Shown here: one piece after another, positions 1 to 64,000 of the stretch
Layout of the letters: each line of letters opens with the position of its first letter
Position numbering within the stretch: the stretch's first letter is position 1
Virus record (IMG/VR): IMGVR_UViG_3300025921_000002
Coordinates: 1-64,000 of that record
Direction: 5' to 3' (one strand)
Source of the DNA: a virus
Length of the DNA: 64,000 nt
Notes under the pieces: generated by a model
What the model saw: only the letters and a program-made list of their open reading frames with translations
What the model was told of the DNA's origin: nothing
Databases searched by the model: none
Translations under genes and position numbers: made by a program

Positions 1-180
1 GCCGGAGTTCCAGTTGCCGGAGTTCCTGTCGCCGGAGTTCCTGTAGCCGGAGTTACTGTCGCCGGAGTTCCAGTTGCCGGAGTTCCAGTTGCCGGAGTTC
101 CAGTTGCCGGAGTTCCAGTTGCCGGAGTTCCTGTAGCCGGAGTTCCAGTTGCCGGAGTTACTGTTGCCGGAGTTCTTTAA
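1..180 (-). repeat. Tandem 15-bp coding repeat, 12 units
   Basis: Twelve back-to-back copies of a 15-bp unit (plus strand GCCGGAGTTCCAGTT and close variants). The period is a multiple of three, and each unit encodes NWNSG, NSNSG, YRNSG, DRNSG or similar on the minus strand. Variation is concentrated in the first two codons, so copy number probably changes by slippage. The array runs to the window edge. Confidence 0.95.
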
Positions 181-501
181 ACCAGTATTATCTTTACCAC
201 TATTAACAATCCCCAAAACCTCAATCCATGACAATTCACGTATCAATTCTATTTTATAGGTGCAGTGCTTATCACCATCTATTATAGGTGTTCCATGGTC
301 GATTATTTCAAACACCCGATTTTTTGAATCGAATGAATAATAACCGAAACAATCTGCGGCAATGGGGCAGTAGTGAAACCCACGTTCACATATTTCTATA
401 GAACCTTTATGGGTGTAAACTTTGTTTAGCTCATATTGAAATGAGCGGCAATTCATGTTTTCATCGGTTACCTTGTAACCTTTTTTAATTTGATTTTCCA
501 T
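1..501 (-). CDS. DUF7666-like protein with C-terminal pentapeptide repeats (partial)
   Basis: The frame is open from the ATG at 501 to the window edge (167 residues seen; the C-terminus lies outside). Residues 1-100 have the layout I know from DUF7666 phage proteins: a short start, CRSFQYELNKVYTH, then ICERGFHYC, then a Lys/Cys-rich strand (DGDKHCTYKIELI). From about residue 108 it becomes a tandem NxNSG repeat, 12 copies in view. Such repeats are expected to form a stacked solenoid. The function is unknown; these proteins are common in phage accessory regions. The family assignment is from memory; the reading frame and repeats are seen directly. Confidence 0.8.
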   Translation of the reverse strand, partial: MENQIKKGYKVTDENMNCRSFQYELNKVYTHKGSIEICERGFHYCPIAADCFGYYSFDSKNRVFEIIDHGTPIIDGDKHCTYKIELIRELSWIEVLGIVNSGKDNTGLKNSGNSNSGNWNSGYRNSGNWNSGNWNSGNWNSGNWNSGDSNSGYRNSGDRNSGNWNSG

Positions 502-586
502 TGTTTTGAAAGCTTTTAATTTTGTATGGAACAAATGTATAAAATAGTTTTTAAATACGCAACAATTATTTTTTAATAATTTTTAA

Positions 587-618
587 TTTGCAATTATCAT
601 TTATACTTTTTACCTTTA
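587..618 (+). promoter_or_regulatory. Bacteroidota-type promoter of the early plus operon
   Basis: TTTG at 587-590, a 20-base spacer, then TACCTTTA at 611-618, matching the Bacteroidota primary sigma consensus. It precedes the run of plus genes from 672. The expected transcript start is near 623, giving a leader of about 50 bases. Confidence 0.75.
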
Positions 619-671
619 CAGTCGTTAACCGGAGCAATAGTTCCTATACTTATTTTAAAAACCTAAAAAAG

Positions 672-965
672 ATGATGACAACAACTTACGGGGGCAACCC
701 ACGGTACTTGCACGAACTACCTGACGGAACATTTTTCGGTAGCCCGTTTGAATCGTTTTTACAGCTGGAATTAAATCAGCTATATCACGAAAAGCTACAG
801 CGATATAGTTCGGCTTTCATCGGCCCCGATTATATTAGGCTTACGGTCGGCGGTAGCGTGGATGAAGTTGTGGCTTCCATTCGGAATATAGTAGGTTCGG
901 ATTATATTGTACACGGAAGCAAGTATGGTTTCAATAAAAATATAACAATAAAAGTTAAGCCATGA
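672..965 (+). CDS. Hypothetical protein, first gene of early operon
   Basis: 97 residues from the ATG at 672. An upstream in-frame start at 588 is rejected because it falls inside the promoter. The protein is soluble and ends in a basic strand (NKNITIKVKP). I do not recognise the family. Its TGA overlaps the next ATG (962), so the two are translationally coupled. Confidence 0.7.
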   Translation: MMTTTYGGNPRYLHELPDGTFFGSPFESFLQLELNQLYHEKLQRYSSAFIGPDYIRLTVGGSVDEVVASIRNIVGSDYIVHGSKYGFNKNITIKVKP

Positions 966-1192
966 GTAATTTAATAACACAAGCCGCAGATAAAGCCATT
1001 GAGGACTTTAAATACCGTGAAGCATTCGCATTTATAGTCGGTTATATAACCGCTGGCAAGAATTTGGATCAGCCATTAAGCCCTAAAATGTTATTTCAGC
1101 GGGTTTATGACCATTACGGCATTGCACCGATACCTTCTATCTGCGAAGAACTCGGTTTAATTATTAAAGAGCCTAACGACACTAAAAAGTAA
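962..1192 (+). CDS. Hypothetical protein, 76 residues
   Basis: Its ATG overlaps the stop of the previous gene by 4 bases. The protein is mostly helical, with no motif I recognise. It sits in the leading run of small early genes and is followed by a 5-base gap to the next start. Confidence 0.7.
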   Translation: MSNLITQAADKAIEDFKYREAFAFIVGYITAGKNLDQPLSPKMLFQRVYDHYGIAPIPSICEELGLIIKEPNDTKK

Positions 1193-1197
1193 AAACC

Positions 1198-1389
1198 ATG
1201 AACGCAAAACCACAAACATTAACCGTAGTCACTCCCAAAGAAAAGCCGACCGGGAAAAAGACAATGAAACAACTGACAGGCAGAAGATATGTTAAGCCTG
1301 TTTTAAACCCACCCGTATTTGGCGAGGAACTGGTTGACTTCAAAGTTAAAGGACTTTTTTGGATGGGTGTTAAACTTTATGAAAGATAA
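1198..1389 (+). CDS. Hypothetical basic protein, 63 residues
   Basis: Lys/Thr-rich N-terminus (residues 1-30) followed by a short hydrophobic tail ending FWMGVKLYER. No family recognised. The end overlaps the next gene by 11 bases. Confidence 0.55.
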   Translation: MNAKPQTLTVVTPKEKPTGKKTMKQLTGRRYVKPVLNPPVFGEELVDFKVKGLFWMGVKLYER

Positions 1390-1516
1390 ACCACTACATT
1401 ATTGGTTACCACCTCGTATTATAAAGCTAATAAAAGCAGGCAACGTGCGGGTGTATAAGTCGTTGAAGGAATTTAAAGAACGTAACAATGGTGAAGAAAA
1501 CCGATGCGAGAGATAA
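1379..1516 (+). CDS. Hypothetical small protein, 45 residues
   Basis: The start at ATG 1379 is chosen over an upstream in-frame start at 1319, which would overlap the preceding gene by 71 bases. The sequence is basic (MKDKPLHYWLPPRIIKLIK). The reading frame and tight overlaps on both sides support it; the function is unknown. Confidence 0.5.
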   Translation: MKDKPLHYWLPPRIIKLIKAGNVRVYKSLKEFKERNNGEENRCER

Positions 1517-1658
1517 AATACTCTTTAAACATTATACGTATCGCGGCGGCGCTGAATATGTTGATATTATTACGGCAATGGAGGAATACGCAAACTATAA
1601 AATAAAACCCCTTTTAAAGCGAATAGAAAAATTAAAACAAAATGGCAAAATCAACTAA
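1488..1658 (+). CDS. Hypothetical small protein, 56 residues
   Basis: ATG at 1488 overlaps the end of the previous gene by 29 bases. The product is basic and largely helical, ending in IEKLKQNGKIN. No family recognised. It fills what would otherwise be a 180-base gap in a tightly packed operon. Confidence 0.55.
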   Translation: MVKKTDARDKILFKHYTYRGGAEYVDIITAMEEYANYKIKPLLKRIEKLKQNGKIN

Positions 1659-1694
1659 CTGGACACTTTCAGATGCTAACAAAAAATAGAAAAA

Positions 1695-1967
1695 ATGGAT
1701 AATTGGAGTAAAGGTGACGTAAAGTTTAACTTAGGTAAAAAGCCTATTTCGTTCAGTATTTATAATAATCTCCCGAATGTTCCGGGGCTAAGATTAGAAG
1801 ATGCTGTAACTAACTGGCTTGCCCGCACAGACGAATATACGGATGAATCCCTGTGTGCCTATATAATGAGCAAAGATATTAACCTGCGGGCTTATACGGC
1901 TTCTCAATTTGCTAATATACTTTTAGAAATAATGAAAGAAGAAAAACTTGAAGAAGATGGACAATAG
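1695..1967 (+). CDS. Hypothetical protein, possibly DUF7222-like
   Basis: 90 residues. The central block, TNWLARTDEYTDESLCAYI at about residues 39-57, looks like a short phage domain of the DUF7222 type, which I recall only loosely. The start ATG follows an A-rich tract, typical of Bacteroidota translation starts. The end overlaps the DUF1064 gene. Confidence 0.6.
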   Translation: MDNWSKGDVKFNLGKKPISFSIYNNLPNVPGLRLEDAVTNWLARTDEYTDESLCAYIMSKDINLRAYTASQFANILLEIMKEEKLEEDGQ

Positions 1968-2502
1968 CGAATTATCAGCATGGGCTAAAAAAGGCTATGT
2001 TGAATCTAATGGTAAACTTGTACGGGCTTCATCACTGGTAGTTAAAAATGTGAGTAAGTTGCCGGATTTAATGGCTGAATTTGGTGATACTACCTCTAAG
2101 ATTTCAGTTAATAAGAAAGTCCGTAATGCAACTAAGGTTGAAGCCGATGGGGTGAAGTTTGATAGCCGTCTTGAAAAGACCATGTACGACCTTTTAAAAG
2201 GCGCAGGGATTGAGTTTGAATTTCAAAAGGTCTATACCCTTCAAGAAAAGTTCCGTTATGGTACAGAGGCTATTAGGGCTATAACGTGCCGCGTAGATTT
2301 TTACATACCTTCAAAAACGCTGCTTATAGATACAAAGGGCTATGCGAACGATGTTTCACCTATAAAATACAAGATGCTTAAAAATCTATTGTATGAGCAG
2401 TTTGAGGCCGGATATTATAACCTTTTGCCAAATATCGAAATGCCAAAGAACATCAAAGATTGCGAGGCGCTAATCAATAAACTAAAGTACTCAAATATTT
2501 GA
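1957..2502 (+). CDS. DUF1064 family phage nuclease (PD-(D/E)XK type)
   Basis: 181 residues from ATG 1957; the in-frame TTG at 1948 is less likely. The second half matches DUF1064: FDSRLEKTMYDLL (a conserved Glu in the first helix), FQKVYTLQEKFR, then RVDFYIPSKTLLIDTKGY, which holds the D...D-x-K core of the PD-(D/E)XK fold. Family members are proposed Holliday-junction-resolvase-like phage nucleases. The position two genes before the ERF annealing protein fits a recombination module. The first 60 residues are divergent. Confidence 0.8.
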   Translation: MDNSELSAWAKKGYVESNGKLVRASSLVVKNVSKLPDLMAEFGDTTSKISVNKKVRNATKVEADGVKFDSRLEKTMYDLLKGAGIEFEFQKVYTLQEKFRYGTEAIRAITCRVDFYIPSKTLLIDTKGYANDVSPIKYKMLKNLLYEQFEAGYYNLLPNIEMPKNIKDCEALINKLKYSNI

Positions 2503-2550
2503 TAATAAGCAACTAAAATCGTAACTTATAACGTGAATAGATGTAAAATA

Positions 2551-2748
2551 ATGGACGTAATTGAAGTAAGCGCCCTGTGTGTCACATTCCAAAAACGAAT
2601 ACTTCAATACGGTGGCAGACAAGCAACTTTAGAAGCGATAGAACAAGAGCAACAAACTAAATATGAACCACCAAAACCAAAGTTTATATGGCCTCAAACA
2701 AAATATGGCCGAGCAAAAGCAAGGATGACTTACTTAAAAAACCTATAA
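2551..2748 (+). CDS. Hypothetical protein, 65 residues
   Basis: ATG 2551 is preferred to an in-frame GTG at 2533. A helical N-terminal half is followed by a Pro/Lys-rich tail (YEPPKPKFIWPQTKYG). It lies 3 bases upstream of the ERF gene, so it is probably cotranslated with the recombination genes. No family recognised. Confidence 0.6.
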   Translation: MDVIEVSALCVTFQKRILQYGGRQATLEAIEQEQQTKYEPPKPKFIWPQTKYGRAKARMTYLKNL

Positions 2749-2751
2749 ATT

Positions 2752-3375
2752 ATGAACACACCAAATTTAGCCAAGGCAGTAATAGCTGTAATGACCGCCG
2801 TAAAGGGGATAGAAAAATCCATGACGGTAGGAACGGGCAATAATTCCTACAAGGGTATTGCCGATAAAGACGTTAAACAGGACATAGGAAAGGCGATGCA
2901 AGCAAACGGCCTGTGCATTCTTCCCATTGGCGTAGAAGCTAAAACGCAAATTGACCGATGGGAAGAAAGTTATAACGGTCAGGCAAAGCAAAAGCAATCG
3001 GTATTAACCGAAGTGGTAACCAAATACCTGCTATTACACGAAAGCGGGGAAAGCATTGAACTGGCGGGTTACGGACACGGCATTGACAGCCAAGACAAAG
3101 CCGCAGGCAAGGCAACAACCTACGCCCTTAAATACACGTTGCTTTACACCTTTATGGTTGCTACGGGTAAGATAGACGACACGGATAACGAGCATTCAGA
3201 TACTAAGGATGTACCAAAGCCATTACCGGGATTATTGCCGGGGACAGACGCATGGGCCAAAGCTGTGGTTTACCTGTCCAAAGACGGAAATGTGGGTGAG
3301 ATAAAGAAGAAATACTATATCGCACCTGACCACGAACAAAAGTTAATGAATGAATCACTTTTAGCAATTCAATAA
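2752..3375 (+). CDS. erf: ERF family single-strand annealing protein
   Basis: 207 residues. The sequence shows the ERF superfamily pattern: NSYKGIADKDVKQDIGKAM near residue 30, a middle strand region, and the signature GYGHGIDSQDKAAGKATTYA followed by LKYTLLYTFMVATG at about residues 105-140. ERF proteins form rings that anneal complementary single strands during phage recombination and genome circularisation. The C-terminal 50 residues look like a separate short helical domain. The neighbours are a nuclease upstream and an NinB-like protein downstream, a common recombination cassette. Confidence 0.9.
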   Translation: MNTPNLAKAVIAVMTAVKGIEKSMTVGTGNNSYKGIADKDVKQDIGKAMQANGLCILPIGVEAKTQIDRWEESYNGQAKQKQSVLTEVVTKYLLLHESGESIELAGYGHGIDSQDKAAGKATTYALKYTLLYTFMVATGKIDDTDNEHSDTKDVPKPLPGLLPGTDAWAKAVVYLSKDGNVGEIKKKYYIAPDHEQKLMNESLLAIQ

Positions 3376-3376
3376 C

Positions 3377-3904
3377 ATGAGCGCATCAAAACAGGGATTT
3401 CAGGAAATACGGCAAAGTGCCGGGGATGAAAGAGATTATTTACCCGCTCCGCAGGCGTTACAGAACGGTATCGTAACCCTAAAAACAATAGGGGGTGATG
3501 GTATAGACGAGTTAGCTAAAGAGTTCGTGGCGCGTTATACGGACGGGAATCACAGCCCCGCAGAGGGGTTGGCTTTAGCTAAGAAGTTAGGCGACTTTGT
3601 GGAGTTGGTAAAGGCTAACATTTCAGATAACGCCACTAATGAACTAAAGTTAGGAAAAGGCGAAAAAGCTACGGTAGCCGGAATGGTTGTTAGTGAGCAA
3701 ATGGCAGGCGTTCGCTATGACTACACGGTTTGTAAGGACGTTTTATGGGACAAGTACAATAAGCTGAAAGGTGAACGTGAGGAGTTCTTAAAAACGGTCA
3801 AAGGACAGGTTATAACAGGCGACCCTGAAACAGGGGAAACATGGATGGCACATGAACCGTCTAAATCGGGTAAAATGACTTTGATATTTAAATATCCGAA
3901 GTAA
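3377..3904 (+). CDS. Hypothetical protein in recombination cassette
   Basis: 175 residues, starting one base after the ERF stop and sharing its last base with the next gene. It is acidic and helical, with a GKGEKATVAGMVVSEQMAG segment mid-protein and a C-terminal strand KMTLIFKYPK. Position alone suggests a helper of ERF or a DNA-binding partner. I do not recognise the family. Confidence 0.65.
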   Translation: MSASKQGFQEIRQSAGDERDYLPAPQALQNGIVTLKTIGGDGIDELAKEFVARYTDGNHSPAEGLALAKKLGDFVELVKANISDNATNELKLGKGEKATVAGMVVSEQMAGVRYDYTVCKDVLWDKYNKLKGEREEFLKTVKGQVITGDPETGETWMAHEPSKSGKMTLIFKYPK

Positions 3905-4353
3905 TGCCAGTTAGAAATTACGATGCCATTATCGAAAACGGTACTTACAATTTCGTACACAAAACTTATGTGCTACGGGATATAGCAGAATCCTTTGAAG
4001 ATAAAGACAAAGTAACCATAACGATTAAAAGCCGAAGGAAGCCCCGGAGCTTAAAGCAGAACGCCTACATGCACATGTGTATGCAGATGATAGCGGACGA
4101 AACAGGTAATAGCTTAGAGCGCGTAAAAAGCACGTTAAAAGCGATGTACGCTAAAAAACCTTTACTGGATAAAGAAGGTGAGCAAATATTTGACCCGACA
4201 ACGGGCGAAGCAGTATTTTATATTCAGAACACGTCTGATTTTAGTACGATTGAGGCTTTTGAGTTTACCGAGAATGTCAGAATGTTCGCACAGGATTTTT
4301 GCAACCTTTACGTACCGTTACCTGATGAAAATATTGAACTGCCTTTGAAATGA
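3904..4353 (+). CDS. NinB-like recombination protein (tentative)
   Basis: 149 residues. The core KPRSLKQNAYMHMCMQMIAD followed by a helix and a C-terminal FSTIEAFEFTENVRMF resembles the NinB/Orf-type and similar proteins found after single-strand annealing proteins in phages; lambda Orf binds single-stranded DNA and mediates loading of annealing factors. The first 50 residues form a beta-rich domain. The placement supports the role, but similarity is by eye only; a phage helper of another family is possible. Confidence 0.5.
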   Translation: MPVRNYDAIIENGTYNFVHKTYVLRDIAESFEDKDKVTITIKSRRKPRSLKQNAYMHMCMQMIADETGNSLERVKSTLKAMYAKKPLLDKEGEQIFDPTTGEAVFYIQNTSDFSTIEAFEFTENVRMFAQDFCNLYVPLPDENIELPLK

Positions 4354-4387
4354 CAGTTTTAAAAACAATTAGTTACGACCCTAAACT

Positions 4388-4657
4388 ATGATTTACGCTA
4401 TTATAAAGTTCTCACAGCCATTTAACCCACAGGTGGTAAAAGATATTTGCTTAGAATATAATATAGTGGCTATGGTAATGAATTTAAAAGAAAATGAATG
4501 GTGTTTAGAGACGGAGGATGCCGCTAACTTCTTTTGGTTCGGGTATGACTATCAGAAAAAGTTTTCAGACTGGTACAGGAATAACTCAATGGTGGTGCTG
4601 GACTTTAAAAGTAAGCAGTTTGGCAGTGAAAAGAAACGTTACGCTAAAAGAAAATGA
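4388..4657 (+). CDS. Hypothetical protein, 89 residues
   Basis: Beta-alpha protein with aromatic-rich middle (NFFWFGYDYQKKFSDWY) and a basic end. The stop overlaps the next ATG by 4 bases. No family recognised. Confidence 0.65.
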   Translation: MIYAIIKFSQPFNPQVVKDICLEYNIVAMVMNLKENEWCLETEDAANFFWFGYDYQKKFSDWYRNNSMVVLDFKSKQFGSEKKRYAKRK

Positions 4658-4848
4658 ACTTGCCTGACCATATAATTAAAAAGAATGACAAGTGGTATTT
4701 AAATACTAAAACGTCAAAGTACATTTCGGCTGATTACATCGAAACGTGGCTTGAAAATTATTGGAAATACCACAGTTCAGATAATGTTAAACCGAGATTA
4801 AGTTACGAAAAAAATATCAAATTAGCAAAGAAAAGATGGGATATATAG
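4654..4848 (+). CDS. Hypothetical protein, 64 residues
   Basis: Last gene of the first early block. Basic and aromatic-rich, coupled to the previous gene by an ATGA overlap. No recognised family. It is followed by about 500 bases of non-coding DNA. Confidence 0.6.
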   Translation: MNLPDHIIKKNDKWYLNTKTSKYISADYIETWLENYWKYHSSDNVKPRLSYEKNIKLAKKRWDI

Positions 4849-4882
4849 GGCTAAAAAAAGGAAAAGCCCCATCGGGGTGACG
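4848..4882 (+). other. Mutually exclusive hairpins after the first early block
   Basis: GGGCT (4848-4852) can pair with AGCCC (4865-4869), while CCCC (4867-4870) can instead pair with GGGG (4874-4877). The two stems share bases, so only one can form. There is no U-run after them on the plus strand. This could be an attenuator-like switch or just the end structure of the upstream mRNA. Confidence 0.3.
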
Positions 4883-4905
4883 GAGCCTGAATCCTATTAT
4901 GGACG

Positions 4906-5046
4906 TATGCTGTAACAAAAGTAACAAAAAATTTGCCAAAGTCAAAACTATTTTTTAAATTAGCATGTCGGTTGTATTCATTGTACCGACAGGACGTATG
5001 CTAAAGTCCGCACAAAAACAATAGTCGAAAGTCACGTTACAGCATA
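4906..5046. repeat. 11-bp inverted repeat and 11-bp direct repeat around a promoter
   Basis: TATGCTGTAAC (4906-4916) is the exact reverse complement of GTTACAGCATA (5036-5046). In addition GGACGTATGCT occurs directly repeated at 4901-4911 and 4992-5002. The repeats bracket the promoter at 4932-4963, so they may be binding sites of a phage regulator or part of an RNA fold if transcribed from upstream. Confidence 0.6.
4932..4963 (+). promoter_or_regulatory. Promoter inside the 4.85-5.35 kb gap
   Basis: TTTG at 4932-4935, exactly 20 bases, then TAAATTAG at 4956-4963 (one or two differences from TAnnTTTG). The predicted start is near 4967, at the base of a perfect 7-bp hairpin. Confidence 0.55.
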
Positions 5047-5200
5047 AATAGTCCCGCACTGACTTACAAGGTGTCAACGGGCGAACTGATGGGCACGACC
5101 GAGAGCTGTAAATGGTCAATCTAATAGGAGGTACGGGTTACCACCAAAGGGTATTGAAATAAGAAAACGACAAGTAGGCACGAATGGTGAAGGCAAAAAA
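4966..5200 (+). ncRNA. Candidate structured RNA or long 5' leader
   Basis: This stretch lacks a credible reading frame on either strand and starts at a predicted transcription start. It opens with a perfect hairpin, TGTCGGT (4966-4972) pairing with ACCGACA (4985-4991). A further short stem GGTA...TACC lies near 5130-5145, and AGTCC-GCAC is repeated around 5005 and 5050. Composition is less AT-rich than ordinary gaps in this genome. It could be a stand-alone small RNA or the leader of the gene at 5346. No RNA family recognised. Confidence 0.35.
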
Positions 5201-5345
5201 TAAAAAAGTTATTTTGATTAAACCATTAAACTCATTGAAAGGAATAAGGTGTTCCCCACCCCTATCAGGAGTATAGACCTTGCTTTGACTAATGATTAAA
5301 ATATTAATTTTAAATAGCAATCTATTCACTAAACTTTAAAACAAA

Positions 5346-5576
5346 ATGAACTGGATAAAAGCCACAGACCCGGACACATCGCCACCGCAGAATGATAATT
5401 ACGATTGCTCAACTTATAAAGTTCCTGTTATATACCTGACATCTCAAGGGTATAGGGATATTAGCTGTGCATGGGCAGATGTGCAAGACGGTGATATACT
5501 TTGGTTTTGCGATGCTAAAAATTGTGACAGGGTTTTATTTTGGTTAGACAACGTACCTGAATGGGATAAATTATGA
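5346..5576 (+). CDS. Hypothetical protein, DUF551-like pattern
   Basis: 76 residues. The spacing of NWIKATDPDTSPPQ at the start, a strand (VPVIYLTS) and a final WLDNVPEW recalls the small DUF551 fold (W-I...P...V...W...P), common in phages, with no known activity. The match is weak. It is coupled to the next gene by a 4-base overlap. Confidence 0.55.
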   Translation: MNWIKATDPDTSPPQNDNYDCSTYKVPVIYLTSQGYRDISCAWADVQDGDILWFCDAKNCDRVLFWLDNVPEWDKL

Positions 5577-6013
5577 TGTATTGTCAACCAACCACCTTTA
5601 CAGGCTTACAGCCCTACTCTTTAAAGCCTAAGCCCTGCACTAAGTGCGAAGCTGTAATAAAGAGACGTGAACGCTTTAAAGCCAAACTAAAGCCATTTGT
5701 GGAAGTGTACGGGCGTGAAATGATGAATGCTTTTTACGCTTATTGGAGTGAGTTAAATAAAAGCGGTACAAAGATGCGTTGGGAACTGGAAAAGATTTGG
5801 CAGTTGAATTTAAGACTTTCGAGATGGGAGAAAAACCAAAAGTTTACAACCACACCTAAACAGCAGGCAGAGTTTTTAAACTACTACGATGCGAAGTTTG
5901 AAAAAAGTCTGACAGACGTAGATAAAATGAGATACACCCAATTTTTAATTAAATTAGGATGGATACAAAGAAAAACACATGAAGGCTCTTTTGCGGGCTG
6001 GATAAAACCTTAA
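5573..6013 (+). CDS. Conserved phage protein with replication-protein-type tail
   Basis: 146 residues. It has a Cys pair (CTKCE) near residue 23. The segment FYAYWSELNKSGTKMRWE with WQLNLRLSRWEKN is a motif I associate with the C-terminal tails of phage replication and primosome proteins in Bacteroidota, where it may dock to a helicase or loader. Here it is in a small stand-alone protein. Function inferred only; an accessory replication factor is the best guess. Confidence 0.5.
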   Translation: MMYCQPTTFTGLQPYSLKPKPCTKCEAVIKRRERFKAKLKPFVEVYGREMMNAFYAYWSELNKSGTKMRWELEKIWQLNLRLSRWEKNQKFTTTPKQQAEFLNYYDAKFEKSLTDVDKMRYTQFLIKLGWIQRKTHEGSFAGWIKP

Positions 6014-6017
6014 TAAC

Positions 6018-6569
6018 ATGGATTTAGAAATAACCAAGCCGATACATAACGGTGATTACGTAGAAGATTTCCCGCATGAAAATGGCATGTATATGCACAT
6101 TTGTGTTAATTGTAAAGAGAAATTCTTAGGACATAAAAGACGAATTCATTGCAAGACGTGCGATTTAACCAACAGTCCAAGAGTAACATTTTCAGTACCG
6201 GAAATATATAGAGTAAAAACGGGTATCATGGCAAGTGACGAAAGTTACGGCTGTAATGGCGTTTTTATAATCCCAGTCAATTACGATGAACCCGGCGTGA
6301 AGTATTATCAATGCATAGTTTCGGATGGTATGGGTTGGCGACACGTGTCGGTTGTGATGGTTAATGAAAGGAAGGAATCATCAAACGTTTTGCCATCATG
6401 GGAAGATATGTGTTACCTTAAAGATTGTTTTTGGGATAAAGACCAATGCGTTGTTCAATATCACCCGCCAGAAACCGAGTACGTAAACAATCATAATTAC
6501 TGTCTGCATCTTTGGCAACCGACCGAATTTAAATTTCCAATGCCTGATAAAATAATGGTTGGCTTATGA
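6018..6569 (+). CDS. Zinc-ribbon plus DUF7694 domain protein
   Basis: 183 residues. The N-terminal part holds two CxxC pairs (CVNCKEKF and CKTC) that should bind zinc. From about residue 68 it matches the DUF7694 pattern: a Gly/Asn strand with FIIPV, GWRHVSVVM, then PSWEDMCYLKDCFWDK, CVVQYHPP and NYCLHLWQP, ending in PMPDKIMVG. DUF7694 has no known activity; its conserved Trp, Cys and His residues suggest a binding pocket. The zinc-ribbon fusion is seen directly; the domain name is from memory. Confidence 0.75.
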   Translation: MDLEITKPIHNGDYVEDFPHENGMYMHICVNCKEKFLGHKRRIHCKTCDLTNSPRVTFSVPEIYRVKTGIMASDESYGCNGVFIIPVNYDEPGVKYYQCIVSDGMGWRHVSVVMVNERKESSNVLPSWEDMCYLKDCFWDKDQCVVQYHPPETEYVNNHNYCLHLWQPTEFKFPMPDKIMVGL

Positions 6570-6576
6570 AGCAAAT

Positions 6577-6810
6577 ATGTTAAACCGTAACCCAACACCC
6601 GAAACAAAAGAACCTATGTGGAACACAGACAAAATACAAGCCTACTTTAAAAGAGAATTACCTAACGAAATACAACTCGATAGTGTTACCAAAATAACTA
6701 ATGTAAGGCGGTTTGTGGATAGTCATATAGCAGTTTTAAGGAACAAAGAAACTAATCCTACCTATTTGCCCTATTATCACAGGCTCTTACAGCTAACCAA
6801 ATTGTTATGA
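6577..6810 (+). CDS. DUF6965 family protein
   Basis: 77 residues from ATG 6577; the in-frame TTG at 6559 would overlap the previous gene. The layout (IQAYFKRELPNEIQLDS, ITNVRRFVDSHIAVLR, then YLPYYHRLLQLTKLL) matches DUF6965, a short helical family of unknown role common in Bacteroidota phages and mobile elements. Coupled to the next gene by overlap. Confidence 0.7.
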   Translation: MLNRNPTPETKEPMWNTDKIQAYFKRELPNEIQLDSVTKITNVRRFVDSHIAVLRNKETNPTYLPYYHRLLQLTKLL

Positions 6811-7091
6811 GATGGTATAATTACATCATTTCCCGCGATCTAAAAGCATTCCATACAGGCTATTGCAAAGACATTATAAAAGCCATAAAGATGCACAAGG
6901 ACTTTCCGGGTATGGTATGGCCGCCACGTCCAAATCTATTAATTCATTTGGAAGCAAGTGCCACCGAAGATGAAGCGCGATGCAGATTAGAAGAAATAAT
7001 AAGTTTAACCCACGCCCAAAAGATAAAACTGGTAGAAACGAACAACCCGGACTTTTTAGAGTTGCAGCCCGGTGTAAACATAATCCTTTAA
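6807..7091 (+). CDS. Diverged GIY-YIG-like protein, probably inactive
   Basis: 94 residues. The start YNYIISRDL...FHTGYCKDIIKAI and the end KIKLVETNNPDFLEL track the UPF0213-type GIY-YIG nucleases (YVYIL...YIGVT.DL..R and KI.LIE..NP.W..L). The catalytic tyrosine/glycine motif is degraded and the usual Arg after the second strand is replaced. I infer a nuclease fold that has lost activity or changed role. The family link is by eye. Confidence 0.45.
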   Translation: MRWYNYIISRDLKAFHTGYCKDIIKAIKMHKDFPGMVWPPRPNLLIHLEASATEDEARCRLEEIISLTHAQKIKLVETNNPDFLELQPGVNIIL

Positions 7092-7102
7092 AAATCACAA
7101 TT

Positions 7103-7450
7103 ATGACCACAGAGTACTTTGTCGGTTTACCGATAGCAACGCAAAAGGTTTTTTTAAACGATGAGGCAGAGCCAAAAAAGGAAAGGATAACCCAAAAGAT
7201 TTTCGATAATTTTAAAGTTGATATTCTGTTAAAGGATAGTTCAATACGAACAAGGGATGCGGTTCTTGCGCGTCAAGTATCTATGTACTTCGTTAAGAAG
7301 CGCACAGCCTTATCATTAAAGCAAATAGGTGCTTATTTTGGCGGTCGTGACCACAGTACAGTTATTTATGCCATTGAGACCGTAAACGATCTTTATGACA
7401 CTAACAAAGGCTTTAGAACTCGCATTGACGAATTAAATATGGTGGTATGA
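7103..7450 (+). CDS. DnaA domain IV-like DNA-binding protein
   Basis: 115 residues from ATG 7103; longer in-frame starts overlap the preceding gene. Residues 50-115 match the C-terminal DNA-binding domain of DnaA: RDAVLARQVSMYFVKKR, then SLKQIGAYFGGRDHSTVIYA, the helix-turn-helix with the GGRDHSTV signature. The AAA+ ATPase domain is absent, so it could bind DnaA boxes without oligomerising, either recruiting replication proteins to a phage origin or blocking host initiation. Neighbouring genes support a replication or recombination context. Confidence 0.85.
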   Translation: MTTEYFVGLPIATQKVFLNDEAEPKKERITQKIFDNFKVDILLKDSSIRTRDAVLARQVSMYFVKKRTALSLKQIGAYFGGRDHSTVIYAIETVNDLYDTNKGFRTRIDELNMVV

Positions 7451-8025
7451 AATTAAAGGCCGGGACTGAATTTACGCGGAATGGAAAGCCCGTGTGGGTT
7501 GAACATGATTTACAGAATGGCTTTGTTAACGTTTGTGACGCCATTACAAGGCTACCAAGCGACAATTACGAAGTGGTTGGTATAGATACACTGTTCCCAA
7601 AAAATAATGGCTCTACGGGCAGGAAATTCGGCAGTACGTTTTTAAGAACTAGGCTAACACCCGAAAAGAAAAGCGAGAAAGAAGAAATGAGAGCTTTTTT
7701 TAAAAGCCTCGAAGTTCCTTTCAATTGTGCCGAATGTGGTAAGCCTTTATATGCTTATGGAGAGTTTGCTAAACGATGTGTTTCAGCACACATTTTGCCA
7801 AAAAATAGTTTTGAAAGTGTTAAAACGTGTGCGGATAATATCGTATATTTAGGTTGTGATTTGGTTGCAGGTGTATGTGATTGTCATACTTTTTACGATT
7901 ATTCCGTAGAGAACAGGATAAAGATGAAAATTTACCCGGCGATAGTTGAACGTTTTGAAACTAAACTTAAACACCTTTTGACCGATAAGGAATTAGTAGA
8001 CGCATTAGATTATTTAGGATTATGA
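7447..8025 (+). CDS. HNH-like zinc protein (NinG/His-Me finger type)
   Basis: 192 residues. The second half has CAECGKPL, a further Cys (RCVSAHILPKN), a conserved Asn/Leu stretch (DNIVYLGCD) and CDCHTFYD. The order AH...N...CH..YD is that of the HNH core, with the Cys pairs as structural zinc ligands. Such genes are frequent in phage recombination cassettes. Nuclease activity is inferred. The start overlaps the DnaA-like gene by 4 bases. Confidence 0.65.
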   Translation: MKLKAGTEFTRNGKPVWVEHDLQNGFVNVCDAITRLPSDNYEVVGIDTLFPKNNGSTGRKFGSTFLRTRLTPEKKSEKEEMRAFFKSLEVPFNCAECGKPLYAYGEFAKRCVSAHILPKNSFESVKTCADNIVYLGCDLVAGVCDCHTFYDYSVENRIKMKIYPAIVERFETKLKHLLTDKELVDALDYLGL

Positions 8026-8219
8026 AAATAGAACCTATAAGCACCGAGCTAAATCAGCAGTTGGTTGATTTACAAAGCGTGTACCGGGAAGAACTAAACA
8101 AAATGGGTATCCCTGAAAATTTAGAGGGTAAGATAACTAATCAGGTTGTTTCTACTAATGAAACAAGCAAGCATATTTATGAGGCTTATTTAAGCAGACT
8201 TAAAGCATTCTTGCGTTAG
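8022..8219 (+). CDS. Hypothetical protein, 65 residues
   Basis: Last gene of the early plus operon, helical, ATGA-coupled to the previous gene. No family recognised. Its stop codon lies inside the structured element that follows. Confidence 0.6.
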   Translation: MKIEPISTELNQQLVDLQSVYREELNKMGIPENLEGKITNQVVSTNETSKHIYEAYLSRLKAFLR

Positions 8220-8290
8220 CGATTGAAGCGGCATCCTTTGCTTCTATCAGTAAAGATATAGCGGAAAGCGCGACCCGATAGGGTAACGCC
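8213..8290 (+). ncRNA. Host-type structured intergenic element
   Basis: GCGTTA (8213-8218) pairs with TAACGC (8284-8289), and an inner CCC-GATA-GGG hairpin lies at about 8274-8283. Between them are blocks such as GATTGAAGCGGCATCC and AGATATAGCGGAAAGC. I recall almost the same blocks as a repeated intergenic element of Sphingobacteriaceae genomes, and it may belong to the Flavo-1 RNA family; neither link was tested. It overlaps the stop codon of the last early gene, so it probably acts as a 3' end structure. Confidence 0.5.
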
Positions 8291-8302
8291 CAAAAATAAG
8301 AA

Positions 8303-8326
8303 AAGGCGGCTATTTCTAACCACCTT
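8303..8326 (-). terminator. Rho-independent terminator of the minus operon
   Basis: On the minus strand a 10-bp stem, AAGGTGGTTA with TAGCCGCCTT around a GAAA loop, is complete when G-U pairs are allowed, and it is followed by TTTCTTATTTTT. On the plus strand the same positions give two A-C mismatches, so it works mainly for leftward transcripts from the 8.4-11.3 kb operon. Confidence 0.75.
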
Positions 8327-8403
8327 CAATTTAAGGCACCAAAGCTCAATTATAGGACACTTTCATTTCAAATGGTACTTAGATACCACTAACAAGATAA
8401 ACG

Positions 8404-8541
8404 TTAACTGATACGCTTATTAGATGCCTTCCTGAACAAATTAGTAAGGTCAAGTAATTCCTTAGACCAATTAACATTAATAAAAAGATAAGCAGCAGAT
8501 ACAATGAGTACCATACCGATAGTAAACTGTAAAAAGTTCAT
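8404..8541 (-). CDS. Small membrane protein, 45 residues
   Basis: One N-terminal transmembrane helix (FTIGMVLIVSAAYLFINV) with a short basic tail. Its ATG overlaps the previous gene's stop (ATGA) and follows AGAGGAGG, an unusually good Shine-Dalgarno for this genome. Function unknown. Confidence 0.65.
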   Translation of the reverse strand: MNFLQFTIGMVLIVSAAYLFINVNWSKELLDLTNLFRKASNKRIS

Positions 8542-8687
8542 GCTGTAGCCTCCTCTAATAACCAGTCAATAATATAAACCAAGCGGTTTGATGGTTGATA
8601 ATCTGCATCAAAATCCTCTGTTTCGTCGAGGTGGAGGTCAATTTTTTCCCTAAACTCTTGTAAGAGCATTTTTAAATCGTGTGTCAT
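8538..8687 (-). CDS. Small acidic protein, 49 residues
   Basis: Acidic and helical, ending LVYIIDWLLEEATA. It is joined to the next gene by a 4-base overlap, which supports both as real. No family recognised. Confidence 0.6.
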   Translation of the reverse strand: MTHDLKMLLQEFREKIDLHLDETEDFDADYQPSNRLVYIIDWLLEEATA

Positions 8688-8743
8688 TTGTTTTTAGGTT
8701 TTTAATTGTGTATATTTACGTTAGTTAAAATCGTTCATTGAAA

Positions 8744-8974
8744 TTAGATAGGGAATATGGTATAATTTGGTGTCCATTCTCCGCATAGGTCGCAGAGTAT
8801 TTTAGCAGCTTTAATCATTGTTTCGGCTGTATACTCTTTGTCGCCAGTCATTTCCAATAGTTCAAATGCTGCTCTATTTTGCTGCATAACTTCACTAACA
8901 ATTAAGTTAGCCAGTTTTACGGGATGACCTTCACTTTGCATGAAAAGCCATTTTTGATAAGCGGTTGCTTTCAT
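8744..8974 (-). CDS. Hypothetical protein, 76 residues
   Basis: Helical protein with a CDLCGEW motif near the end. Its ATG overlaps the stop of the upstream gene by 4 bases. No recognised family. Confidence 0.65.
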   Translation of the reverse strand: MKATAYQKWLFMQSEGHPVKLANLIVSEVMQQNRAAFELLEMTGDKEYTAETMIKAAKILCDLCGEWTPNYTIFPI

Positions 8975-9330
8975 CTTTTAAGCCCCCTGTAAAAATCCTG
9001 CTTCTCAGCATCGTTCATTAAAATGGTTTCAGGGTGGAATTCTTTATAAAAGTCGTCTGACTCTTTTTGAATATCATACAGAGCTTTAGCGTTTTTCATC
9101 CAAAAGTTTTGGTATGCTTCATCGGCTGTAACAAGTAAGAGATTGCCGCAATATTCGTTTATGTAGTTTTCGCAATCCTCGAAATCTTTCGGGAACATAG
9201 GTATATCCTCAATCTCGGTTGCCCCTGTTAATTCGTTTTCGTTATAGATTTTTTGTGTAAACTCTATAAATTGCTCGTCCGTGTCGAATTCCCATTTAAC
9301 GCCGTCGATGTTTTCTACTGTGGTTTTCAT
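8971..9330 (-). CDS. Hypothetical acidic protein, 119 residues
   Basis: Strongly acidic (many Asp/Glu), beginning MKTTVENIDGVKWEFDTDEQ. Acidic phage proteins of this size are sometimes DNA mimics or inhibitors of host defence, but nothing specific identifies this one. It is coupled to the next gene downstream. Confidence 0.6.
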   Translation of the reverse strand: MKTTVENIDGVKWEFDTDEQFIEFTQKIYNENELTGATEIEDIPMFPKDFEDCENYINEYCGNLLLVTADEAYQNFWMKNAKALYDIQKESDDFYKEFHPETILMNDAEKQDFYRGLKR

Positions 9331-9417
9331 GTTAATTTATTTGATTTTAAAGGTTTATTTGTCTATATTTATACAAAGTAAAATAACTGTTTTTGCTTTA
9401 GTTCTTTGACGTGTTAG

Positions 9418-9960
9418 TTAAGCCGTTTGTAATGTTTCAAATTCAATCAATTCGTCGATATAATCAATCAATTCGGCAGACCTGAAACATTCAGCCACTT
9501 TTAATTCAAGCTGTGTAAATTCGCAGTTGTTATAATCCCGGTCAGCTATTAAGCCGATGAAATATCCTTTAAGGAGGGACAAATCATTGGAAATACTTAT
9601 ATCTACAATCTCGGATGGTTTAATGTCCCTGTAGATGCATTTTGCGCCCGTGTACTGCATGTTTTCGCAAGAGCAATCGTCACACACCTGTTCGTCATCC
9701 AATTCAATTTTAAGGACTATAACGCGGCAATCTTTAGCTATTGCACAAGCAATTTGACCGCTTTCATTAGCCATTCTAAATGCCTCTTGTTCGTACTGGT
9801 CTTCATCTAAACAATTAGCTTCTCCGCATCCTTTAGGCTCCCAAAGATAAATAGCATCTTCCGAGCAGTTCCACAGCTTATTTTCGCTGCAAGACAGGCC
9901 ATATTTTAAAATTGATTGCAGGTTATCTGCGCTTGTTCCGTGGTAATAAGTAGTTTTCAT
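9418..9960 (-). CDS. Probable ADP-ribosyltransferase-fold protein
   Basis: 180 residues. It opens with TTYYHGTSADNLQSILKYGL, the H-G-T first strand of H-Y-type ADP-ribosyltransferases such as KptA and PARP, followed by AIYLW (second-strand Tyr) and, further on, IKPSEIVDISI, a plausible third motif. Such enzymes move ADP-ribose from NAD to protein or nucleic acid; phage versions can modify host RNA polymerase or defence proteins. Ten Cys residues in the middle may bind metal. Fold inferred by motif only. It lies in an accessory operon controlled opposite an XRE repressor. Confidence 0.55.
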   Translation of the reverse strand: MKTTYYHGTSADNLQSILKYGLSCSENKLWNCSEDAIYLWEPKGCGEANCLDEDQYEQEAFRMANESGQIACAIAKDCRVIVLKIELDDEQVCDDCSCENMQYTGAKCIYRDIKPSEIVDISISNDLSLLKGYFIGLIADRDYNNCEFTQLELKVAECFRSAELIDYIDELIEFETLQTA

Positions 9961-9995
9961 GTTATTTTATTTAAGGTTTTTAAAGTGTGTTTAGC

Positions 9996-10040
9996 GCCCT
10001 ATTCTATGCATGACATAATGTAGTTTTCTTTTTATAGGGC
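9996..10040 (-). ncRNA. Minihelix element 3
   Basis: Seven-bp outer stem GCCCTAT with ATAGGGC (plus strand 9996-10002 and 10034-10040), an A-rich single strand, then a hairpin of about 20 bases next to the 3' strand. It lies between the stop of the gene at 10049 and the start at 9960 and has the same plan as the elements at 10433 and 10634. Confidence 0.45.
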
Positions 10041-10048
10041 TGTGAGAG

Positions 10049-10375
10049 TTAAATATAGTGATATAAAGGATGTTGATATAAAACGCGTTTACCTTTTGAT
10101 TCGGTTATTTTAACTATACAATGGTCTAACATTGCGCCGCCGCCGTAACTACGTTTATTATACACAAGCAAGGGGATTTTAATGCTGCCAGTTGAGCGAC
10201 CAACATAACCCGTAACATAGTGCATTTCATTCCAGTCACGCCCTGTTGACGTGTCGCCGTAATGTACGCGGATACGATAATTGTTTAAACGGGCATTTTC
10301 AAGTACATTGATAACATTTTGACGGGTTTCCAAGTGGTAAAAAGTCCCGTTAATTGATTGATATTGTTTTTCCAT
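10049..10375 (-). CDS. Conserved hypothetical protein of Bacteroidota mobile elements
   Basis: 108 residues. The pattern INGTFYHLETRQNVINVLE, IRVHYGDTSTGRDWNE, GYVGRSTGSIKIPLLVYN and DHCIVKITESKG matches a protein I have seen in many Bacteroidota plasmids, conjugative elements and phages, with no assigned function. Beta-rich and basic. The full-length match to that remembered pattern supports an intact gene. Confidence 0.75.
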   Translation of the reverse strand: MEKQYQSINGTFYHLETRQNVINVLENARLNNYRIRVHYGDTSTGRDWNEMHYVTGYVGRSTGSIKIPLLVYNKRSYGGGAMLDHCIVKITESKGKRVLYQHPLYHYI

Positions 10376-10432
10376 GTTTTACACCTGCTTATTTTAATCC
10401 GTTCAGGTTACGGGCTTTAAAAGGTTTTTAGA

Positions 10433-10475
10433 GACTGTATCAGGAATCGAACACTGATTAAGAACCATTACAGCC
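10433..10475 (-). ncRNA. Minihelix element 1 with tRNA-like T-loop
   Basis: On the minus strand a 7-bp stem, GGCTGTA with TACAGTC (one G-U), encloses ATGGTTCTTAA and a hairpin TCAG...CTGA whose loop is TGTTCGATTC. GTTCGATTCC is the T-loop/B-box sequence of tRNA, placed directly before the acceptor-like 3' strand as in tRNA. D-arm and anticodon arm are missing. It precedes the gene at 10375 by about 60 bases. Confidence 0.5.
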
Positions 10476-10483
10476 TGTAGGAG

Positions 10484-10615
10484 TTAGTTGATCGGCTCTA
10501 TTCTTACATAAGTGCCGAGAAATAGTAATTCTGCTTTTAATCTTTGTGCTTCATTTAAAGTAAGGGGAACTAAATTTATTTTTTTGCTTTGGTGAATTAA
10601 GTTAAAAGTTTCCAT
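10484..10615 (-). CDS. Small protein, 43 residues
   Basis: ATG at 10615 after an A-rich tract. The protein is helical (TLNEAQRLKAELLFLG) with a basic N-terminus. It lies exactly between minihelix elements 2 and 1. No family recognised. Confidence 0.55.
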   Translation of the reverse strand: METFNLIHQSKKINLVPLTLNEAQRLKAELLFLGTYVRIEPIN

Positions 10616-10633
10616 AATTTTTAAGTTTTTAAG

Positions 10634-10676
10634 AACCGGGTGCAATCACGAATTGCCTGTTTTCTATAACCCGATT
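10634..10676 (-). ncRNA. Minihelix element 2
   Basis: An 8-bp outer stem, AATCGGGT with ACCCGGTT (one G-U), encloses a 12-base A-rich strand and a 5-bp hairpin GCAAT-TCGTG-ATTGC that abuts the 3' strand. Same plan and size as element 1. It is followed by an A-rich tract and the ATG at 10615. Confidence 0.5.
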
Positions 10677-10768
10677 GATTTTCTCTTAATTGAGACACTT
10701 CAAAGAACAAAACCATCACGGCTCTTACCGCCAATTGCCCAACTAATTTAATAGTATGGGCTGGCAGA

Positions 10769-10786
10769 CTGCTAAAGACTTAGCAG
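10769..10786. other. Perfect 7-bp hairpin after the gene at 10791
   Basis: CTGCTAA-AGAC-TTAGCAG, a perfect inverted repeat just past the stop codon of the gene at 10791 on the minus strand. No U-run follows, so it may be a stability or processing stem rather than a terminator. Confidence 0.45.
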
Positions 10787-10790
10787 AACT

Positions 10791-11009
10791 TTAGAGTATT
10801 TTAATTAAATCTTCTCTTGTTTTATATAATCTAACTTCGCTATATGTACCACCACCACAAGCCGAGCCGTAAGAAGCTAACTCATATTCGATATTGATAA
10901 AGGATGCGCTTGCTAATATTCTGATATATGCAATTTTCCCGCGTGTTATTCTGTTATTATTCATAAAATAAACCACATCGCCTATTTTAAATTTGTTGTT
11001 TACTTTCAT
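10791..11009 (-). CDS. Hypothetical protein, 72 residues
   Basis: Beta-rich small protein (FKIGDVVYFMNNNRITRGKI) resembling short SH3-like barrels in its strand spacing, which is only a suggestion. It follows the gene at 11012 with a 2-base gap. Confidence 0.6.
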   Translation of the reverse strand: MKVNNKFKIGDVVYFMNNNRITRGKIAYIRILASASFINIEYELASYGSACGGGTYSEVRLYKTREDLIKIL

Positions 11010-11011
11010 GG

Positions 11012-11281
11012 TTAATAGCAGATTAGTGTGTTAATATCGTGGTTAAGCAGGGTACAAAAACCCCTGCTATCAACTGTGTAATAAATCTTTTTATATTGTG
11101 GCTTTCCGGCTACTATTTTAATAGCTTCGTAGTAATATTTGCCGTCTGCATCTTCATAACCCGGCTTGCCTGAATTAAGCCATTTAAGGTCGCTTAATTT
11201 ATAGATGCAATTGGTTGGAACTGCTGAATCGTAGTAAAGACCTGTTTTAAAGTCAAATACTAAAGTTGTTTCTGTTGTCAT
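11012..11281 (-). CDS. Hypothetical protein, first gene of the minus accessory operon
   Basis: 89 residues from ATG 11281; a longer in-frame start at 11329 lies upstream of the predicted transcript start. It contains DLKWLNSGKPGYEDADGKYYY and is beta-rich. No family recognised. It is the first gene behind the divergent promoter and operator region at 11312-11361. Confidence 0.6.
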   Translation of the reverse strand: MTTETTLVFDFKTGLYYDSAVPTNCIYKLSDLKWLNSGKPGYEDADGKYYYEAIKIVAGKPQYKKIYYTVDSRGFCTLLNHDINTLICY

Positions 11282-11311
11282 TTTGCTAAGTTTTTTAGTT
11301 TTACTGTTTCC

Positions 11312-11327
11312 GTCGAACCGTTTCGAC
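11312..11327. promoter_or_regulatory. Palindromic operator candidate
   Basis: GTCGAA-CCGT-TTCGAC is a 16-bp inverted repeat overlapping the predicted start site of the minus operon promoter, an ideal repressor position. The divergently transcribed XRE protein is the natural candidate ligand. Confidence 0.5.
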
Positions 11328-11331
11328 AATG

Positions 11332-11361
11332 CAAGTATACATACTATTTTTCATTTGTCAA
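11332..11361 (-). promoter_or_regulatory. Promoter of the minus accessory operon
   Basis: On the minus strand TTG (11361-11359), 19 bases, then TATACTTG (11339-11332), one base from the TAnnTTTG consensus. It faces left and drives the genes from 11281 down to about 8404. Confidence 0.7.
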
Positions 11362-11437
11362 TACTAATTATGATTTATTTTATATAATCTTATCAAATAA
11401 AAGCTAAGTGACTGAAAATCAACCTAATTCTTTTTCA

Positions 11438-11469
11438 TTTGCAAGTGTGAAATATTGTACTTATATTTG
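11438..11469 (+). promoter_or_regulatory. Promoter of the XRE repressor gene
   Basis: TTTG (11438-11441), 20 bases, TATATTTG (11462-11469), a perfect consensus. The start codon is only 4 bases further on. TTGCA-GTA-TGCAA (11467-11479) forms an inverted repeat across the -7 end and start codon, a likely self-repression site. Confidence 0.85.
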
Positions 11470-11473
11470 CAGT

Positions 11474-11689
11474 ATGCAAGCAAGGGATATAACCAGTAAA
11501 CTAAAGACGCGGCGCAAAGAGCTAAAACTCACCTTGCAAGATGTTGCTGACCTTACGGGTGAAACCAAACAGTATATAAATATCATTGAAAACGGCGCAA
11601 ACACCAAATTAGATAAGCTAATCAAACTGGCGAAGGCTTTAAACCTCACTGTTACACTATCAGAAAACATAACCTACAAACCCGATTGA
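11474..11689 (+). CDS. XRE family repressor (HipB-like)
   Basis: 71 residues, start ATG 11474. A start at 11408 is ruled out by the promoter. The helix-turn-helix LTLQDVADLTGETKQYINII with ENG.NTKLDKLIKLAKAL is typical of XRE/HipB regulators. The start codon sits at the predicted transcription start, so the mRNA should be leaderless. Divergent to the minus accessory operon, it probably represses that operon and itself. No partner toxin gene follows. Confidence 0.85.
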   Translation: MQARDITSKLKTRRKELKLTLQDVADLTGETKQYINIIENGANTKLDKLIKLAKALNLTVTLSENITYKPD

Positions 11690-12182
11690 AGCCTAATAAA
11701 CCCCTAATAACAAAGAGGAAAGCACTCCTTACTAAGTAATACACCCTAAATAAAGACCTACAGCCAACCAGAGGTAAAAAGCATACTAACTGTCAACCAA
11801 CTACCAAAACCCCCTTAAATCGCCTAAAACACCCCAAAAACAACAAAATAAGACAATACCAGCTAAGGCAATAAGCTACACCAGTAAACAAAGTTTAGTA
11901 TTTGTAAACAATCAAGTGAGTTTATTATATATAGTGCTGTAATAAGGCAATTGTTAGTTACTCATGGCTGTGGTTGACTGATTAAACAGCTTTTTTGAGT
12001 GGTGATGTTATAAGAGAGGCTGAATAAATCCATTTTATTAATGGTAATGCGTTAATAAGGACTAATTTGATAGCTTTATTCAACGGTAATAATCCCTTTT
12101 ACAAAGAAACAAACACAAAATAACAACCCCAAAGCCTAAAACAATAGTATAACTTCACACAACAACATACTACATTTGTAAA
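11690..12182. other. Intergenic region, no gene recognised
   Basis: About 490 bases without a convincing frame. Positions 11700-11880 are C/A-rich and nearly G-free on the plus strand, a sharp strand asymmetry not seen elsewhere in the window. A small inverted repeat GTTTA...TAAAC lies near 11890-11910. The rest is AT-rich. It may form part of the origin-like region further right. Confidence 0.5.
12171..12178 (+). promoter_or_regulatory. -7 element before the gene at 12183
   Basis: TACATTTG, a perfect -7 element, ends 4 bases before the ATG at 12183. No good TTTG lies 20 bases upstream, so the promoter is weaker or activated. Confidence 0.45.
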
Positions 12183-12365
12183 ATGAGGCACATTTATGTT
12201 ATAATAGACTTAGATAGTAATGATTTACACGCGTATACGCGACTAACCAGCTTAACAAAGAAGCATAAGCTAAACACCCAAACGATCAGGAATCACTACT
12301 GTAAGCATCGTACGAACAAGTACAGCAATGGACTGGTAACAGTCATCAAACTCCCTTTGCGATAG
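12183..12365 (+). CDS. Hypothetical HTH-like protein, 60 residues
   Basis: LTSLTKKHKLNTQTIRNHYC has the spacing of a short helix-turn-helix, as in small phage DNA-binding proteins. Basic throughout. The predicted mRNA is leaderless. It stands alone between two long non-coding stretches. Confidence 0.6.
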   Translation: MRHIYVIIDLDSNDLHAYTRLTSLTKKHKLNTQTIRNHYCKHRTNKYSNGLVTVIKLPLR

Positions 12366-12550
12366 GGTAGGAGGGAAGGTTTAGTAAGGCTAAACAAAGT
12401 TTAATTAACGTAATGTTTATTATCATACGTAATAAGCTGTTACAACCCATAACCAAAAGGTTATAATGAACACCCAACATTCACCTTTTCAAAAGGACAC
12501 CAGACAATAGCTTTTTAGCTTTCAACTTTTATAAAGTTTTGTTGAGGGGT

Positions 12551-12616
12551 GTACCCATTGACCCCCCGGGGATGTTCCCAAAAGGTGTTGATGGGGTGGG
12601 AATAGGGGGTGGGTAC
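12551..12616. repeat. 66-bp imperfect palindrome
   Basis: GTACCC (12551-12556) pairs with GGGTAC (12611-12616), ACCCCC with GGGGGT and TTCCC with GGGAA inside, giving three stacked helices with small internal loops. The G/C runs are unusual for this AT-rich genome. Confidence 0.75.
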
Positions 12617-12763
12617 TCTATACAGAGACGTACACCTTTTCTACAAAAGCACCCCCATGCCTTTTATTAAAGTACCCATATAAAAAAGAGTATATAAGAT
12701 AAGAAGGGGCTTATAAAATAGTATTGTGTATCAATGATTTAACGATTTGTCCATACCACAACG

Positions 12764-12800
12764 TTGGTAAATACACCGCGATTGTTGGTATATACACCAA
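12764..12800. repeat. Two iteron or operator repeats
   Basis: TTGGTAAATACACC (12764-12777) and TTGGTATATACACC (12785-12798) are direct repeats 21 bp apart, two helical turns. Each contains GGT...ACC symmetry; the second extends to the palindrome TTGGTATATACACCAA. They lie about 30 bp upstream of the RepL-like gene promoter, so the RepL-like protein or a host factor may bind here. Confidence 0.65.
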
Positions 12801-12827
12801 AGTCGTTGCATTATTTTTGAAATAAAG

Positions 12828-12858
12828 TTGCATTTTAAATACAATAGTTTTATCTTTA
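12828..12858 (+). promoter_or_regulatory. Promoter of the RepL-like gene
   Basis: TTG (12828-12830), 20 bases, TATCTTTA (12851-12858). The ATG follows 4 bases later, so the transcript should be leaderless. Confidence 0.75.
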
Positions 12859-12862
12859 CGGC

Positions 12863-13324
12863 ATGGCTACAAAGCATTTCTTAGAGAGTAAAACAATAAG
12901 CCGTGTAGACCCGGAAACGGGAGAAATAGTTGAGACCGAAGTCAAAAAGCTGGTTAAGGTTAATATGGGCAAGCAGGAGGAATTTTACATGACCTACTGT
13001 AGTTATTTGAGTTCTCTTTATGAATTGACCTATGCCGACGATATAAAGCTCATGGTTAAGTTATGTGAGTGGGGTGAGTTCGATACTGGGGATGTTCAAT
13101 TGACAAGCGCGAGAAGGCAGGAGATAACTGATACGATGGGTATGCACAACTCAAACATCTCGAAGTCTATTAAGAGGTTAAAGGAAAAGAATTTAATTGC
13201 GGGGGACAAGGGAGCGTTTAAAATAAACCCGGTTATCTTTTGGAAAGGCGATAGAGCCGTAAGAAAAGATATTTTGAAAAAGGACGGATTGAGCGTAATG
13301 TTTAACTTTCAGGTTGGGGAATGA
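12863..13324 (+). CDS. RepL-like winged-helix protein
   Basis: 153 residues. The middle and C-terminus (ITDTMGMHNSNISKSIKRL, then KNLIAGDKGAFKINPVIFWKGD) match the winged helix and beta-wing of RepL-type plasmid replication proteins and related regulators, where N-P-x-x-F-x-K-G is conserved. Such proteins bind their own promoter or origin. The two repeats at 12764-12800 are obvious targets. Predicted role: initiator or regulator of phage replication. The following gene overlaps by 4 bases. Confidence 0.7.
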   Translation: MATKHFLESKTISRVDPETGEIVETEVKKLVKVNMGKQEEFYMTYCSYLSSLYELTYADDIKLMVKLCEWGEFDTGDVQLTSARRQEITDTMGMHNSNISKSIKRLKEKNLIAGDKGAFKINPVIFWKGDRAVRKDILKKDGLSVMFNFQVGE

Positions 13325-13584
13325 TTTTAGTAAAGGTAAAACGCTCGGCTCATGGTAAATCGGCATATGCGGAGTATAAAGATGTTGGTTATTCGCTACG
13401 GGTGTACATTTATCATAACAAGCCATGTACGAAAGAATATGGCGAATGGTTTTTAGTTTGCCACCAAACGGAGAAGGGCGAAAGGGAACAAAGAATTGTT
13501 TTTGATAATTATTTAGATTTTAGGAACTTTAGGTCGGAAAAAGATATTGAACTTAATTATGATGAAAAAGCATCCGGGGTTTAA
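13321..13584 (+). CDS. Hypothetical protein, 87 residues
   Basis: Beta-rich basic protein, ATGA-coupled to the RepL-like gene and overlapped at its end by the next gene. No family recognised. Confidence 0.65.
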   Translation: MILVKVKRSAHGKSAYAEYKDVGYSLRVYIYHNKPCTKEYGEWFLVCHQTEKGEREQRIVFDNYLDFRNFRSEKDIELNYDEKASGV

Positions 13585-13714
13585 AGCCGTAGCGGCATCA
13601 ATCTCAAAGAAAAAAGGGGTTAGTAAAAAGAGTGCTGATGCTATTTTAGCGAGTGCATCCCGTAAAAACAAAAAGACAAGTTCTAACCCACGTTTAAAAA
13701 AAGTAAAGGGATGA
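13562..13714 (+). CDS. Small basic phage protein, 50 residues
   Basis: Starts HPGFKAVAASISKKKGVS and ends SSNPRLKKVKG. This layout (GFKAV..I.KK.G.S...A.AILA...RK...NPRLKKV) is one I recall as a recurrent tiny protein of Bacteroidota and other phages, of unknown role; the charge suggests nucleic acid or capsid association. It overlaps both neighbours. Confidence 0.7.
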   Translation: MKKHPGFKAVAASISKKKGVSKKSADAILASASRKNKKTSSNPRLKKVKG

Positions 13715-13884
13715 TTGAATTAGAAGTTAACGGTCGGAAGTTATTTTTTGATGATGTTCAGGCAAGACAACAACAAGATTGGTTAGATAAGCGTGAAAAT
13801 CATGTGATGTGGGTAATGTCAGGCGGATTATTAGGCAAGAGGGACGAATCAGAACCTGTACAACAATGGCAAAGAACGAACTAA
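13711..13884 (+). CDS. Hypothetical protein, 57 residues
   Basis: ATG overlaps the previous stop by 4 bases (ATGA). Contains DVQARQQQDWLDKRENH. It overlaps the next gene by 19 bases. No family recognised. Confidence 0.55.
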   Translation: MIELEVNGRKLFFDDVQARQQQDWLDKRENHVMWVMSGGLLGKRDESEPVQQWQRTN

Positions 13885-14045
13885 TCATAGACCTTACTCA
13901 AGCAAAGACCTCGCTGACTTTTGTTGAGGGCGACCGTCCTGTACACGGCGTTACCCTAAACACCCTTGACGTAGAACAAGCTATTACCGACTGGATAACC
14001 GAGAACACAGAGTGGGCTAAGTTTTTTGAAGGAACACCTATATGA
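13866..14045 (+). CDS. Hypothetical protein, 59 residues
   Basis: Start ATG 13866 is preferred over an in-frame start at 13809, inside the previous gene. Acidic C-terminus (ITENTEWAKFFEG). Coupled to the next gene by ATGA. Confidence 0.55.
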   Translation: MAKNELIIDLTQAKTSLTFVEGDRPVHGVTLNTLDVEQAITDWITENTEWAKFFEGTPI

Positions 14046-14236
14046 CCTTTAGAGAAATAGAGAACGGCTTTAAAGACCAACTGACCGAGTGTAACGTGAA
14101 CGAAACGTTCTATTTGTTACACCACACCGCCCGTCAGTCTAACCATAAACATCTGAACTTCGTACAGACAGAAGAACTGCTTGACCTTTTTATGAAAGTC
14201 TGGAAGGAAATAAAAAAAGGCCACCCAACGGGATAG
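14042..14236 (+). CDS. Hypothetical protein, 64 residues
   Basis: Helical, His-rich middle (LLHHTARQSNHKHLNF). Last gene of this plus block, 12 bases from the end of the convergent gene at 14249. No family recognised. Confidence 0.6.
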   Translation: MTFREIENGFKDQLTECNVNETFYLLHHTARQSNHKHLNFVQTEELLDLFMKVWKEIKKGHPTG

Positions 14237-14248
14237 CCTAATTTCACC

Positions 14249-14500
14249 TTACGAACCGCTAACAAGTGTAGATACAGACTCATTTACAAGGTACACATGG
14301 CTAATGCCTGAATTATTTTCAAAGTCATTAGTGTGAACGGCTGTGTTAATGCCCTGTGAAGCTGCCGGGTAACCGTGCTTTTGGTTTGTAGTAGCCGCCA
14401 CTGCGAACTTGATCTGGTCGCCGGGGATAGCATACGTTGCTGATGGGGACAGGTTTGTGCTGTCTTTGGTGAATACGCTCACCGAAATAAGTTGTGCCAT
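14249..14500 (-). CDS. Small beta-rich protein, possibly virion-associated
   Basis: 83 residues beginning MAQLISVSVFTKDSTNLSP, with Ser/Thr-rich strands and little charge. The composition is like the small structural protein at 46582 rather than the early proteins, but there is no clear homology. A single minus gene between two plus blocks, it has its own divergent promoter at 14547-14575. Confidence 0.6.
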   Translation of the reverse strand: MAQLISVSVFTKDSTNLSPSATYAIPGDQIKFAVAATTNQKHGYPAASQGINTAVHTNDFENNSGISHVYLVNESVSTLVSGS

Positions 14501-14546
14501 TTGGAATCGTTAAAAGAAGTCTTAAAAATTAATCGTTAATTACTTG

Positions 14547-14575
14547 TAAATGTAATTATTATTTGCTTATGTCAA
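14547..14575 (-). promoter_or_regulatory. Promoter for the gene at 14500 (minus)
   Basis: Minus strand TTG (14575-14573), 18 bases, TACATTTA (14554-14547). It interleaves with the rightward promoter at 14562-14593, so the two probably compete. Confidence 0.5.
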
Positions 14576-14593
14576 GTACTCTTTTTACCTTTA
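14562..14593 (+). promoter_or_regulatory. Promoter of the 14.6-21.9 kb plus operon
   Basis: TTTG (14562-14565), 20 bases, TACCTTTA (14586-14593), the same -7 as the early promoter at 587. It is the only strong promoter before the glycosyltransferase and terminase genes. Confidence 0.75.
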
Positions 14594-14614
14594 CTGACAG
14601 CAGAGTAATTTAGA

Positions 14615-14710
14615 ATGAAACAAGAAATCAAAAACTTCCCGGCAGACCGTCATTCGTTAGTAGATTACTCTGCGGTAAACTCGTCGTTTGTGTCTGACCG
14701 GGTTTTTTAA
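14615..14710 (+). CDS. Small peptide, 31 residues
   Basis: ATG 14615, about 20 bases after the promoter, reading MKQEIKNFPADRHSLVDY and on to a TAA. It could be a true peptide or an upstream leader reading frame for the gene at 14721. Low support. Confidence 0.35.
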   Translation: MKQEIKNFPADRHSLVDYSAVNSSFVSDRVF

Positions 14711-14720
14711 TTTAAACGCT

Positions 14721-15101
14721 ATGAAATATACAGACGGAGTTGATTTAAAGGACCTGAAAAACATTTTAGCAGGAATGGGCATTCCATATAGCCCTGAAAG
14801 TTCAGCAATAGCCCAAAAGGCAATTAAAGAACATCCCGATGAAGAAGTAGCAGGCGCTATAATGCGATATACTAACTTATTTGAAACCATACCCGGAATT
14901 AAAAGAGAAATGGAAGAAACAGAAGAACAACTACCCTTTAAAGGAATATGCCTTTCAATGGTATTGGATGCCCGTATGCAGGCACTTGACTTAGCCAGAG
15001 AGTTAAACCAAGAAGGGGTTAACCTAAAAACAGCAGGTCAGGCAGAGATTTTGAGGGATGCAGAACAGATTTTTGGTTGGATGCTTAAAGATTTGCAGTA
15101 A
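14721..15101 (+). CDS. Hypothetical protein, 126 residues
   Basis: Start ATG 14721. An all-helical acidic protein with a middle segment KREMEETEEQLPFKGICLSM. It shares its last base with the glycosyltransferase gene. No family recognised. Confidence 0.65.
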   Translation: MKYTDGVDLKDLKNILAGMGIPYSPESSAIAQKAIKEHPDEEVAGAIMRYTNLFETIPGIKREMEETEEQLPFKGICLSMVLDARMQALDLARELNQEGVNLKTAGQAEILRDAEQIFGWMLKDLQ

Positions 15102-15871
15102 TGGCGCTGATTGTAATTTGCTGTTATGATACCGAAGAAAACGGGCGTTATGAATACACGGATGCAACATTGCGTTCACTTCAAAGAACAGTTGATTGGT
15201 CGAAACACAGATTGATAGTTGTTGATAATGGAAGTGATGAATCGTGCCGAGGAATAATCTTTAGGGGTGTAACGGCGATTGGAGCGAAATTAATTACACT
15301 TCCTGAAAATGTTGGAACAAGTAAAGGGCTGAACGAGGGTATGCGTCTAAGAAAAGAACATGAACACGTTTTGAAAGCAGACAACGATGTCGAATGGCTA
15401 TATCCTAATTGGCTTGATGAGTTAGAAGAAGCAATTGAGCGAGACCCGACAATTGGAATATTAGGTCTTAAACGCAAAGACCTTATCCAAAACCCATATC
15501 ATGAAAGCGAGCAATACCGAAGTGAATATAGGATGCTGCCACATGAACCGGGTCAGCGCTGGATAACCGTAGAAGCCACGGCAGATATTATGGGTACTTG
15601 TACTTTATTCAACTATCGATTAATTGACAAAATAGGAGGTAGCGCACAACCGAAATTATACGGCCTTGAAGATTGTCTCTATTGCCTTCGTTCGCATTTA
15701 GCAGGTTTTTATAATGCTTTCCTTCCTCACATTGAAATAAATCACCTTGACAGGGGAGATAACCCATACGTGCAGGTAAAACAAAGGCAGGCTGGCGAAG
15801 CATGGCCTATCTATCATGAATGGCACAAAGGATATATTGAAGGGACAAGACCATTATACGAAGAAATATGA
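15101..15871 (+). CDS. GT2-type glycosyltransferase
   Basis: 256 residues of GT-A fold. LIVICCYDTEENGR and RLIVVDNGSDES form the first nucleotide-binding strands, and VLKADNDVEWL at about residue 90 carries the D-x-D metal site. PENVGTSKGLNEGM is the usual GT2 helix. It should add a sugar from a nucleotide donor. With two other glycosyltransferases and two methyltransferases nearby, the likely target is a virion protein or host surface glycan. The end overlaps the next gene by 4 bases. Confidence 0.85.
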   Translation: MALIVICCYDTEENGRYEYTDATLRSLQRTVDWSKHRLIVVDNGSDESCRGIIFRGVTAIGAKLITLPENVGTSKGLNEGMRLRKEHEHVLKADNDVEWLYPNWLDELEEAIERDPTIGILGLKRKDLIQNPYHESEQYRSEYRMLPHEPGQRWITVEATADIMGTCTLFNYRLIDKIGGSAQPKLYGLEDCLYCLRSHLAGFYNAFLPHIEINHLDRGDNPYVQVKQRQAGEAWPIYHEWHKGYIEGTRPLYEEI

Positions 15872-16473
15872 TTTTAGGAGACAGCGCAGAGTATGAATAC
15901 CTTTCAGAAGCGGTAGCTTTAAGCAAAGATGTTGAGGGGATGTGCATAGAAATTGGTGTCCGGCGCGGTCTTGGTACTAAGACCATTATCGACGCTGTAA
16001 GGCAATATTGCCCACACAAAACCGTGGTTGCCGTAGACCCATACGGTTCAATACCATACGTTGGGCAAGAGCATATCGGTGAAATAAGGCTGGATTACGA
16101 TAATCCTATGAAGTTTGATTGCATGGTTGATTTATGGAATTATGTTCGTGAAAATCCTGTTAATTTCAGGCCGGAATGCCTTACTGATTATGAGTTTTTT
16201 GATAAGTACCATGACGGTGTACCGAAGTACGACATAGATATTGCAATAGAAAAACTGTATAGTATGGCGCATTTGGATGGGCCTCATAATTTTGAACACG
16301 TAAGTACAGAAATTGAATGGTTTAATCTACGAATGAACGGCGGTTCGGTAATTGTAATTGATGATGTGAGTCCAGAGTATATTGATATTAAGCCAGTAAA
16401 TGAACTGCTTGATTTTTTGGGATGGGATTTGGTAAAAGAAGGTAACAAGAAAAATCTTTATGTTAAACGGTAA
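15868..16473 (+). CDS. Class I SAM-dependent methyltransferase-like protein
   Basis: 201 residues. GMCIEIGVRRGLGTKTII is the motif I loop, KTVVAVDPYGS supplies the acidic residue binding SAM ribose, and MAHLDGPHNFEHVSTEIEW followed by GGSVIVIDDV matches the Methyltransf_24/CmcI-like layout with a D-x-H-like metal site. Likely a sugar O-methyltransferase acting with the neighbouring glycosyltransferases. The last 14 bases overlap the homing endonuclease gene, suggesting insertion there. Confidence 0.75.
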   Translation: MILGDSAEYEYLSEAVALSKDVEGMCIEIGVRRGLGTKTIIDAVRQYCPHKTVVAVDPYGSIPYVGQEHIGEIRLDYDNPMKFDCMVDLWNYVRENPVNFRPECLTDYEFFDKYHDGVPKYDIDIAIEKLYSMAHLDGPHNFEHVSTEIEWFNLRMNGGSVIVIDDVSPEYIDIKPVNELLDFLGWDLVKEGNKKNLYVKR

Positions 16474-17320
16474 ACAGATAGCCTTTTTAAAAAAAGCCAA
16501 AGAACTAAAAGGATGTGGGGTTTATGAAATTTGGTCACCATCAAATAAGGTTTATATAGGGCAGACGACTAACTTTTTCAAAAGGTTTATGTCTTATTTT
16601 TCCATGCAATGCAAAGCGCAAAGAAAGTTATATAATTCATTTTTGAAATACGGAGCGGATAAGCATGACTTTAAAATTGTTTTAGTTGAATATACTTGGC
16701 GCTACGATCAAAAAAGACTTGATGAAACCGAGCAGAGATTAATGGATTTTTATAGAAACCACGACTATGAATTATTAAATCTAAGAGAGGCTGGACATAG
16801 GGGTAAATTTAGTGAAGATAGCAAGCAGAGGCTTAGTGAAGTAAAAAAAGGTAAAAGATTAGGTGAAGATAACCCCAATTGGGGTAAGGGTTGTTTTGGT
16901 GAGGCTAACGGAATGTTTGGGAAGAACCATTCGGCTAAATCGAGACAAAAAATACTTGATACAAAATTAGAAAGATACGGCGAAGTTTGGGCTAAAAATG
17001 CAGCATTAGCCGAGGAAAAGAGACTTGAATCTATAAAAAACTGGAAGAACAAGGTAAGTAAAAACATGACCGGCTCTAAACCAACGCCACGAAAGGTTGT
17101 CCAGCTTTCCGAATCCGGTGAATATATAAATCTATTTGATAGTATGTATAAAGCTGCTACTGCAATTGAAATACATCCTTCTCATATATCAAAAAGCGTC
17201 CGCAAAAACAAGTTTGCGCCTACAACCCGATTTAGATTTATGTACAAGGAGGTATATGAAGATTTAGTAATAACTAAGTTATTTATTGAAACCGGACTAA
17301 TTCATCATATAGCCCTATGA
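16460..17320 (+). CDS. GIY-YIG homing endonuclease with NUMOD repeats
   Basis: 286 residues. GVYEIW...VYIGQTTNFFKRF (residues 20-43) is the catalytic GIY-YIG motif with its Arg; the DETEQRLMDFY helix supplies Glu. From about residue 110 come NUMOD3-type repeats (FSEDSKQRLSEVKKG, NPNWGKG, NGMFGKNHS), and near the C-terminus a NUMOD1-like helix-turn-helix (YKAATAIEIHPSHISKSVR) for target binding. Its free-standing position inside a sugar-modification operon, overlapping both neighbours, fits mobile insertion. Confidence 0.9.
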   Translation: MLNGKQIAFLKKAKELKGCGVYEIWSPSNKVYIGQTTNFFKRFMSYFSMQCKAQRKLYNSFLKYGADKHDFKIVLVEYTWRYDQKRLDETEQRLMDFYRNHDYELLNLREAGHRGKFSEDSKQRLSEVKKGKRLGEDNPNWGKGCFGEANGMFGKNHSAKSRQKILDTKLERYGEVWAKNAALAEEKRLESIKNWKNKVSKNMTGSKPTPRKVVQLSESGEYINLFDSMYKAATAIEIHPSHISKSVRKNKFAPTTRFRFMYKEVYEDLVITKLFIETGLIHHIAL

Positions 17321-17976
17321 ACATCAAACTCATAACCGTAACGTCACATCCTGAATTAGCAGAGAACCTAATCAAGTCAGCCACTAAACACGGTTGGGAT
17401 TTAGAGGTAATTAAAGTTGATTGGAAAGGATTTGGGACAAAGCTAATCGCCACGTACGAATACTTAAAAGCACATCCAGAAGTTGAGCAGTTTGTTTTTG
17501 CAGATGCTTTCGATGTTGTTGTTTTGGGAACCCCACAAGAGTTTGAAGAAAAAATACCTAATATAAATAAAATTTGGCTATCCACTGAAAAGGGTTTGTG
17601 GCCTCCGATTTTAGAACCGTACAGAAAATTATATGTAAGTCCATTTACGGATTTTAAGTTCGTTAATAGCGGGTGTTACTATTCTCCCTCAAAGCGATTC
17701 ATAGATTTGTTTGATACTTTTGAACCCAAACAAGAAACAGATGACCAGTTTTGGTTTAATTTGGCTTATCTATTTTCAACTTACGGAAAGCATCAGTATT
17801 TTAACTCAATAGGAATAGATGAGAATCAAATGCTATTTAATTCTCACAGCCATATGGCAGAAGGTGAATACGGCTATGAAAATAACAGAGTTCAGATACT
17901 TGGAAACGAACCGATATTTATTCATTTTAACGGCAAAACAATAGACCTAATATTTAACGAAAGGATAAAGATATGA
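17317..17976 (+). CDS. PLOD-like glycosyltransferase
   Basis: 219 residues. FVFADAFDVVVLG has the D-x-x-D metal site of the glycosyltransferase domain of procollagen galactosyl/lysyl hydroxylase enzymes, and VNSGCYYSPS, ETDDQFWFN and a late DENQMLFNS follow in the family order. It probably transfers a sugar in the phage or host surface modification pathway. The start overlaps the homing endonuclease stop. Confidence 0.8.
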   Translation: MNIKLITVTSHPELAENLIKSATKHGWDLEVIKVDWKGFGTKLIATYEYLKAHPEVEQFVFADAFDVVVLGTPQEFEEKIPNINKIWLSTEKGLWPPILEPYRKLYVSPFTDFKFVNSGCYYSPSKRFIDLFDTFEPKQETDDQFWFNLAYLFSTYGKHQYFNSIGIDENQMLFNSHSHMAEGEYGYENNRVQILGNEPIFIHFNGKTIDLIFNERIKI

Positions 17977-18131
17977 AACGTTTTTTAATAAGTTTTTCTT
18001 ATGCTCTATTATTCGCAATTTTAGCCGTAATTCTATTTAAAAGATTCGATATGGGTCAATTTTTAATGGGATGGATGTCTTGTGTTGTTTTTTATACCGC
18101 GTATTCTGTAACTAAAGAGATTTTAGCATGA
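17973..18131 (+). CDS. Small membrane protein, 52 residues
   Basis: Two transmembrane helices (SYALLFAILAVILF and GWMSCVVFYTAYS) separated by a short basic loop. ATGA overlaps on both sides show it is a coupled operon member. No family; possibly a membrane anchor for the sugar enzymes. Confidence 0.65.
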   Translation: MKRFLISFSYALLFAILAVILFKRFDMGQFLMGWMSCVVFYTAYSVTKEILA

Positions 18132-18826
18132 ACCTACAACAATTGAAAGACGAATGGGCTAATGTGCCGGAGTTTCATAAAGCTATCCATGAAAGTTTCT
18201 GCGACTTTGTTAACGCTGACGAAAAGTTAAAGCGGCATCGTGATTGGGTAGAAACTAATATGTGGGGTTTTGGAGAACGTAGTTTTTGGTGGTTGTGGAA
18301 AATAATCTGTGATGAACTGCCTGAACATGCCGATGTATTGGAAGTAGGAGTTTTTAGAGCCGCGACACTATCCGTAATTGGTATGCTACGCTCTGATATA
18401 TCCTTAACAGGTGTTACGCCATTAAACACAGCCGGAGACGTTTGGGAAAGCGACTATAGGGCAGACATAGACAAGATTTTTGACCTGTTCAACAAAGTAA
18501 GACCAACAATCATTCAAGGATATAGCCAAGAGGAAAGGGTTATTGAAATGGCGAGGCTACTTTCGCCTTATGATGTAGTTTATCTGGATGGAGATCATAG
18601 CTTTGATGGAACTTTAGCCGACTTTAACAACTACGCACCAATGGTAAAGGTAGGTGGCTACTTGGTCGTAGACGACTGCAACAACGATTTAAATTTCCCA
18701 CCACAGGGTTTTTTCACAGGTATCCAAACGGTCACAGATGCTAAGTTAAAGTGGCTTGAAACACAAACGGACTTTGAATTTACCGCAAGTTGTGTTCACA
18801 TTTCAATATTTAGGAGGATAAAATGA
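18128..18826 (+). CDS. Methyltransferase (Methyltransf_24-like)
   Basis: 232 residues. HADVLEVGVFRAATLSVIG is motif I, and YDVVYLDGDHSFDGTLADF with GGYLVVDDCNN is the D-x-x-H/DD metal site region of class I O-methyltransferases of the Methyltransf_24 type. Likely methylates a sugar added by neighbouring glycosyltransferases. The end overlaps the lipoprotein gene by 4 bases. Confidence 0.8.
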   Translation: MNLQQLKDEWANVPEFHKAIHESFCDFVNADEKLKRHRDWVETNMWGFGERSFWWLWKIICDELPEHADVLEVGVFRAATLSVIGMLRSDISLTGVTPLNTAGDVWESDYRADIDKIFDLFNKVRPTIIQGYSQEERVIEMARLLSPYDVVYLDGDHSFDGTLADFNNYAPMVKVGGYLVVDDCNNDLNFPPQGFFTGIQTVTDAKLKWLETQTDFEFTASCVHISIFRRIK

Positions 18827-19095
18827 TAAAGCTAATTTTATTATGGCTCGTAGCTGGATTGCTAATGTCCATATTCAGTTGTAAGAAACAGAATGCTTGC
18901 GAGGTTGGCGACACCTGCTTGGTCAAGAAGCATATTTTCAATGATGGCGCTTATCAGCCACATTCATCATTAAAGGCTTTAAAAATCAACAAAAAATATA
19001 CCGAGTTGTGGGGTAAGACCTATTTAGATTGTTCTGATAGCCGGGACACCATTTGGAATTTTCCGCAGGAAGATTTATACAAAGTTGGAGAATGA
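18823..19095 (+). CDS. Predicted lipoprotein, 90 residues
   Basis: N-terminal signal LILLWLVAGLLMSIFSC ending in a lipobox Cys at about residue 20, then KKQNACEVGDTC. The mature part has four further Cys. Phage lipoproteins of this type often block superinfection or receptor binding (as T5 Llp does); that role is inferred. Coupled to both neighbours by ATGA overlaps. Confidence 0.75.
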   Translation: MIKLILLWLVAGLLMSIFSCKKQNACEVGDTCLVKKHIFNDGAYQPHSSLKALKINKKYTELWGKTYLDCSDSRDTIWNFPQEDLYKVGE

Positions 19096-19238
19096 GGAAT
19101 CAACAGGCAAGACTTAACTTTTTAATCCGGGAACGAGAAATCGTTTTAAGGGATAACCCTCAATTAAAAGACACACCCATAGTAATAATACATGATATGA
19201 GAATAGAAGCATTGGAAAGGTTCTTGGGGCTAAGATGA
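19092..19238 (+). CDS. Hypothetical protein, 48 residues
   Basis: Start ATG 19092 overlaps the lipoprotein stop. Helical and charged (LIREREIVLRDNPQLKD). No family recognised. Confidence 0.55.
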   Translation: MRNQQARLNFLIREREIVLRDNPQLKDTPIVIIHDMRIEALERFLGLR

Positions 19239-20212
19239 GAAAGAAAATACTTTATTACCCGTTGGAGAAACGTGATTCGACCTCGTGGTGGCGGGTAGTG
19301 GGAATACTACCATTCATTTATCACGAAGATATTGATTTATGCGATATATCTGACACCAAAATATTTGATTGGACGGTTTTTTCAGGCGCTTCTGCATTAC
19401 TAATTCAGCGTCCATTTGCCCAAGACCATTTAACGGTCATTATGGGTGCTAAAAATTCAGGATTAAAAATAATTACTGACTATGACGATGATTTAACGTG
19501 TGTAGATATGTTCAACCCCACGCATCAACTTTATCAGCAATTTCAAAATACTTTAAAAGAATGTTTAAAGCTGTCAGATGAGGTTTGGGTTTCTACACAG
19601 GCTATTTTTGATAGCTACAAACAGTACAATTCTAATATACATATAATTCCTAATGCCCACAATGATTATTTTATGCCAGTTAGCAAAAAAAGGGCATTTA
19701 ATATGGATTCAAGGAAGGTTTTTTGGCGTGGAGGAATGTCACATTCGGCAGATGTGCTTGAAAAAGCCGATGAATTAATTAAAATTATTAATGAAAACCC
19801 TAACTGGGATTTTAATTTTTGTGGAAGCCGTTTTGAATATATTGAAATGCGTACAGGGGATAATCACAACATAGTTCAATATATGAGTATGTTAGAGTTT
19901 TTCAGGTATTTTAATAGTGAAAATCCCAACATTACTATTTTCCCATTAAGAACAACCCCGTTTAATAGGGCAAAAAGTAATATAAGCTGGATGGAGGCGA
20001 CTTACGCAGGCTCTTCGTTTTTTGGAAATACCGATTTACCTGAATTTAATCAAAGTGGCGTATACCCAATATCAACACTCCCCGATTATGTAGGCAAAGA
20101 CAGGCATGAAGCATTAGCTTATGCTAATAAAATTTCATGGGAACTTATTTGCGATACGCTTTTACTTTCCAACATAAACAAAATAAGACTGAACCGCCTA
20201 TTGGAGATATGA
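19235..20212 (+). CDS. GT-B-fold glycosyltransferase-like protein
   Basis: 325 residues. The N-terminal part has a Rossmann-like start and ALLIQRPFAQDH, then LKIITDYDDDLTCVD, DEVWVSTQ and IHIIPNAHND; the C-terminal domain has VFWRGGMSHSADVLEKADEL and ISWMEATYAGSSFFGN, placed like the donor-binding E-x-x-x-x-G/A segment of GT4-type enzymes. Probably the third sugar transferase of this module. Exact sugar unknown. Confidence 0.7.
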   Translation: MRKKILYYPLEKRDSTSWWRVVGILPFIYHEDIDLCDISDTKIFDWTVFSGASALLIQRPFAQDHLTVIMGAKNSGLKIITDYDDDLTCVDMFNPTHQLYQQFQNTLKECLKLSDEVWVSTQAIFDSYKQYNSNIHIIPNAHNDYFMPVSKKRAFNMDSRKVFWRGGMSHSADVLEKADELIKIINENPNWDFNFCGSRFEYIEMRTGDNHNIVQYMSMLEFFRYFNSENPNITIFPLRTTPFNRAKSNISWMEATYAGSSFFGNTDLPEFNQSGVYPISTLPDYVGKDRHEALAYANKISWELICDTLLLSNINKIRLNRLLEI

Positions 20213-20775
20213 GAGATAAGGCTACCCGTGAACGGATTGAAAGACTCAAGCAGGAGATTTTAGATTTAAAGGCGGAAGTTAAACGTTTAAAAACAAAGCC
20301 ACACGGCCGCCCACGTAAGCCTGTTAAAGAAATAAGGCTAACCAAGAGCTTATCAACGTTGAAGCGAAAGATAAAAGAAGTACGGGAGCGTAAACCCCTT
20401 AAAATAGTCAAAGAGGTAGTTACCGATGCAAAGCTAATAGCTGACCTTAAAAAAGCAGAGCAGAAACTTGAAAATCAAGAAAAGTTCTATAAGTCACGAG
20501 AAACAGAAATAGCTTGGAAAGCCGTAAAAGCATGGGAGAGATTAGCAGAGCAAAAAATCACTACATTTGATGAACTGCGCCTGCTGAACATGGAAGGTAA
20601 CTTTTGGCTGCGTGACATAGGCATAAAAAGAGCGCAGTATTTAAAGTTTGCCAAGCCCTATTTGGAAGCTAACTATTTGAAGAAAAACGAAAAGGGTGGC
20701 AGTTATTACGTCACCTACTTTGGTAAGGAAAGATTACAGGAAATAATGAACCATATTTATAATGAAAGCATCTAA
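20209..20775 (+). CDS. Coiled-coil DNA-binding-like protein, possible small terminase
   Basis: 188 residues from ATG 20209. Residues 1-100 are a long basic coiled coil broken by HGRPRKPVKEI, an AT-hook-like segment. The C-terminal 80 residues (ELRLLNMEGNFWLRDIGIKR) look globular and helical. Three genes before the large terminase, it could be the small terminase subunit, but no family match was seen. Confidence 0.45.
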   Translation: MRDKATRERIERLKQEILDLKAEVKRLKTKPHGRPRKPVKEIRLTKSLSTLKRKIKEVRERKPLKIVKEVVTDAKLIADLKKAEQKLENQEKFYKSRETEIAWKAVKAWERLAEQKITTFDELRLLNMEGNFWLRDIGIKRAQYLKFAKPYLEANYLKKNEKGGSYYVTYFGKERLQEIMNHIYNESI

Positions 20776-21505
20776 AGGCACATACATCCTGTCAATCATT
20801 GACCACAAGAGCGAGTACGACTTAGGTGGTGTTACTATTCAAATTGAAAAGCAATACGAAAACAACCTGCGGGAGCGCAACCCACAATTAGGAAAAGTTG
20901 AAGGACTACCCGATGATAACTGGTTGAGCCTTGAAATAGGCGATACCATAGCCGTAAACCACTTTACTTTTTACGGGGATATAGGAAAAGACAAAAGTTT
21001 CACCCTGAAAGACCATTTCGAAATAGACGAAGTAAAGTATTTCCCCGCAAAAGCAAACCAGATGTTTTTCAGGTATAATGACGGCATTCCCGAACCGTTT
21101 GACGAGTACGTGCTTTGTGACTACTTCGAGGACGAGTATGAGAAATTTGGCCTATACCTGACCAGAAAAGGCATACGATGCACCCACGGAGAATATGCCG
21201 GACAGGAGGTCTACTGTCTTAAACACTCTATGTATGCTATTGAACTGGACAAGAAAGTATTCTACAAAGTCAGGAAAGACGAAATAGTGATGGTAGGCGA
21301 AGAATTAAGACCGGGATGGAATATTGTTCAGCCCTATCCTGAAACGTTCGTAGACATCATTGGATGGACTCCACCGAATAACCACAGGGCTAAGTGTATA
21401 AAAGGCGATTACGAAGGACAGGATATACAAGTGTTCCGAGGGCAAGGCGTAGAATATGAAGATTACAGGATTATAGACGAAGAAATGATATGTTTTGAAC
21501 TATGA
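20762..21505 (+). CDS. GroES-like co-chaperonin, tandem repeat (tentative)
   Basis: 247 residues. SLEIGDTIAVNHFTF resembles the GroES start of the beta barrel (GD.V..HHF), and two similar endings, YKVRKDEIVMV and YRIIDEEMICFEL, suggest two tandem co-chaperonin units. Phage GroES analogues (T4 gp31 type) help host GroEL fold capsid protein. Its place before terminase and capsid genes fits. The assignment rests on pattern only. Confidence 0.5.
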   Translation: MKASKGTYILSIIDHKSEYDLGGVTIQIEKQYENNLRERNPQLGKVEGLPDDNWLSLEIGDTIAVNHFTFYGDIGKDKSFTLKDHFEIDEVKYFPAKANQMFFRYNDGIPEPFDEYVLCDYFEDEYEKFGLYLTRKGIRCTHGEYAGQEVYCLKHSMYAIELDKKVFYKVRKDEIVMVGEELRPGWNIVQPYPETFVDIIGWTPPNNHRAKCIKGDYEGQDIQVFRGQGVEYEDYRIIDEEMICFEL

Positions 21506-21912
21506 ACAGACCCGATTTAAAAAAAGCAGATAAATCCACTTTGGATTACATAGAATACCTTGAGGGGTGTTTGAATGGCGTTGACGAGCTTTCGTTAGCA
21601 CTTCAATACGCTACCCATATCTTAGCAGGTGACATTTACAAGCTATGCGATGGTACTGGTATTGAAATGAAAGAAACCGATGAGGGCGTAGAGTACATCA
21701 ACCACCTGTCAATCCTTAAGGGAAGCCCAAAAGACAAAACTTTTGACCAATTAATGGATGTTTTTACTAACTTCGGAAGTAAAATAATGGCTGTTAACAA
21801 AAATAACAAGCCACAAGCCCAAGAAAAAGGCAAAATAGGTGTAAAACCGGGAGGAAACCCGTTTGAACACGTTATAACCGAGGTAAAAAGGAATGGCAAT
21901 CCAAGAATTTGA
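21502..21912 (+). CDS. Hypothetical protein before large terminase
   Basis: 136 residues, helical, with a Lys/Gly-rich tail (GKIGVKPGGNPFEHV). It overlaps the terminase start by 20 bases. It is an alternative candidate for the small terminase subunit. No family recognised. Confidence 0.6.
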   Translation: MNRPDLKKADKSTLDYIEYLEGCLNGVDELSLALQYATHILAGDIYKLCDGTGIEMKETDEGVEYINHLSILKGSPKDKTFDQLMDVFTNFGSKIMAVNKNNKPQAQEKGKIGVKPGGNPFEHVITEVKRNGNPRI

Positions 21913-23971
21913 TATTTATGAAGGGCTTATTTATAAAACGCCCGAAATCCCACCTATAGAATCAATTCGAGGCAGTCACTTACCTAAAGAAGACCAAGTT
22001 TGGTACAGGGACACCACCTATCTAAAATTCAATTGGAATGATAACCCCAAAAACGGCTCTGTTTGGTGGGAAGAACCCGAACCGGGTCAAATTGAATGGT
22101 ACTATGAAGAAATAAACCGAATCCTTAATGGCGAATGGATAATGATTAATGGCGTACCCACGTTCCTTAATCTATTCGCTTATTTTTACCATGCTTGGTT
22201 TGTTACGAAGGAAGGCGTATATCCTGAATACCGGGATACGTCACTATTGTTCTTTCGTTTTGTTGAATTGGTTTATGCCAACCCCAAATGCAGGGGTGGC
22301 AATACGATGAAGGGACGACGAAAAGGCGTTTCCACCATGTGCATGTCTATTATGCTTCAATTTGGTCTTATTAAGCAAAATACAGAACAGGGCATAACAT
22401 CTAAATCAGCCGTCGATGCCGAGAAAATTTTCAAGCTAATGCTTGTCAATGGCTATTCTAAATTGCCTAACTTTTTAAAGCCTCGTCTTAGCGGTAATGA
22501 TTTGCCTGTAAAGACCATGCACATAGTTAAACAGTCAGGCAAGGTTACAAAGGAAAGCCAAACAGGTGCAGAGAAAGAGGGACTAAATAATAAGATAGAA
22601 TGGAGAGCGCCGGGGCTAAACGTATTTGACGGTGACGGCTTATGGTGTTTGCTTCTGGATGAAATTTCCAAATGGGAAGACGTAAATTGCGATGAGTATT
22701 TAGAGATTGCATTGAATATAATCATTGCTGGAAGGAACATTGGAAGGATTATAGCCATTACGACTGTTAACAGGGGCGACAAGGGCGGAACGAGGTATAA
22801 GATAGTTTGGGATAACTCAAGTCAGCTTAAAACAGATGATTTGGGGCAGACTAACAATAAATTATTTCGCTTATTTATGCCGGGTTACATGGGTGGCCGT
22901 GAGGGCGGATGGATTGATAAATATGGTAATTCAGTTTGGGACACACCGACACCTGAACAAACGGAATGGTTAAAGAACGACCCGAACACACTTGACCCAT
23001 ATATCGGTTGTAAAGCCTATTGCGAACTACAACGAAAGTTAAAAGCTAACGACCCCGAAAAGCTACAGGAAGAAATACGAATGTTCCCCTTTAATCCAAA
23101 GGAAGTATTCGATAGCGCAAACAATCAATGTCATTTCAATACTACAGACTTAAATAACCAAAAGGAGCGTGTTTTAAGCCGTATAGAAGCAGCAAATCCA
23201 TACAGGATAGGATTATTCAAAAAAGATGACGCAAGCGGCAGAGTGGAGATAAGAGACTGTAAAGTAGACGACCCTAAAGGCTTCTATTGGTATTTCCTCG
23301 AAACGTTGGATAGGGATGAGTCAAATAAATGGGTTTGGCAGGGAGGGCAAAAAACCCCGAACAACACAGACTACGGTGCGGCAGGTGTCGATACGTTTTC
23401 TAATAGCGAAGCGACAGCCGAAAAAGGCTCTGATGCCGCAATAGTCATTCATAAAAGGTACAACGCTATCGAACCCGAAGAAAGTGGTATGCCCGTTGCT
23501 TTCGGAGTGGGTAGACCAAAGAATAAACTATTTTTCCACCAACAGTTATTTTGGGCTTTAGAGTACTACGGGATAAAAGCTCTTGTTGAACGTGCGCCTA
23601 CGGACTGGTTTGACTATGCAAAAGACAATAAACTTTTAGGCTACCTGATTAAGACAAACCTTAAACTCAATGGGCAGGAAGTTTACGGCATAGCCCCGCA
23701 AGATAAAGAGGGTAGAGAGCAGCATTTAACAGAAATGGTTGAATGGGCAGATAATAATATCGAGAAGCTATGGTTTTTACGCATCATAGAAGATATGTTT
23801 GAATTTAACGTAGATGAGCGAACGCTGTTTGATGGTTGCATGGCTTTTGGTTATGCACTAATGGGCTGTAAAGACAAATACAGGCGACCCGTTATCCCTG
23901 TTAACGAAGCACAAGTGGTAAGAATTTATAATTTACGTGAGAAATATGGAAAACCATCTTACGGGAGATAA
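21893..23971 (+). CDS. terL: Large terminase subunit
   Basis: 692 residues. Walker A is atypical, MKGRRKGVST at about 139-148; Walker B is CLLLDE at 252-257, and AITTVN near 288-293 fits the coupling motif. The nuclease domain begins at GVDTFSNSEATAEKGSD (Asp500), with ERAPTDWFDYAKDN near 566-579 carrying further acidic residues. The ATPase packs DNA into the prohead through the portal and the nuclease cuts the concatemer. Length and position before the portal gene are as expected. Confidence 0.92.
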   Translation: MAIQEFDIYEGLIYKTPEIPPIESIRGSHLPKEDQVWYRDTTYLKFNWNDNPKNGSVWWEEPEPGQIEWYYEEINRILNGEWIMINGVPTFLNLFAYFYHAWFVTKEGVYPEYRDTSLLFFRFVELVYANPKCRGGNTMKGRRKGVSTMCMSIMLQFGLIKQNTEQGITSKSAVDAEKIFKLMLVNGYSKLPNFLKPRLSGNDLPVKTMHIVKQSGKVTKESQTGAEKEGLNNKIEWRAPGLNVFDGDGLWCLLLDEISKWEDVNCDEYLEIALNIIIAGRNIGRIIAITTVNRGDKGGTRYKIVWDNSSQLKTDDLGQTNNKLFRLFMPGYMGGREGGWIDKYGNSVWDTPTPEQTEWLKNDPNTLDPYIGCKAYCELQRKLKANDPEKLQEEIRMFPFNPKEVFDSANNQCHFNTTDLNNQKERVLSRIEAANPYRIGLFKKDDASGRVEIRDCKVDDPKGFYWYFLETLDRDESNKWVWQGGQKTPNNTDYGAAGVDTFSNSEATAEKGSDAAIVIHKRYNAIEPEESGMPVAFGVGRPKNKLFFHQQLFWALEYYGIKALVERAPTDWFDYAKDNKLLGYLIKTNLKLNGQEVYGIAPQDKEGREQHLTEMVEWADNNIEKLWFLRIIEDMFEFNVDERTLFDGCMAFGYALMGCKDKYRRPVIPVNEAQVVRIYNLREKYGKPSYGR

Positions 23972-24005
23972 TATCGAAAAATTTTCATTATTACAAAAAG
24001 TTATA

Positions 24006-24013
24006 TAGATTTA
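24006..24013 (+). promoter_or_regulatory. -7 element before the portal gene
   Basis: TAGATTTA, the same -7 variant as in the promoter at 27317. The -33 region (TTTT) is imperfect. It may give extra portal transcription. Confidence 0.4.
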
Positions 24014-24029
24014 TATCCAAAATAAAAAG

Positions 24030-26465
24030 ATGGTTGATAATGGCACTTACACCAGAGGACAGTTTCCGAGTCCTTTGTTGCCCCGAAAAGAAATGGATAA
24101 ACCCGAAACAGGTCGGGCAGTAGGAAGTGCTATCTATCAAACATCTGTTCTCGGGAGCAATAGTTACTACTTCATAAGAAACCAACAATTCGCAGAAAAT
24201 CGTGTTTTTGGAGCAGGTAAACAGCCATTTCAAACGTATCTTGACCTATTAGGAACAGACGGAAAAGTGTCCTACCTCAACCTGGACTTCCACCCGAGGC
24301 CAATAGCCCCCAAGTTTCGTGACATCCTAATCAACGACATCATGTCCCGTATGGAAAACGTGGACTGTACGGGTTTGTCGCTTGAAATACAGAAGCGCAA
24401 AGACATGAAAAAGACCGAAATGGCCTTTCAAATGGAGCATGGGGATTACTTACAGCAGATACAGCAAAGCGCAGGGGTACAATTAGCGCAAAAACAAGAC
24501 TTCATCCCCGAAAACGAGGAAGAACTGGAACTTTGGGACAACCTAAAACCTAAAGAAAAAGAAGAACAGCTAATGGAATGGGGTATAGACTTCATTCTTT
24601 ATAACAACGACTGGAACTCCATCAAAAAAGAAGTGACAGGTGACTTAGTTGACACAGGGTTAGGTGCGACACAGACTTACTTTGACGGGAGAAAAAGAAT
24701 AAGGGTAAAAAGAGTAAGGCCGGAATACATGGTTTACGGCACAACCAACACGCTGAACTTTAGAAACGTAGCTTACATAGGGCATTTAGAAAGGCTTTCG
24801 ATTACCGATGTGCGCTCTATGTACCCGAATACGCCTGAAAAAGACTTGTACAGGGCGGCTTACCAAAACCGGGGACTTTATGCCAACCCCGACCAACTAA
24901 CCGACTTTATTCAGGACTTTGAAATAGCCTACACCCGACCTTATGACAGTTGGCTCATAGATGTAATGTTCTATGAGTACAAAGTAATGAAAACTATCAA
25001 CTACGTCAAGGGAAAGGATAATAACGACAACCCAATTTTTGATCTGAACCGCAAAACAGACGGAAGCAACCCCAATAAAAAGACCTTTCAATTCCAAATA
25101 CCAACCATCTATAAAGGCGCATGGATGATTGGCTCTGACACGATGCTTGCGTGGGGCGAAATGGAAAACCTGATAAGAAGCCGGGAAGATGTTGAAGATG
25201 TAAAGTTCTCCTATTCGCTTTACATGCTCAACAACAACGGGGATATGTTGCCTACTTCTCCAATGGAAATGATGCGCTCAAGCATTGTGCAGATGGATTT
25301 GGCGATACTAAGGATGCAGAACGTTATAGCCTCAACCCCGCCTAACGGTATGAAGATGGACTTGGATGCCATTACCGAACTTGATTTGGGTAAAGGTATC
25401 GGTAAAGTCGGCCCACTCAAACTAAGGGAACTATGGATGCAGACAGGTGACGTTTACTACTCATCTTCTAAGATTTCAGGTGACAACGCCAACCGTAGTC
25501 CTATTGAGCAAAACATGAATGAGTTGGGGGATAAACTCAAACAGTACATCGAGGTATATAATTTTGAACTGAATTGTATTAGGGACTACTTAGGCATAAA
25601 CGAGGTAAAGGACGGCTCACAGGTCAACCCACGGATAGGGTTAGGGGTGATGCAAGGGCAACAAGCAGCCTCAAACTTGGCCACAGCACACATCTACGGC
25701 GGGTGGGTGTCACTGATGACCGACACCTGCGAAGCAGCGGCGATACTCTTTTGGGATGCACTCAATACCCCAGAAACCAATGATATGTACATTAGGTTGC
25801 TCGGTAAGCAAAATGCCGACTTCTTGCTGTATAACAAGGAACTAACAAGGTCTAACTACCTGACTAAGATAAGCGTTAATATGTCCACGCAGGACAGGAT
25901 GTGGCTCAATCAACAGATAGAAGTAGCATTGGCTCAAGGTAAGTTACAGTTAGAAGATGCTCTTATGGTCAATAAGTACGCAGCCTTTAACATTGAGTAC
26001 GCCATACGTTACCTTTCCTTCATGGAGAAAAAGCGTACCCAAATGGCACAGCGTCAGCAAATGCAGTTAGCGCAGCAGCAACAGCAGGCTACCCAAAGCC
26101 AAGCTGATTCTTTAATGCAACAAAAACAACAAGCAGAAATTGATAAAGATAAGAGAGATGCAGCTAAGATTGAAAAAGAAGCTATTAATGACCATAAATT
26201 ATTAATACAACAATTAATTAATGCTGCACTTTTAGAGCAGCAAAAAACCGGACAACCACTTCCGGATTATGTTCAATTAGCTATAAACGAACAGTTAAAA
26301 GGCAAAGTTTTAGAACAAGAGGCACAGATAGAAGCCCTTACTGACGCATTAGAAATACATGATTTACAAATGACGCAAAATATAATACAGCAACAAAGTC
26401 AACAGTCTCAATCACCGGAAGCAGTTAATCAACAACAGCAAGCGCCGGGGCAGCAAGCGGCTTAA
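24030..26465 (+). CDS. Portal protein
   Basis: 811 residues directly after terminase. The middle contains a long helical and barrel region typical of portals of short-tailed Bacteroidota phages (for example FRDILINDIMSRMENVDCTG and WMIGSDTMLAW), and the last 180 residues are a Gln/Lys-rich coiled coil ending in Gln repeats. Twelve copies form the DNA channel at one capsid vertex. Identity rests on size, order and composition rather than a short motif. Its 3' end overlaps an antisense HNH gene by 41 bases. Confidence 0.8.
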   Translation: MVDNGTYTRGQFPSPLLPRKEMDKPETGRAVGSAIYQTSVLGSNSYYFIRNQQFAENRVFGAGKQPFQTYLDLLGTDGKVSYLNLDFHPRPIAPKFRDILINDIMSRMENVDCTGLSLEIQKRKDMKKTEMAFQMEHGDYLQQIQQSAGVQLAQKQDFIPENEEELELWDNLKPKEKEEQLMEWGIDFILYNNDWNSIKKEVTGDLVDTGLGATQTYFDGRKRIRVKRVRPEYMVYGTTNTLNFRNVAYIGHLERLSITDVRSMYPNTPEKDLYRAAYQNRGLYANPDQLTDFIQDFEIAYTRPYDSWLIDVMFYEYKVMKTINYVKGKDNNDNPIFDLNRKTDGSNPNKKTFQFQIPTIYKGAWMIGSDTMLAWGEMENLIRSREDVEDVKFSYSLYMLNNNGDMLPTSPMEMMRSSIVQMDLAILRMQNVIASTPPNGMKMDLDAITELDLGKGIGKVGPLKLRELWMQTGDVYYSSSKISGDNANRSPIEQNMNELGDKLKQYIEVYNFELNCIRDYLGINEVKDGSQVNPRIGLGVMQGQQAASNLATAHIYGGWVSLMTDTCEAAAILFWDALNTPETNDMYIRLLGKQNADFLLYNKELTRSNYLTKISVNMSTQDRMWLNQQIEVALAQGKLQLEDALMVNKYAAFNIEYAIRYLSFMEKKRTQMAQRQQMQLAQQQQQATQSQADSLMQQKQQAEIDKDKRDAAKIEKEAINDHKLLIQQLINAALLEQQKTGQPLPDYVQLAINEQLKGKVLEQEAQIEALTDALEIHDLQMTQNIIQQQSQQSQSPEAVNQQQQAPGQQAA

Positions 26466-26970
26466 TTATATTTAAGTTTGCAAATTCTCCACGATACTTA
26501 ACCGCAGCGCTATTATATGCGAGAGCTGCTTTTTCTTCTATTTTAAATAACCCCAGATAAACATTTTTACCATCTATTCTAATTTGACTTCTCCAGCATG
26601 TGCTATTGGAAGATTTAAATTTGTAAACCCCCAAATATTGAGATGAAGAATTTCTCATGGATGTTCTATTTTGAGCGTTTTGAATGCGAGATGCTGCTCT
26701 CAAATTTTCAATCCTATCATTCCCGCAGTTTCTATCTATATGGTCGACGTTTTCAGGTAAGTAGCCGTAATGCCATAGGAAAATTATTCGGGAAGCAATA
26801 AACACTTTGCTATTTAAATATACTTTGCGCCTACGCTCGTGCCTTTTGGTGGAAAAATAACCCGCCTCATCACCGGGATTTTTCTTGTAATTACTACTTA
26901 TTATTTTCCAATAAAGGACTCCGTCTTTGTAATCAAATGTATTCCGTACCAGTTCTTGTGTAAGTTCCAT
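26425..26970 (-). CDS. HNH homing endonuclease with AP2 domain (cassette A)
   Basis: 181 residues. HNH core: VDHIDRNCGNDRIENLRAAS (His, His-like and Asn ligands). The C-terminal YLGVYKFKSSNSTCWRSQI followed by FKIEEKAALAYNSAAVKYRG is an AP2 DNA-binding domain, a standard homing endonuclease layout. It stands antisense to the structural genes, with its stop inside the portal 3' end, and has its own promoter and a structured leader (26981-27060), shared with cassettes at 36.9 and 46.5 kb. Confidence 0.92.
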   Translation of the reverse strand: MELTQELVRNTFDYKDGVLYWKIISSNYKKNPGDEAGYFSTKRHERRRKVYLNSKVFIASRIIFLWHYGYLPENVDHIDRNCGNDRIENLRAASRIQNAQNRTSMRNSSSQYLGVYKFKSSNSTCWRSQIRIDGKNVYLGLFKIEEKAALAYNSAAVKYRGEFANLNIIKPLAAPALAVVD

Positions 26971-26980
26971 AAAAATAAAA

Positions 26981-27060
26981 AAACCTATTAAGGGTTCAAC
27001 CGATTGCGCCAGTCTCCCCCAAATAGGGTTTTAATGTTTTTGATGCGGAGCGCAATTCCG
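26981..27060 (-). ncRNA. HNH leader RNA, copy A
   Basis: On the minus strand: hairpin P1, CGGA-ATTGCGC-TCCG (27060-27046), then hairpin P2 closed by CCTATT/AATAGG (27027-27022 with 26989-26984), containing TGGGGGAGA, GCGCAAT and TTGAACCC. The P1 loop ATTGCGC is complementary to GCGCAAT in P2 (27009-27003), so a 7-bp loop-loop contact can form. A U-run follows P2, then the HNH ATG. Copies B and C share the plan. Confidence 0.7.
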
Positions 27061-27070
27061 AATTACAATT

Positions 27071-27101
27071 CAAATATAAGTAATATCCTACTAATTTGCA
27101 A
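27071..27101 (-). promoter_or_regulatory. Promoter of HNH cassette A
   Basis: Minus strand TTG (27101-27099), 20 bases, TATATTTG (27078-27071), a perfect consensus. The transcript would start just before the P1 hairpin. Confidence 0.85.
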
Positions 27102-27104
27102 TAG

Positions 27105-27287
27105 TTAACGTAAAGCCAAACTATGTCCATTAACAAACCAAAGTATAGCACCCAATATCACCAATAGGATAATAATGCCTTTAACAATGGTAGGAATAGG
27201 CCAAATATACCGCTCGAATACCCAAAGTATGAGTGCGACAACCCCTAAGAATATCAGTAAGTAAAGAAGTTGTACGAGGATTTGCAT
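27105..27287 (-). CDS. Small two-helix membrane protein
   Basis: 60 residues with two transmembrane helices (LLYLLIFLGVVALILWVF and IVKGIIILLVILGAILWFV) joined by ERYIWPIP. I recall similar proteins in Bacteroidota phages; a holin-like or membrane-modifying role is possible. It lies just upstream of HNH cassette A on the same strand. Confidence 0.65.
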   Translation of the reverse strand: MQILVQLLYLLIFLGVVALILWVFERYIWPIPTIVKGIIILLVILGAILWFVNGHSLALR

Positions 27288-27302
27288 GGTGTGATAACAA
27301 AA

Positions 27303-27329
27303 AATAATGTCAAAAGTTTGGACATTATT
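27303..27329. promoter_or_regulatory. 9-bp inverted repeat over the scaffold promoter
   Basis: AATAATGTC (27303-27311) and GACATTATT (27321-27329) form a perfect inverted repeat with a 9-base spacer covering the -33 element of the promoter at 27317-27348. A regulator bound here would control late head genes. Confidence 0.55.
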
Positions 27330-27348
27330 ACTTTAAGTTATAGATTTA
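27317..27348 (+). promoter_or_regulatory. Promoter of scaffold and capsid genes
   Basis: TTTG (27317-27320), 20 bases, TAGATTTA (27341-27348). The scaffold ATG is at 27367. Confidence 0.75.
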
Positions 27349-27366
27349 TACAAAAATTGTCAAAAT

Positions 27367-28419
27367 ATGGCTTTGTCGCAACTTGAACAAGAATACTACA
27401 ACGACCTTTTAGCACCACCAATTGATGAAACAATACCACCCGCAGACGACACTCCGCCTGCCGATGATACCCCACCAGTTGACCCGCCAATAGATACTCC
27501 ACTTGCTGACGAAATACCGCCAGTCGATGAAGTTCCGCCCGTAGTAGTGACTCCACCAGTTGTTACACCGCCCGTAGATACGCCTTCGGTTTCAACCAAA
27601 AAATACATCCCTCTCGAAGATGAGAAAACCATCTACGACACTTTAGCTAAAAAGTACGGGCATGAAAGAATGAAACCCGAAGAAAAGGCTTTAGCTTTTA
27701 TAGCACAGCAAAATCCGGGTTTAGACGAAAACGAAATACTATTTATTGCGGCAAATGACTACGGTATAGGCGTTGACAAGATTAGCGACGAAGATTTAAC
27801 CGACGAACAGATATTAAACCTTAAAAAACAGGAAATATCCCGTAAAAAGCTAATGTACCAAGCCGACCAATTCTTTAAAGAAGAAGCCGGAAAGGTAGAA
27901 TTGCAGGGATATGACCCGCTTGACCTTGACCCTGACTATAAATCTTATCAGGAAAGGCAAATTCAGGCTCAAAAAGACGAAGAAGAACGCAGTAAGAAAT
28001 TTAACGAAATATTAAACGATATCCAAACTACCGCCTCATCATTAGCGGAACATACAGAAAAGGTTGAAGTTGACATCGACGAAAGCAAGTTGCCTTTTGA
28101 TTTAAACTTTAAACTGGACAAAACAAAACAAGATAAGCTGTCTGACTATGCACAACGGTATTCGCCGTCTGATGCAGAAGTTAGTCAATTCACAGACCCG
28201 AAAACAGGCAAGTTCGACTATAAGGGTTACCTGACTTATCTTATTCCATCTGTATTTGCCCGTGAATTACTAAAAGCAGGCGTCAAGCAAGGCATCACCA
28301 CAGACCGCGAAAAATTCATCGAAAAGGAACTCAAAAATTCCACGTTAAGGAATAATGAGGCTTCCAAAGTAGTGGATAAGGAGTTTGATTTGGTTGATGC
28401 GTGGACGTTTGGTAAATAA
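27367..28419 (+). CDS. Scaffold-like head assembly protein
   Basis: 350 residues just before the capsid gene. The N-terminal 75 residues are an acidic, proline-rich low-complexity arm with repeated DTPP, IPP and VTPP units. The rest is highly charged and helical, with many Lys, Glu and Asp. Size, charge and position are those of a capsid scaffold. No protease motif was seen, so removal may depend on a host or distant protease. Confidence 0.65.
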   Translation: MALSQLEQEYYNDLLAPPIDETIPPADDTPPADDTPPVDPPIDTPLADEIPPVDEVPPVVVTPPVVTPPVDTPSVSTKKYIPLEDEKTIYDTLAKKYGHERMKPEEKALAFIAQQNPGLDENEILFIAANDYGIGVDKISDEDLTDEQILNLKKQEISRKKLMYQADQFFKEEAGKVELQGYDPLDLDPDYKSYQERQIQAQKDEEERSKKFNEILNDIQTTASSLAEHTEKVEVDIDESKLPFDLNFKLDKTKQDKLSDYAQRYSPSDAEVSQFTDPKTGKFDYKGYLTYLIPSVFARELLKAGVKQGITTDREKFIEKELKNSTLRNNEASKVVDKEFDLVDAWTFGK

Positions 28420-28454
28420 TTAACAAAAAACGTCGAACTTAACAACTTAAAAAA

Positions 28455-29813
28455 ATGGCATACAACAACACAGGCCAGAACCCATCACAGGTTTCTTTAG
28501 CCAATATTAATTATCAGTACGAATCTGATTTATCTATGCTCGTACCGCGCGCATACCCAAAATTCATTAACCAATTCCCGTCTTTAGCATCTAAAAACTA
28601 CATCGTGATGCGTGAAGGACAGGGCGATATGGTTTACACAGACAACAAGACCTTTTACTTCTGGACTAAAAAAGGAAAGAACGTTCCGTCATTCAAGGTA
28701 TCAACTTTGGTAGCTCCCGGCACACCGTCAGGAACCATCACTTGCTCTACCGCTTATCAGTATGACAGCAACACTCTTTCCCCTTTTGGTAACGGTTGGT
28801 ATTTCTATAACGATAGCACAGGTCAAACTATTCAGTTGACCAACGTGGTAAATTCAGGCGGTGTTACTACTGCTACCGCCACCACAACTGACGGGAGCAA
28901 CCTTTCTATCGCTACTACTGACCTGATGATATTTGACGCTACGGTAGTAGGTGAGGCTTCCGGTTCACAGACCACAATGGCAACCATTGACGTAAAGAAC
29001 ACCAACTATTGCGATACCATCAAAAGTACGCAGACCTTTACCGACTGGTCGTTATTCGAGCGTTTGGACATCCCTAACAATCCCGCAGGTTTCGATAAAA
29101 TCCGCTACCGCCAACAGGCAGATGAGCGTGATCGGTTCCTTTATCAGCAGGAACGTTTGCTGATGTTCAACAAGCCTATCACCAACATCACCGGGGTAAC
29201 CGCACAGCACACAGGCTTATTGCCACAAGTGCAGTTAGGCGGTCAGACTGACACGACCTCAACCATCGTTAATCAGGCTTACTTCGACAACTGGCGCAGG
29301 CTTATCGACGCACAGGGTTATTCAATGGAGTACGATGCTTTGCTAAACGTAGAGCTTCGTATGAAGTGGGAAAACTTTATACAGTCAACCTATAACAATG
29401 GTTCGATTGTGTATTTGGATTCACCTGCTTTCACCCACGGCCCTGCCGATTTGAACAGGAACTTCCAAGCCTACAACTTCCACGGGATTAAATTGAACTT
29501 TATGACCTACGATTACTTCTCAAGCGCCAACATTGCCGGACAAGTTCCGAACTCTGGCTTGTGGAACAACGCCGTATTGTTCATTCCAAGAGGTGAGGGT
29601 ATTGACCCTGCTACCAACGTAAACGTACCACGTTTCAGCGTAAGGTGGCAAGGTGTTGACGAAGGTTCAAGTGCTATCAAACTTCGTTTGACTGGCGGTC
29701 TTGCACCTATCGCAACAGACGACATCGAACACTTAGTTGTATCAACTGTAACCACAAAAGGTTTGCAGGCATTTGGTATCAACGGCTACATGTTCGGTCA
29801 GTTAGCTGCATAA
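28455..29813 (+). CDS. Major capsid protein
   Basis: 452 residues. It shows N-terminal YQYESDLSMLVPRAYPKFINQF, an acidic helix near the middle (RYRQQADERDRFLYQQERLLMF) and a C-terminal domain with long strands, consistent with the HK97 fold. It follows the scaffold and is followed by a strong terminator, as expected for the most abundant virion protein. An inserted Thr/Ser/Gly-rich domain around residues 85-170 may be surface-exposed. Confidence 0.85.
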   Translation: MAYNNTGQNPSQVSLANINYQYESDLSMLVPRAYPKFINQFPSLASKNYIVMREGQGDMVYTDNKTFYFWTKKGKNVPSFKVSTLVAPGTPSGTITCSTAYQYDSNTLSPFGNGWYFYNDSTGQTIQLTNVVNSGGVTTATATTTDGSNLSIATTDLMIFDATVVGEASGSQTTMATIDVKNTNYCDTIKSTQTFTDWSLFERLDIPNNPAGFDKIRYRQQADERDRFLYQQERLLMFNKPITNITGVTAQHTGLLPQVQLGGQTDTTSTIVNQAYFDNWRRLIDAQGYSMEYDALLNVELRMKWENFIQSTYNNGSIVYLDSPAFTHGPADLNRNFQAYNFHGIKLNFMTYDYFSSANIAGQVPNSGLWNNAVLFIPRGEGIDPATNVNVPRFSVRWQGVDEGSSAIKLRLTGGLAPIATDDIEHLVVSTVTTKGLQAFGINGYMFGQLAA

Positions 29814-29819
29814 TATTAA

Positions 29820-29851
29820 GGGGGCGGGAATTAACTTGCCCCCTAATTTTT
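29820..29851 (+). terminator. Terminator after the capsid gene
   Basis: GGGGGC (29820-29825) and GCCCCC (29838-29843) form a 6-bp GC stem, followed by TAATTTTTAT. It is probably leaky, since the next gene has no promoter of its own. Confidence 0.75.
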
Positions 29852-29856
29852 ATAAC

Positions 29857-30726
29857 ATGAATGATTTAGCACTCAAGCCCGTAATGGGCAGACCAAAAAA
29901 AGAAAACGTTCCGGTAGAAAAAAAGGAAGAAAGGCTTGTTGACGTAGGTTTTGAGATAGACCCTGAAAAGGACTATATCTTTGAAACCATTAAAAAGTCG
30001 CCAAACCCACGCCACGAAGTATTAGCTTCTACCTGCCGGATATTTGACACCGAAGAAAAGAGGTACAGGGATATTATCTACATTCCTACCGCCCCATCCA
30101 TCTTTAAAGAGGATTTGGACGAAAGCTGGGATGCTATACCCTCACCGCCACTATTCTTTTACCGCGACCAACTGATTATACACGGTCAGGATAAAAGAGG
30201 CATGGAGTATGTGATGATGCACTCTGACTACGAGTTCAGCCCTTTTAAAGTGTCGGGCAGGCAACCTAAGTTTACTTTAGTAGACAAAGAAGTGCAGGAA
30301 AAGATAAAGGCCAAAATACACGAGGCGCAGTTTAAGGCGCAGGAAGCCATTAAAAAACTTCCTATTGAAGATTTACGCCCTATCGCAAGAGTGGTGTTTG
30401 GCGTAACTGAAATAGCCGATACAGCCATTGTGAATAAAATGAATGAAATCGCCAAATCAGACAAAAAAGGAACAGGGAAACTTCCGGCAGAACAAATACT
30501 GGAAAATATCGGAAACCCTGAACTGGTAAGGCGCTACAATATACAGTCAGGCATAGACAACGGTTTAGTATTTATTGACACGAATACAAGTCAGGCAAGG
30601 TTCAGAGAAAACAACGTGTTTATCCTGCAACTAAAAAGCCGCGACTACGTGAAGGAACTGGTGGACTTCTCCAACACAGGCGAGGGCATGGAGTTTTATA
30701 ACCAGTTGAAAAAGAAAATGAATTAA
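29857..30726 (+). CDS. Virion-associated hypothetical protein
   Basis: 289 residues from ATG 29857 (an in-frame TTG at 29836 is inside the terminator). It starts GRPKKENVPVEKKEER, then FEIDPEKDYIFETIKKSP, and ends in a charged helix region. It sits between capsid and neck genes, so a head or connector accessory protein is likely. No family recognised. Confidence 0.6.
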   Translation: MNDLALKPVMGRPKKENVPVEKKEERLVDVGFEIDPEKDYIFETIKKSPNPRHEVLASTCRIFDTEEKRYRDIIYIPTAPSIFKEDLDESWDAIPSPPLFFYRDQLIIHGQDKRGMEYVMMHSDYEFSPFKVSGRQPKFTLVDKEVQEKIKAKIHEAQFKAQEAIKKLPIEDLRPIARVVFGVTEIADTAIVNKMNEIAKSDKKGTGKLPAEQILENIGNPELVRRYNIQSGIDNGLVFIDTNTSQARFRENNVFILQLKSRDYVKELVDFSNTGEGMEFYNQLKKKMN

Positions 30727-30777
30727 AATCTCCCTCCTCAAAGGGACTAATTTCATAGGTTTATAGGTTTAGGTTAG

Positions 30778-30818
30778 AGTGATAAGCTGCGAGAGTTTGT
30801 CACTTTATTTTTTTATAT
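30778..30818 (+). terminator. Terminator 1 between head and neck genes
   Basis: AGTGA-T-AAGCT, loop GCGAG, AGTTT-G-TCACT forms an 11-bp stem (one G-U, one mismatch) followed by TTTATTTTTTT. Confidence 0.75.
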
Positions 30819-30853
30819 TTACAATGAGAATTTGGTTTTAGAGTGGTTAATGG

Positions 30854-30882
30854 AAAGCAGGTTTGAATGGCCTGCTTTTTTT
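30854..30882 (+). terminator. Terminator 2 between head and neck genes
   Basis: AAAGCAGG (30854-30861) pairs with CCTGCTTT (30871-30878), followed by T residues. Two terminators 75 bases apart enclose a -7-like TATATTTA (30814-30821), so a short RNA could be made between them. Confidence 0.75.
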
Positions 30883-30906
30883 GTTTTTAATATCTGAAAT
30901 ATTCTT

Positions 30907-30914
30907 TACATTTA
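30907..30914 (+). promoter_or_regulatory. -7 element of the neck and tail operon
   Basis: TACATTTA, with TTTG at 30880-30883, a spacer of 23 bases (longer than the usual 19-21). It follows the two terminators and precedes the gene at 30938 by 23 bases. Confidence 0.5.
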
Positions 30915-30937
30915 CTACGGTATAACAAAAAAGAATA

Positions 30938-31594
30938 ATGGCGGTTTCGATTGATTACGTTCACCAACTTGTTTACGATCTTGCGGCTAAACAGCTCGCC
31001 TCGTTCCCAAGTCCGAACGATTTTAATAATTACGCTGAACTTGCATCCATAGACCTTTTTAACTACTATAACGACGAAAGAAACAAAGAGTTGATAGATG
31101 TTAAAATGGGGCAGACTATAAATATCCCTAACACACTTTCAGACTTTGTTGTTTATCAGGCCGTAATGGAGCAAAGCGGGAATGAGTTTTTATACCCCGA
31201 TGATTTCATGTATGACTTGGCTTTAACAAACAGCGTATCGAAAGCAGATTTCAAAAAAGTTGACCCTGATAAGATATTCAACTATATCAACAGCACGATT
31301 GATGCGCCAAGTTTGGACTTTCCGATTTATATGCCCCTTGATCAAAGCAGGGTAGTGGTTTATCCTACGGTAATTCCATCGTTAACGTATCTTAGAAAAC
31401 CAATAACACCCGTTTGGGCTTATACAGTAATAAATAATAGACCTGTTTATGACCCGCTAACAAGCGTAGACTTTGACTGGAGTCCGACAGAGGTTTACAG
31501 GCTTACAATGAGAATATTAAACTACTTTGGAATTTCTATTAGGGATACCGAGCTTATGCAAGAGGCACAACAATTAACCATAGGAGCAAGCTAA
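30938..31594 (+). CDS. Probable head-tail adaptor protein
   Basis: 218 residues. Helical N-terminus (VHQLVYDLAAKQLASFPSP) followed by strands and MPLDQSRVVVYP. In size and order it corresponds to the first ring or adaptor protein after the capsid in short-tailed Bacteroidota phages. Assigned by position. Confidence 0.5.
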   Translation: MAVSIDYVHQLVYDLAAKQLASFPSPNDFNNYAELASIDLFNYYNDERNKELIDVKMGQTINIPNTLSDFVVYQAVMEQSGNEFLYPDDFMYDLALTNSVSKADFKKVDPDKIFNYINSTIDAPSLDFPIYMPLDQSRVVVYPTVIPSLTYLRKPITPVWAYTVINNRPVYDPLTSVDFDWSPTEVYRLTMRILNYFGISIRDTELMQEAQQLTIGAS

Positions 31595-31595
31595 G

Positions 31596-32246
31596 ATGGC
31601 ATTAACTACGAAATTAGAGGTTGTTCAGGAAATACTATACGAGGTATTCGGGGGAATGCAATCCAACCAATCCGCTATTTCCGAAAATTTCATTTTGCGT
31701 AAGTTAAATGACCGGATAGCAGAAGCGGCGGTTAAGTCTGCTTTTGGCTCTTATAATCTCGATGGATGCGTTTGTGTTGATGATATATTCAATCTTACCT
31801 ATTCAGCGTTAACATTGCTTACAGATAGCAATAACGGGCTTAAATATGTGGTACTACCAACGCAGCCAATAGGCTTACCGTCCGGAAGGGCTTTTAATGT
31901 TTATCCACCTAATAATTTGGGCGGTATTCAGCAAAGCACATTCAAACCAATTTCGAGAGGTGAAGTGACCTATATAAGAAGTTTACCGGTAATAAAAAAG
32001 ATATTCCACTTTGTTGAAAACGGAAGGTTATACATCATTGATAATTACAATTTGAGCCAATATTTCCCTACGCTGAATATGACTGTCACTTCTTCGGGGG
32101 CAAATAACCTGACAGATATACTTAACTTGCCCGATGATATGATAGCCGGAGTCAAAATGTTAGTAATACAGGATTGCAAACAAATGATGATGTTAGCAGA
32201 TACAACGCCACTCCCACAAAGCGATGCACCAGAACCAAGAAACTAA
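31596..32246 (+). CDS. Probable neck or tail tube protein
   Basis: 216 residues, beginning one base after the previous stop. Mixed alpha/beta with a Cys pair in GCVCVDD. By position one of the connector ring proteins. No family recognised. Confidence 0.5.
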   Translation: MALTTKLEVVQEILYEVFGGMQSNQSAISENFILRKLNDRIAEAAVKSAFGSYNLDGCVCVDDIFNLTYSALTLLTDSNNGLKYVVLPTQPIGLPSGRAFNVYPPNNLGGIQQSTFKPISRGEVTYIRSLPVIKKIFHFVENGRLYIIDNYNLSQYFPTLNMTVTSSGANNLTDILNLPDDMIAGVKMLVIQDCKQMMMLADTTPLPQSDAPEPRN

Positions 32247-33011
32247 ATGGAAAATACACTATCACCACTTATAAGCCTCGATGAGATAGTTAACGGTTAT
32301 CTCGATCAACATCAAAGGCCACAAGGCCAATACAGGCGCATATACAGCATTGCTATTCGTGGTTATAGGTTATTCTACCGTGATAGTTTAGGCTTGCCTA
32401 AAAGCGTTACATTGCCCATACAGGCAAATGGTGTAGCTACCCTACCAACTGATTTTATGAGTAAGATACAGATAGGCGTTTTAAATGAAAGGGGTGAATT
32501 TGCTTCGCTTGTAGAAGATAATAACCTATCGCTTACAGATGCGGTTTCTTCGGACAGGCTTAGTCAAAAACAATACCATACCCAATACGATAACACCGAT
32601 TATATTTTAGGTTTCGAGGACTTTAATAACGGAGTTTATCCCGGTTGGGGTTACGGTCAATTAGGTGTTGGTGGGAATAACCTTATTGGAAGCTACCGTA
32701 TAGACTACACCGACAGGGTAATTGTACTTAACTTTCATTACAGGCCGACAAACCTAATATTAGAGTATTTGGCTATGCCGACCAATAACGGGGAATATGC
32801 AGTACATCCTTTCTTTCAAGAGGCGCTAATAGCTTATATCAGGTGGCAGGACAGCGTAGGTAACAAGACTATTGGGATAAGCCAACAAAGGGATAATAAG
32901 GCTATTTATGATATGGAGTATAAGAATGCAAGGAGAGCCATGCAGCCATTCGATCCGTCCGATGCTTCAAATCAATATCGTAAAAGCCAACGTATGGCCG
33001 TAAAATCATAA
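32247..33011 (+). CDS. Probable head-tail connector protein
   Basis: 254 residues. The N-terminal SLDEIVNGYLDQHQ, the strand LPKSVTLPIQANGVATLPTD and the C-terminal helix with HPFFQEALIAYIRWQDS recall the tubular connector proteins of podovirus-like phages (T7 gp11/P22 gp4 role). Assigned by layout and by the following large tail protein. Confidence 0.55.
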   Translation: MENTLSPLISLDEIVNGYLDQHQRPQGQYRRIYSIAIRGYRLFYRDSLGLPKSVTLPIQANGVATLPTDFMSKIQIGVLNERGEFASLVEDNNLSLTDAVSSDRLSQKQYHTQYDNTDYILGFEDFNNGVYPGWGYGQLGVGGNNLIGSYRIDYTDRVIVLNFHYRPTNLILEYLAMPTNNGEYAVHPFFQEALIAYIRWQDSVGNKTIGISQQRDNKAIYDMEYKNARRAMQPFDPSDASNQYRKSQRMAVKS

Positions 33012-33015
33012 TACG

Positions 33016-36000
33016 ATGTGCGCGGTAATGAAGGATTTCAAGATGTTCCAAGCCGGGGGTTTGGATTATGATAGCGCAGTTGAAGTCCGTGCTAAAAATG
33101 ATTATTTTCCAGCGTTTAACATTCGCCCTCAAGGGGTAGCAGGCTTAGACGAGGGGTATATAGCTAACATTGAGTCTAATCAGCTTCTTTCAGCCTCGGT
33201 AGCCCCCGGAATATCCCGTTGCATAGGTTCAGCGGGTTTTGAGTCAGCAAGGTTTGGCGTGGGTATTTATTTTAATTCAGCAGGCTATAATCAAATAAGG
33301 AAAGTTGACTACGATACCGACACGGTTACTACGATTGATATTTCAGCGTGGCCTTTAAGCCCTCAAAACTACGTCAACGACATTAAGTTAGTCAATAACG
33401 AATTTTTGTTGATGAATGACGGACATAACCCACCATTCTACGTTAACCTACCTGCACTGGAAGCAGGCGACTATGGGGAAACAACGGCAACAGACTTTAT
33501 GTTAGCCAAGCCGCAGCCGTGGTATCCTGCCTCGGCTTCTTATAGCGATGACGCAAGCAGGGCTGTAAATCTTCTCAATACCAAGTTATTCAGGTTCAGA
33601 ACACAGTTTATAGGACTTTATAACGAACCAAGTATAGATGGGGTTATTTCACCGCTATTCATCCCCGAAGAACAGTCTACACCGAGGGTCGGAACAGACG
33701 TAACCAAAAATAATAATCTAATTATAAAGGTTGACGCGGGAACAGACAGGGTAAAGACTTTGGTACTTGACGGGCAATACGGTGTAACGGATTGGTTTAC
33801 GGTCAGGACAATAGACCGGGCAGATATACTTGCACTTCCTTTAAATATCGACATACCTACGCAAGTTTACGAGGCATACGACCCTGCTACAAACCTCTAT
33901 ACGTTCGTCTTTTATAACGATGGGTTATACGTAAACAAACCTGTACTTGAAACCGACCAACAGTATTCTAACGTTCCTATTACCGCAGGGGCATTAGAGA
34001 TACTCAACGGCAACCAAGTAGTGTTTGGTGATATAACCACAGGTTATTACAAACCCGTAATAGACGTTTCGCTAAGCGCCACAAACTATAATCCCAATTT
34101 AAGCCTGCCATTTACCGATTCAAGCCCGTTAAGGCAACTAATTGTTAACCCCGGTCAGTCAGGTTCGGGATTAGGCAACCACAAGAGGTTAGTACAAATA
34201 GAGTTTACAGGAGTCGTTCAGCAGGGAGATATATTAACCATCGTCATGGTTGACATACGAAACGCAGGGAATACACTGACTTATGTTTTCCCTTGTGACT
34301 TCGCAGAAAGCGGGGACACGGCACTATTTATTACCAATTTAGCCCCTGAAATAGCAAGCACAAGTGTTTACACCCCTACCGACGGTTTTACCATAGGTTT
34401 GAATATTGTAACGCAGCCTTTCTTTACGCTGCAATCTTCGACCATAACATTATTTAACCCCGGCTCAACTGTATTTAAATCCATACATGCTTTAAAACTT
34501 AACTCATCCTATCAATTAGCTTTTGCGGGTTATGATTATTTCGGCAGACCTTTCCCTATAGTGACGGATGCCAGTTGGATATTAAAAACTAACTCTTACG
34601 GGCAGTCACACGGGGCAACGCCACAATTCAACTGGAAAATAAACACGCCAACCGCGCCGGAGGGGATGTATACTTACCAGTGGCTTATATCGCAAAATAA
34701 CACCCACCTGCAAGACCTGTATATGCTTGCTTCCATAATAGCCTATGAGGGGACATGGGATGCCACAGCAAACACCCCGACGCTTGCAGCAAACACAGGA
34801 ACTACGGGTTTCGTGTATAAGATTACTGGCCCCGGCTCACAGAATTTAGGTATGGGGGAAACGGCCTATATGACTAACGACTACGTGCTTTATAATGGGT
34901 CGGCATGGACAGTTATCCCGGGAAGCTATGGTGACCTTTCAGATACCACAGCCTACTACTTTTACCTGAACTCACTTCAAGCGTTTAACGCAAGGAACAA
35001 TACCTCTATTTTAAACTACGACTACACGGTTAACGACAGGTGTACTTTAGCCTATTATGATGATGCCGGAAATATAAACTACTTCGACGGTGTAGTAAAC
35101 CCGATTGTCGATGTGGCTGTTTTGGGTTATGATGCCTCGGTATTCTTTCTAAAGGTCAATAAGGCAAGTGGCTTTGACTCATCTACCATTGTAGGTAAAA
35201 ATGTGATGCTTGAACTTTATACGCCAAAATCGGTTCAGTCAAGCCCCGAAGCACAGGTATTCTACGAAACAGGTGTGGTTTATAAAGTAATAGATGGCCA
35301 GTACGAAACCCTGCAAGGTGTAATAACAGACGGTGACGCCTACTTTAAAACAAGGCAAATCCCCGGCTCAATAGACCCAAATACCACTTATTCAACGGTT
35401 GTTGAAGATTTTAACTTCTCTGATTTTTACCCGTCAAGGTATACTTCCTACGGCAGACCGAGAATAATTGATGATGTTTTAGGCAGGATTAGAAAAATAG
35501 CCAATATCATTTACTCACAACAGTATATTGTAGGCTCAAAGAATAACGGGCTTCCTGTTTTCTACGTAGCAGACGTTTATGGCGAAGCAGGGGGACAAAC
35601 CTCATCTTCTTACGGGGCTATTGTTAAACTTATTCAGATAAACAACGAATTAATTGACCTGCAAGAGTTGAATCACGGCTCTATTCCGGTTTTTATTAAT
35701 ATTATCGAAGATCAAATCGAACAGCAGAATGTAGCCATTTCTGAAAAGATACTCGGTAACATAAGATATACCTATTCAATTCACATTGGGGTAGGCGTAG
35801 CCAAAGAATCCATTGCCGTTTACAACAACATCATCTACTGGATAGACAGCAACAGAAGCGAGCCGATAAGGTGGAATAGCGCAAACGGGGCTATTCCTAT
35901 CAACGAGAAGATGTCAAAATACTTTAGGCAAGTACTGGCAGCGGCTTACGCAGCCGGGCTTAAAGTTATTGGCTATTACGATATTTTCAACGACGAGTAT

Positions 36001-36903
36001 GTCATAGCCATTCAAAGAGAAGATGGGACAGTACATGCTTTTGGCTTCAATGATACTAACTGGCAGTATAGGTTACAATTCTCGGTTTTACCGGGAGAAA
36101 TAACCATTACCACAAACCCTTTACACAGCTCACCATCTTATAATAATGTTACAGGTATCGTTGTAATAACGCCAAGTGTCAATTATGTGGGCAGTGATAG
36201 CTTCCAGTTCTCATTCGGTAACACCCATAGCCCAAGCACAAGGAACTTATGCTACAATTGGATTTCTGGGAGTGGTATAGTTTATGACTTTTACTTTAAC
36301 GAGGTAAGTGGTGCGCCACAATCCACAGAAATAGCCTCCAACACCATTTCAGTGGGTGGAAATGATTATGCTGTACCAATAAGTATTGTTGGTACAAGTT
36401 CACCTGAATACTCAGTAAACGGCGGGGCGTGGACAAACGCATCCGGAACGGTAAATGCAGGCGATATTGTCCAAGTAAGGCTAATCAGTGCAGGCGCACC
36501 ATCAAGTATAGAAACTGCCACGTTAACCATCGACAGCAAATCAGCAGAGTTCGATGTAGTAACAGGAACGGTAGATAATTTCGTGGTAGCACCGGGCAAT
36601 TACGGGATAAGCATAAGAGGGGTGAATGATGTAACAACTACTGGAGTTCCACCATCACTAAGCACCATTAACGTTGCGCCGGGCAACACGCTAAATACGG
36701 CTTACACTGCGGTAACAGCAGGGCAGATACACGTAAATATATCAGGCACACCAGTTATCCCGGGACACGTCAGGATTTATACTTCGGTAGGTGGTGTTCC
36801 TTTCGATAATGCAAATTTAGTTACAGGGCAAACAATATATAGTTTAAATTTACCATCGGCAAGCGACCCAACGCAAATTAAAATTGGGACGGAAACTTTT
36901 TAG
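33016..36903 (+). CDS. Large tail stabilisation or nozzle-type protein
   Basis: 1295 residues, beta-rich. The start FKMFQAGGLDYDSAVEVRAK followed by DYFPAFNIRPQG, then repeated strands with a FRFRTQFI segment, is the pattern I associate with the stabilisation protein of crAss-like phages (functional analogue of P22 gp10 or T7 gp12). Residues from about 1020 onward become a Ser/Thr/Gly-rich Ig-like region. ATG 33028 is an alternative start. It would close the tail end of the neck. Confidence 0.65.
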   Translation: MCAVMKDFKMFQAGGLDYDSAVEVRAKNDYFPAFNIRPQGVAGLDEGYIANIESNQLLSASVAPGISRCIGSAGFESARFGVGIYFNSAGYNQIRKVDYDTDTVTTIDISAWPLSPQNYVNDIKLVNNEFLLMNDGHNPPFYVNLPALEAGDYGETTATDFMLAKPQPWYPASASYSDDASRAVNLLNTKLFRFRTQFIGLYNEPSIDGVISPLFIPEEQSTPRVGTDVTKNNNLIIKVDAGTDRVKTLVLDGQYGVTDWFTVRTIDRADILALPLNIDIPTQVYEAYDPATNLYTFVFYNDGLYVNKPVLETDQQYSNVPITAGALEILNGNQVVFGDITTGYYKPVIDVSLSATNYNPNLSLPFTDSSPLRQLIVNPGQSGSGLGNHKRLVQIEFTGVVQQGDILTIVMVDIRNAGNTLTYVFPCDFAESGDTALFITNLAPEIASTSVYTPTDGFTIGLNIVTQPFFTLQSSTITLFNPGSTVFKSIHALKLNSSYQLAFAGYDYFGRPFPIVTDASWILKTNSYGQSHGATPQFNWKINTPTAPEGMYTYQWLISQNNTHLQDLYMLASIIAYEGTWDATANTPTLAANTGTTGFVYKITGPGSQNLGMGETAYMTNDYVLYNGSAWTVIPGSYGDLSDTTAYYFYLNSLQAFNARNNTSILNYDYTVNDRCTLAYYDDAGNINYFDGVVNPIVDVAVLGYDASVFFLKVNKASGFDSSTIVGKNVMLELYTPKSVQSSPEAQVFYETGVVYKVIDGQYETLQGVITDGDAYFKTRQIPGSIDPNTTYSTVVEDFNFSDFYPSRYTSYGRPRIIDDVLGRIRKIANIIYSQQYIVGSKNNGLPVFYVADVYGEAGGQTSSSYGAIVKLIQINNELIDLQELNHGSIPVFINIIEDQIEQQNVAISEKILGNIRYTYSIHIGVGVAKESIAVYNNIIYWIDSNRSEPIRWNSANGAIPINEKMSKYFRQVLAAAYAAGLKVIGYYDIFNDEYVIAIQREDGTVHAFGFNDTNWQYRLQFSVLPGEITITTNPLHSSPSYNNVTGIVVITPSVNYVGSDSFQFSFGNTHSPSTRNLCYNWISGSGIVYDFYFNEVSGAPQSTEIASNTISVGGNDYAVPISIVGTSSPEYSVNGGAWTNASGTVNAGDIVQVRLISAGAPSSIETATLTIDSKSAEFDVVTGTVDNFVVAPGNYGISIRGVNDVTTTGVPPSLSTINVAPGNTLNTAYTAVTAGQIHVNISGTPVIPGHVRIYTSVGGVPFDNANLVTGQTIYSLNLPSASDPTQIKIGTETF

Positions 36904-36916
36904 GAAAATAAATAAA

Positions 36917-37000
36917 ATGAGTATATTTACAATACCGACCGCAAGCGGATTTAAGAAACTTAAAGAGCCATTAAACGGGGGAGATGTCTTGCGGCGTTGA
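36917..37000 (+). pseudogene. Possible 5' fragment of a gene split by HNH cassette C
   Basis: ATG 36917 reads MSIFTIPTASGFKKLKEPLN then GGDVLRR and stops at 36998. The reading looks like a true virion protein start, and the downstream gene at 37440 lacks a proper ATG, so the two could be parts of one gene interrupted by the HNH cassette. The same bases also form the cassette promoter and leader RNA, so this may instead be chance. Confidence 0.35.
36922..36929 (+). promoter_or_regulatory. -7 element of HNH cassette C
   Basis: TATATTTA, 5 bases before the P1 hairpin, with a T-run 20 bases upstream in place of TTTG. Matches the arrangement of cassette A. Confidence 0.5.
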
Positions 37001-37014
37001 ACCCGGTTAATGGT
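36935..37014 (+). ncRNA. HNH leader RNA, copy C
   Basis: P1: CCG-A-CCGCAAG-CGG (36935-36948). P2: GCCATTAA (36967-36974) pairing with TTAATGGT (37007-37014), containing CGGGGGAGA, CTTGCGG (36988-36994) and TTGAACCCGG. The P1 loop CCGCAAG is the exact complement of CTTGCGG. The contact sequence differs from copies A and B but stays complementary, which is the key covariation. A U-run and the HNH ATG follow. Confidence 0.65.
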
Positions 37015-37027
37015 ATTCTTTTTTAAA

Positions 37028-37468
37028 ATGAAACCGACTATATTTTCAGATGGTAGATTGTATGGGTTTACAAACGAACAAAGATTTAAAACTAAATTTG
37101 AAGTAAATGAAGAAACAGGATGTTGGGAGTGGAATGGTAGAATTAATAAAGGTGGCTACGGAAAGTTCACTTTTAATAACAAAGAATTAACGGCTCACAG
37201 AGTTTCATACATGCTACACAAAGGGGAAATACCTGATGGACTGCATGTATGCCATACCTGTGACGTAAGGCATTGCGTCAACCCAGATCATTTATGGTTG
37301 GGGACGAATGCTGATAATATGGCTGATAAAGTTAAAAAAGGGAGATTTGCAACAACCCATGGGACATACCAAATGTATTTTAGAAGAGGGTGTCGCTGTG
37401 AAATATGTGTAGATTGGTCAAGAAAAAGATATAGAAAAGGTGACCGGATTGACTCAAATAGAGAATAA
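37028..37468 (+). CDS. HNH homing endonuclease (cassette C)
   Basis: 146 residues from ATG 37028; an in-frame ATG at 37010 lies inside the P2 hairpin. [55 protein letters not shown] is the HNH_3 type His-Me finger with its Cys ligands and catalytic His; [14 protein letters not shown] is a second Cys cluster. Closely similar in layout to the gene at 45899. The 3' end overlaps the next gene by 29 bases. Confidence 0.92.
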
Positions 37469-38333
37469 CAGAATCATAATAGATTTAACCCAAGCGGCTT
37501 TATCTACCGGCTGGTCTGTTAATGGAAGCCAAGCTGACCATGTGCAGTGTAATGCCGGGGATATATTTTTGCTTGGCTACCCTCTTGTTGTAGGTCAATC
37601 CTACCGATATACCGTACAGGCAACAGTAAGTTCAGGCTATTTACAGGCTATGGGTGGCGTACAGCACACTACGGGAGGTTTTATTGAAGAAACTATTGTT
37701 GCCACAGGAACACAATTCTTTTTTTACGCTAACGGTAACTGCACGATACAAGACTTCGTTATTGAAGCATTTGCCCCGACTGTAAGCATTTATGAGCAAA
37801 GTACGGTAGCTTTTTCAGAAAGGTTGAATAAATGGACTTCATTCTACACCAAACGCCCTGAAAGCGCCTATTCGATGTATAAAAAGACTTATGAATGGCT
37901 TGAGGGTGATGTTTACCTTGTAGAAAGTGGGTCAAATGACAGGTGTAAGTTCTTTGGAGTACAATACCCTGCTACTATTTGGTTCTCTACAAATCAGCAA
38001 CCAACGCTTGCTAAGACGTTTATGTCTATTAATTACCAAGCAAGCCAATTGTTAATAACACCACCAAGCGGAGTTTATACATCGACAGGGCAATACTCGG
38101 AATTAATTGAGCAGGATTTCTTACAGGACACCTTAAACAACGGTGATAAGGTCTACTTTACGGAAGGCCTCGCACAGGCTTATTACATGAGGGCAATCCC
38201 AGATATGATAGAGGGGCAACAATTGAAAGGCAATTATCTTGAAATGGGTTTGCAGACCACATCGCCAAGTTCAATATTGACTTTATTTAGCACAGAAATA
38301 GGTTATGTGCATTCTTACCAAAATATAAGATAA
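37440..38333 (+). CDS. Virion protein, start probably disrupted
   Basis: 297 residues from GTG 37440. It begins [20 protein letters not shown] and is beta-rich, with a C-terminal domain ([20 protein letters not shown], then [11 protein letters not shown]) that looks like a tail or head decoration protein. There is no ATG before residue 71. TTG 37449 is another start. If the fragment at 36917 is its true N-terminus, the HNH cassette has split the gene. Confidence 0.65.
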
Positions 38334-38350
38334 TTACATATATTTATACC

Positions 38351-38785
38351 ATGAATGAGGCGATTGCTTTAACGTACGAAGAAAACATTGAAGCGGTAAA
38401 GTTAGAAATGATTAAACTTGGCCTTAAAACGCCAAACGTGGAAGGATTTTTTACACCGGGGCTTTATACAAGGGTGGCTTTTTTTGACGCAGGAGATTAT
38501 ATTATAAGCGAAAAGCATAAAACTGAACATCCTTTTTGCCTATTGAGTGGTAAGATACGAATAATTAACTTTGACGAGGGAGAACATGAGTTAGAAGCCC
38601 CGTTCATAGGCGTTACAGCCCCCGGAACGATACGCTTCGCGCAGGCAGTAACTAAAGTAGTTTGGGCAACGTTCCACCCTACTAAGATAAAAGTGAATGG
38701 TGATTTTGAAGCGGCGGTTAAAAAGGTTGAGAAAAAGGTTATTGAAAAAGATAAAAGAAAGGAATTAAGAGTATGTCATGGGTAG
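38351..38785 (+). CDS. Cupin-fold phage protein
   Basis: 144 residues. GLYTRVAFFDAGDYIISEKH, KTEHPFCLLSGKIRIINFDE, LEAPFIGVTAPGTIRF and VVWATFHPT follow the two cupin motifs seen in small phage proteins near tail genes. Metal ligands are only partly present. TATATTTA (38339-38346) ends 4 bases before the ATG. Function unknown; perhaps a structural or sugar-binding role. Confidence 0.75.
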   Translation: MNEAIALTYEENIEAVKLEMIKLGLKTPNVEGFFTPGLYTRVAFFDAGDYIISEKHKTEHPFCLLSGKIRIINFDEGEHELEAPFIGVTAPGTIRFAQAVTKVVWATFHPTKIKVNGDFEAAVKKVEKKVIEKDKRKELRVCHG

Positions 38786-39417
38786 CAGTTGCCGTAGCAG
38801 GCGCAACGTTAACATATAAAGTAGCTAAAGGTATTTCTGATAAGCACACCGCCAACCAGATTGATAAGGGCAATCCCTTTCCTACAGAAAACGTACAGCC
38901 CGAATATCAGGAAAACGTTAATCAGGCACAGCAAATGGCTCAAACTGGCCTACCCGAACAGCAATATAATAACCAGCTTAATAATATTCAACGAAACCAA
39001 GCGGGGGGCTTAATGGCTATTTCGCGCTCCGCTAACCCCGGTGCTAACGTAGCTTCTATATTAAGAACAGGCAACGACTCCACCAATACCCTGAACGCAC
39101 AGGACGCTATGATGCGTAACCGCAATCTTTTAAACCTTTTAAACCAAAGGATGCAACTGGCTCAACAAAAAGACAAGGCATGGGACTGGAATCATCAACA
39201 AAGATATTTACAGAACTTGGCCAAAGCCAACGCATACAGGAGCGCAGGTAATCAAAGCATCAATTCGGGGGTAAGCGAAGCCGCAGGAACAGTGACAGCC
39301 GCTAATGGCGCAGGAGCATTTTCAGGAGGAGGTGGTGGTATGGGTGGAGGCGGTTATTCAGGCGGATTTACAGATAGTTCCGCAGGTACAGGTCAACAAT
39401 TTGCATCCTACGCATAA
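38773..39417 (+). CDS. Internal virion (ejection) protein
   Basis: 214 residues. It starts with a short hydrophobic Ala/Val segment (WVAVAVAGATLTYKVAKG), continues as a Gln/Asn-rich helix, and ends in a Gly/Ser/Ala-rich tail with GGGGGMGGGGYSGG. This resembles ejection proteins (T7 gp14 or P22 gp7 role) that form a channel for DNA entry. The two following genes are larger internal proteins. Assigned by order and composition. Confidence 0.65.
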   Translation: MSWVAVAVAGATLTYKVAKGISDKHTANQIDKGNPFPTENVQPEYQENVNQAQQMAQTGLPEQQYNNQLNNIQRNQAGGLMAISRSANPGANVASILRTGNDSTNTLNAQDAMMRNRNLLNLLNQRMQLAQQKDKAWDWNHQQRYLQNLAKANAYRSAGNQSINSGVSEAAGTVTAANGAGAFSGGGGGMGGGGYSGGFTDSSAGTGQQFASYA

Positions 39418-40775
39418 TGGCAGAGATACAACCAAACTGGAACTCTTATTACAGCCCACAGGCTTACGATACCTTTAAAGGCAATCCCGGCCTCGACGAC
39501 CTTAATAAACGCTATGCCCAAATAGAAAAGGATAGGGAACTTGACAGACAGTTATTAGGTCAGCAAATCTCTAAAATGAACTTTGGTGGCGTTAAGCCTG
39601 CCGACGTGGGTGACCTGCAAAACCAGTACAACGATATTCTAAACGCCTATCAAAAGGCAAGGTCAATCACCGACCCTATGAAACGGGCGCAACTGACTAT
39701 GGAGTTGAGGCAGAAGATGAACGGTCTGCAATATAACGTGGAGAATAAAAAAGAGAACCACAGTCAGGAATTAAAGATGTTCGAGCAAATGAACCATCCT
39801 AATGCTTTCCCGGCTGACAACGCACAACAATTAGTAGGTGATGTGATAGGTACACCAACCGGAAGCCCCGAATATCAAACAAAATTAGAGGCTTTCAGAA
39901 ACGGTTGGCAGGATAAACCTGTTGACTTGGGAAAACTAACAACAACAGCCTTTACTAAAAACCTGACCAAAAGCACCAATTCAGGGCAAGAAATAAAAGA
40001 CCCCGCGACAGGACTTTTCAGGAATCAGATTATCAAAACCTCTGATGTTCCAAAAGCCGCTTACACCAACGAGATTGTAAACAGCGCATTAGGCGACAAA
40101 AGAACACTACATACCATAAGTAAGCTATACCCTGATTTGCCACCTGCACAAGCAGTTACACAATTTGCAAATGATAGTTATGAAGACCAAAAGCGTAAGT
40201 TGATAAGTGACACAACTTATAGCGCACCGCATATGAGTTATGACCAACATTTAGGCTTACAGGAAAATGCTGCAAGGCTTAAATCTAAATACCCATCGTT
40301 CGGTCAACAGCAAAACCTTACACCAATTTATAGGCAAAAATTAGTTGGTGATATGTTGAATGGTGTGCCGGGAAGTGGCGAAACTTTAGTCAATAAACTA
40401 AAAGCAGACCCATCCTATCAAAGACCTTTGGGTATTAAGGTAAATGGAGATAATATTCAATTTACAATACCCGATAAATTAAAAAATAAAATAGATAGTG
40501 ATGGAAAACCGTCGTGGCAGGTAGAAGTTCCTACACGGGTTGTTACAATTAATAAAAAAGACCCAAATGCAGATGTTCAGCTTAACGAATTAGTTAACCA
40601 ACTTACAGGCGAAAAAGTTGACATTTCCTCTTTAAGGACACAAGGCGGTAAAAAGCATGTTGCAGTTTCGGTTAGCAGTCAACCTGCAAAAGTAACCAGT
40701 CAAGACGAATACAATAAAGTACCTAAGGGCACTCAATACATAGCACCTGATGGTAAAATTTATATCAAAAAATAA
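39417..40775 (+). CDS. Internal virion (ejection) protein
   Basis: 452 residues, helical, rich in Gln, Asn, Lys and Asp, without membrane segments. Its ATG overlaps the previous stop and its last base is the first base of the next gene. It resembles the middle of three stacked ejection proteins in podovirus-like particles. No catalytic motif seen. Confidence 0.6.
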   Translation: MAEIQPNWNSYYSPQAYDTFKGNPGLDDLNKRYAQIEKDRELDRQLLGQQISKMNFGGVKPADVGDLQNQYNDILNAYQKARSITDPMKRAQLTMELRQKMNGLQYNVENKKENHSQELKMFEQMNHPNAFPADNAQQLVGDVIGTPTGSPEYQTKLEAFRNGWQDKPVDLGKLTTTAFTKNLTKSTNSGQEIKDPATGLFRNQIIKTSDVPKAAYTNEIVNSALGDKRTLHTISKLYPDLPPAQAVTQFANDSYEDQKRKLISDTTYSAPHMSYDQHLGLQENAARLKSKYPSFGQQQNLTPIYRQKLVGDMLNGVPGSGETLVNKLKADPSYQRPLGIKVNGDNIQFTIPDKLKNKIDSDGKPSWQVEVPTRVVTINKKDPNADVQLNELVNQLTGEKVDISSLRTQGGKKHVAVSVSSQPAKVTSQDEYNKVPKGTQYIAPDGKIYIKK

Positions 40776-43700
40776 TGGGACAATTTAGCTGGACTCCACC
40801 ATCAACTGATGAACCTGTAAAGAAAACAGGATGGACTCCACCTGCTTCTGATATTCCTGTCGTTGAAAAAAAAAGTCCAGTTGGCAACGCTTCTGTGGCT
40901 ACCTCAACGCAGTCTGGCGATGGCTCAAGTCCTTCCCCTCTCCAACAAAGTCTTACTAATGCTATGAAAGCGTATAGCATTACGCATACGCCAAAAGAAG
41001 TTAGTGATGTTCAAAACACAGTAAGCCAACAAAAACAAGAGGATAAAATAGCAAGAACCCCCGATGCTGTAGTTGCCCATGAGAAATACATGGAAACACC
41101 CTTAGGTAAAACACAGGGCGCTTTTCAATATGTTGGCTCTAAAGCCTCTAAAGGTGCTTTACAGATAGCTAAAGGCGCTACGTGGCTATATAATCATACT
41201 TCGGCCAATCCAATTCAGGGAATGATTGATGAAGTAAGTAATCAGCATAAAGGACAGGAAGATTTTTTCAACAAAGCAGATAAGGCAACTAACTTAGGTT
41301 TGACAGCTACCGACCTGCAAAACATTGAAAGCAATAAAGGTATAGGTGCTTCTGCCTTACGCACCGCAGGAACGTTCGCCGAGATAGCGCCAACAATATT
41401 AGGCGGCGAAGCATCTGGCGCACCAAAACTTGCCTTTGCATTACAGGGATTAGGACAGGGAAAAGAAACAATGGATGCAGTTGACCCCGACCATAAAGTT
41501 AACCCTGCAATAAGGGACGGCTTTATAGCCCTGAATGGCGCTTTTAATGCCGCTTTAATGGGTGACGCAGCAGAAACTAACTTTGCTAAAATGCCTGCCG
41601 CATTACGCGGTAAAATAAGTTCAGCTTTAGCTATGGACGCTATTAAGCAAAATGGCGAAAAAGAAATAACTGGTGAACTTGTTGACCATACCGTAAAAGA
41701 CTTTGCCCATAACTTTTATAAATTAGGCACAGACTATGTACAAAAGGTAGCCCGTACAGGCGTTGACCTTTCAGCATTGCAAGCAGCAACTGGCTTAGCT
41801 AAATATGGTGTAAATAAAGCAAGTGGGCAGGAGGTTTTTAAAAATCCCGCAGGAGAAACCGCAGAAGGGGTAAGCAACGCTGTTTTACAGCAAGCACCTG
41901 TTTTTGGTGCAGCAGGTACAGTAGGTGACCTTTCAAAGTTAACTCCTTATTCATCTTTTAAAAACGAGGTTTTTGAGAATATTGTTAAAGACCCAAGCCA
42001 AACAGATGCTATTAAACAGGAAATAGCACAACATGGTCAGGAAAGAGGATGGACACCGGAAGAAATTCAGGCCACTAACGACCATATTGACCAAATAAAA
42101 ACAGTAGCGCAAAGACTCCCTGAAACTATTAAACCTGAAAAAAAATCAGATGCAGTTCAATTAGTACTTGATCGGGATGCCCTAAAGAAACAACTGGCTA
42201 ATGAAGTTGGTAAAAGAGGCGCGATGGATGAGTCTGTTAAGGATTTGCCTAATGCTCACGAAGAATGGCTTACTGACAAGATTGAGCAAGCGAACGATAA
42301 GTTAAGGGCTATGGCTACGGGCAAGCGTACAACTTATTCTAAAGGCGTTGGCGACGAGGAAGGAAAGTTCTTCAAAACTACCAACGGCGAAAAGGAAGAA
42401 ATAACTGAAAATAGGTATAACTTAGAGAAGTTAGAACGCACAGCAAATGAAAATACTAATGAACAAGAAAAAATAAACAACAATGAAAAAATCAGCAACC
42501 AAAGCGAACAAGAAAGCGGTGTTCAGCAAACCGCCAGCGGGGAAAAAGTGGCAGAACAGCCCGGCAACCCCACCGAAAGCGTCCAAGCCATCGGCAACGG
42601 TAGTAGCGAAAATGAAGAAAGGCTGTTAACAACAGGGGGTGAACAGCCCCCTTTAAAAGCCATTAAAAACAAGGTTGATGAAAAAAATGCTCAAGACCCG
42701 GATTTTTCAGAAAAGAATTATGACGCATGGGAAGAGCACCGAATGGGTTTGGAAAAACAAATATTCCATGAGCCAATAGATGAAAATTTACCCATTAGTG
42801 AAAATATTAAACTTTTAAATAAATCATTAGAACCTGAATTTGAAAAAATAAAACAAGTTATAGGCGATGATGAAGTTGCTGATAAGTATATTTCAGCTAT
42901 CCAACGTAACCCAAAACGTGCTGAAAAAATAAGGAATGAATTACCAAAAGATGTTCAGGGTAAACTATTCAACCGAATAAATGAGGATGATTTTGAAGAT
43001 AATAAACAGCAAACTGACGAATTTGAACATCTTAATTCAGAAAGCGATAGGGATATAACAGACGAAATGAAATTTTCATGGATAGGGAAAAAAATAACCT
43101 CTCCATCCGACATGCAAAAGCCATTTAATCGAGTTATTGTGAAGGATTTAATTTCCCAATTGGCTGACAAGGGTTATTCGCAGGAAGAAATAGTCCGAAG
43201 GGCTATGCAAGACCGTGTTAGTCGGGGCGATAATGCCGAGCATGTAACTGAATTGGTTAAGGCTGTTTTGGAAGAACACGGTAAAAAATCTGAACCACAA
43301 CAAAAACAAATAGAAGGAGGTAAAAATGCCACTAAAACCGGGAACATCGAAGAAAACAATCAGCAGCAACATCAAGGAACTGTTGGACAGCAACAGGGGG
43401 TCGAAGAAAATCGGCAACACCAAGAAGAACCTGTCGCTAAAAGCCAAACAGAAACAGGCGGTAGCAATAGCATTGAGCAAGGCGGCCAAGTCAAAAAAAC
43501 AATCCTAACTAAACGAGCCTACGAAGGAGAGATACAGCTCGAAGTAAAAAAGCATCTTGAAGAAAAGGGGCTGACACGTAAGTCATTCTCACAAGAGGAA
43601 CGCTCTAAACAAGCTACCGACTTTATTAATAAGTTTGGTGAAGAAGCGGCACAAAAAGCAGTTGAAGCAGGAGATATAGACGGTGGTATGGCCGCATCTG

Positions 43701-45898
43701 TATTAGCACAACTAAAAATAAAAACCGATAAGGCAATGTCCGATTTCCCCGAAGGAAGTGAGGAACGCGATGCTTTGGCTAAAAAGCAAGCCGACATAAT
43801 AAACCTCATGGAAAAAAAGGGTTATTTAGGCGGTGAATTTAACGGGCAGTTAGCGCATGAATACCAAAACGCTGAATTAGACTTTGCCAATGTTAAAAGA
43901 CAAGTTGAGGACTTAACTAAAAAGCCACTTACCGCAGGTCAGGAAAAGAAGATCAAAGAAATTACTTCTGAAAACGAAAAGCTAAAAGCACAATTACAGG
44001 AAGCCGAAGCTAAGCTAATTGAAGAAACTGACAAGGCTTTTGAATCTGGCAAAGAAGCCGCTAAAACAGAAACCAACGCTGAAAAAGCAAAAAGAATAGC
44101 TCAAAAACTAAGAGATAATGCCAAGCTAAATAAACCGGGCATTTTTTCTGCGGCAACACCTGCATCTTTAATTTGGGACGGTGCTATTGAAGTAACAGCC
44201 AAAAGCATTGAAGCAGGCGGTAAACTGGCTGACGCTATTGAAGCAGGTATCAAACATATCAAAGCAAGCGATTGGTATAAAAACCTGCCTGCAAACAAGA
44301 AAGAACTTGCTGAAAAAGAGTTTAAACGTGTTAATTACGAACATTCAGGCAGTACCGATGTAGAGGACTTGCAGGAAAGGTTTGTTGACAAAACCGACAA
44401 TAAGTTCACCCCCAACGAGGCTAAAGACATTTGGGGCTACATGAAGAAAACCTATATTGAAAATGGCACTTCATATCGGGATGCCCTTTCAAAAACAGCC
44501 GAAGATTTAGGGCTTTCTTGGAGGCAAGTTAGCGAAGCCGTAACCACGCCAAAGGTCAAAAGAATGTCGGATGAAATGTGGAAACGTCAATCCGAATACA
44601 CCCGAAACAGAACCGCTATTAAGAATTGGATAGATACTCAAACAGCTAATCCTTTTATGAAAGCCCTTAGAAAGGTTTCAGGTGCTTTTAGGGGGTTGGC
44701 TGTATTTGGTCACGGTGGCATATTTGTTGGCACACACGCGGGTACGACAGTATTTAATCCGTCTATGTGGAATAAAACAATACCTGCTTTTTTTAGAGGT
44801 TGGAAGTTTGCCTACGGAAACGAGGGTAATTATCAGCGTTCAATGGAAGAATTAAAAAATTCTCCAAATTATCTTATTGCTCAAAGAGCGGGTTTGAAAA
44901 ATAATCCTGAAAGAATAAATACAGAGGAATATCAAAAATCTCAACAATATTTAGGCAGAGCAGGATTAGCCGGAGAAAGAGGATTTAATGCCATAAAAGT
45001 GCTTCGGCAGGACTTATTTGACTATCATTTCAATAAACTGTCACCTGCGGAAAGAGATGACCCGGAAGTAGCTAAGAGCATAGCTAAATTAGTTAATTTG
45101 GCTACAGGAGCGACTAACTTAAAAATACCATCATGGGTACAAGAAGTTTCATTTGCCGGGGGTATGGAGGGTTCAAGATGGGAAAAGTGGCTAAGAAGCC
45201 CCGCAGAGGCCGCAGATATTGCCATGAAAGCCATATTCACGCCTGACAAAGCAACTACCGAGGAGCGTATTTTTGCAAAAGTATGGGCAAGACGGGTTGG
45301 TGAGCAATTGGCCACATTCAGTGCGCTACTTTTAGCTAATTCTGCTATTCAAAATACTTTAAATCCTAAAAATCCTGTAAATTATACAAACCCCGATAAG
45401 CCGGACTTTATGAAATTTAAGTTTGGAGATAGGACTATTGACCCAACATCGGGCATGTTAGGTGTAGGAAAGTTTATATATAAAGTAGGTAAATTACCAT
45501 TCCAAAGCGAAAAAGAATTACATGGTGATAAAAAGATTGCCGCTTTAGGTAAGGATTTGCTTCAATACGGTAGAGGAAAACTTGCTCCATTTTATGGCAC
45601 GGTAGCCGATGTATTTACAGGAAGGGATTTTAACGGAAACCCGCTACCATATAGTAAGGAAAAACCGGGTAAAGGGCATCATAAATTAGGTTATGGAGAG
45701 TACGCTTTAAGTAAAGCCCCGTTGCCGGGAGCGGAAGCTGCAAATGTTACTTATAAATCAGCCGAAGAACATGGAGCGCATGTCCCTACATTGGATGATG
45801 TGATAAAAGGATTCTGGTCAGGGGCTATTTCAGGGGCAACAGGATTTAGGGTTGGCGAATACGATGCCAACTCCCCTGAAAATAAAAAGAAAAAATAA
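40775..45898 (+). CDS. Giant internal virion protein, 1707 residues
   Basis: The largest gene of the window. Residues 1-500 hold Ala/Gly-rich amphipathic helices and an N-terminal Pro/Ser linker. Two low-complexity Glu/Asn/Gln linkers lie at about residues 550-640 and 840-910; each covers a small nested gene in the +1 frame (42483 and 43326). Residues 950-1150 are coiled coil, and about 1300-1700 (for example FRGLAVFGHGGIFVGTHAGT) resemble large polyvalent-type or membrane-active ejection domains. Probably injected with the DNA. Confidence 0.75.
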   Translation: MGQFSWTPPSTDEPVKKTGWTPPASDIPVVEKKSPVGNASVATSTQSGDGSSPSPLQQSLTNAMKAYSITHTPKEVSDVQNTVSQQKQEDKIARTPDAVVAHEKYMETPLGKTQGAFQYVGSKASKGALQIAKGATWLYNHTSANPIQGMIDEVSNQHKGQEDFFNKADKATNLGLTATDLQNIESNKGIGASALRTAGTFAEIAPTILGGEASGAPKLAFALQGLGQGKETMDAVDPDHKVNPAIRDGFIALNGAFNAALMGDAAETNFAKMPAALRGKISSALAMDAIKQNGEKEITGELVDHTVKDFAHNFYKLGTDYVQKVARTGVDLSALQAATGLAKYGVNKASGQEVFKNPAGETAEGVSNAVLQQAPVFGAAGTVGDLSKLTPYSSFKNEVFENIVKDPSQTDAIKQEIAQHGQERGWTPEEIQATNDHIDQIKTVAQRLPETIKPEKKSDAVQLVLDRDALKKQLANEVGKRGAMDESVKDLPNAHEEWLTDKIEQANDKLRAMATGKRTTYSKGVGDEEGKFFKTTNGEKEEITENRYNLEKLERTANENTNEQEKINNNEKISNQSEQESGVQQTASGEKVAEQPGNPTESVQAIGNGSSENEERLLTTGGEQPPLKAIKNKVDEKNAQDPDFSEKNYDAWEEHRMGLEKQIFHEPIDENLPISENIKLLNKSLEPEFEKIKQVIGDDEVADKYISAIQRNPKRAEKIRNELPKDVQGKLFNRINEDDFEDNKQQTDEFEHLNSESDRDITDEMKFSWIGKKITSPSDMQKPFNRVIVKDLISQLADKGYSQEEIVRRAMQDRVSRGDNAEHVTELVKAVLEEHGKKSEPQQKQIEGGKNATKTGNIEENNQQQHQGTVGQQQGVEENRQHQEEPVAKSQTETGGSNSIEQGGQVKKTILTKRAYEGEIQLEVKKHLEEKGLTRKSFSQEERSKQATDFINKFGEEAAQKAVEAGDIDGGMAASVLAQLKIKTDKAMSDFPEGSEERDALAKKQADIINLMEKKGYLGGEFNGQLAHEYQNAELDFANVKRQVEDLTKKPLTAGQEKKIKEITSENEKLKAQLQEAEAKLIEETDKAFESGKEAAKTETNAEKAKRIAQKLRDNAKLNKPGIFSAATPASLIWDGAIEVTAKSIEAGGKLADAIEAGIKHIKASDWYKNLPANKKELAEKEFKRVNYEHSGSTDVEDLQERFVDKTDNKFTPNEAKDIWGYMKKTYIENGTSYRDALSKTAEDLGLSWRQVSEAVTTPKVKRMSDEMWKRQSEYTRNRTAIKNWIDTQTANPFMKALRKVSGAFRGLAVFGHGGIFVGTHAGTTVFNPSMWNKTIPAFFRGWKFAYGNEGNYQRSMEELKNSPNYLIAQRAGLKNNPERINTEEYQKSQQYLGRAGLAGERGFNAIKVLRQDLFDYHFNKLSPAERDDPEVAKSIAKLVNLATGATNLKIPSWVQEVSFAGGMEGSRWEKWLRSPAEAADIAMKAIFTPDKATTEERIFAKVWARRVGEQLATFSALLLANSAIQNTLNPKNPVNYTNPDKPDFMKFKFGDRTIDPTSGMLGVGKFIYKVGKLPFQSEKELHGDKKIAALGKDLLQYGRGKLAPFYGTVADVFTGRDFNGNPLPYSKEKPGKGHHKLGYGEYALSKAPLPGAEAANVTYKSAEEHGAHVPTLDDVIKGFWSGAISGATGFRVGEYDANSPENKKKK
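42483..42629 (+). CDS. Nested small Lys-rich protein, +1 frame
   Basis: 48 residues, MKKSATKANKKAVFSKPPAG onward, ending VAKMKKGC, read in the +1 frame inside the giant ejection protein gene. The ATG follows an A-rich tract (AATAAACAACA), good for this genome. The host frame here is a low-complexity Glu/Asn/Gln linker, as expected if it is constrained by another coding frame. Lys-rich microproteins are common in Bacteroidota phage virions. Needs proteomic proof. Confidence 0.45.
   Translation: MKKSATKANKKAVFSKPPAGKKWQNSPATPPKASKPSATVVAKMKKGC
43326..43508 (+). CDS. Nested DUF6496-like basic protein, +1 frame
   Basis: 60 residues in the +1 frame of the giant ejection gene. It starts MPLKPGTSKKTISSNIKELL and ends KQKQAVAIALSKAAKSKKQS. 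The KQAVAIALSKA block is the hallmark I know from DUF6496-type small phage and plasmid proteins (STKQAIAIGLSKA), so this frame is likely real. GAAGGAGGT lies 5 bases before the ATG, a strong Shine-Dalgarno in a genome that rarely has one. The host frame is Gln/Glu/Asn-rich linker here. Confidence 0.65.
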   Translation: MPLKPGTSKKTISSNIKELLDSNRGSKKIGNTKKNLSLKAKQKQAVAIALSKAAKSKKQS

Positions 45899-46417
45899 TT
45901 AACACTTTCTATTTTTTCTATATTCAGCATTTCTCGCTAATACCATTTCTCTATTATTTTGGTAATATTCAGCTTGTTTTCGCTTATTACTTTCGGCATT
46001 ATTTAATCGCCACTGTTTTTGATATTCCCTTTCTAATTCTACGCAGCCGTCGCACCTGCATCCATTTCTAAACATGCTTCTTGATGGACATTGCGCCGTT
46101 GGCAATCTTCCTTTGTTCTGTGCATCATTTATATTTTCTTTATTTGTGCCTATCCACAAATGAAATGGGCTAACGCATTTTCTATTATCACATCTATGGC
46201 AAACAAACATTCCTTCTGGAATTTCTCCAATATAAAATTGATAAGAAAATCTATGTGCAAGTATTCTTTCTTGTTTTATCTTAAAATTACCATAGCCGCT
46301 TACATTTAATGGAGATTGCCATTCCCAGCATTGCGTTTCTGGATTTATAAGATATTTTTTTGTAAATCTTTCTATTGGGGATACCGCTAAATAATCCTTT
46401 CTCCCAAGTCCAGCCAT
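45899..46417 (-). CDS. HNH homing endonuclease (cassette B)
   Basis: 172 residues from ATG 46417; an in-frame GTG at 46459 is inside the leader RNA. QCWEWQSPLNVSGYGNFKI, LAHRFSYQFYIGEIPEG, VCHRCDNRKCVSPFHLWIGT are the HNH_3 motifs, then MFRNGCRCDGCVELEREYQK. The same family as cassette C but on the opposite strand. Its stop abuts the stop of the giant ejection gene. Leader and promoter as in the other copies. Confidence 0.92.
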   Translation of the reverse strand: MAGLGRKDYLAVSPIERFTKKYLINPETQCWEWQSPLNVSGYGNFKIKQERILAHRFSYQFYIGEIPEGMFVCHRCDNRKCVSPFHLWIGTNKENINDAQNKGRLPTAQCPSRSMFRNGCRCDGCVELEREYQKQWRLNNAESNKRKQAEYYQNNREMVLARNAEYRKNRKC

Positions 46418-46427
46418 AGTAATAAAA

Positions 46428-46508
46428 AGTCCTGTTCCGGGTTCAAGCGATTGCGCCACTCTCCCCCAAAACAGGACTCTAAATATCTTTATTCGGAGCG
46501 CAATTCCG
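46428..46508 (-). ncRNA. HNH leader RNA, copy B
   Basis: Minus strand: P1, CGGA-ATTGCGC-TCCG (46508-46494), then P2 closed by a perfect 9-bp stem AGTCCTGTT/AACAGGACT (46478-46470 with 46436-46428), with TGGGGGAGA, GCGCAAT (46456-46450) and TTGAACCCGG inside. Loop-loop complementarity is 7 bp. A short U-run and the HNH ATG follow. Confidence 0.7.
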
Positions 46509-46518
46509 ATTACTTATA

Positions 46519-46526
46519 CGAAGGTA
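46519..46526 (-). promoter_or_regulatory. -7 element of HNH cassette B
   Basis: Minus strand TACCTTCG, one base from consensus, 10 bases before P1, the same distance as in cassette A. No clear -33. Confidence 0.4.
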
Positions 46527-46581
46527 AGAAAAAACTTTTTTATATTATTCTTTTTGTTATTTTTACTAAAAAATAAATATC

Positions 46582-46845
46582 ATGGCTATCATAATCACAT
46601 CGCCTGTTACTGGAAGTTTAAGGATTCAGTCAACCGCAGCATCTCCGCAGGTAAGTTATCTGACTAATATAGCTACTTGTATTGTTTCGGGTGATTACAG
46701 TTCTAATTCTGTTTTAATAACAGATACAGACAACAGGTTACTCGAACAGTTCCCGGTATCAAGCATTACCCGTATATCAGCATCAACACAAGGATTCGAT
46801 TTAACTTTCGCTGTTGACGCAATTGCAAGCCTTATAATGAAGTAG
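46582..46845 (+). CDS. Small virion protein, 87 residues
   Basis: Beta-rich, Ser/Thr/Ile-rich, low charge (MAIIITSPVTGSLRIQSTAA). First of three small structural-type genes before the fibre. No family recognised. Confidence 0.6.
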   Translation: MAIIITSPVTGSLRIQSTAASPQVSYLTNIATCIVSGDYSSNSVLITDTDNRLLEQFPVSSITRISASTQGFDLTFAVDAIASLIMK

Positions 46846-46847
46846 CC

Positions 46848-47315
46848 ATGAGCGTAGTAACATCAGCATTAATAACCCAGTCCCCAAGTGGAAGCGTAGT
46901 TACCTTTACAGATAACACAACCGGATTGGTTGGTACGATTACCCGAACGCTTGCCGTTTATGATGATAATGGCAACCTTTTAGCTAATCCTGTTTTTAGC
47001 GGGAATGTGGCGACCTATGATATTACCTCTGATATTTTTATGGCGTTTGTAGAAAACATAACCGATGATAACGGCTCTTATACACAGACCCTGCATTATC
47101 AATCTACGGCATTTTTTGAAAACTCTTTTTCTAATGCCATTGCAGGGGTAACTTCGCCATATGGAAATGATAGTGGCACTATATATAATTTGAACTTAGC
47201 GATGGACTATTATATGGCTTGTTTGCGCTTCTTTATTGGTGGATTTGGCGTTTCGGCTCAAAACATGATAACCCAAGCGAATTTTTACGTGTCGACTCCT
47301 TTCTACAGTTTATAA
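46848..47315 (+). CDS. Virion or tail accessory protein, 155 residues
   Basis: Beta-rich protein with a Thr/Ser-rich N-terminus and a helical C-terminal half (NLAMDYYMACLRFFIGGF). Two bases from the previous stop. Probably a baseplate or fibre attachment protein by position. Confidence 0.55.
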   Translation: MSVVTSALITQSPSGSVVTFTDNTTGLVGTITRTLAVYDDNGNLLANPVFSGNVATYDITSDIFMAFVENITDDNGSYTQTLHYQSTAFFENSFSNAIAGVTSPYGNDSGTIYNLNLAMDYYMACLRFFIGGFGVSAQNMITQANFYVSTPFYSL

Positions 47316-47318
47316 ATT

Positions 47319-47915
47319 ATGCCGAGCCAACAAGAGATACAAGACGTAATATTATCAGCACAGTATAAAGAGGCTATACTGGTACAGAAAAACTATGACC
47401 TTGTTAATTCAGGCAACCCACAACAAAACTACCCTTTAATTAACTATTTAAGACTCAATATAACGGGGCTTTCCTTTCAGCTAAATAGACCTGATTACAC
47501 AAGTTCAACAACGTTAACTATTTACGACAGGCTTCAAAACATCATAGGATTTGACACTACTATCAACTCACTTGACCCTGACGCACAGATACCGGGAACA
47601 GTAATAGAGATAGTTAACCCTGCGGGATATACCGCACCAATAGACTTTGGATGGGCTGATTTTAGTACAGATGGAAGCCCAGACGGAGGCCAAACTCGTG
47701 TGCAATACCTTAACGCTAATTGGGCAGGCTTAAACCCATTTATGGAACTAATAAGCCCGGCAGGAACAGCTTTGGTATTAGGGTTAGATTACTCAATTTT
47801 AAGTGCCGGGGGCATAATGATTTTAGATACTTCAATAGTCCTACCCGGAATCGGAAGTGGTGCGGGAATTGTAGATGGTCAGACTTTACGGGCTTATAGT
47901 TACGCTTTAGCTTAA
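47319..47915 (+). CDS. Virion or tail accessory protein, 198 residues
   Basis: Contains LRLNITGLSFQLNRPDYTSS and Gly-rich loops near the end (GIGSGAGIVDG). Beta-rich. It lies between small structural proteins and the fibre. No family recognised. Confidence 0.55.
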   Translation: MPSQQEIQDVILSAQYKEAILVQKNYDLVNSGNPQQNYPLINYLRLNITGLSFQLNRPDYTSSTTLTIYDRLQNIIGFDTTINSLDPDAQIPGTVIEIVNPAGYTAPIDFGWADFSTDGSPDGGQTRVQYLNANWAGLNPFMELISPAGTALVLGLDYSILSAGGIMILDTSIVLPGIGSGAGIVDGQTLRAYSYALA

Positions 47916-47920
47916 ACAAT

Positions 47921-50900
47921 ATGAGAAAATGGTTACTGCTTTTTCTGCTTTTACCTTTAAAAATATTTGCCGCAACATGGTTCGTCAGTCCGACCGGGAA
48001 TGATGGCAATAGTGGCACAAGTTCCGGCTCGCCATTCCTCACGCTCGCAAGAGTTCAAACGGCCTACCATGCAGGCGATATTATAGAATTACAATGCAAT
48101 GGGACTTATATAGGTACTTTAACCATAAGCGCGGCATCACAAGTAATTAAATATGGGTCGGGGACTCAACCATTAATAAGTGGCTTTGAAACATTAAGTG
48201 GATGGGCAAGCGTTGGGACTAACCTTTGGCGTGTACACGACGCTAATTTAGGCGCTACTGTTAAGGTTTTCACTATAAACGGCACTCAATACGCACCGGG
48301 ACGTTTTCCTAAAGTCGGTTATTCAATTTACACGGCCTCAACTGCCAACACTTCAATAACAGCCGCAGGATTAGCCGGGACATGGGGAGCAAACGCACAG
48401 GTAGTTATTCGTAAGAACCATTTTAACATGACTACCTATCCTATCGTTTCGGTAGTTGGAAACGTAATAACTTATAGTGGTGGCAGTGGCGATGTCCCAA
48501 CACCGGGTTCAGGCGCTTTCATTCAAAATAGCTTAAATGCTTTAAGTCAAAACGGGGACTGGTATTATGATGGCGCAGGTAATATAACCCTTTATTGGGT
48601 AGGAACACCACCAGTAAACATTCAAGCGTCAAGATACGACAGGTTAATAAATATAACAAGCGGAAGCGGCGCTATTGTAAATGGGATTAACCTGACAGGT
48701 GCAAATGCCTATGCTATTTACGGCAACAACACTACATCGGCTCAAATAGTCAATTGTACCATTACTCAAAGTGACATTGGTGTTTATCTGAATAACAACA
48801 CCTCATCAATTATAAATGGCTGTATTTTCAACCAAATTAATGGAAATTCCATCACTTTAGCTACCTCAAACTCTAATACTATTAACAATACGACGGTAAC
48901 TACTTCAGGCATGATACCGGGGATTGCTACGGAATATTCGGGTATAAGAGTAATACCAAACACAGCAAGAAACACAATCATCACCAATAGCACAGTAAGT
49001 AACACGGGTTACAATGGATATTTTGTTCAAGGGCAAGTAACCATGCAAAATGATATAGGTCACGACTGCCTGAATTTACTTGATGATGGCGCGATTTATT
49101 ATTTTGACGTCGGCCAAACGGCTGTTACAATCCCCGCTTCTGTGGTTAGTAATTGCATAGGGTACAATGCAAATGGCGCACCCGTAGGAACAAACGATGG
49201 CAAGAATGAAGCAGTTGTCTTTTACGCAGACGATAACACCAATCACTTTACGTTCTCACATTGCGTAGGTTATAATGCGGGGCAGTACATTTTTTTCAGC
49301 CATAACAATCAAAATGTGACGTGGAGTAATTGCTTAGGATATAACGCAGGCATTTCCACAATGGCTATGATACACGACAGATTAGGTGGTAAGCTATCCA
49401 ACATTACTTTAGCAAACAACCAATTTATAAACACCATAGGGCAAATCCTGATACTGCGCTCAATTTGGACAGACTCAACTCCGGCAGACTTAACCAATTG
49501 GGGCGTTGCAACGAATAATGCGTACGGCAACAACGTAACCGTAGCCAACCCCTTTCAAACCCAACTATACAGCCAACCCGTACAAAACTTAACGTTCGCA
49601 GGTTGGAAAACAGCCACAGGGCAAGACGGTTCAAGTTCGTACCAAACTATTCCAAGCCCCTCGGCTTTGTACCCTAATCCCACAAGCACAAGTACCACTA
49701 CTACTCTTTCAGCAGTTTATAAAGACCTATTAGGTAACTCTTATAGTGGGGTGACAAGTATAGCCGCGTATAGTGCTTTGTATTTGTACTATTTTGGGGC
49801 TATCCCGCCCGTTGCACCTTCAATTTCGTATAGCCCAAATAATTATACGTTTTACGTTAATGACCCCATACCAAGCCCTATTACCCCGGTTAACGTTGGC
49901 GGAGCAATGACAAGTGCAGCGATTAACACTCCACAACCATCGGGCATTTTATTTAACACCACAACCGCAGTTTTTACAGGAACGCCACTTGCTTTAAGCC
50001 CCTCACATACTTATACCGTGAACGGAATTAACGCCGGAGGTTCAAGTTCAACACCAATCACGTTTGCTATTATCGACCACCCTCCAGTAGTATCTTACAA
50101 TAATAGCCCCCAAACAGCTACTATTAACGTTGCTATGACTCCGATGAGTCCTACACTTGTGAGTGGTGGGGCGGTTACAAATTATACTTCGGCTACGGCA
50201 CTTCCGGCAGGCGTTACTATAAATTCAGTTTCCGGTGTTATCAGTGGGGTGCCTACGGTTTTGATACCCCTGACCACATTCAATATAAATTGCTCGAACT
50301 CGGGGGGTGTGTATGTAGTTCCCATTCAACTCGGTGTTACCAATCCTGCCCCCGCTTTGCCTCACGTGACTTATAGTCCATCCACTGTTGTATTGCCTAT
50401 TAATATTTCAATGGTACCATTAGTGCCAACATCGACTGGTGGCGTAGTGGCAAGCTATTCAGCCGCTTCATTACCTGTGGGCGTTTCGCTGAATACAAGT
50501 ACCGGAGTTGTCAGCGGTACCCCTACTACTTTAACTTCGCCAACCGTATACCCAATCATTGCCCATAATGTAACAGGTGATTATACAACTAACATAACTT
50601 TGTCGGTAATCAACACGACCCCCAACCCTCCTGTGCCATCATATAACCCAGCTACGGTAGTTTTTCAGTTAGGACATATAATTACACCAATGGTTCCTTT
50701 CAATAGTTCTGACCCCGCTACAAGTTGGTCTATTGCGCCTGCTGTGAGTGCCGGATTATCCTTTAGTTTAACTACAGGAATTTTAACAGGAACCCCAAGT
50801 GCTTTATCACCTGTTACTTCTTATACGGTTCGGGCAGATAACACAGGCGGCCACAATAATACGACCATCACTTTATCAGTAGTCAATCCACCTCCTACGC

Positions 50901-50953
50901 CAGTTATACGTGTACGCACCTCGAAGCATCCAATATTTATCAATAGGCATTAA
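47921..50953 (+). CDS. Secreted-looking beta-helix fibre protein with Ig-like repeats
   Basis: 1010 residues. Residues 1-18 are a Sec signal peptide (MRKWLLLFLLLPLKIFA, cleavage after FA). Residues 20-620 form a right-handed parallel beta-helix (FVSPTGNDGNSGTSSGSP start, then NxxI/V-type coils), as in pectate-lyase-like tail spikes. Residues 650-990 hold about four Ig-like He_PIG repeats (YSPSTVVLP..., LPVGVSLNTSTGVVSGTP). Candidate receptor-binding or depolymerase protein; an export signal on a virion protein is unusual. Confidence 0.8.
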   Translation: MRKWLLLFLLLPLKIFAATWFVSPTGNDGNSGTSSGSPFLTLARVQTAYHAGDIIELQCNGTYIGTLTISAASQVIKYGSGTQPLISGFETLSGWASVGTNLWRVHDANLGATVKVFTINGTQYAPGRFPKVGYSIYTASTANTSITAAGLAGTWGANAQVVIRKNHFNMTTYPIVSVVGNVITYSGGSGDVPTPGSGAFIQNSLNALSQNGDWYYDGAGNITLYWVGTPPVNIQASRYDRLINITSGSGAIVNGINLTGANAYAIYGNNTTSAQIVNCTITQSDIGVYLNNNTSSIINGCIFNQINGNSITLATSNSNTINNTTVTTSGMIPGIATEYSGIRVIPNTARNTIITNSTVSNTGYNGYFVQGQVTMQNDIGHDCLNLLDDGAIYYFDVGQTAVTIPASVVSNCIGYNANGAPVGTNDGKNEAVVFYADDNTNHFTFSHCVGYNAGQYIFFSHNNQNVTWSNCLGYNAGISTMAMIHDRLGGKLSNITLANNQFINTIGQILILRSIWTDSTPADLTNWGVATNNAYGNNVTVANPFQTQLYSQPVQNLTFAGWKTATGQDGSSSYQTIPSPSALYPNPTSTSTTTTLSAVYKDLLGNSYSGVTSIAAYSALYLYYFGAIPPVAPSISYSPNNYTFYVNDPIPSPITPVNVGGAMTSAAINTPQPSGILFNTTTAVFTGTPLALSPSHTYTVNGINAGGSSSTPITFAIIDHPPVVSYNNSPQTATINVAMTPMSPTLVSGGAVTNYTSATALPAGVTINSVSGVISGVPTVLIPLTTFNINCSNSGGVYVVPIQLGVTNPAPALPHVTYSPSTVVLPINISMVPLVPTSTGGVVASYSAASLPVGVSLNTSTGVVSGTPTTLTSPTVYPIIAHNVTGDYTTNITLSVINTTPNPPVPSYNPATVVFQLGHIITPMVPFNSSDPATSWSIAPAVSAGLSFSLTTGILTGTPSALSPVTSYTVRADNTGGHNNTTITLSVVNPPPTPVIRVRTSKHPIFINRH

Positions 50954-50964
50954 TAATTAAAAAG

Positions 50965-51102
50965 TCATACCCATTTTACTAATCTCACGCTATCAGGACA
51001 CTTGCTTTCGATTTTCTTGCACTTAGTACAGATATACAAAGGTCTATTCCCTGCTGTTTTAATCCAAGAATGACCTAATAATTTACAAGTCCAGTTCTTC
51101 AT
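50965..51102 (-). CDS. Small zinc-ribbon protein, 45 residues
   Basis: WTCKLLGHSWIK and YICTKCKKIESKC provide CxxC-like pairs with a His, a small zinc-binding fold. Last gene of a short minus cluster controlled by the XRE gene at 51438. Function unknown. Confidence 0.6.
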   Translation of the reverse strand: MKNWTCKLLGHSWIKTAGNRPLYICTKCKKIESKCPDSVRLVKWV

Positions 51103-51108
51103 GGTGGT

Positions 51109-51354
51109 TTATTTTGTTACTACTTTTACCATAGCCCCGCCTGCATCAATGGTTTCGGCTAATTTGTTGTCTTTATATAGCAGGTAGGTATTGCCGTTTT
51201 TTACGTATTTATCGCAGTAGTGGATGTAGCCTATGATGCCCATATAAAACGTCAACTCATATTTTCTATCCTTATTATTAATAACTTTTGACTGATTGCA
51301 GGAGTTTAAACATAGTGCAAAATAATAATAACTGCGACTGCACACGTTGCCCAT
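51109..51354 (-). CDS. Hypothetical protein with possible lipobox
   Basis: 81 residues from ATG 51354; a TTG at 51381 is an alternative. FALCLNSCNQSK near residue 20 resembles a lipobox, followed by ELTFYMGIIGYIHYCDKYVK. It overlaps the 36-residue membrane frame at 51306 in another frame, an arrangement seen in spanin pairs. Start and role uncertain. Confidence 0.4.
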   Translation of the reverse strand: MGNVCSRSYYYFALCLNSCNQSKVINNKDRKYELTFYMGIIGYIHYCDKYVKNGNTYLLYKDNKLAETIDAGGAMVKVVTK

Positions 51355-51416
51355 AATTGCCAAACTTTTGTAAACGGGCAACCGACCATTAGCAAATAAC
51401 CTTCTTCTTCTATCAT
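51306..51416 (-). CDS. Membrane microprotein, 36 residues
   Basis: One transmembrane helix (WATCAVAVIIILHYV) after a short acidic start. Its 3' half overlaps the gene at 51109 in a different frame. It could be one half of an overlapping spanin-like pair, or a chance frame. Confidence 0.4.
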   Translation of the reverse strand: MIEEEGYLLMVGCPFTKVWQLWATCAVAVIIILHYV

Positions 51417-51437
51417 TTTGTTTCTACTGATTTAACT

Positions 51438-51767
51438 TTAAATGATTCCATTTCGTCTAACAATTCCGCATAGTTTGTTAACTTCATCGTTTTGGTTAAC
51501 CGAATGAGATTTATCAAATTCAGATTCATACAAACCGGGAATATCATAGGTGACGAATTTATTCAAATCCATTTTTAGCCACGAACATATTTTAAATAAG
51601 GTATCAACCTCGAATGTTTTTTTGGACAGTACCCGCGATAATGTAGGGGTTGATATGCCGATTTCCTTAGAGAAAAACCTAAGCCCTAATTTCTTATTAT
51701 TAGCGTAGTTAGCTAAAAACATCTTATCATTAATGGACTTAATGAAAAACCACTGATTAAATTTCAT
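51438..51767 (-). CDS. XRE-like transcriptional regulator
   Basis: 109 residues from ATG 51767. FFSKEIGISTPTLSRVLSKK followed by VDTLFKICSWLKMDLNKFV is a clear helix-turn-helix. The start codon lies 3 bases after TATCTTTG, so the mRNA should be leaderless. It is divergent to the fibre gene at 51848, whose -7 element is 46 bp away, so it may regulate fibre expression. Confidence 0.85.
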   Translation of the reverse strand: MKFNQWFFIKSINDKMFLANYANNKKLGLRFFSKEIGISTPTLSRVLSKKTFEVDTLFKICSWLKMDLNKFVTYDIPGLYESEFDKSHSVNQNDEVNKLCGIVRRNGII

Positions 51768-51770
51768 AAT

Positions 51771-51801
51771 CAAAGATACAGTTATCCAATATCAATTGCA
51801 A
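51771..51801 (-). promoter_or_regulatory. Promoter of the XRE-like gene
   Basis: Minus strand TTG (51801-51799), 20 bases, TATCTTTG (51778-51771), perfect consensus, ending 3 bases before the start codon. Confidence 0.85.
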
Positions 51802-51824
51802 CTTTTTTATTAAATAAATATTTT

Positions 51825-51832
51825 TAACTTTA
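51825..51832 (+). promoter_or_regulatory. -7 element of the fibre gene at 51848
   Basis: TAACTTTA 15 bases before the ATG. No TTTG at the right distance, so activation or weak activity is likely. Confidence 0.45.
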
Positions 51833-51847
51833 CGCAACAATTCAGCT

Positions 51848-54800
51848 ATGCGTAAATACTTATTACTGCTTCTGTTCCTTTTCCCCCTAATCTGTTTTGC
51901 GCAAGCAATCACACAGCAGGTAAAATCTCCAGCATCAGGTAGTTCAGCGGGTAATTCCTTTTTCCAATGGTACTCCGGCAACTACACTGGCTATCTTGGT
52001 GTTCCTTTCGGTACTAATGCAGTAACCAACAGGGCAACTGACATGAACGGTCTGATATATGTTCAGCTTGCCGACAGTACATTGCAATTCCGCTACAATG
52101 GCACATGGATACCCATTGGAAGCGGTGGAGGTGCTACAAGTGCTATCTACTTTTCGACCCAATTTGCGGGGTTAGGCACAATAGTTTCGCCCATCATTCC
52201 GAATGCAGACTCAATATTATTAGCGAACCAAATTACCAAACAGAATGTTTATAGTTATTTCAGAAAAGTAAGAACAGATACCGCCTTTTTTGGTCAGACA
52301 AGCCCCTCCTTAATCACAGGTGGACTACAGGCCGGAGTACTATCCTTACCCACCGCTACAAGCGGAACTAAAGGCGGATTAGGTGTACAGCTACTCGCTC
52401 AACCCACAGGCAACACCTCAATAGGCTACAACTCTATTATTTCAAGCGTTGAAACAGACACTTTAGAGGGCAGAAACTTTACCAACTATATGAATGCGTT
52501 CACTGGCGCAGTCAAGCACAGAGGTACAGGAATAGTAACTAACGCGAGTGATTTTGTAGCCCAAAGCCCCTACATTTCAAGCGGCGGAACAATAGCTAAC
52601 CAGTCAGGTATCGTTATACAGCCTCAAAAAATAACAGGGGTAACTAACGGGTATAGTATTTTACAATTAGGTACAACCGATAAGAACATCTTTAACGGGC
52701 CGATACACGCCTTTAACGTCCCCGTAGATTCATCCCCTGACACAGTTTTAACCCTTGTAAACGGTAAGATTTCAAGAGCAGCTTATATAGGTGGTACAAG
52801 CGGTAATGCTATCATTTCAGGGCTTGCCATGAGCTTATTCATCAATGGAAGCGGGGATACCTCTATAGTTGTCAGCCCCGGAACATGGCGAATTAACAAC
52901 ACCATCTATTCTAAAGCTACTTCATCTTTTTTCCCTATTTTACCAAGACCGATAGCAGGTGAGTTCTTTTACGAAACAGCCTACGCCACTACTTCTAATA
53001 CGATTTCTATCATAGCCGGAACATCAAGCCCCACACCAATAGAACCTGCTATACCTGCTAATACCGTTAGGGTAGGTTCGGCTTTAGTGAGCAATACGGG
53101 GATAGTGATAACTCCGACTACGCAAAGTACAATATACAACAATAACGACAGTTTAACAAGCAATAGAACGGTTTTTTTTAGCAATCATTATTTACAAATG
53201 GGCGATACGCTAAATAATAAAGCTCTATTTATAATCCAACCTATTGGAAATTCAATAGCTATGCTGGATTATAATTTAACCTCCGCAGAAAATGGACAAA
53301 TTGGTATTAGTCAAAATGCATCATCTATTGTTTATCAAGACACTTTGGGCAATAATAGCCAAGCAATAACTACAACGTCATTCTCATCGATAGCGTCTCA
53401 ATCTCTGGGGCAGGAATTTTCACTTTCATTAAATGGCGGCGTATCGGTTTCCCATGATGCTATCTTTGCTGATAGCTATAATTTTAGAGGCATTGAATAT
53501 GACCATGCCACCCACTACACTCCTAACGACTATACCCTGTTAAGCAAATACATGGCTGATAGCCTTTATTCAGGTGGTGTTAACATTTACAATTCAGACG
53601 GTACGTTAACCGGGGCAAGAACAGTTTCCGGTGGTGGTAATACCCTTCAATTTAGTTTACCAATAGAAGATTTTTCAGGAACAGAAACTTCAAGTCTAAA
53701 TCTTAATGGCACATCCACAAGCTTAATAGCCAGTTATGGTACAGGGGACACTTATAATTTATCCTCAACTATATCGGGAACAAATACCTCATTAGTTATA
53801 AATAGGATAAATTCAGCAAATGTAACTGGCTTTGAAATAAATAACACAGGTACAGGGATTATTGTTAAAGACGAGATAGGGGCTATAGGCCTTGTAGCTA
53901 ACACTTCGATTGATACCGCCAATATGACATCCAATCCTAAAGCATACGTTACGAGTGAGTGGGTGGCGGGACGTAGTGTGGGTGCTTTCCTTCCCCTAAC
54001 TTTCCCAACAGATCAGCACATAGACGGGGCACATCATTCACTGGTTTTTGAAACATTTACATCCGATAACGTAAATGAAGGAGTTTTAGCCATTGATTCA
54101 AGTGGATTTTATTTAGGGGCTTATACCTCCGGTAATCAGGTCATTAGAACAGGCCATTATACCGCTACAGGGAGCGGTTTAGATGTTGTTAATGATTTAG
54201 GCACCGGATTTAAATATAGCAATGCCGCTGACTATGCGACTATAGGTACGACTGATACATTAGGCATGGCCCCTGTTGGATGGGTTCAGCGATACGTGGC
54301 AGCGCATGCAGGAACTGGAACTGTAACCTCTGTATCCGGAACAACCAATAGAATAACCTCTACAGGCGGAGCAACCCCTGTAATTGATATATCTTCAACA
54401 TTTGAGGCTCTTTTAGGTAAGGTTGCAAATCCCTTATCTCAATTCGCCTCAACCACATCTGCTCAATTGGCGGGGGTGTTGAGTGATGAAAGCGGAACCG
54501 GGGTAGTGGCTTATACCACCAATCCGGTATTTACAACACCGAATTTAGGGACGCCATCGGCTGTTACTTTAACTAATGGGATGGGGCTGCCTGCTACCGG
54601 GCTGACAGGGACGCTTCAAGTTGCTCAATTCCCGGCGCTAACCGGAGATGTTACAACGTCAGCTGGCTCGCTGGCAACAGCTATCGGCGCAGGGAAAGTA
54701 ACCAACACGATGCTTGCCGGGAGTATATCCGCTTCAAAATTGGTTGGGACGGATATAACAACGGTCGGCACATTAGCGGCTGGTTCGATACCCTATTCGC

Positions 54801-55651
54801 TATTGACCGGAACGCCAACAATACCTACCGGAGCCAATCCAACAGCAAGCGCAGGTTTATCGGCGGTAAATGGTTTAGCGGCTACATTTATGCGCAGCGA
54901 TGGGGCGCCCGCTATAGATCAAAGCATATCCCCCACATGGACAGGGTTTCATACATGGAGTAAATCCAATATCGGAACGGGAGTTGGAACAGCCTTAGCT
55001 AACGTACTCGGGCTATGGAAAAATCCGACAGCCGCATTGGTCGGAGCAGTTCAAAATTCGCCTTTTAGCGGGTGGGAGGCCCAAGATTGGAATACATCTG
55101 CCGGAGGTTCATCGCAGGCGGTCGATATTTTGGTGCGCGCAGAAGCTGTGCAGGGAACAAACGCAAGTGCCGATCTGGCATTCTATTTAGCCGTTAATGG
55201 TGGTAATCCCGCTGCTACTGGCGTTAAGATTGGTGGAACGGGGAGAATCACTGCTCCTGCCTATACGATCAGTAACGCACCATCAACATCTGCATCTACG
55301 TATGATATTTTAACACGCAATACCTCTACTGGAGTGCAAGAGAAAATAACGTCAGCCACACTTTTACCCGCAGCTTCGGTTTCATCCGCCGGAACTCTAA
55401 CGCTGGCTCATGGCATTGATTATGTATTTACAGGCACCACAGCAACCTATACATTGCCTGCCATATCGGCAACAACCACTGGCAGGGCATACCAGATAAC
55501 AATAAAAAACAGAGGCAGTGGTTTGTTGACGGTTAACTCGGCAGCGGGTGGTAATGATATTTATACGACATCAGCCGTATCTACTTTTACTATATCAGCA
55601 GGTAGTTCTGCTACGCTAATGCCGGATGGCACATATTTTAACCTTGAGTGA
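51848..55651 (+). CDS. Secreted-looking tail fibre protein, 1267 residues
   Basis: Residues 1-19 form a signal peptide (MRKYLLLLLFLFPLICFAQA). The body is Thr/Ser/Gly-rich beta structure. Residues about 900-1040 carry fibre-type repeats (TPNLGTPSAVTLTNGMGLPA, LTGDVTTSAGS, KLVGTDITTVGTLAAG) seen in many phage tail fibres and host surface proteins. The 3' third has higher GC than the 5' part, suggesting modular exchange. Likely adhesin or fibre; the export signal is notable. Confidence 0.75.
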   Translation: MRKYLLLLLFLFPLICFAQAITQQVKSPASGSSAGNSFFQWYSGNYTGYLGVPFGTNAVTNRATDMNGLIYVQLADSTLQFRYNGTWIPIGSGGGATSAIYFSTQFAGLGTIVSPIIPNADSILLANQITKQNVYSYFRKVRTDTAFFGQTSPSLITGGLQAGVLSLPTATSGTKGGLGVQLLAQPTGNTSIGYNSIISSVETDTLEGRNFTNYMNAFTGAVKHRGTGIVTNASDFVAQSPYISSGGTIANQSGIVIQPQKITGVTNGYSILQLGTTDKNIFNGPIHAFNVPVDSSPDTVLTLVNGKISRAAYIGGTSGNAIISGLAMSLFINGSGDTSIVVSPGTWRINNTIYSKATSSFFPILPRPIAGEFFYETAYATTSNTISIIAGTSSPTPIEPAIPANTVRVGSALVSNTGIVITPTTQSTIYNNNDSLTSNRTVFFSNHYLQMGDTLNNKALFIIQPIGNSIAMLDYNLTSAENGQIGISQNASSIVYQDTLGNNSQAITTTSFSSIASQSLGQEFSLSLNGGVSVSHDAIFADSYNFRGIEYDHATHYTPNDYTLLSKYMADSLYSGGVNIYNSDGTLTGARTVSGGGNTLQFSLPIEDFSGTETSSLNLNGTSTSLIASYGTGDTYNLSSTISGTNTSLVINRINSANVTGFEINNTGTGIIVKDEIGAIGLVANTSIDTANMTSNPKAYVTSEWVAGRSVGAFLPLTFPTDQHIDGAHHSLVFETFTSDNVNEGVLAIDSSGFYLGAYTSGNQVIRTGHYTATGSGLDVVNDLGTGFKYSNAADYATIGTTDTLGMAPVGWVQRYVAAHAGTGTVTSVSGTTNRITSTGGATPVIDISSTFEALLGKVANPLSQFASTTSAQLAGVLSDESGTGVVAYTTNPVFTTPNLGTPSAVTLTNGMGLPATGLTGTLQVAQFPALTGDVTTSAGSLATAIGAGKVTNTMLAGSISASKLVGTDITTVGTLAAGSIPYSLLTGTPTIPTGANPTASAGLSAVNGLAATFMRSDGAPAIDQSISPTWTGFHTWSKSNIGTGVGTALANVLGLWKNPTAALVGAVQNSPFSGWEAQDWNTSAGGSSQAVDILVRAEAVQGTNASADLAFYLAVNGGNPAATGVKIGGTGRITAPAYTISNAPSTSASTYDILTRNTSTGVQEKITSATLLPAASVSSAGTLTLAHGIDYVFTGTTATYTLPAISATTTGRAYQITIKNRGSGLLTVNSAAGGNDIYTTSAVSTFTISAGSSATLMPDGTYFNLE

Positions 55652-55678
55652 GACACGCCTTTTCAAAATTATAGTTAT

Positions 55679-55686
55679 TATATTTA
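55679..55686 (+). promoter_or_regulatory. -7 element before the gene at 55693
   Basis: TATATTTA, 6 bases before the ATG. No consensus -33. Similar to other very short-leader starts in this genome. Confidence 0.4.
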
Positions 55687-55692
55687 CAAGAC

Positions 55693-56142
55693 ATGCAACC
55701 GACCGAACAGGAACTTAAAACAGTCAGGATAACCGCAAGATTATTTTTCTCGGTTAGCGTTATATTTGCTGTCTGCCTTGCATTTGTTTTCGCCAAGTCA
55801 GCAGAATATAATCCAGCCGTAAAATACTTTACGTCGGCGGGGGCTATCAACCAGCCTGTACGGGTTTGGGATGGCATTATAACAGTCACAACTGGCACGG
55901 CGCAATCGGTTGATATATCAAGTGCCGGATTTACCTCTATCAATTCTGTAGTTGTTACACCAGCTAATAACACAGCATCAACAACATCGATGCCAATAGT
56001 TTCAATAAAATCGTACACGGCTACCTCGGTCGTTTTTAATACTTTGGTTAGCAACACTGCCGGAATCGGTATTTTGGTAGGGCTTATTGTCCCATCATCA
56101 ACCACTGGAATGCAGGTTCATGTGCACGTAGACGGATGGTAA
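55693..56142 (+). CDS. Membrane-anchored fibre-domain protein
   Basis: 149 residues. One transmembrane helix at about 15-34 (LFFSVSVIFAVCLAFVFA), then a beta-sandwich (VWDGIITVTTGTAQSVDIS, INSVVVTPANNTASTTS) resembling C-terminal domains of phage fibres. Combining an anchor with a fibre-like domain suggests surface display on the host or a decoy for the receptor-binding protein. Inference only. Confidence 0.6.
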   Translation: MQPTEQELKTVRITARLFFSVSVIFAVCLAFVFAKSAEYNPAVKYFTSAGAINQPVRVWDGIITVTTGTAQSVDISSAGFTSINSVVVTPANNTASTTSMPIVSIKSYTATSVVFNTLVSNTAGIGILVGLIVPSSTTGMQVHVHVDGW

Positions 56143-56160
56143 ATTTAAACTCAACACGAT

Positions 56161-56385
56161 ATGGAAACAGCAATTGATTACCTTAAAAGAATATATGACG
56201 AACAGCCTGACTTATTTGATGCTTTGGCCATAGCTACTATTAAACGTCATATAGGCATTGAGCCCCTAACAGGCGGATGCAATCCCGACAACTGCCACGG
56301 TACGGTTGGATGCAGCAAATCAACATCACATGGCGCCTGCTCATGTGTCGGAAATGTATGTACATGGGTTCCTGATTTGGGATGA
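56161..56385 (+). CDS. Cys-rich small protein, 74 residues
   Basis: Helical N-terminus, then CNPDNCHGTVGCSKSTSHGA and CSCVGNVCTW, seven Cys in 40 residues. Could be metal-binding or disulphide-rich. ATGA-coupled to the next gene. Confidence 0.6.
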   Translation: METAIDYLKRIYDEQPDLFDALAIATIKRHIGIEPLTGGCNPDNCHGTVGCSKSTSHGACSCVGNVCTWVPDLG

Positions 56386-56762
56386 AAGCCATTGTATTTA
56401 TAACATGCTGGACTATTTATCTTTTCGGGTTTGGTTTCTATATTTTTGCCGAAGTTTTTACAGATTGGCCTGTTTTTCAGGTTAGGTGCATTTTATGGTG
56501 TTCTTTAATGGAACTTTTTATCGCTATGGCTGTTTTAGAGAACATACCGAATAGATGGTTAGCCGATACATTTTTATATAAACAGTTTATTCTTATTGCG
56601 TGGTTTACTTTAATTGTTACAGCAGGATTTGTCATGCTGAACGGGAATGGATTAGTACAAAATCCCTACTTGAATTTAGGGTGTTTTTACTGCGCGAATT
56701 TGTTATTTAGTTTCATTATCTTAAGCACCGGAATTAAAAATGGAATTTTCAAAGAGCATTAG
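56382..56762 (+). CDS. Four-helix membrane protein, holin-like
   Basis: 126 residues with four hydrophobic helices (IVFITCWTIYLFGFGFYIF, CILWCSLMELFIAMAVL, FILIAWFTLIVTAGFVML, CFYCANLLFSFIILS). Directly before two anchored coiled-coil proteins, so a lysis cassette role (holin) is likely. No family match. Confidence 0.6.
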   Translation: MKAIVFITCWTIYLFGFGFYIFAEVFTDWPVFQVRCILWCSLMELFIAMAVLENIPNRWLADTFLYKQFILIAWFTLIVTAGFVMLNGNGLVQNPYLNLGCFYCANLLFSFIILSTGIKNGIFKEH

Positions 56763-56763
56763 A

Positions 56764-57093
56764 ATGACACAACCCCAAACTTATAATCTCGACTGGATGG
56801 CCTTAGGGGAATGGGCAATATCAGTAGTCGGCATATTAATCGCTTTTTTCGGGTTTACAAACAAGTGGTTTAAAGATAGGGTTGATGCCCGTGAAAAATA
56901 CGCACAACAGCAAAAGCAGGAAAAGCAAGATTTTATTGAAAAGGTAGTTATTGCTACCGTATCTGCAACGCTTAACAGTACCCTCGGTGGCATAAAAGAA
57001 GATATTGCGACCCTATTTAAATATCGTGAAGATGACAGAACCCATAGTGACGGTCAATTCAGGGAATTGATGAAAGAGATAAGAAAGCCGTAA
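56764..57093 (+). CDS. Membrane-anchored coiled-coil protein
   Basis: 109 residues from ATG 56764 (56740 is an alternative overlapping the previous gene). One helix (WAISVVGILIAFFGFTN), then a charged coiled coil. Layout of an inner-membrane spanin or lysis regulator. Assigned by order and topology. Confidence 0.6.
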   Translation: MTQPQTYNLDWMALGEWAISVVGILIAFFGFTNKWFKDRVDAREKYAQQQKQEKQDFIEKVVIATVSATLNSTLGGIKEDIATLFKYREDDRTHSDGQFRELMKEIRKP

Positions 57094-57102
57094 CTTTGCC
57101 GA

Positions 57103-57414
57103 ATGCTTGAAATATTCAAAGAATATGGTTTACCATTAGGGATATTAATTGTACTTGCCTATTGGTATGCTAAAAAAGATAAACAGCACCGCGAGGAACG
57201 TGAAATTTTGGAACGTACCCGAAAGGAAGAACGCGAAACCTTAGAAAAACTTCACCGCGATGAACGGGAAAGTGTGGAGCGGTCACACAAAGAAGAACGA
57301 GATACTCTTCGTAAGACCGTAGAGGGCATCGCAGATAATTCAAACAAAGCGTTTAACAACTCCACCCAAGCCTTAACAGAGTTATCTACTCTTGTTAAAT
57401 CTATGAAGAAATGA
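57103..57414 (+). CDS. BhlA/UviB-like holin-type protein
   Basis: 103 residues. A single helix (YGLPLGILIVLAYWYAK) followed by a highly charged helix of KEERETLEKLHRDERE repeats. This is the plan of BhlA/UviB-like proteins used as holin-like factors. It completes the probable lysis group, although no endolysin was recognised. Confidence 0.6.
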   Translation: MLEIFKEYGLPLGILIVLAYWYAKKDKQHREEREILERTRKEERETLEKLHRDERESVERSHKEERDTLRKTVEGIADNSNKAFNNSTQALTELSTLVKSMKK

Positions 57415-57585
57415 CTACTTAAGTAAGGTCTTAACCCAATCCCTGAATAGTTGGTTAAAAGAACGCCCAAAGATGGCACGTATTGCTTCTTTATCCTTTT
57501 CAGGTATCAGAACTTCCATAGGTACGTAATCTGTTTTTTTACGGCCTGAATTAGGTCTTGCTCCACCTCTGCTTTTAGTAGTCAA
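57415..57585 (-). CDS. Small basic protein with SRGGARPNSGRKK motif
   Basis: 56 residues, TTG start at 57585 overlapping the previous TGA. SRGGARPNSGRKKTDYVPM then a helix with FGRSFNQLFRDWVKTLLK. This RGGARPxxGRK start recurs in small Bacteroidota DNA-binding proteins, perhaps AT-hook-like. A TTG start is supported by the TTGA overlap. Confidence 0.6.
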   Translation of the reverse strand: MTTKSRGGARPNSGRKKTDYVPMEVLIPEKDKEAIRAIFGRSFNQLFRDWVKTLLK

Positions 57586-57782
57586 TGTTTTTTATTCTTA
57601 ATATCTCTTATTACAAATGTGTCGGTATTGTCTTTTATATTTTCACCCTGAATTTTAAACATCTTAATCTCTTTGCCATGAGCAAAAATACTATCACTGA
57701 CGATACCATATAGAGACTCATCTGAAATATCAAAACCAGTCCCTTCCAATGCCTGCTTGTCAATGTTAAATTTCTTTTTCAT
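57582..57782 (-). CDS. Hypothetical protein, 66 residues
   Basis: ATG 57782, coupled to the upstream stop (ATGA). Lys-rich; no family recognised. Confidence 0.55.
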   Translation of the reverse strand: MKKKFNIDKQALEGTGFDISDESLYGIVSDSIFAHGKEIKMFKIQGENIKDNTDTFVIRDIKNKKH

Positions 57783-58063
57783 AAAGAGCATTGATTCAGG
57801 TTATGTGGTTCTTCGCAAGATACTACCAAGTATCTTAGGTCATCTTCTTGACCAATTTTTTGAACATATAACCCTCGATTACGCAACTCATCAAAAAGCA
57901 ATTCATTCCTTTCACTCACAGAACCTGCTGGAAATTGCGTTCTTTTAATGACACTCATCTTTTTTGACTGATTAATAACATTGTGATATGCAGATGGATT
58001 TTTATATTGCTCACGTTCCTCAAAAGGAGTGTTTGCCCAAAGCGGCCTATCTTTATTTTCCAT
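57779..58063 (-). CDS. Hypothetical protein, 94 residues
   Basis: Charged, helical protein (NELLFDELRNRGLYVQKIGQ) beginning MENKDRPLWANTPFEEREQY. It follows the membrane microprotein cluster on the same strand. No family recognised. Confidence 0.6.
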   Translation of the reverse strand: MENKDRPLWANTPFEEREQYKNPSAYHNVINQSKKMSVIKRTQFPAGSVSERNELLFDELRNRGLYVQKIGQEDDLRYLVVSCEEPHNLNQCSL

Positions 58064-58064
58064 G

Positions 58065-58184
58065 TTATTTAAAATAGTGATGAGCCAATTCCGTTCCTTT
58101 TATAATTATAAGCATAATTGCTCCGATAATCATAACAACATCAACACATTTCCGAGCGTGTTCTATCGTTCCAAACTTTTCCAT
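58065..58184 (-). CDS. Membrane microprotein, 39 residues
   Basis: One transmembrane helix (CVDVVMIIGAIMLIII) and a His-containing tail. Last of four tiny membrane frames in this 360-base stretch. Confidence 0.55.
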   Translation of the reverse strand: MEKFGTIEHARKCVDVVMIIGAIMLIIIKGTELAHHYFK

Positions 58185-58187
58185 AAC

Positions 58188-58271
58188 TTACAAATTTTTT
58201 AGTGCAATGGCTATTATAAATAGCGACCAACAAATAATGTAAAACCATTTGTTATAAAATAACTTGTTCAT
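58188..58271 (-). CDS. Membrane microprotein, 27 residues
   Basis: MNKLFYNKWFYIICWSLFII then a short end: basic start plus one membrane helix. ATGA overlap with the 19-residue frame upstream. Confidence 0.5.
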   Translation of the reverse strand: MNKLFYNKWFYIICWSLFIIAIALKNL

Positions 58272-58327
58272 CTTTTTATCCTTAAAATTATGTTAATTAA
58301 AATTCCGAATAACAGTAACTCTATCAT
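58268..58327 (-). CDS. Membrane microprotein, 19 residues
   Basis: MIELLLFGILINIILRIKR: a minimal hydrophobic helix with a basic C-terminus. Real only if the chained starts are used; the ATGA overlap supports this. Confidence 0.4.
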   Translation of the reverse strand: MIELLLFGILINIILRIKR

Positions 58328-58330
58328 AGC

Positions 58331-58429
58331 TTAAAATAACTTTAGCATTTTGGCAATAATAATTGCGGCTACCTGCGAAAAAGAACCAATGCAAAACCAA
58401 ATGGCTCTTATCTTATTCTCCCTTTGCAT
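58331..58429 (-). CDS. Membrane microprotein, 32 residues
   Basis: MQRENKIRAIWFCIGSFSQV followed by AAIIIAKMLKLF: a basic start and a membrane helix. The ATG lies inside the end of the gene at 58413 (overlap of 17 bases). Confidence 0.5.
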   Translation of the reverse strand: MQRENKIRAIWFCIGSFSQVAAIIIAKMLKLF

Positions 58430-58886
58430 AAAAAGTAAACCTTGTACCAAAAACAGTAACATGCAAATCATGCATTGCGCCAACAGGTGTTTCAGGTGTC
58501 GGCTCTACAAACGATGGCACTTTTCCAAAGTTTTTTGACAAATACAACTCAAGTTGCATCCTGAACTTTTGATTGTTATCGAATTTTACGTTTCTTATCC
58601 CAAGATTTTTCAAAGCCCTGCATAATTCTTGCAGATACAACTCAAAATGCTTTGGTTCTAAATCCAAATCGTTTGCCGTGGTGGTTTTTTCTTCTTCCAT
58701 TTTAATCATTGATTTAAAAAAGTCTTTAGGAGTAGATAATTTATCCAATCCAAAAGATTTCATATCTTGTACAGTGTAATGGGTAGTAAATATATTTCCA
58801 CACCTATCTATAATCACACTTCCCCCATTTTTATTGGAATAAACGTCTCTTATGTCAAGATGAGAAGTTATTTTAGCTTTTTCCAT
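58413..58886 (-). CDS. Hypothetical protein, 157 residues
   Basis: Alpha/beta protein with KITSHLDIRDVYSNKNGGSV at the start. No family recognised. TATCTTTG ends 4 bases before its ATG, so the mRNA should be leaderless. Head gene of the microprotein cluster operon. Confidence 0.65.
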   Translation of the reverse strand: MEKAKITSHLDIRDVYSNKNGGSVIIDRCGNIFTTHYTVQDMKSFGLDKLSTPKDFFKSMIKMEEEKTTTANDLDLEPKHFELYLQELCRALKNLGIRNVKFDNNQKFRMQLELYLSKNFGKVPSFVEPTPETPVGAMHDLHVTVFGTRFTFYAKGE

Positions 58887-58890
58887 ACAC

Positions 58891-58921
58891 CAAAGATAAA
58901 AACAATTATTGAATTAAACAA
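58891..58921 (-). promoter_or_regulatory. Promoter of the 57.4-58.9 kb minus operon
   Basis: Minus strand TTG (58921-58919), 20 bases, TATCTTTG (58898-58891), perfect consensus. Confidence 0.85.
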
Positions 58922-58951
58922 GTGTTTTTCAAAGTATTTGGAGAATTGTTT

Positions 58952-58959
58952 TATATTTA
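58952..58959 (+). promoter_or_regulatory. -7 element before the gene at 58964
   Basis: TATATTTA, 4 bases before the ATG, divergent to the minus promoter at 58891. The -33 is weak. Confidence 0.5.
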
Positions 58960-58963
58960 CAAC

Positions 58964-59260
58964 ATGACATCCGAACATTTAGAAATGCTTGCCAGTCAAA
59001 TCATGTTTTGGGGCATAACTGTTTTCTCCTGTATGATATGGTGGGAATTTTATAAGTCAAGGGATGGCAGGATGAGGGTGCTTGTCCTCTATCTATTCGG
59101 AAGTAAAACGTTTATTTACGGGGGTGCGGGACTCTTTTTTCTCCTTTATGATTTCGGCTATTTCCGTGACTTCCCTCAACTCTATCTTAGGCTTATTTTA
59201 AACGCCCCCATGATAGTTATTATGGTAGAATGGTACAGATATATCAAGTATAAAAAATAA
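58964..59260 (+). CDS. Three-helix membrane protein, 98 residues
   Basis: Start ATG 58964; longer in-frame starts lie upstream of the promoter. Three hydrophobic segments (QIMFWGITVFSCMIWW, GAGLFFLLYDFGY, LILNAPMIVIMVEW). No family. Its last base is shared with the next gene. Confidence 0.6.
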   Translation: MTSEHLEMLASQIMFWGITVFSCMIWWEFYKSRDGRMRVLVLYLFGSKTFIYGGAGLFFLLYDFGYFRDFPQLYLRLILNAPMIVIMVEWYRYIKYKK

Positions 59261-59460
59261 TGGCTTATATCGCTTTATTTGGCTTTGGTTTTTTAATGGG
59301 ATTAATTGCTCCGCATCATAAACTATACATTAAAATAGCTGACTTATACCAAAAGGCCACTAAGAAATTTATAAAGGCTATGAGGCGACGCGGAAAAAAG
59401 ATTAACCGATTAATGGTTGAACGTAATGAATTAAAACAAAGACTTGGTGAGCCTGTTTAA
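59260..59460 (+). CDS. Membrane-anchored basic coiled-coil protein, 66 residues
   Basis: One N-terminal helix (YIALFGFGFLMGLIA) followed by a strongly basic helix (KKFIKAMRRRGKKINR). Layout suggests an inner-membrane anchor with a nucleic-acid or peptidoglycan facing tail. Role unknown. Confidence 0.6.
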   Translation: MAYIALFGFGFLMGLIAPHHKLYIKIADLYQKATKKFIKAMRRRGKKINRLMVERNELKQRLGEPV

Positions 59461-59482
59461 TAATCAGCTTCCACACTTTCAA

Positions 59483-59526
59483 AAAATGGCATATCACTCG
59501 ACAAGATAATGAGGGTATGCCATTTT
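59483..59526. terminator. Bidirectional terminator between convergent genes
   Basis: AAAATGGCATA (59483-59493) and TATGCCATTTT (59516-59526) form a perfect 11-bp stem with A/T-rich outer ends on both strands, between the stop codons at 59460 and 59526. Confidence 0.85.
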
Positions 59527-59738
59527 CATGGATGCTCGTTTGCTATTTTCATTAATCTGATTTCTTCACGCAGCCGCCCGTTTTCTTCTCTCAACTGGTT
59601 TTGCAAATCATCGTTATATTTCGTCAGACTATCAGGATAGTACGGGCAATTTTTATGATGTTTAATTTCTCCACCGTCATAATGCATACATCCCATTACG
59701 CATTTAGATTCGGCGGCTTGTTTGTTAGTGGGTGTCAT
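59526..59738 (-). CDS. Cys-rich coiled-coil protein, 70 residues
   Basis: CVMGCMHYDGGEIKHHKNC is a Cys/His cluster that may bind zinc, followed by a coiled coil (LQNQLREENGRLREEIRLMK). No family recognised. Last gene of the large minus block. Confidence 0.6.
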   Translation of the reverse strand: MTPTNKQAAESKCVMGCMHYDGGEIKHHKNCPYYPDSLTKYNDDLQNQLREENGRLREEIRLMKIANEHP

Positions 59739-59922
59739 GCTGTTGATTTTTTAAGCGTTGATCTATTTTTTCCATTACTGAATTATAGAGACTGTTACAT
59801 TGCTCCTCACTAAGTTTTTTATCCAGGATGAATTCGTCTATATTATTTCCGCCCGTGGTCAGTAAAGCGGCCTGAATAACCCGTAACTCATCATGCGTAA
59901 ATTTCATGTTTGCCATTATCAT
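59725..59922 (-). CDS. Hypothetical protein, 65 residues
   Basis: Helical (KFTHDELRVIQAALLTTGG). The start may be ATG 59922 or 59916. Overlaps neighbours on both sides. Confidence 0.55.
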   Translation of the reverse strand: MIMANMKFTHDELRVIQAALLTTGGNNIDEFILDKKLSEEQCNSLYNSVMEKIDQRLKNQQHDTH

Positions 59923-60503
59923 TCTCCTTCTTTGCTTATGGTGGGTGGTGATGGTAATGGACGCCAGTGGGTGACGTTGATTTTATGCCTGTCAATGGTT
60001 CTAAAACAAGGGTCGTCAAGCCCCCAATATAATTCAACGGGACGGCTAAATCCATTCTGCCATGTTAGATAATATGAGCTTGCTTCCGGCAGCCTATCTT
60101 CAACACTTGTCCACTCATTCTCCTTTCTCAACCTCTCATTCTCTTCAGCTAATTGTTGGGTGTGGAGGGATAGTTGTTGGGTGGCGTAAAACTCCATCGC
60201 TTCTAAAGCTTCCTTTTTGCTCACATCGCCGTTATCCCATTCAGCATCAAAAGAACCAGTAACGGCCTTTGTTAAATAATCCTCCGCGCTTTTACTCTCC
60301 GGTTTGGCGGGGATGGATTGTTCTGTCTTATTCATGGGTGAGTTTTTATCGTTCATAACCTTTTCAACCGCTTTTGCGGCTTTATTAAAAAGCTTTGCGC
60401 CAAATCGTTTTTTAACGACCTCGGTATTTTCGGCTATCCGTTTGTTAAGTGCCTTAAGCTGCTTGGCGGTTAGGCCGGCCGGGGCGTTATCTTCTTTTTT
60501 CAT
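59919..60503 (-). CDS. DUF551 domain protein
   Basis: 194 residues. Basic N-terminal half with a coiled coil (QQLAEENERLRKENE), then DUF551: EWTSVEDRLPEASSYYLTWQ, VELYWGL and VTHWRPLPSPP. DUF551 is a short beta domain common in phage accessory proteins; activity unknown. Coupled to neighbours by overlaps. Confidence 0.8.
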   Translation of the reverse strand: MKKEDNAPAGLTAKQLKALNKRIAENTEVVKKRFGAKLFNKAAKAVEKVMNDKNSPMNKTEQSIPAKPESKSAEDYLTKAVTGSFDAEWDNGDVSKKEALEAMEFYATQQLSLHTQQLAEENERLRKENEWTSVEDRLPEASSYYLTWQNGFSRPVELYWGLDDPCFRTIDRHKINVTHWRPLPSPPTISKEGE

Positions 60504-60892
60504 TTCAATGCTTGGTTAATGGCTGGAGTTATTTTATATGAATCTTGATATTCAAGCCTGTTTTTATATTCCAGTATTATAGATAAATTCAGCTCCTTGA
60601 ACTCTTTAAGAGCTTCTTTTGCCTGAAACTGTTCTGATTCTGTAGCTAATGAGTTTGTAATCAAGTCGGCCACTTTATTGTAACTAAGAACCAGTTTTGT
60701 TATGTGGTCATGTTCTGGCTGCCCTGTGCCGATTATGCCGCTTGGGTGTGCATCTTCCCAAAGAGATTTATAGCATTTCTCATCTTCATTTTTAGGTTCT
60801 ATGCAATAAACTGCATTCAACCATCCACAGGCTGTACCATGAAGATAATTGGGTACGCCGCAAACACATTTTTCATTATCTAAGTTTTCCAT
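60500..60892 (-). CDS. Hypothetical protein with N-terminal Cys motif
   Basis: 130 residues. CVCGVPNYLHGTACGW at the start may bind zinc, followed by a helical region. No family recognised. Confidence 0.6.
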   Translation of the reverse strand: MENLDNEKCVCGVPNYLHGTACGWLNAVYCIEPKNEDEKCYKSLWEDAHPSGIIGTGQPEHDHITKLVLSYNKVADLITNSLATESEQFQAKEALKEFKELNLSIILEYKNRLEYQDSYKITPAINQALK

Positions 60893-60896
60893 TTTT

Positions 60897-61217
60897 CTAT
60901 AAATTTAATAGTATATTTATTTGTTGTACCTGATATTCCAAATCTTCAAGCCGTTCTTCAATTGTCTTTTCCCCCTGCTTATCTTCTTTCGGCTCTGCGG
61001 GGGTGATGATGCGCCAGATATATCTATGCGTTCCTATTGGAGTTGCCTCTGATTCATCCTTTAAATCGCGCCATGTCCCAGCGAAAAGCCTTTGGAATAT
61101 CAGTTCAGCCTCTTTCGGTTCGTTGCCTTTATATGGCTGCATATCGGGCGTAAATACAAGGAAATGATTTCCGTATTCATCAGTGCCCATTTCGTTATTG
61201 GTAGTTATTTTGCTCAT
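60897..61217 (-). CDS. Hypothetical protein, 106 residues
   Basis: FLVFTPDMQPYKGNEPKEAE, then GTHRYIWRIITPAEP and a terminal coiled coil. Shares a one-base junction with the upstream gene. It may be a distant relative of the gene at 61217, which has a similar I-W-x-I strand, but this is uncertain. Confidence 0.55.
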   Translation of the reverse strand: MSKITTNNEMGTDEYGNHFLVFTPDMQPYKGNEPKEAELIFQRLFAGTWRDLKDESEATPIGTHRYIWRIITPAEPKEDKQGEKTIEERLEDLEYQVQQINILLNL

Positions 61218-61750
61218 TATATACCCCTTTCTAATTGGTAAAGTAATTGACTTATTTCCGACGCGAAATTCATTTCCTTATTTGGAGCGGGGCCAGTTTC
61301 GCTATCTCTAATATCCTGCCGATCTTCCATATACTCCAAAAGCTCGATCAGTAAATCCTCCGCATTAACGCTATATGGCAATACCCTTTCGTATTTCCTG
61401 ACAGGTAGGATTTGCCAAATTTGCCTAATATCACAGCCTTTAAAATTTTGAGCGTCCTTATCGGTTCGCCATACATCCGTTATAACATCCTGATACTGCC
61501 ATACCAACTCCGCTTCCACCTCTCCGTCTAACATAAATTTATCCCCGTTGGGTAGATAGCAGTCGTGTGTTTGGACGGTGCGCTCGAATTGAGTCCATAA
61601 GGCATGGTCTTGTTTCATTCGACGTATTTCAGCCTGCTCTTGCTCGTCAGCCATTATAGCTGCGTCTCCGCGTGTCCAGTCCGATCTTGGCTCTTTGTCC
61701 CCGTAAGGATTTTTTAGTCGCCCTTTGCCGTTATTGGTTTGAATTTTCAT
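61217..61750 (-). CDS. Hypothetical protein, 177 residues
   Basis: ATG 61750, chosen because longer in-frame starts run back into the gene at 61731. Contains TQFERTVQTHDCYLPNGDKF and IRQIWQILPVRKYERVL. Acidic C-terminal helix. No family recognised. Confidence 0.6.
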   Translation of the reverse strand: MKIQTNNGKGRLKNPYGDKEPRSDWTRGDAAIMADEQEQAEIRRMKQDHALWTQFERTVQTHDCYLPNGDKFMLDGEVEAELVWQYQDVITDVWRTDKDAQNFKGCDIRQIWQILPVRKYERVLPYSVNAEDLLIELLEYMEDRQDIRDSETGPAPNKEMNFASEISQLLYQLERGI

Positions 61751-61940
61751 GGTTAACTTTTTTATAGCTGCGATATGGTAAAAAGTTGTGCTGATATAGG
61801 TATTTAAAGAAATTCGTCGGAACATTGTAGCCCTCTTTTCTGTAGACTTTCCACGATGAATAACTTATGTGTATTATTACCCACCCAACAGGCATTATAA
61901 ATAACAGCACATAGCAGAAGTAGTTTAATGCCTTTCTCAT
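61731..61940 (-). CDS. Small membrane protein, 69 residues
   Basis: One transmembrane helix near the start (YFCYVLLFIMPVGWVIIHI) with a basic tail. Overlaps both neighbours by short stretches. Confidence 0.6.
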   Translation of the reverse strand: MRKALNYFCYVLLFIMPVGWVIIHISYSSWKVYRKEGYNVPTNFFKYLYQHNFLPYRSYKKVNHENSNQ

Positions 61941-62128
61941 AAGTAAAAGTATTTAAGATAGTTTGGGGTAATAAACAAATCTTCGCCTTTATTATCAGTC
62001 AGGCAGTTATTGTCCGGCGAATCGTACATTTCATTTTTGGTGAATAGCTCACCCTGTCCGATTATATTAATGGTTTCCCGGCATTCGATCCGGCTACCCT
62101 TTTTGATCATTATTTCTTTAAGTTCCAT
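61937..62128 (-). CDS. Hypothetical protein, 63 residues
   Basis: Beta-rich: IMIKKGSRIECRETINIIGQ and GEDLFITPNYLKYF. No family recognised. Confidence 0.55.
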   Translation of the reverse strand: MELKEIMIKKGSRIECRETINIIGQGELFTKNEMYDSPDNNCLTDNKGEDLFITPNYLKYFYL

Positions 62129-62130
62129 AG

Positions 62131-62352
62131 CTAATTATTTTGAGTCTGATTAACGAGTTTAGCCTTATTAAAGGCTTCTAAAGCCTCTGATAATATTTCG
62201 CCGACTATTTCTATATCTCCGCGATAAACGATGTAACAGCCGTCTTCTTTCGAGCCTCCAATGCTCAATCTATTGGTTATCGGGTCTATTGGTTCTTTGA
62301 CTATCTTAAATCTGAAACCATTTGGCGTGGTTAGTAAAATTGCTTTTTCCAT
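62131..62352 (-). CDS. Hypothetical protein, 73 residues
   Basis: Beta-beta-alpha layout with ILLTTPNGFRFKIVKEP and a C-terminal helix (EILSEALEAFNKAKL). Two bases from the next gene. No family recognised. Confidence 0.55.
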   Translation of the reverse strand: MEKAILLTTPNGFRFKIVKEPIDPITNRLSIGGSKEDGCYIVYRGDIEIVGEILSEALEAFNKAKLVNQTQNN

Positions 62353-62355
62353 TTT

Positions 62356-62442
62356 CTACTTAGTTTTCACCCACCCCAACTCAATTATCTCCTCCGGTGA
62401 CAGGGTGCGTGGTTCGCCGGAGTGGGTGAGGTAGGTTTTCAT
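62356..62442 (-). CDS. Microprotein, 28 residues
   Basis: MKTYLTHSGEPRTLSPEEII then ELGWVKTK. It fills part of a 330-base gap and ends 3 bases before the next start. Modest support. Confidence 0.45.
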   Translation of the reverse strand: MKTYLTHSGEPRTLSPEEIIELGWVKTK

Positions 62443-62482
62443 TATTTCCTGCTGTTAAGTGTTTACTGTTGGGGTGGGTGGG

Positions 62483-62644
62483 TTAACCAATTGCCTTTTC
62501 GCATTTTTTACAGCGTTGCTTTTCAGGCAGTAAAAAGAATGTTTTTACGTCAGGGTTCGCCCGGTTAATGGCATTACTCTCTGTCACTTCGAGGCCGCAA
62601 AAGGTTTGGTCTGCCATTGATATTCGTAAATGGTGCTTTTTCAT
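62483..62644 (-). CDS. Small zinc-finger-like protein, 53 residues
   Basis: TFCGLEVTESNAINR and LLPEKQRCKKCEKAIG, with a CxxC pair near the end and a lone Cys near the start, in the style of the small zinc proteins that fill this region. Confidence 0.6.
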   Translation of the reverse strand: MKKHHLRISMADQTFCGLEVTESNAINRANPDVKTFFLLPEKQRCKKCEKAIG

Positions 62645-62687
62645 GATCTTCTTTAAGTTATTATTCTATTGTAGAGCCATCTGATTC

Positions 62688-62915
62688 CTATATTTCTATT
62701 TGTTTAAGCCGTTTTATTATGCACTTTTCGCATGTTGCAACAGTATCAACTTCATGCCATCCGTTCCCTCTTATGCCCGGTTTAGCACCACATAAGGCAG
62801 CATTCCCCCAATATCCGGCAGTTCCTTTCGGCAACGGCTCAACAAAATGAACAACGCTGCCTTTATCTCTTTCAAAGCCGTTAAATGCTCTGCCTGATTT
62901 TATTGCTGTTTTCAT
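62688..62915 (-). CDS. Small Cys/His protein, 75 residues
   Basis: VHFVEPLPKGTAGYWGNAAL, then CGAKPG and ATCEKCIIKRLK. A likely zinc-binding microdomain, similar in plan to the gene at 62483. No family recognised. Confidence 0.6.
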   Translation of the reverse strand: MKTAIKSGRAFNGFERDKGSVVHFVEPLPKGTAGYWGNAALCGAKPGIRGNGWHEVDTVATCEKCIIKRLKQIEI

Positions 62916-62937
62916 AATCTATCTTTTTTTAAACCTG

Positions 62938-63087
62938 TTATTTGTTTAGTCCAGTAATTCTATTCCCATTTGGCGTTGTTGCCGTACCTAAGCAGACATT
63001 GCAGGTTTTTAAATCCTTAGCTTGCTTGCTCTTGGTTTGATACATATTACCGCATTTTTTACAGCGGCATCTTACCGTTTGGCTCAT
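62938..63087 (-). CDS. Small zinc-ribbon protein, 49 residues
   Basis: VRCRCKKCGNMYQ and LKTCNVCLG give two CxxC pairs of a zinc ribbon. It fills the gap before the PAPS-reductase-like gene. Confidence 0.65.
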   Translation of the reverse strand: MSQTVRCRCKKCGNMYQTKSKQAKDLKTCNVCLGTATTPNGNRITGLNK

Positions 63088-63130
63088 GGCGTTATTTGTT
63101 TAGTAGGGATGGGGATTGGTAGAGGTTACC

Positions 63131-64000
63131 TTATTGAAAAGGTTCGCAACTTTCCGCGCAATCTTCCTGTTCGTCTAAGTCAAAATCATATTCAGCACCA
63201 TCTGTTTTTAATGATTGATCGTCCCATCTATCAAATGGCTGTTTGCTTTCTTCAATCAATTCGTCTATGCTTTCACCTTGCCTAAAAAATCGGACTGGTG
63301 TTTTATCGGATCGCATCTTAGCGGGTTTAACCTGCTCATATTTGTTTTCCATGCCTCTATTCCATTCGGGCTGGCAATCGCCGTCCTGGAGTTGCGTTAA
63401 TAGCTTACGCTTAGATTTTTTATGGCATAGATTACAGTTTCCCTCATAGTCTTTTAATTGTAAGTCAAAAGATTGGTTAAGCCAAAATACAGCAACATCG
63501 GCTTTATTAATATTCCAATCCCAAAGTGGATACCACTGGTGCTTTTCTTTTGCCTTAATGAGATTGACTCTTTTTGGTTCGTCTTTTCTGTATCCAATAA
63601 CGGTGGTGTAATTCCTAAAATCGCCCCATCCAATCGATCTTGCATAGCTACGAATAGGATTAGTTTTTAACTCCCGCGTACAATGCTTGAATTTAGCATT
63701 AGGTATGCCATATTTCTTTATAACTTCTTCAAAAACCTCGCCTTTCCTTTTGGCTGTTTCAAAATTAACTACCCTGTGCGTAGATGATTTACGGCTCCCG
63801 TGATGCACAACGGCTTCAACCCATACAATCGGTAGTCCAAATATTGTTTCCAATTGATGAACAAAAACCAAAGTAGCTTCCTTCTCCCGACTGGTATTTG
63901 CAAAAACAAATATCATCTCATAAGCATCCTTAAACCTTTTCCATAGCATATATGCCATTAACGCCGAAGTTCTGCCGCCGCTTGTTGATATTAAAATCCG
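63131..64000 (-). CDS. PAPS reductase-like PP-loop protein (partial)
   Basis: The frame runs off the window edge; 289 residues seen. Near the visible start ISTSGGRTSALMAYML is the PP-loop (SGGxTS), followed by EMIFVFANTSREKEATLVFV and WVEAVVHHGSRKSSTHRV, the pattern of phage phosphoadenosine-phosphosulphate reductase/DndC-like proteins. GNCNLCHKKSKRK carries a Cys pair. Such proteins may act in sulphur transfer or DNA modification; the phage role is unsettled. The C-terminal 90 residues are acidic. True start outside the window. Confidence 0.85.
   Translation of the reverse strand, partial: RILISTSGGRTSALMAYMLWKRFKDAYEMIFVFANTSREKEATLVFVHQLETIFGLPIVWVEAVVHHGSRKSSTHRVVNFETAKRKGEVFEEVIKKYGIPNAKFKHCTRELKTNPIRSYARSIGWGDFRNYTTVIGYRKDEPKRVNLIKAKEKHQWYPLWDWNINKADVAVFWLNQSFDLQLKDYEGNCNLCHKKSKRKLLTQLQDGDCQPEWNRGMENKYEQVKPAKMRSDKTPVRFFRQGESIDELIEESKQPFDRWDDQSLKTDGAEYDFDLDEQEDCAESCEPFQ

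Follow-up and report, generated by a model that had tools for sequence, protein, structure and literature searches.

Three leader RNAs and their HNH genes

The DNA analysed here, a 64,000-nucleotide stretch (the window) that is a portion of a 75-kb virus record, contains three matches to the core GGGGGAGA-N-TTGAACCC, at 26992-27020 (-), 36977-37004 (+) and 46439-46467 (-), against none in 100 shuffles of the window. An HNH_3 gene lies directly 3' of every core copy (3/3), with start codons at 26970 (-), 37028 (+) and 46417 (-). Because the portal protein of the virus has relatives in Flavobacterium, Cellulophaga, Tenacibaculum and Maribacter phages, a Bacteroidota host, and the promoter type that goes with it, are reasonable assumptions. 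The following elements make up the three copies:

27071-27078 (-): -7 promoter box TATATTTG of the 27 kb copy, exact TAnnTTTG, 10 nt 5' of P1; with it a TTG-like -33 element, at 20 nt
27046-27060 (-): P1 hairpin CGGA-ATTGCGC-TCCG (sequence, RNAfold, covariation)
26984-27027 (-): P2 hairpin with CCTATT/AATAGG stem and GGGGGAGA/TTGAACCC core (sequence, covariation)
27003-27009 (-): kissing strand GCGCAAT in P2
26971-26983 (-): U-rich tract TTTTTTTATTTTT 5' of the ATG (sequence, RNAfold)
26425-26970 (-): HNH_3 gene, 181 aa, PHROG HNH endonuclease
36922-36929 (+): -7 promoter-like box TATATTTA of the 37 kb copy, 1 mismatch to TAnnTTTG, 5 nt 5' of P1
36935-36948 (+): P1 hairpin CCG-A-CCGCAAG-CGG (sequence, RNAfold, covariation)
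36967-37014 (+): P2 hairpin with GCCATTAA/TTAATGGT stem and GGGGGAGA/TTGAACCC core (sequence, covariation)
36988-36994 (+): kissing strand CTTGCGG in P2
37015-37027 (+): U-rich tract ATTCTTTTTTAAA 5' of the ATG (sequence, RNAfold)
37028-37468 (+): HNH_3 gene, 146 aa
46519-46526 (-): -7 promoter box TACCTTCG of the 46 kb copy, 1 mismatch to TAnnTTTG, 9 nt 5' of P1; a -33 element was looked for here and none was found
46493-46509 (-): P1 hairpin TCGGA-ATTGCGC-TCCGA (sequence, RNAfold, covariation)
46428-46478 (-): P2 hairpin with AGTCCTGTT/AACAGGACT stem and GGGGGAGA/TTGAACCC core (sequence, covariation)
46450-46456 (-): kissing strand GCGCAAT in P2
46418-46427 (-): U-rich tract TTTTATTACT 5' of the ATG (sequence, RNAfold)
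45899-46417 (-): HNH_3 gene, 172 aa counted from the ATG

A sequence-only reading had described three leader copies 5' of the HNH genes at 26425, 37028 and 45899 (its letters follow type, 'B' being the 45899 copy and 'C' the 37028 copy), and all of its sequence claims are borne out in the window. The P1 loop has an exact 7-nt complement in P2, ATTGCGC/GCGCAAT at 27 and 46 kb and CCGCAAG/CTTGCGG at 37 kb, where both partners have changed and pairing is kept; the P2 closing stems were correctly quoted, and differ yet pair.

The 27 kb and 46 kb leaders have a common P1 and core, and their HNH proteins have no blastp similarity to each other, so leaders and genes have recombined. The antisense HNH genes end, respectively, 41 nt inside a convergent structural gene (26425-26465) and exactly at the end of one (45898/45899), as if both had been inserted at the 3' ends of genes. 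At 37 kb the HNH gene runs into the beginning of its downstream neighbour (37440-37468); the neighbour's homologue in phage G001 starts there with ATG, and insertion seems to have replaced this start with GTG or TTG.

A family with a covarying loop-loop contact

Pattern scans of 2.9 million viral contigs extend the family to ten distinct members, namely the three window copies and L060, L028, L005, L156, L164, L168 and L390; L048, almost identical to the 27 kb leader, is additional to these. Each is a leader of about 85-115 nt lying 5' of a gene, between a TAnnTTTG box and the start codon. P1 has 3-9 bp and carries the kissing stretch of 6-8 nt in its loop, and the linker to P2 is A-rich, with AAACATT in 9/44 linkers of the wider set described below, some of them close relatives, against 0.84 expected. 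The outer stem of P2 (P2a, 5-9 bp) covaries freely in sequence and encloses the invariant core GGG-GGA-GA / UYGAACCC, made up of GGG/CCC, a 3x3 loop GGA/GAA and the G-Y and A-U pairs; beyond it come a short P3 and the kissing loop. In L168, UA is inserted after GGGGGA. RNAfold, which cannot model the kissing pairs, independently returned P1, P2 and the purine internal loop, and the P2 hairpins exceed shuffles in stability in 10/10 members (z -1.9 to -5.6).

A U-run and then the ATG follow P2. The distance from stem to ATG is 8-20 nt in 10/10 members, and the U-run is present in 9/10, L390 having all features except this one. The -7 box lies directly upstream in 10/10, ending 3-13 nt 5' of P1, and is real, as had been proposed: the mismatches to TAnnTTTG sum to five over the ten members, against a shuffle mean of 19, with 0/2000 shuffles as good. 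Since the -7 box of Flavobacterium psychrophilum spans -12 to -5 (PMC9723704), transcription is expected to start at or near P1. The promoter box, fold, kissing contact, U-run and placement are all established at the level of sequence.

MAFFT misaligned the ten leaders, and a hand alignment on structure, N-padded and scored by a pair counter, was used instead. Within this alignment of ten sequences fitted to the structure, 261/261 base-pair cells are paired, and 33/33 helix pairs, including seven loop-loop pairs, form in every member; 25 of the 33 have changed on both sides, all seven kissing pairs among them. No shuffle of 500 reaches any of these covariation measures, and sliding the partners by one column reduces pairing to 43%. 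The sequence-only reading had staked its claim on covariation persisting in a larger alignment, and covariation is much stronger with ten members. Some members were recognised partly via the loop match, from which the three window copies are independent, and the P1 loop is complementary to the member's own P2 loop in 10/10 members, against 2/90 cross-member comparisons, both between copies with identical loops. A close-range example is given by the 46 kb copy and L060, which occupy an equivalent site in two related phages, flanked by homologous structural genes, and differ in P1, in P2a and at one kissing pair by changes that compensate each other.

A blind test on core, P2 stem and ATG only gave 17 candidates, 10 of them the family members with their kissing match; it was not clean, the remaining 7/17 being weak-stem chance matches, one with a 6-nt match. 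Relaxed core patterns gave mostly chance matches, and members could be identified only by structure, promoter box and ATG together; some of the false matches arise because TTGAACCC resembles the complement of the tRNA T-arm. Genome searches with model R1, which derives from only two sequences, overlook divergent members, and the model was therefore not used for the family count. Among about 85,000 prokaryote genomes scanned for the pattern there were 18 matches, none with the leader structure. No real match was found by blastn of a leader against named phages (a hit in Vibrio phage Kuja, inside coding sequence, was rejected as chance), and no convincing leader was found in lambda or the first 50 kb of Maribacter phage Panino.

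At the gathering threshold, Rfam 15 gave no match over the window leaders, L060, L028, L005, L156, L164 and L168, nor over L390, L434, L493, L496, L505 and L506, and loose Rfam searches with the three window copies gave chance-level matches only. Elsewhere in the window, at 8208-8279 (+), lies a match to Rfam Flavo-1 RNA (RF01705), which at 52.7 bits exceeds the gathering threshold; this is an RNA already described from Flavobacteria, with no assigned function, here inside a phage record. No description of the leader was found in the open-access literature; subscription papers and supplementary tables (e.g. PMC8040213) were outside the scope of this search, and an unnamed earlier prediction is possible. 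No Rfam 15 family fits, and the proposal of a structured RNA family without a named relative, in which a loop-loop contact covaries, is supported. The fold with its kissing contact is well supported by sequence comparison, and the leader is a real, apparently undescribed RNA family in viruses infecting Bacteroidota.

What did not hold is the label 'HNH leader', because the genes downstream of most other members are of different kinds and HNH genes follow only 4/10 distinct members. Helicase-methyltransferase fusions lie downstream in L005 and L156, a DnaD-like helicase loader in L168, a 52-aa membrane protein in L028 and a 103-aa unknown protein in L164, while the gene downstream of L390 adjoins an exonuclease that reads as YqaJ-like. 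As regards a possible riboswitch, the leaders have a conserved core, but their downstream genes belong to no common pathway. That GGA/GAA is conserved in phages not otherwise related would be in keeping with a host factor or metabolite, or just with the geometry that the kissing contact requires.

A proposed wider class of pseudoknotted leaders

The upstream regions of helicase-methyltransferase homologues contain further leaders of identical plan. We applied a blind detector requiring a hairpin that ends <=24 nt from an ATG, a loop with >=7 nt complementary to upstream sequence, and a -7 box, with a cut-off matched by <=1% of shuffles. It gave 36 hits among 1288 starts of Bacteroidota phage contigs and a single hit in each of the shuffled and displaced controls, while the 8 hits in other viral contigs, against 6 and 5 in controls, are background. 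The P2 internal-loop modules vary across this wider class: L480:4761 has GGA/GAA with other flanking pairs, L493:1501 and L428:3595 have AGUA/GAA, resembling a sarcin-ricin motif, all three of these being relatives of the core, L493:3805 has GGC/AAA, and L434/L435 occupy the same position as other leaders with a different core. The leaders often lie 5' of replication and methylation genes; the genes include replication initiation proteins, DUF6291 and Lin1244-type proteins, a NUMOD4-HNH endonuclease and methyltransferases. Among named phages, such leaders are found in FCV-3, phi13:2, Gundel_1 (primosomal protein) and elemoF (the gene before the replication initiator).

UUUU stands at the foot of P2 in 29/31 kissing leaders (94%), compared with 10% of 405 other starts in the same contigs, and in only 69% of leaders with an H-type pseudoknot. 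A short ORF starting beside the pseudoknot strand is found in 6/14 H-type leaders versus 4/33 of the kissing types. Those H-type leaders in which it runs from the pseudoknot strand through the hairpin (L509:3076 (-), L499:2481, L475:1997, L467:2580 and the window leader at 14721) look like leader-peptide attenuators. The last of these, at about 14600-14720 (+), precedes a 126-aa ORF at 14721 and has a 10-nt GCAGAGTAAT/ATTACTCTGC pairing, a CCCGG/CCGGG hairpin and a T-run; a 31-aa ORF crosses the hairpin and stops 13 nt 5' of the ATG. Beyond the window, at about base 67404 of the same virus record (L420 7405, -), a pseudoknotted leader with GCACGGCA/TGCCGTGC pairing and an 11-bp hairpin lies 5' of a 254-aa HTH-like gene, with 0/300 shuffles as good.

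These leaders appear to follow a common plan, although the grouping is by architecture and homology of all members is putative. We tentatively propose, at somewhat less than an even chance, that Bacteroidota phages carry a widespread, undescribed class of pseudoknotted-terminator leaders, kissing and H-type, with interchangeable internal-loop modules, which would control genes for replication, DNA methylation and homing. The GGG-GGA-GA/UYGAACCC subtype would be a sequence-conserved branch answering a metabolite or host factor found in many hosts.

Function of the leader and its relation to known systems

The best functional clue is the U-tract at the foot of P2. With a promoter upstream and a gene downstream of it, a conditional terminator is the simplest reading, and the hallmark of an intrinsic terminator or attenuator, a stable stem and then a U-tract, both lying between promoter and gene, is found in 9/10 members. 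The leader is probably a built-in on/off control of gene expression; that it is a cis-acting conditional attenuator, with P2 as an intrinsic terminator embedded in a kissing-loop fold, we consider about an even bet. Transcription would start at or beside P1, after which P1 and P2 would fold and be locked by a 6-8 bp kissing interaction of their loops, with P2 shaped by the purine-rich 3x3 internal loop (GGA/GAA) that separates GGG/CCC from the loop-closing pairs. The P2 foot and U-run would then act as an intrinsic terminator 8-20 nt 5' of the start codon, so that a share of transcripts would end before the gene, and under some condition polymerase would read through and the gene would be expressed. 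Because the P1 loop can pair with the ascending P2 strand before the 3' arm of P2 is made, a signal, be it a ligand, a protein or folding speed, would likely set terminator strength through the kissing contact. Termination, its conditionality and its signal are what we infer from the arrangement in sequence. Against an attenuator stand L390, without a U-run, and the lower frequency of UUUU among H-type leaders; no separate antiterminator was identified, and P2 stem and kissing contact are not in competition.

The sequence-only reading had offered 'a regulated terminator or translation switch', which is plausible, U-tract enrichment favouring the terminator although L390 lacks the U-run. Were the control translational, a P2 held by the kissing contact beside the start codon would limit ribosome access, a loosening signal would raise translation and the U-run would serve as an unstructured initiation region. 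P2 ends 8-20 nt from the ATG in every member, L390 included, structure close to the start codon modulates initiation in Flavobacterium (PMC6847099), and hairpins at homing endonuclease starts of T4-type phages in some cases hide the ribosome site (PMC2988022). P2 does not, however, cover the ATG, and U-tracts are strongly enriched at the stem foot, where adenine at -3 would be the favourable context; A at -3 occurs in 4/10 leaders versus 56% of other window ORFs. We regard this alternative as unlikely, though a real contender, and rank it next after the terminator because P2 adjoins the start codon even without a U-run and initiation in Bacteroidota is structure-sensitive (PMC6847099).

A structure this stable, beginning at or near the inferred transcription start, might also be a 5' cap that protects the mRNA from 5' decay, or a stand-alone small RNA, of which P1 and a terminator-like P2 would be plausible parts, with its terminator adjoining the next gene by chance; but protection alone would need no U-tract and the tight ATG spacing in every member speaks against a stand-alone RNA, which leaves this pair of explanations quite improbable. 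Less probable again, and a long shot, is an RNA that binds RNA polymerase and makes later terminators ineffective, as HK022 put RNA does: in its favour are a position where phage transcripts begin, the two hairpins and the unrelated downstream genes, but the leader has a terminator-like element of its own and several of its targets are single short genes. Least probable of all is a self-cleaving ribozyme or intron remnant travelling with the homing endonuclease. HNH genes are often found in introns, and the pistol ribozyme has a similar topology, in which the loop of a hairpin pairs with part of a later stem; however, Rfam gives no ribozyme or intron at gathering level and only chance-level matches below it, cores vary in the wider class as catalytic cores do not, and the surroundings of the 37 kb HNH gene, which at its end overlaps the following gene's start, accommodate no intron core. 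A search for a group I intron core around the endonuclease gene gave only an 8.6-bit end fragment on the opposite strand at 37 kb, and comparison with phage G001, a related phage, led to rejection of an intron at this copy. The pistol ribozyme has no match in the three window copies even at E up to 10. HEARO, or IscB omega RNA, was also rejected, there being no Rfam match and the proteins being of 146-181 aa with HNH_3 only, versus large RuvC-HNH proteins.

These leaders add a covariation-supported RNA family to phages in which gene control is poorly known although their hosts form a major bacterial phylum. They indicate a broader leader class at replication and methylase genes and also suggest that homing endonucleases borrow the expression control of phage replication genes. 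If P2 is a terminator, its hairpin loop would be engaged in a conserved tertiary contact, as is otherwise seen in very compact riboswitches. Since examples occur in the cultivated phages FCV-3, phi13:2, Gundel_1 and elemoF, immediate testing is possible.

Several known systems resemble parts of this plan. The P1 loop of the pistol ribozyme pairs with a strand inside a later helix, across an A-rich linker, as in the present leader, which has another P2 core, no evident cleavage site and no Rfam ribozyme match. ColE1-type kissing complexes and the IncI-alpha repZ leader pseudoknot likewise have loop contacts of about 7 fully paired nucleotides, and leader pseudoknots there control replication genes, but with antisense RNAs acting in trans. 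RNA hairpins also lie directly 5' of homing endonuclease genes in T4-type phages (I-TevI, segB, mobE and seg43(25); PMC2988022), that of seg43(25) ending just 5' of the start region as here. Those hairpins are simple and mostly hide the Shine-Dalgarno site, and as described (PMC2988022) are without a covarying loop-loop contact, U-run or shared core; the present leader, by contrast, is not limited to endonucleases. The HMP-PP (thiS) riboswitch, a terminator-embedded aptamer (PMC6478431), is similarly a compact leader in which the terminator hairpin itself lies within a structured, pseudoknotted element. Its aptamer fold disrupts the terminator stem, and it serves thiamin genes (PMC6478431), whereas the kissing loop described here is compatible with the full stem, the genes are those of phages, the signal is putative and no Rfam family matches. 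The HMP-PP riboswitch comes nearest in working plan, and the T4-type homing endonuclease hairpins come nearest in genomic setting.
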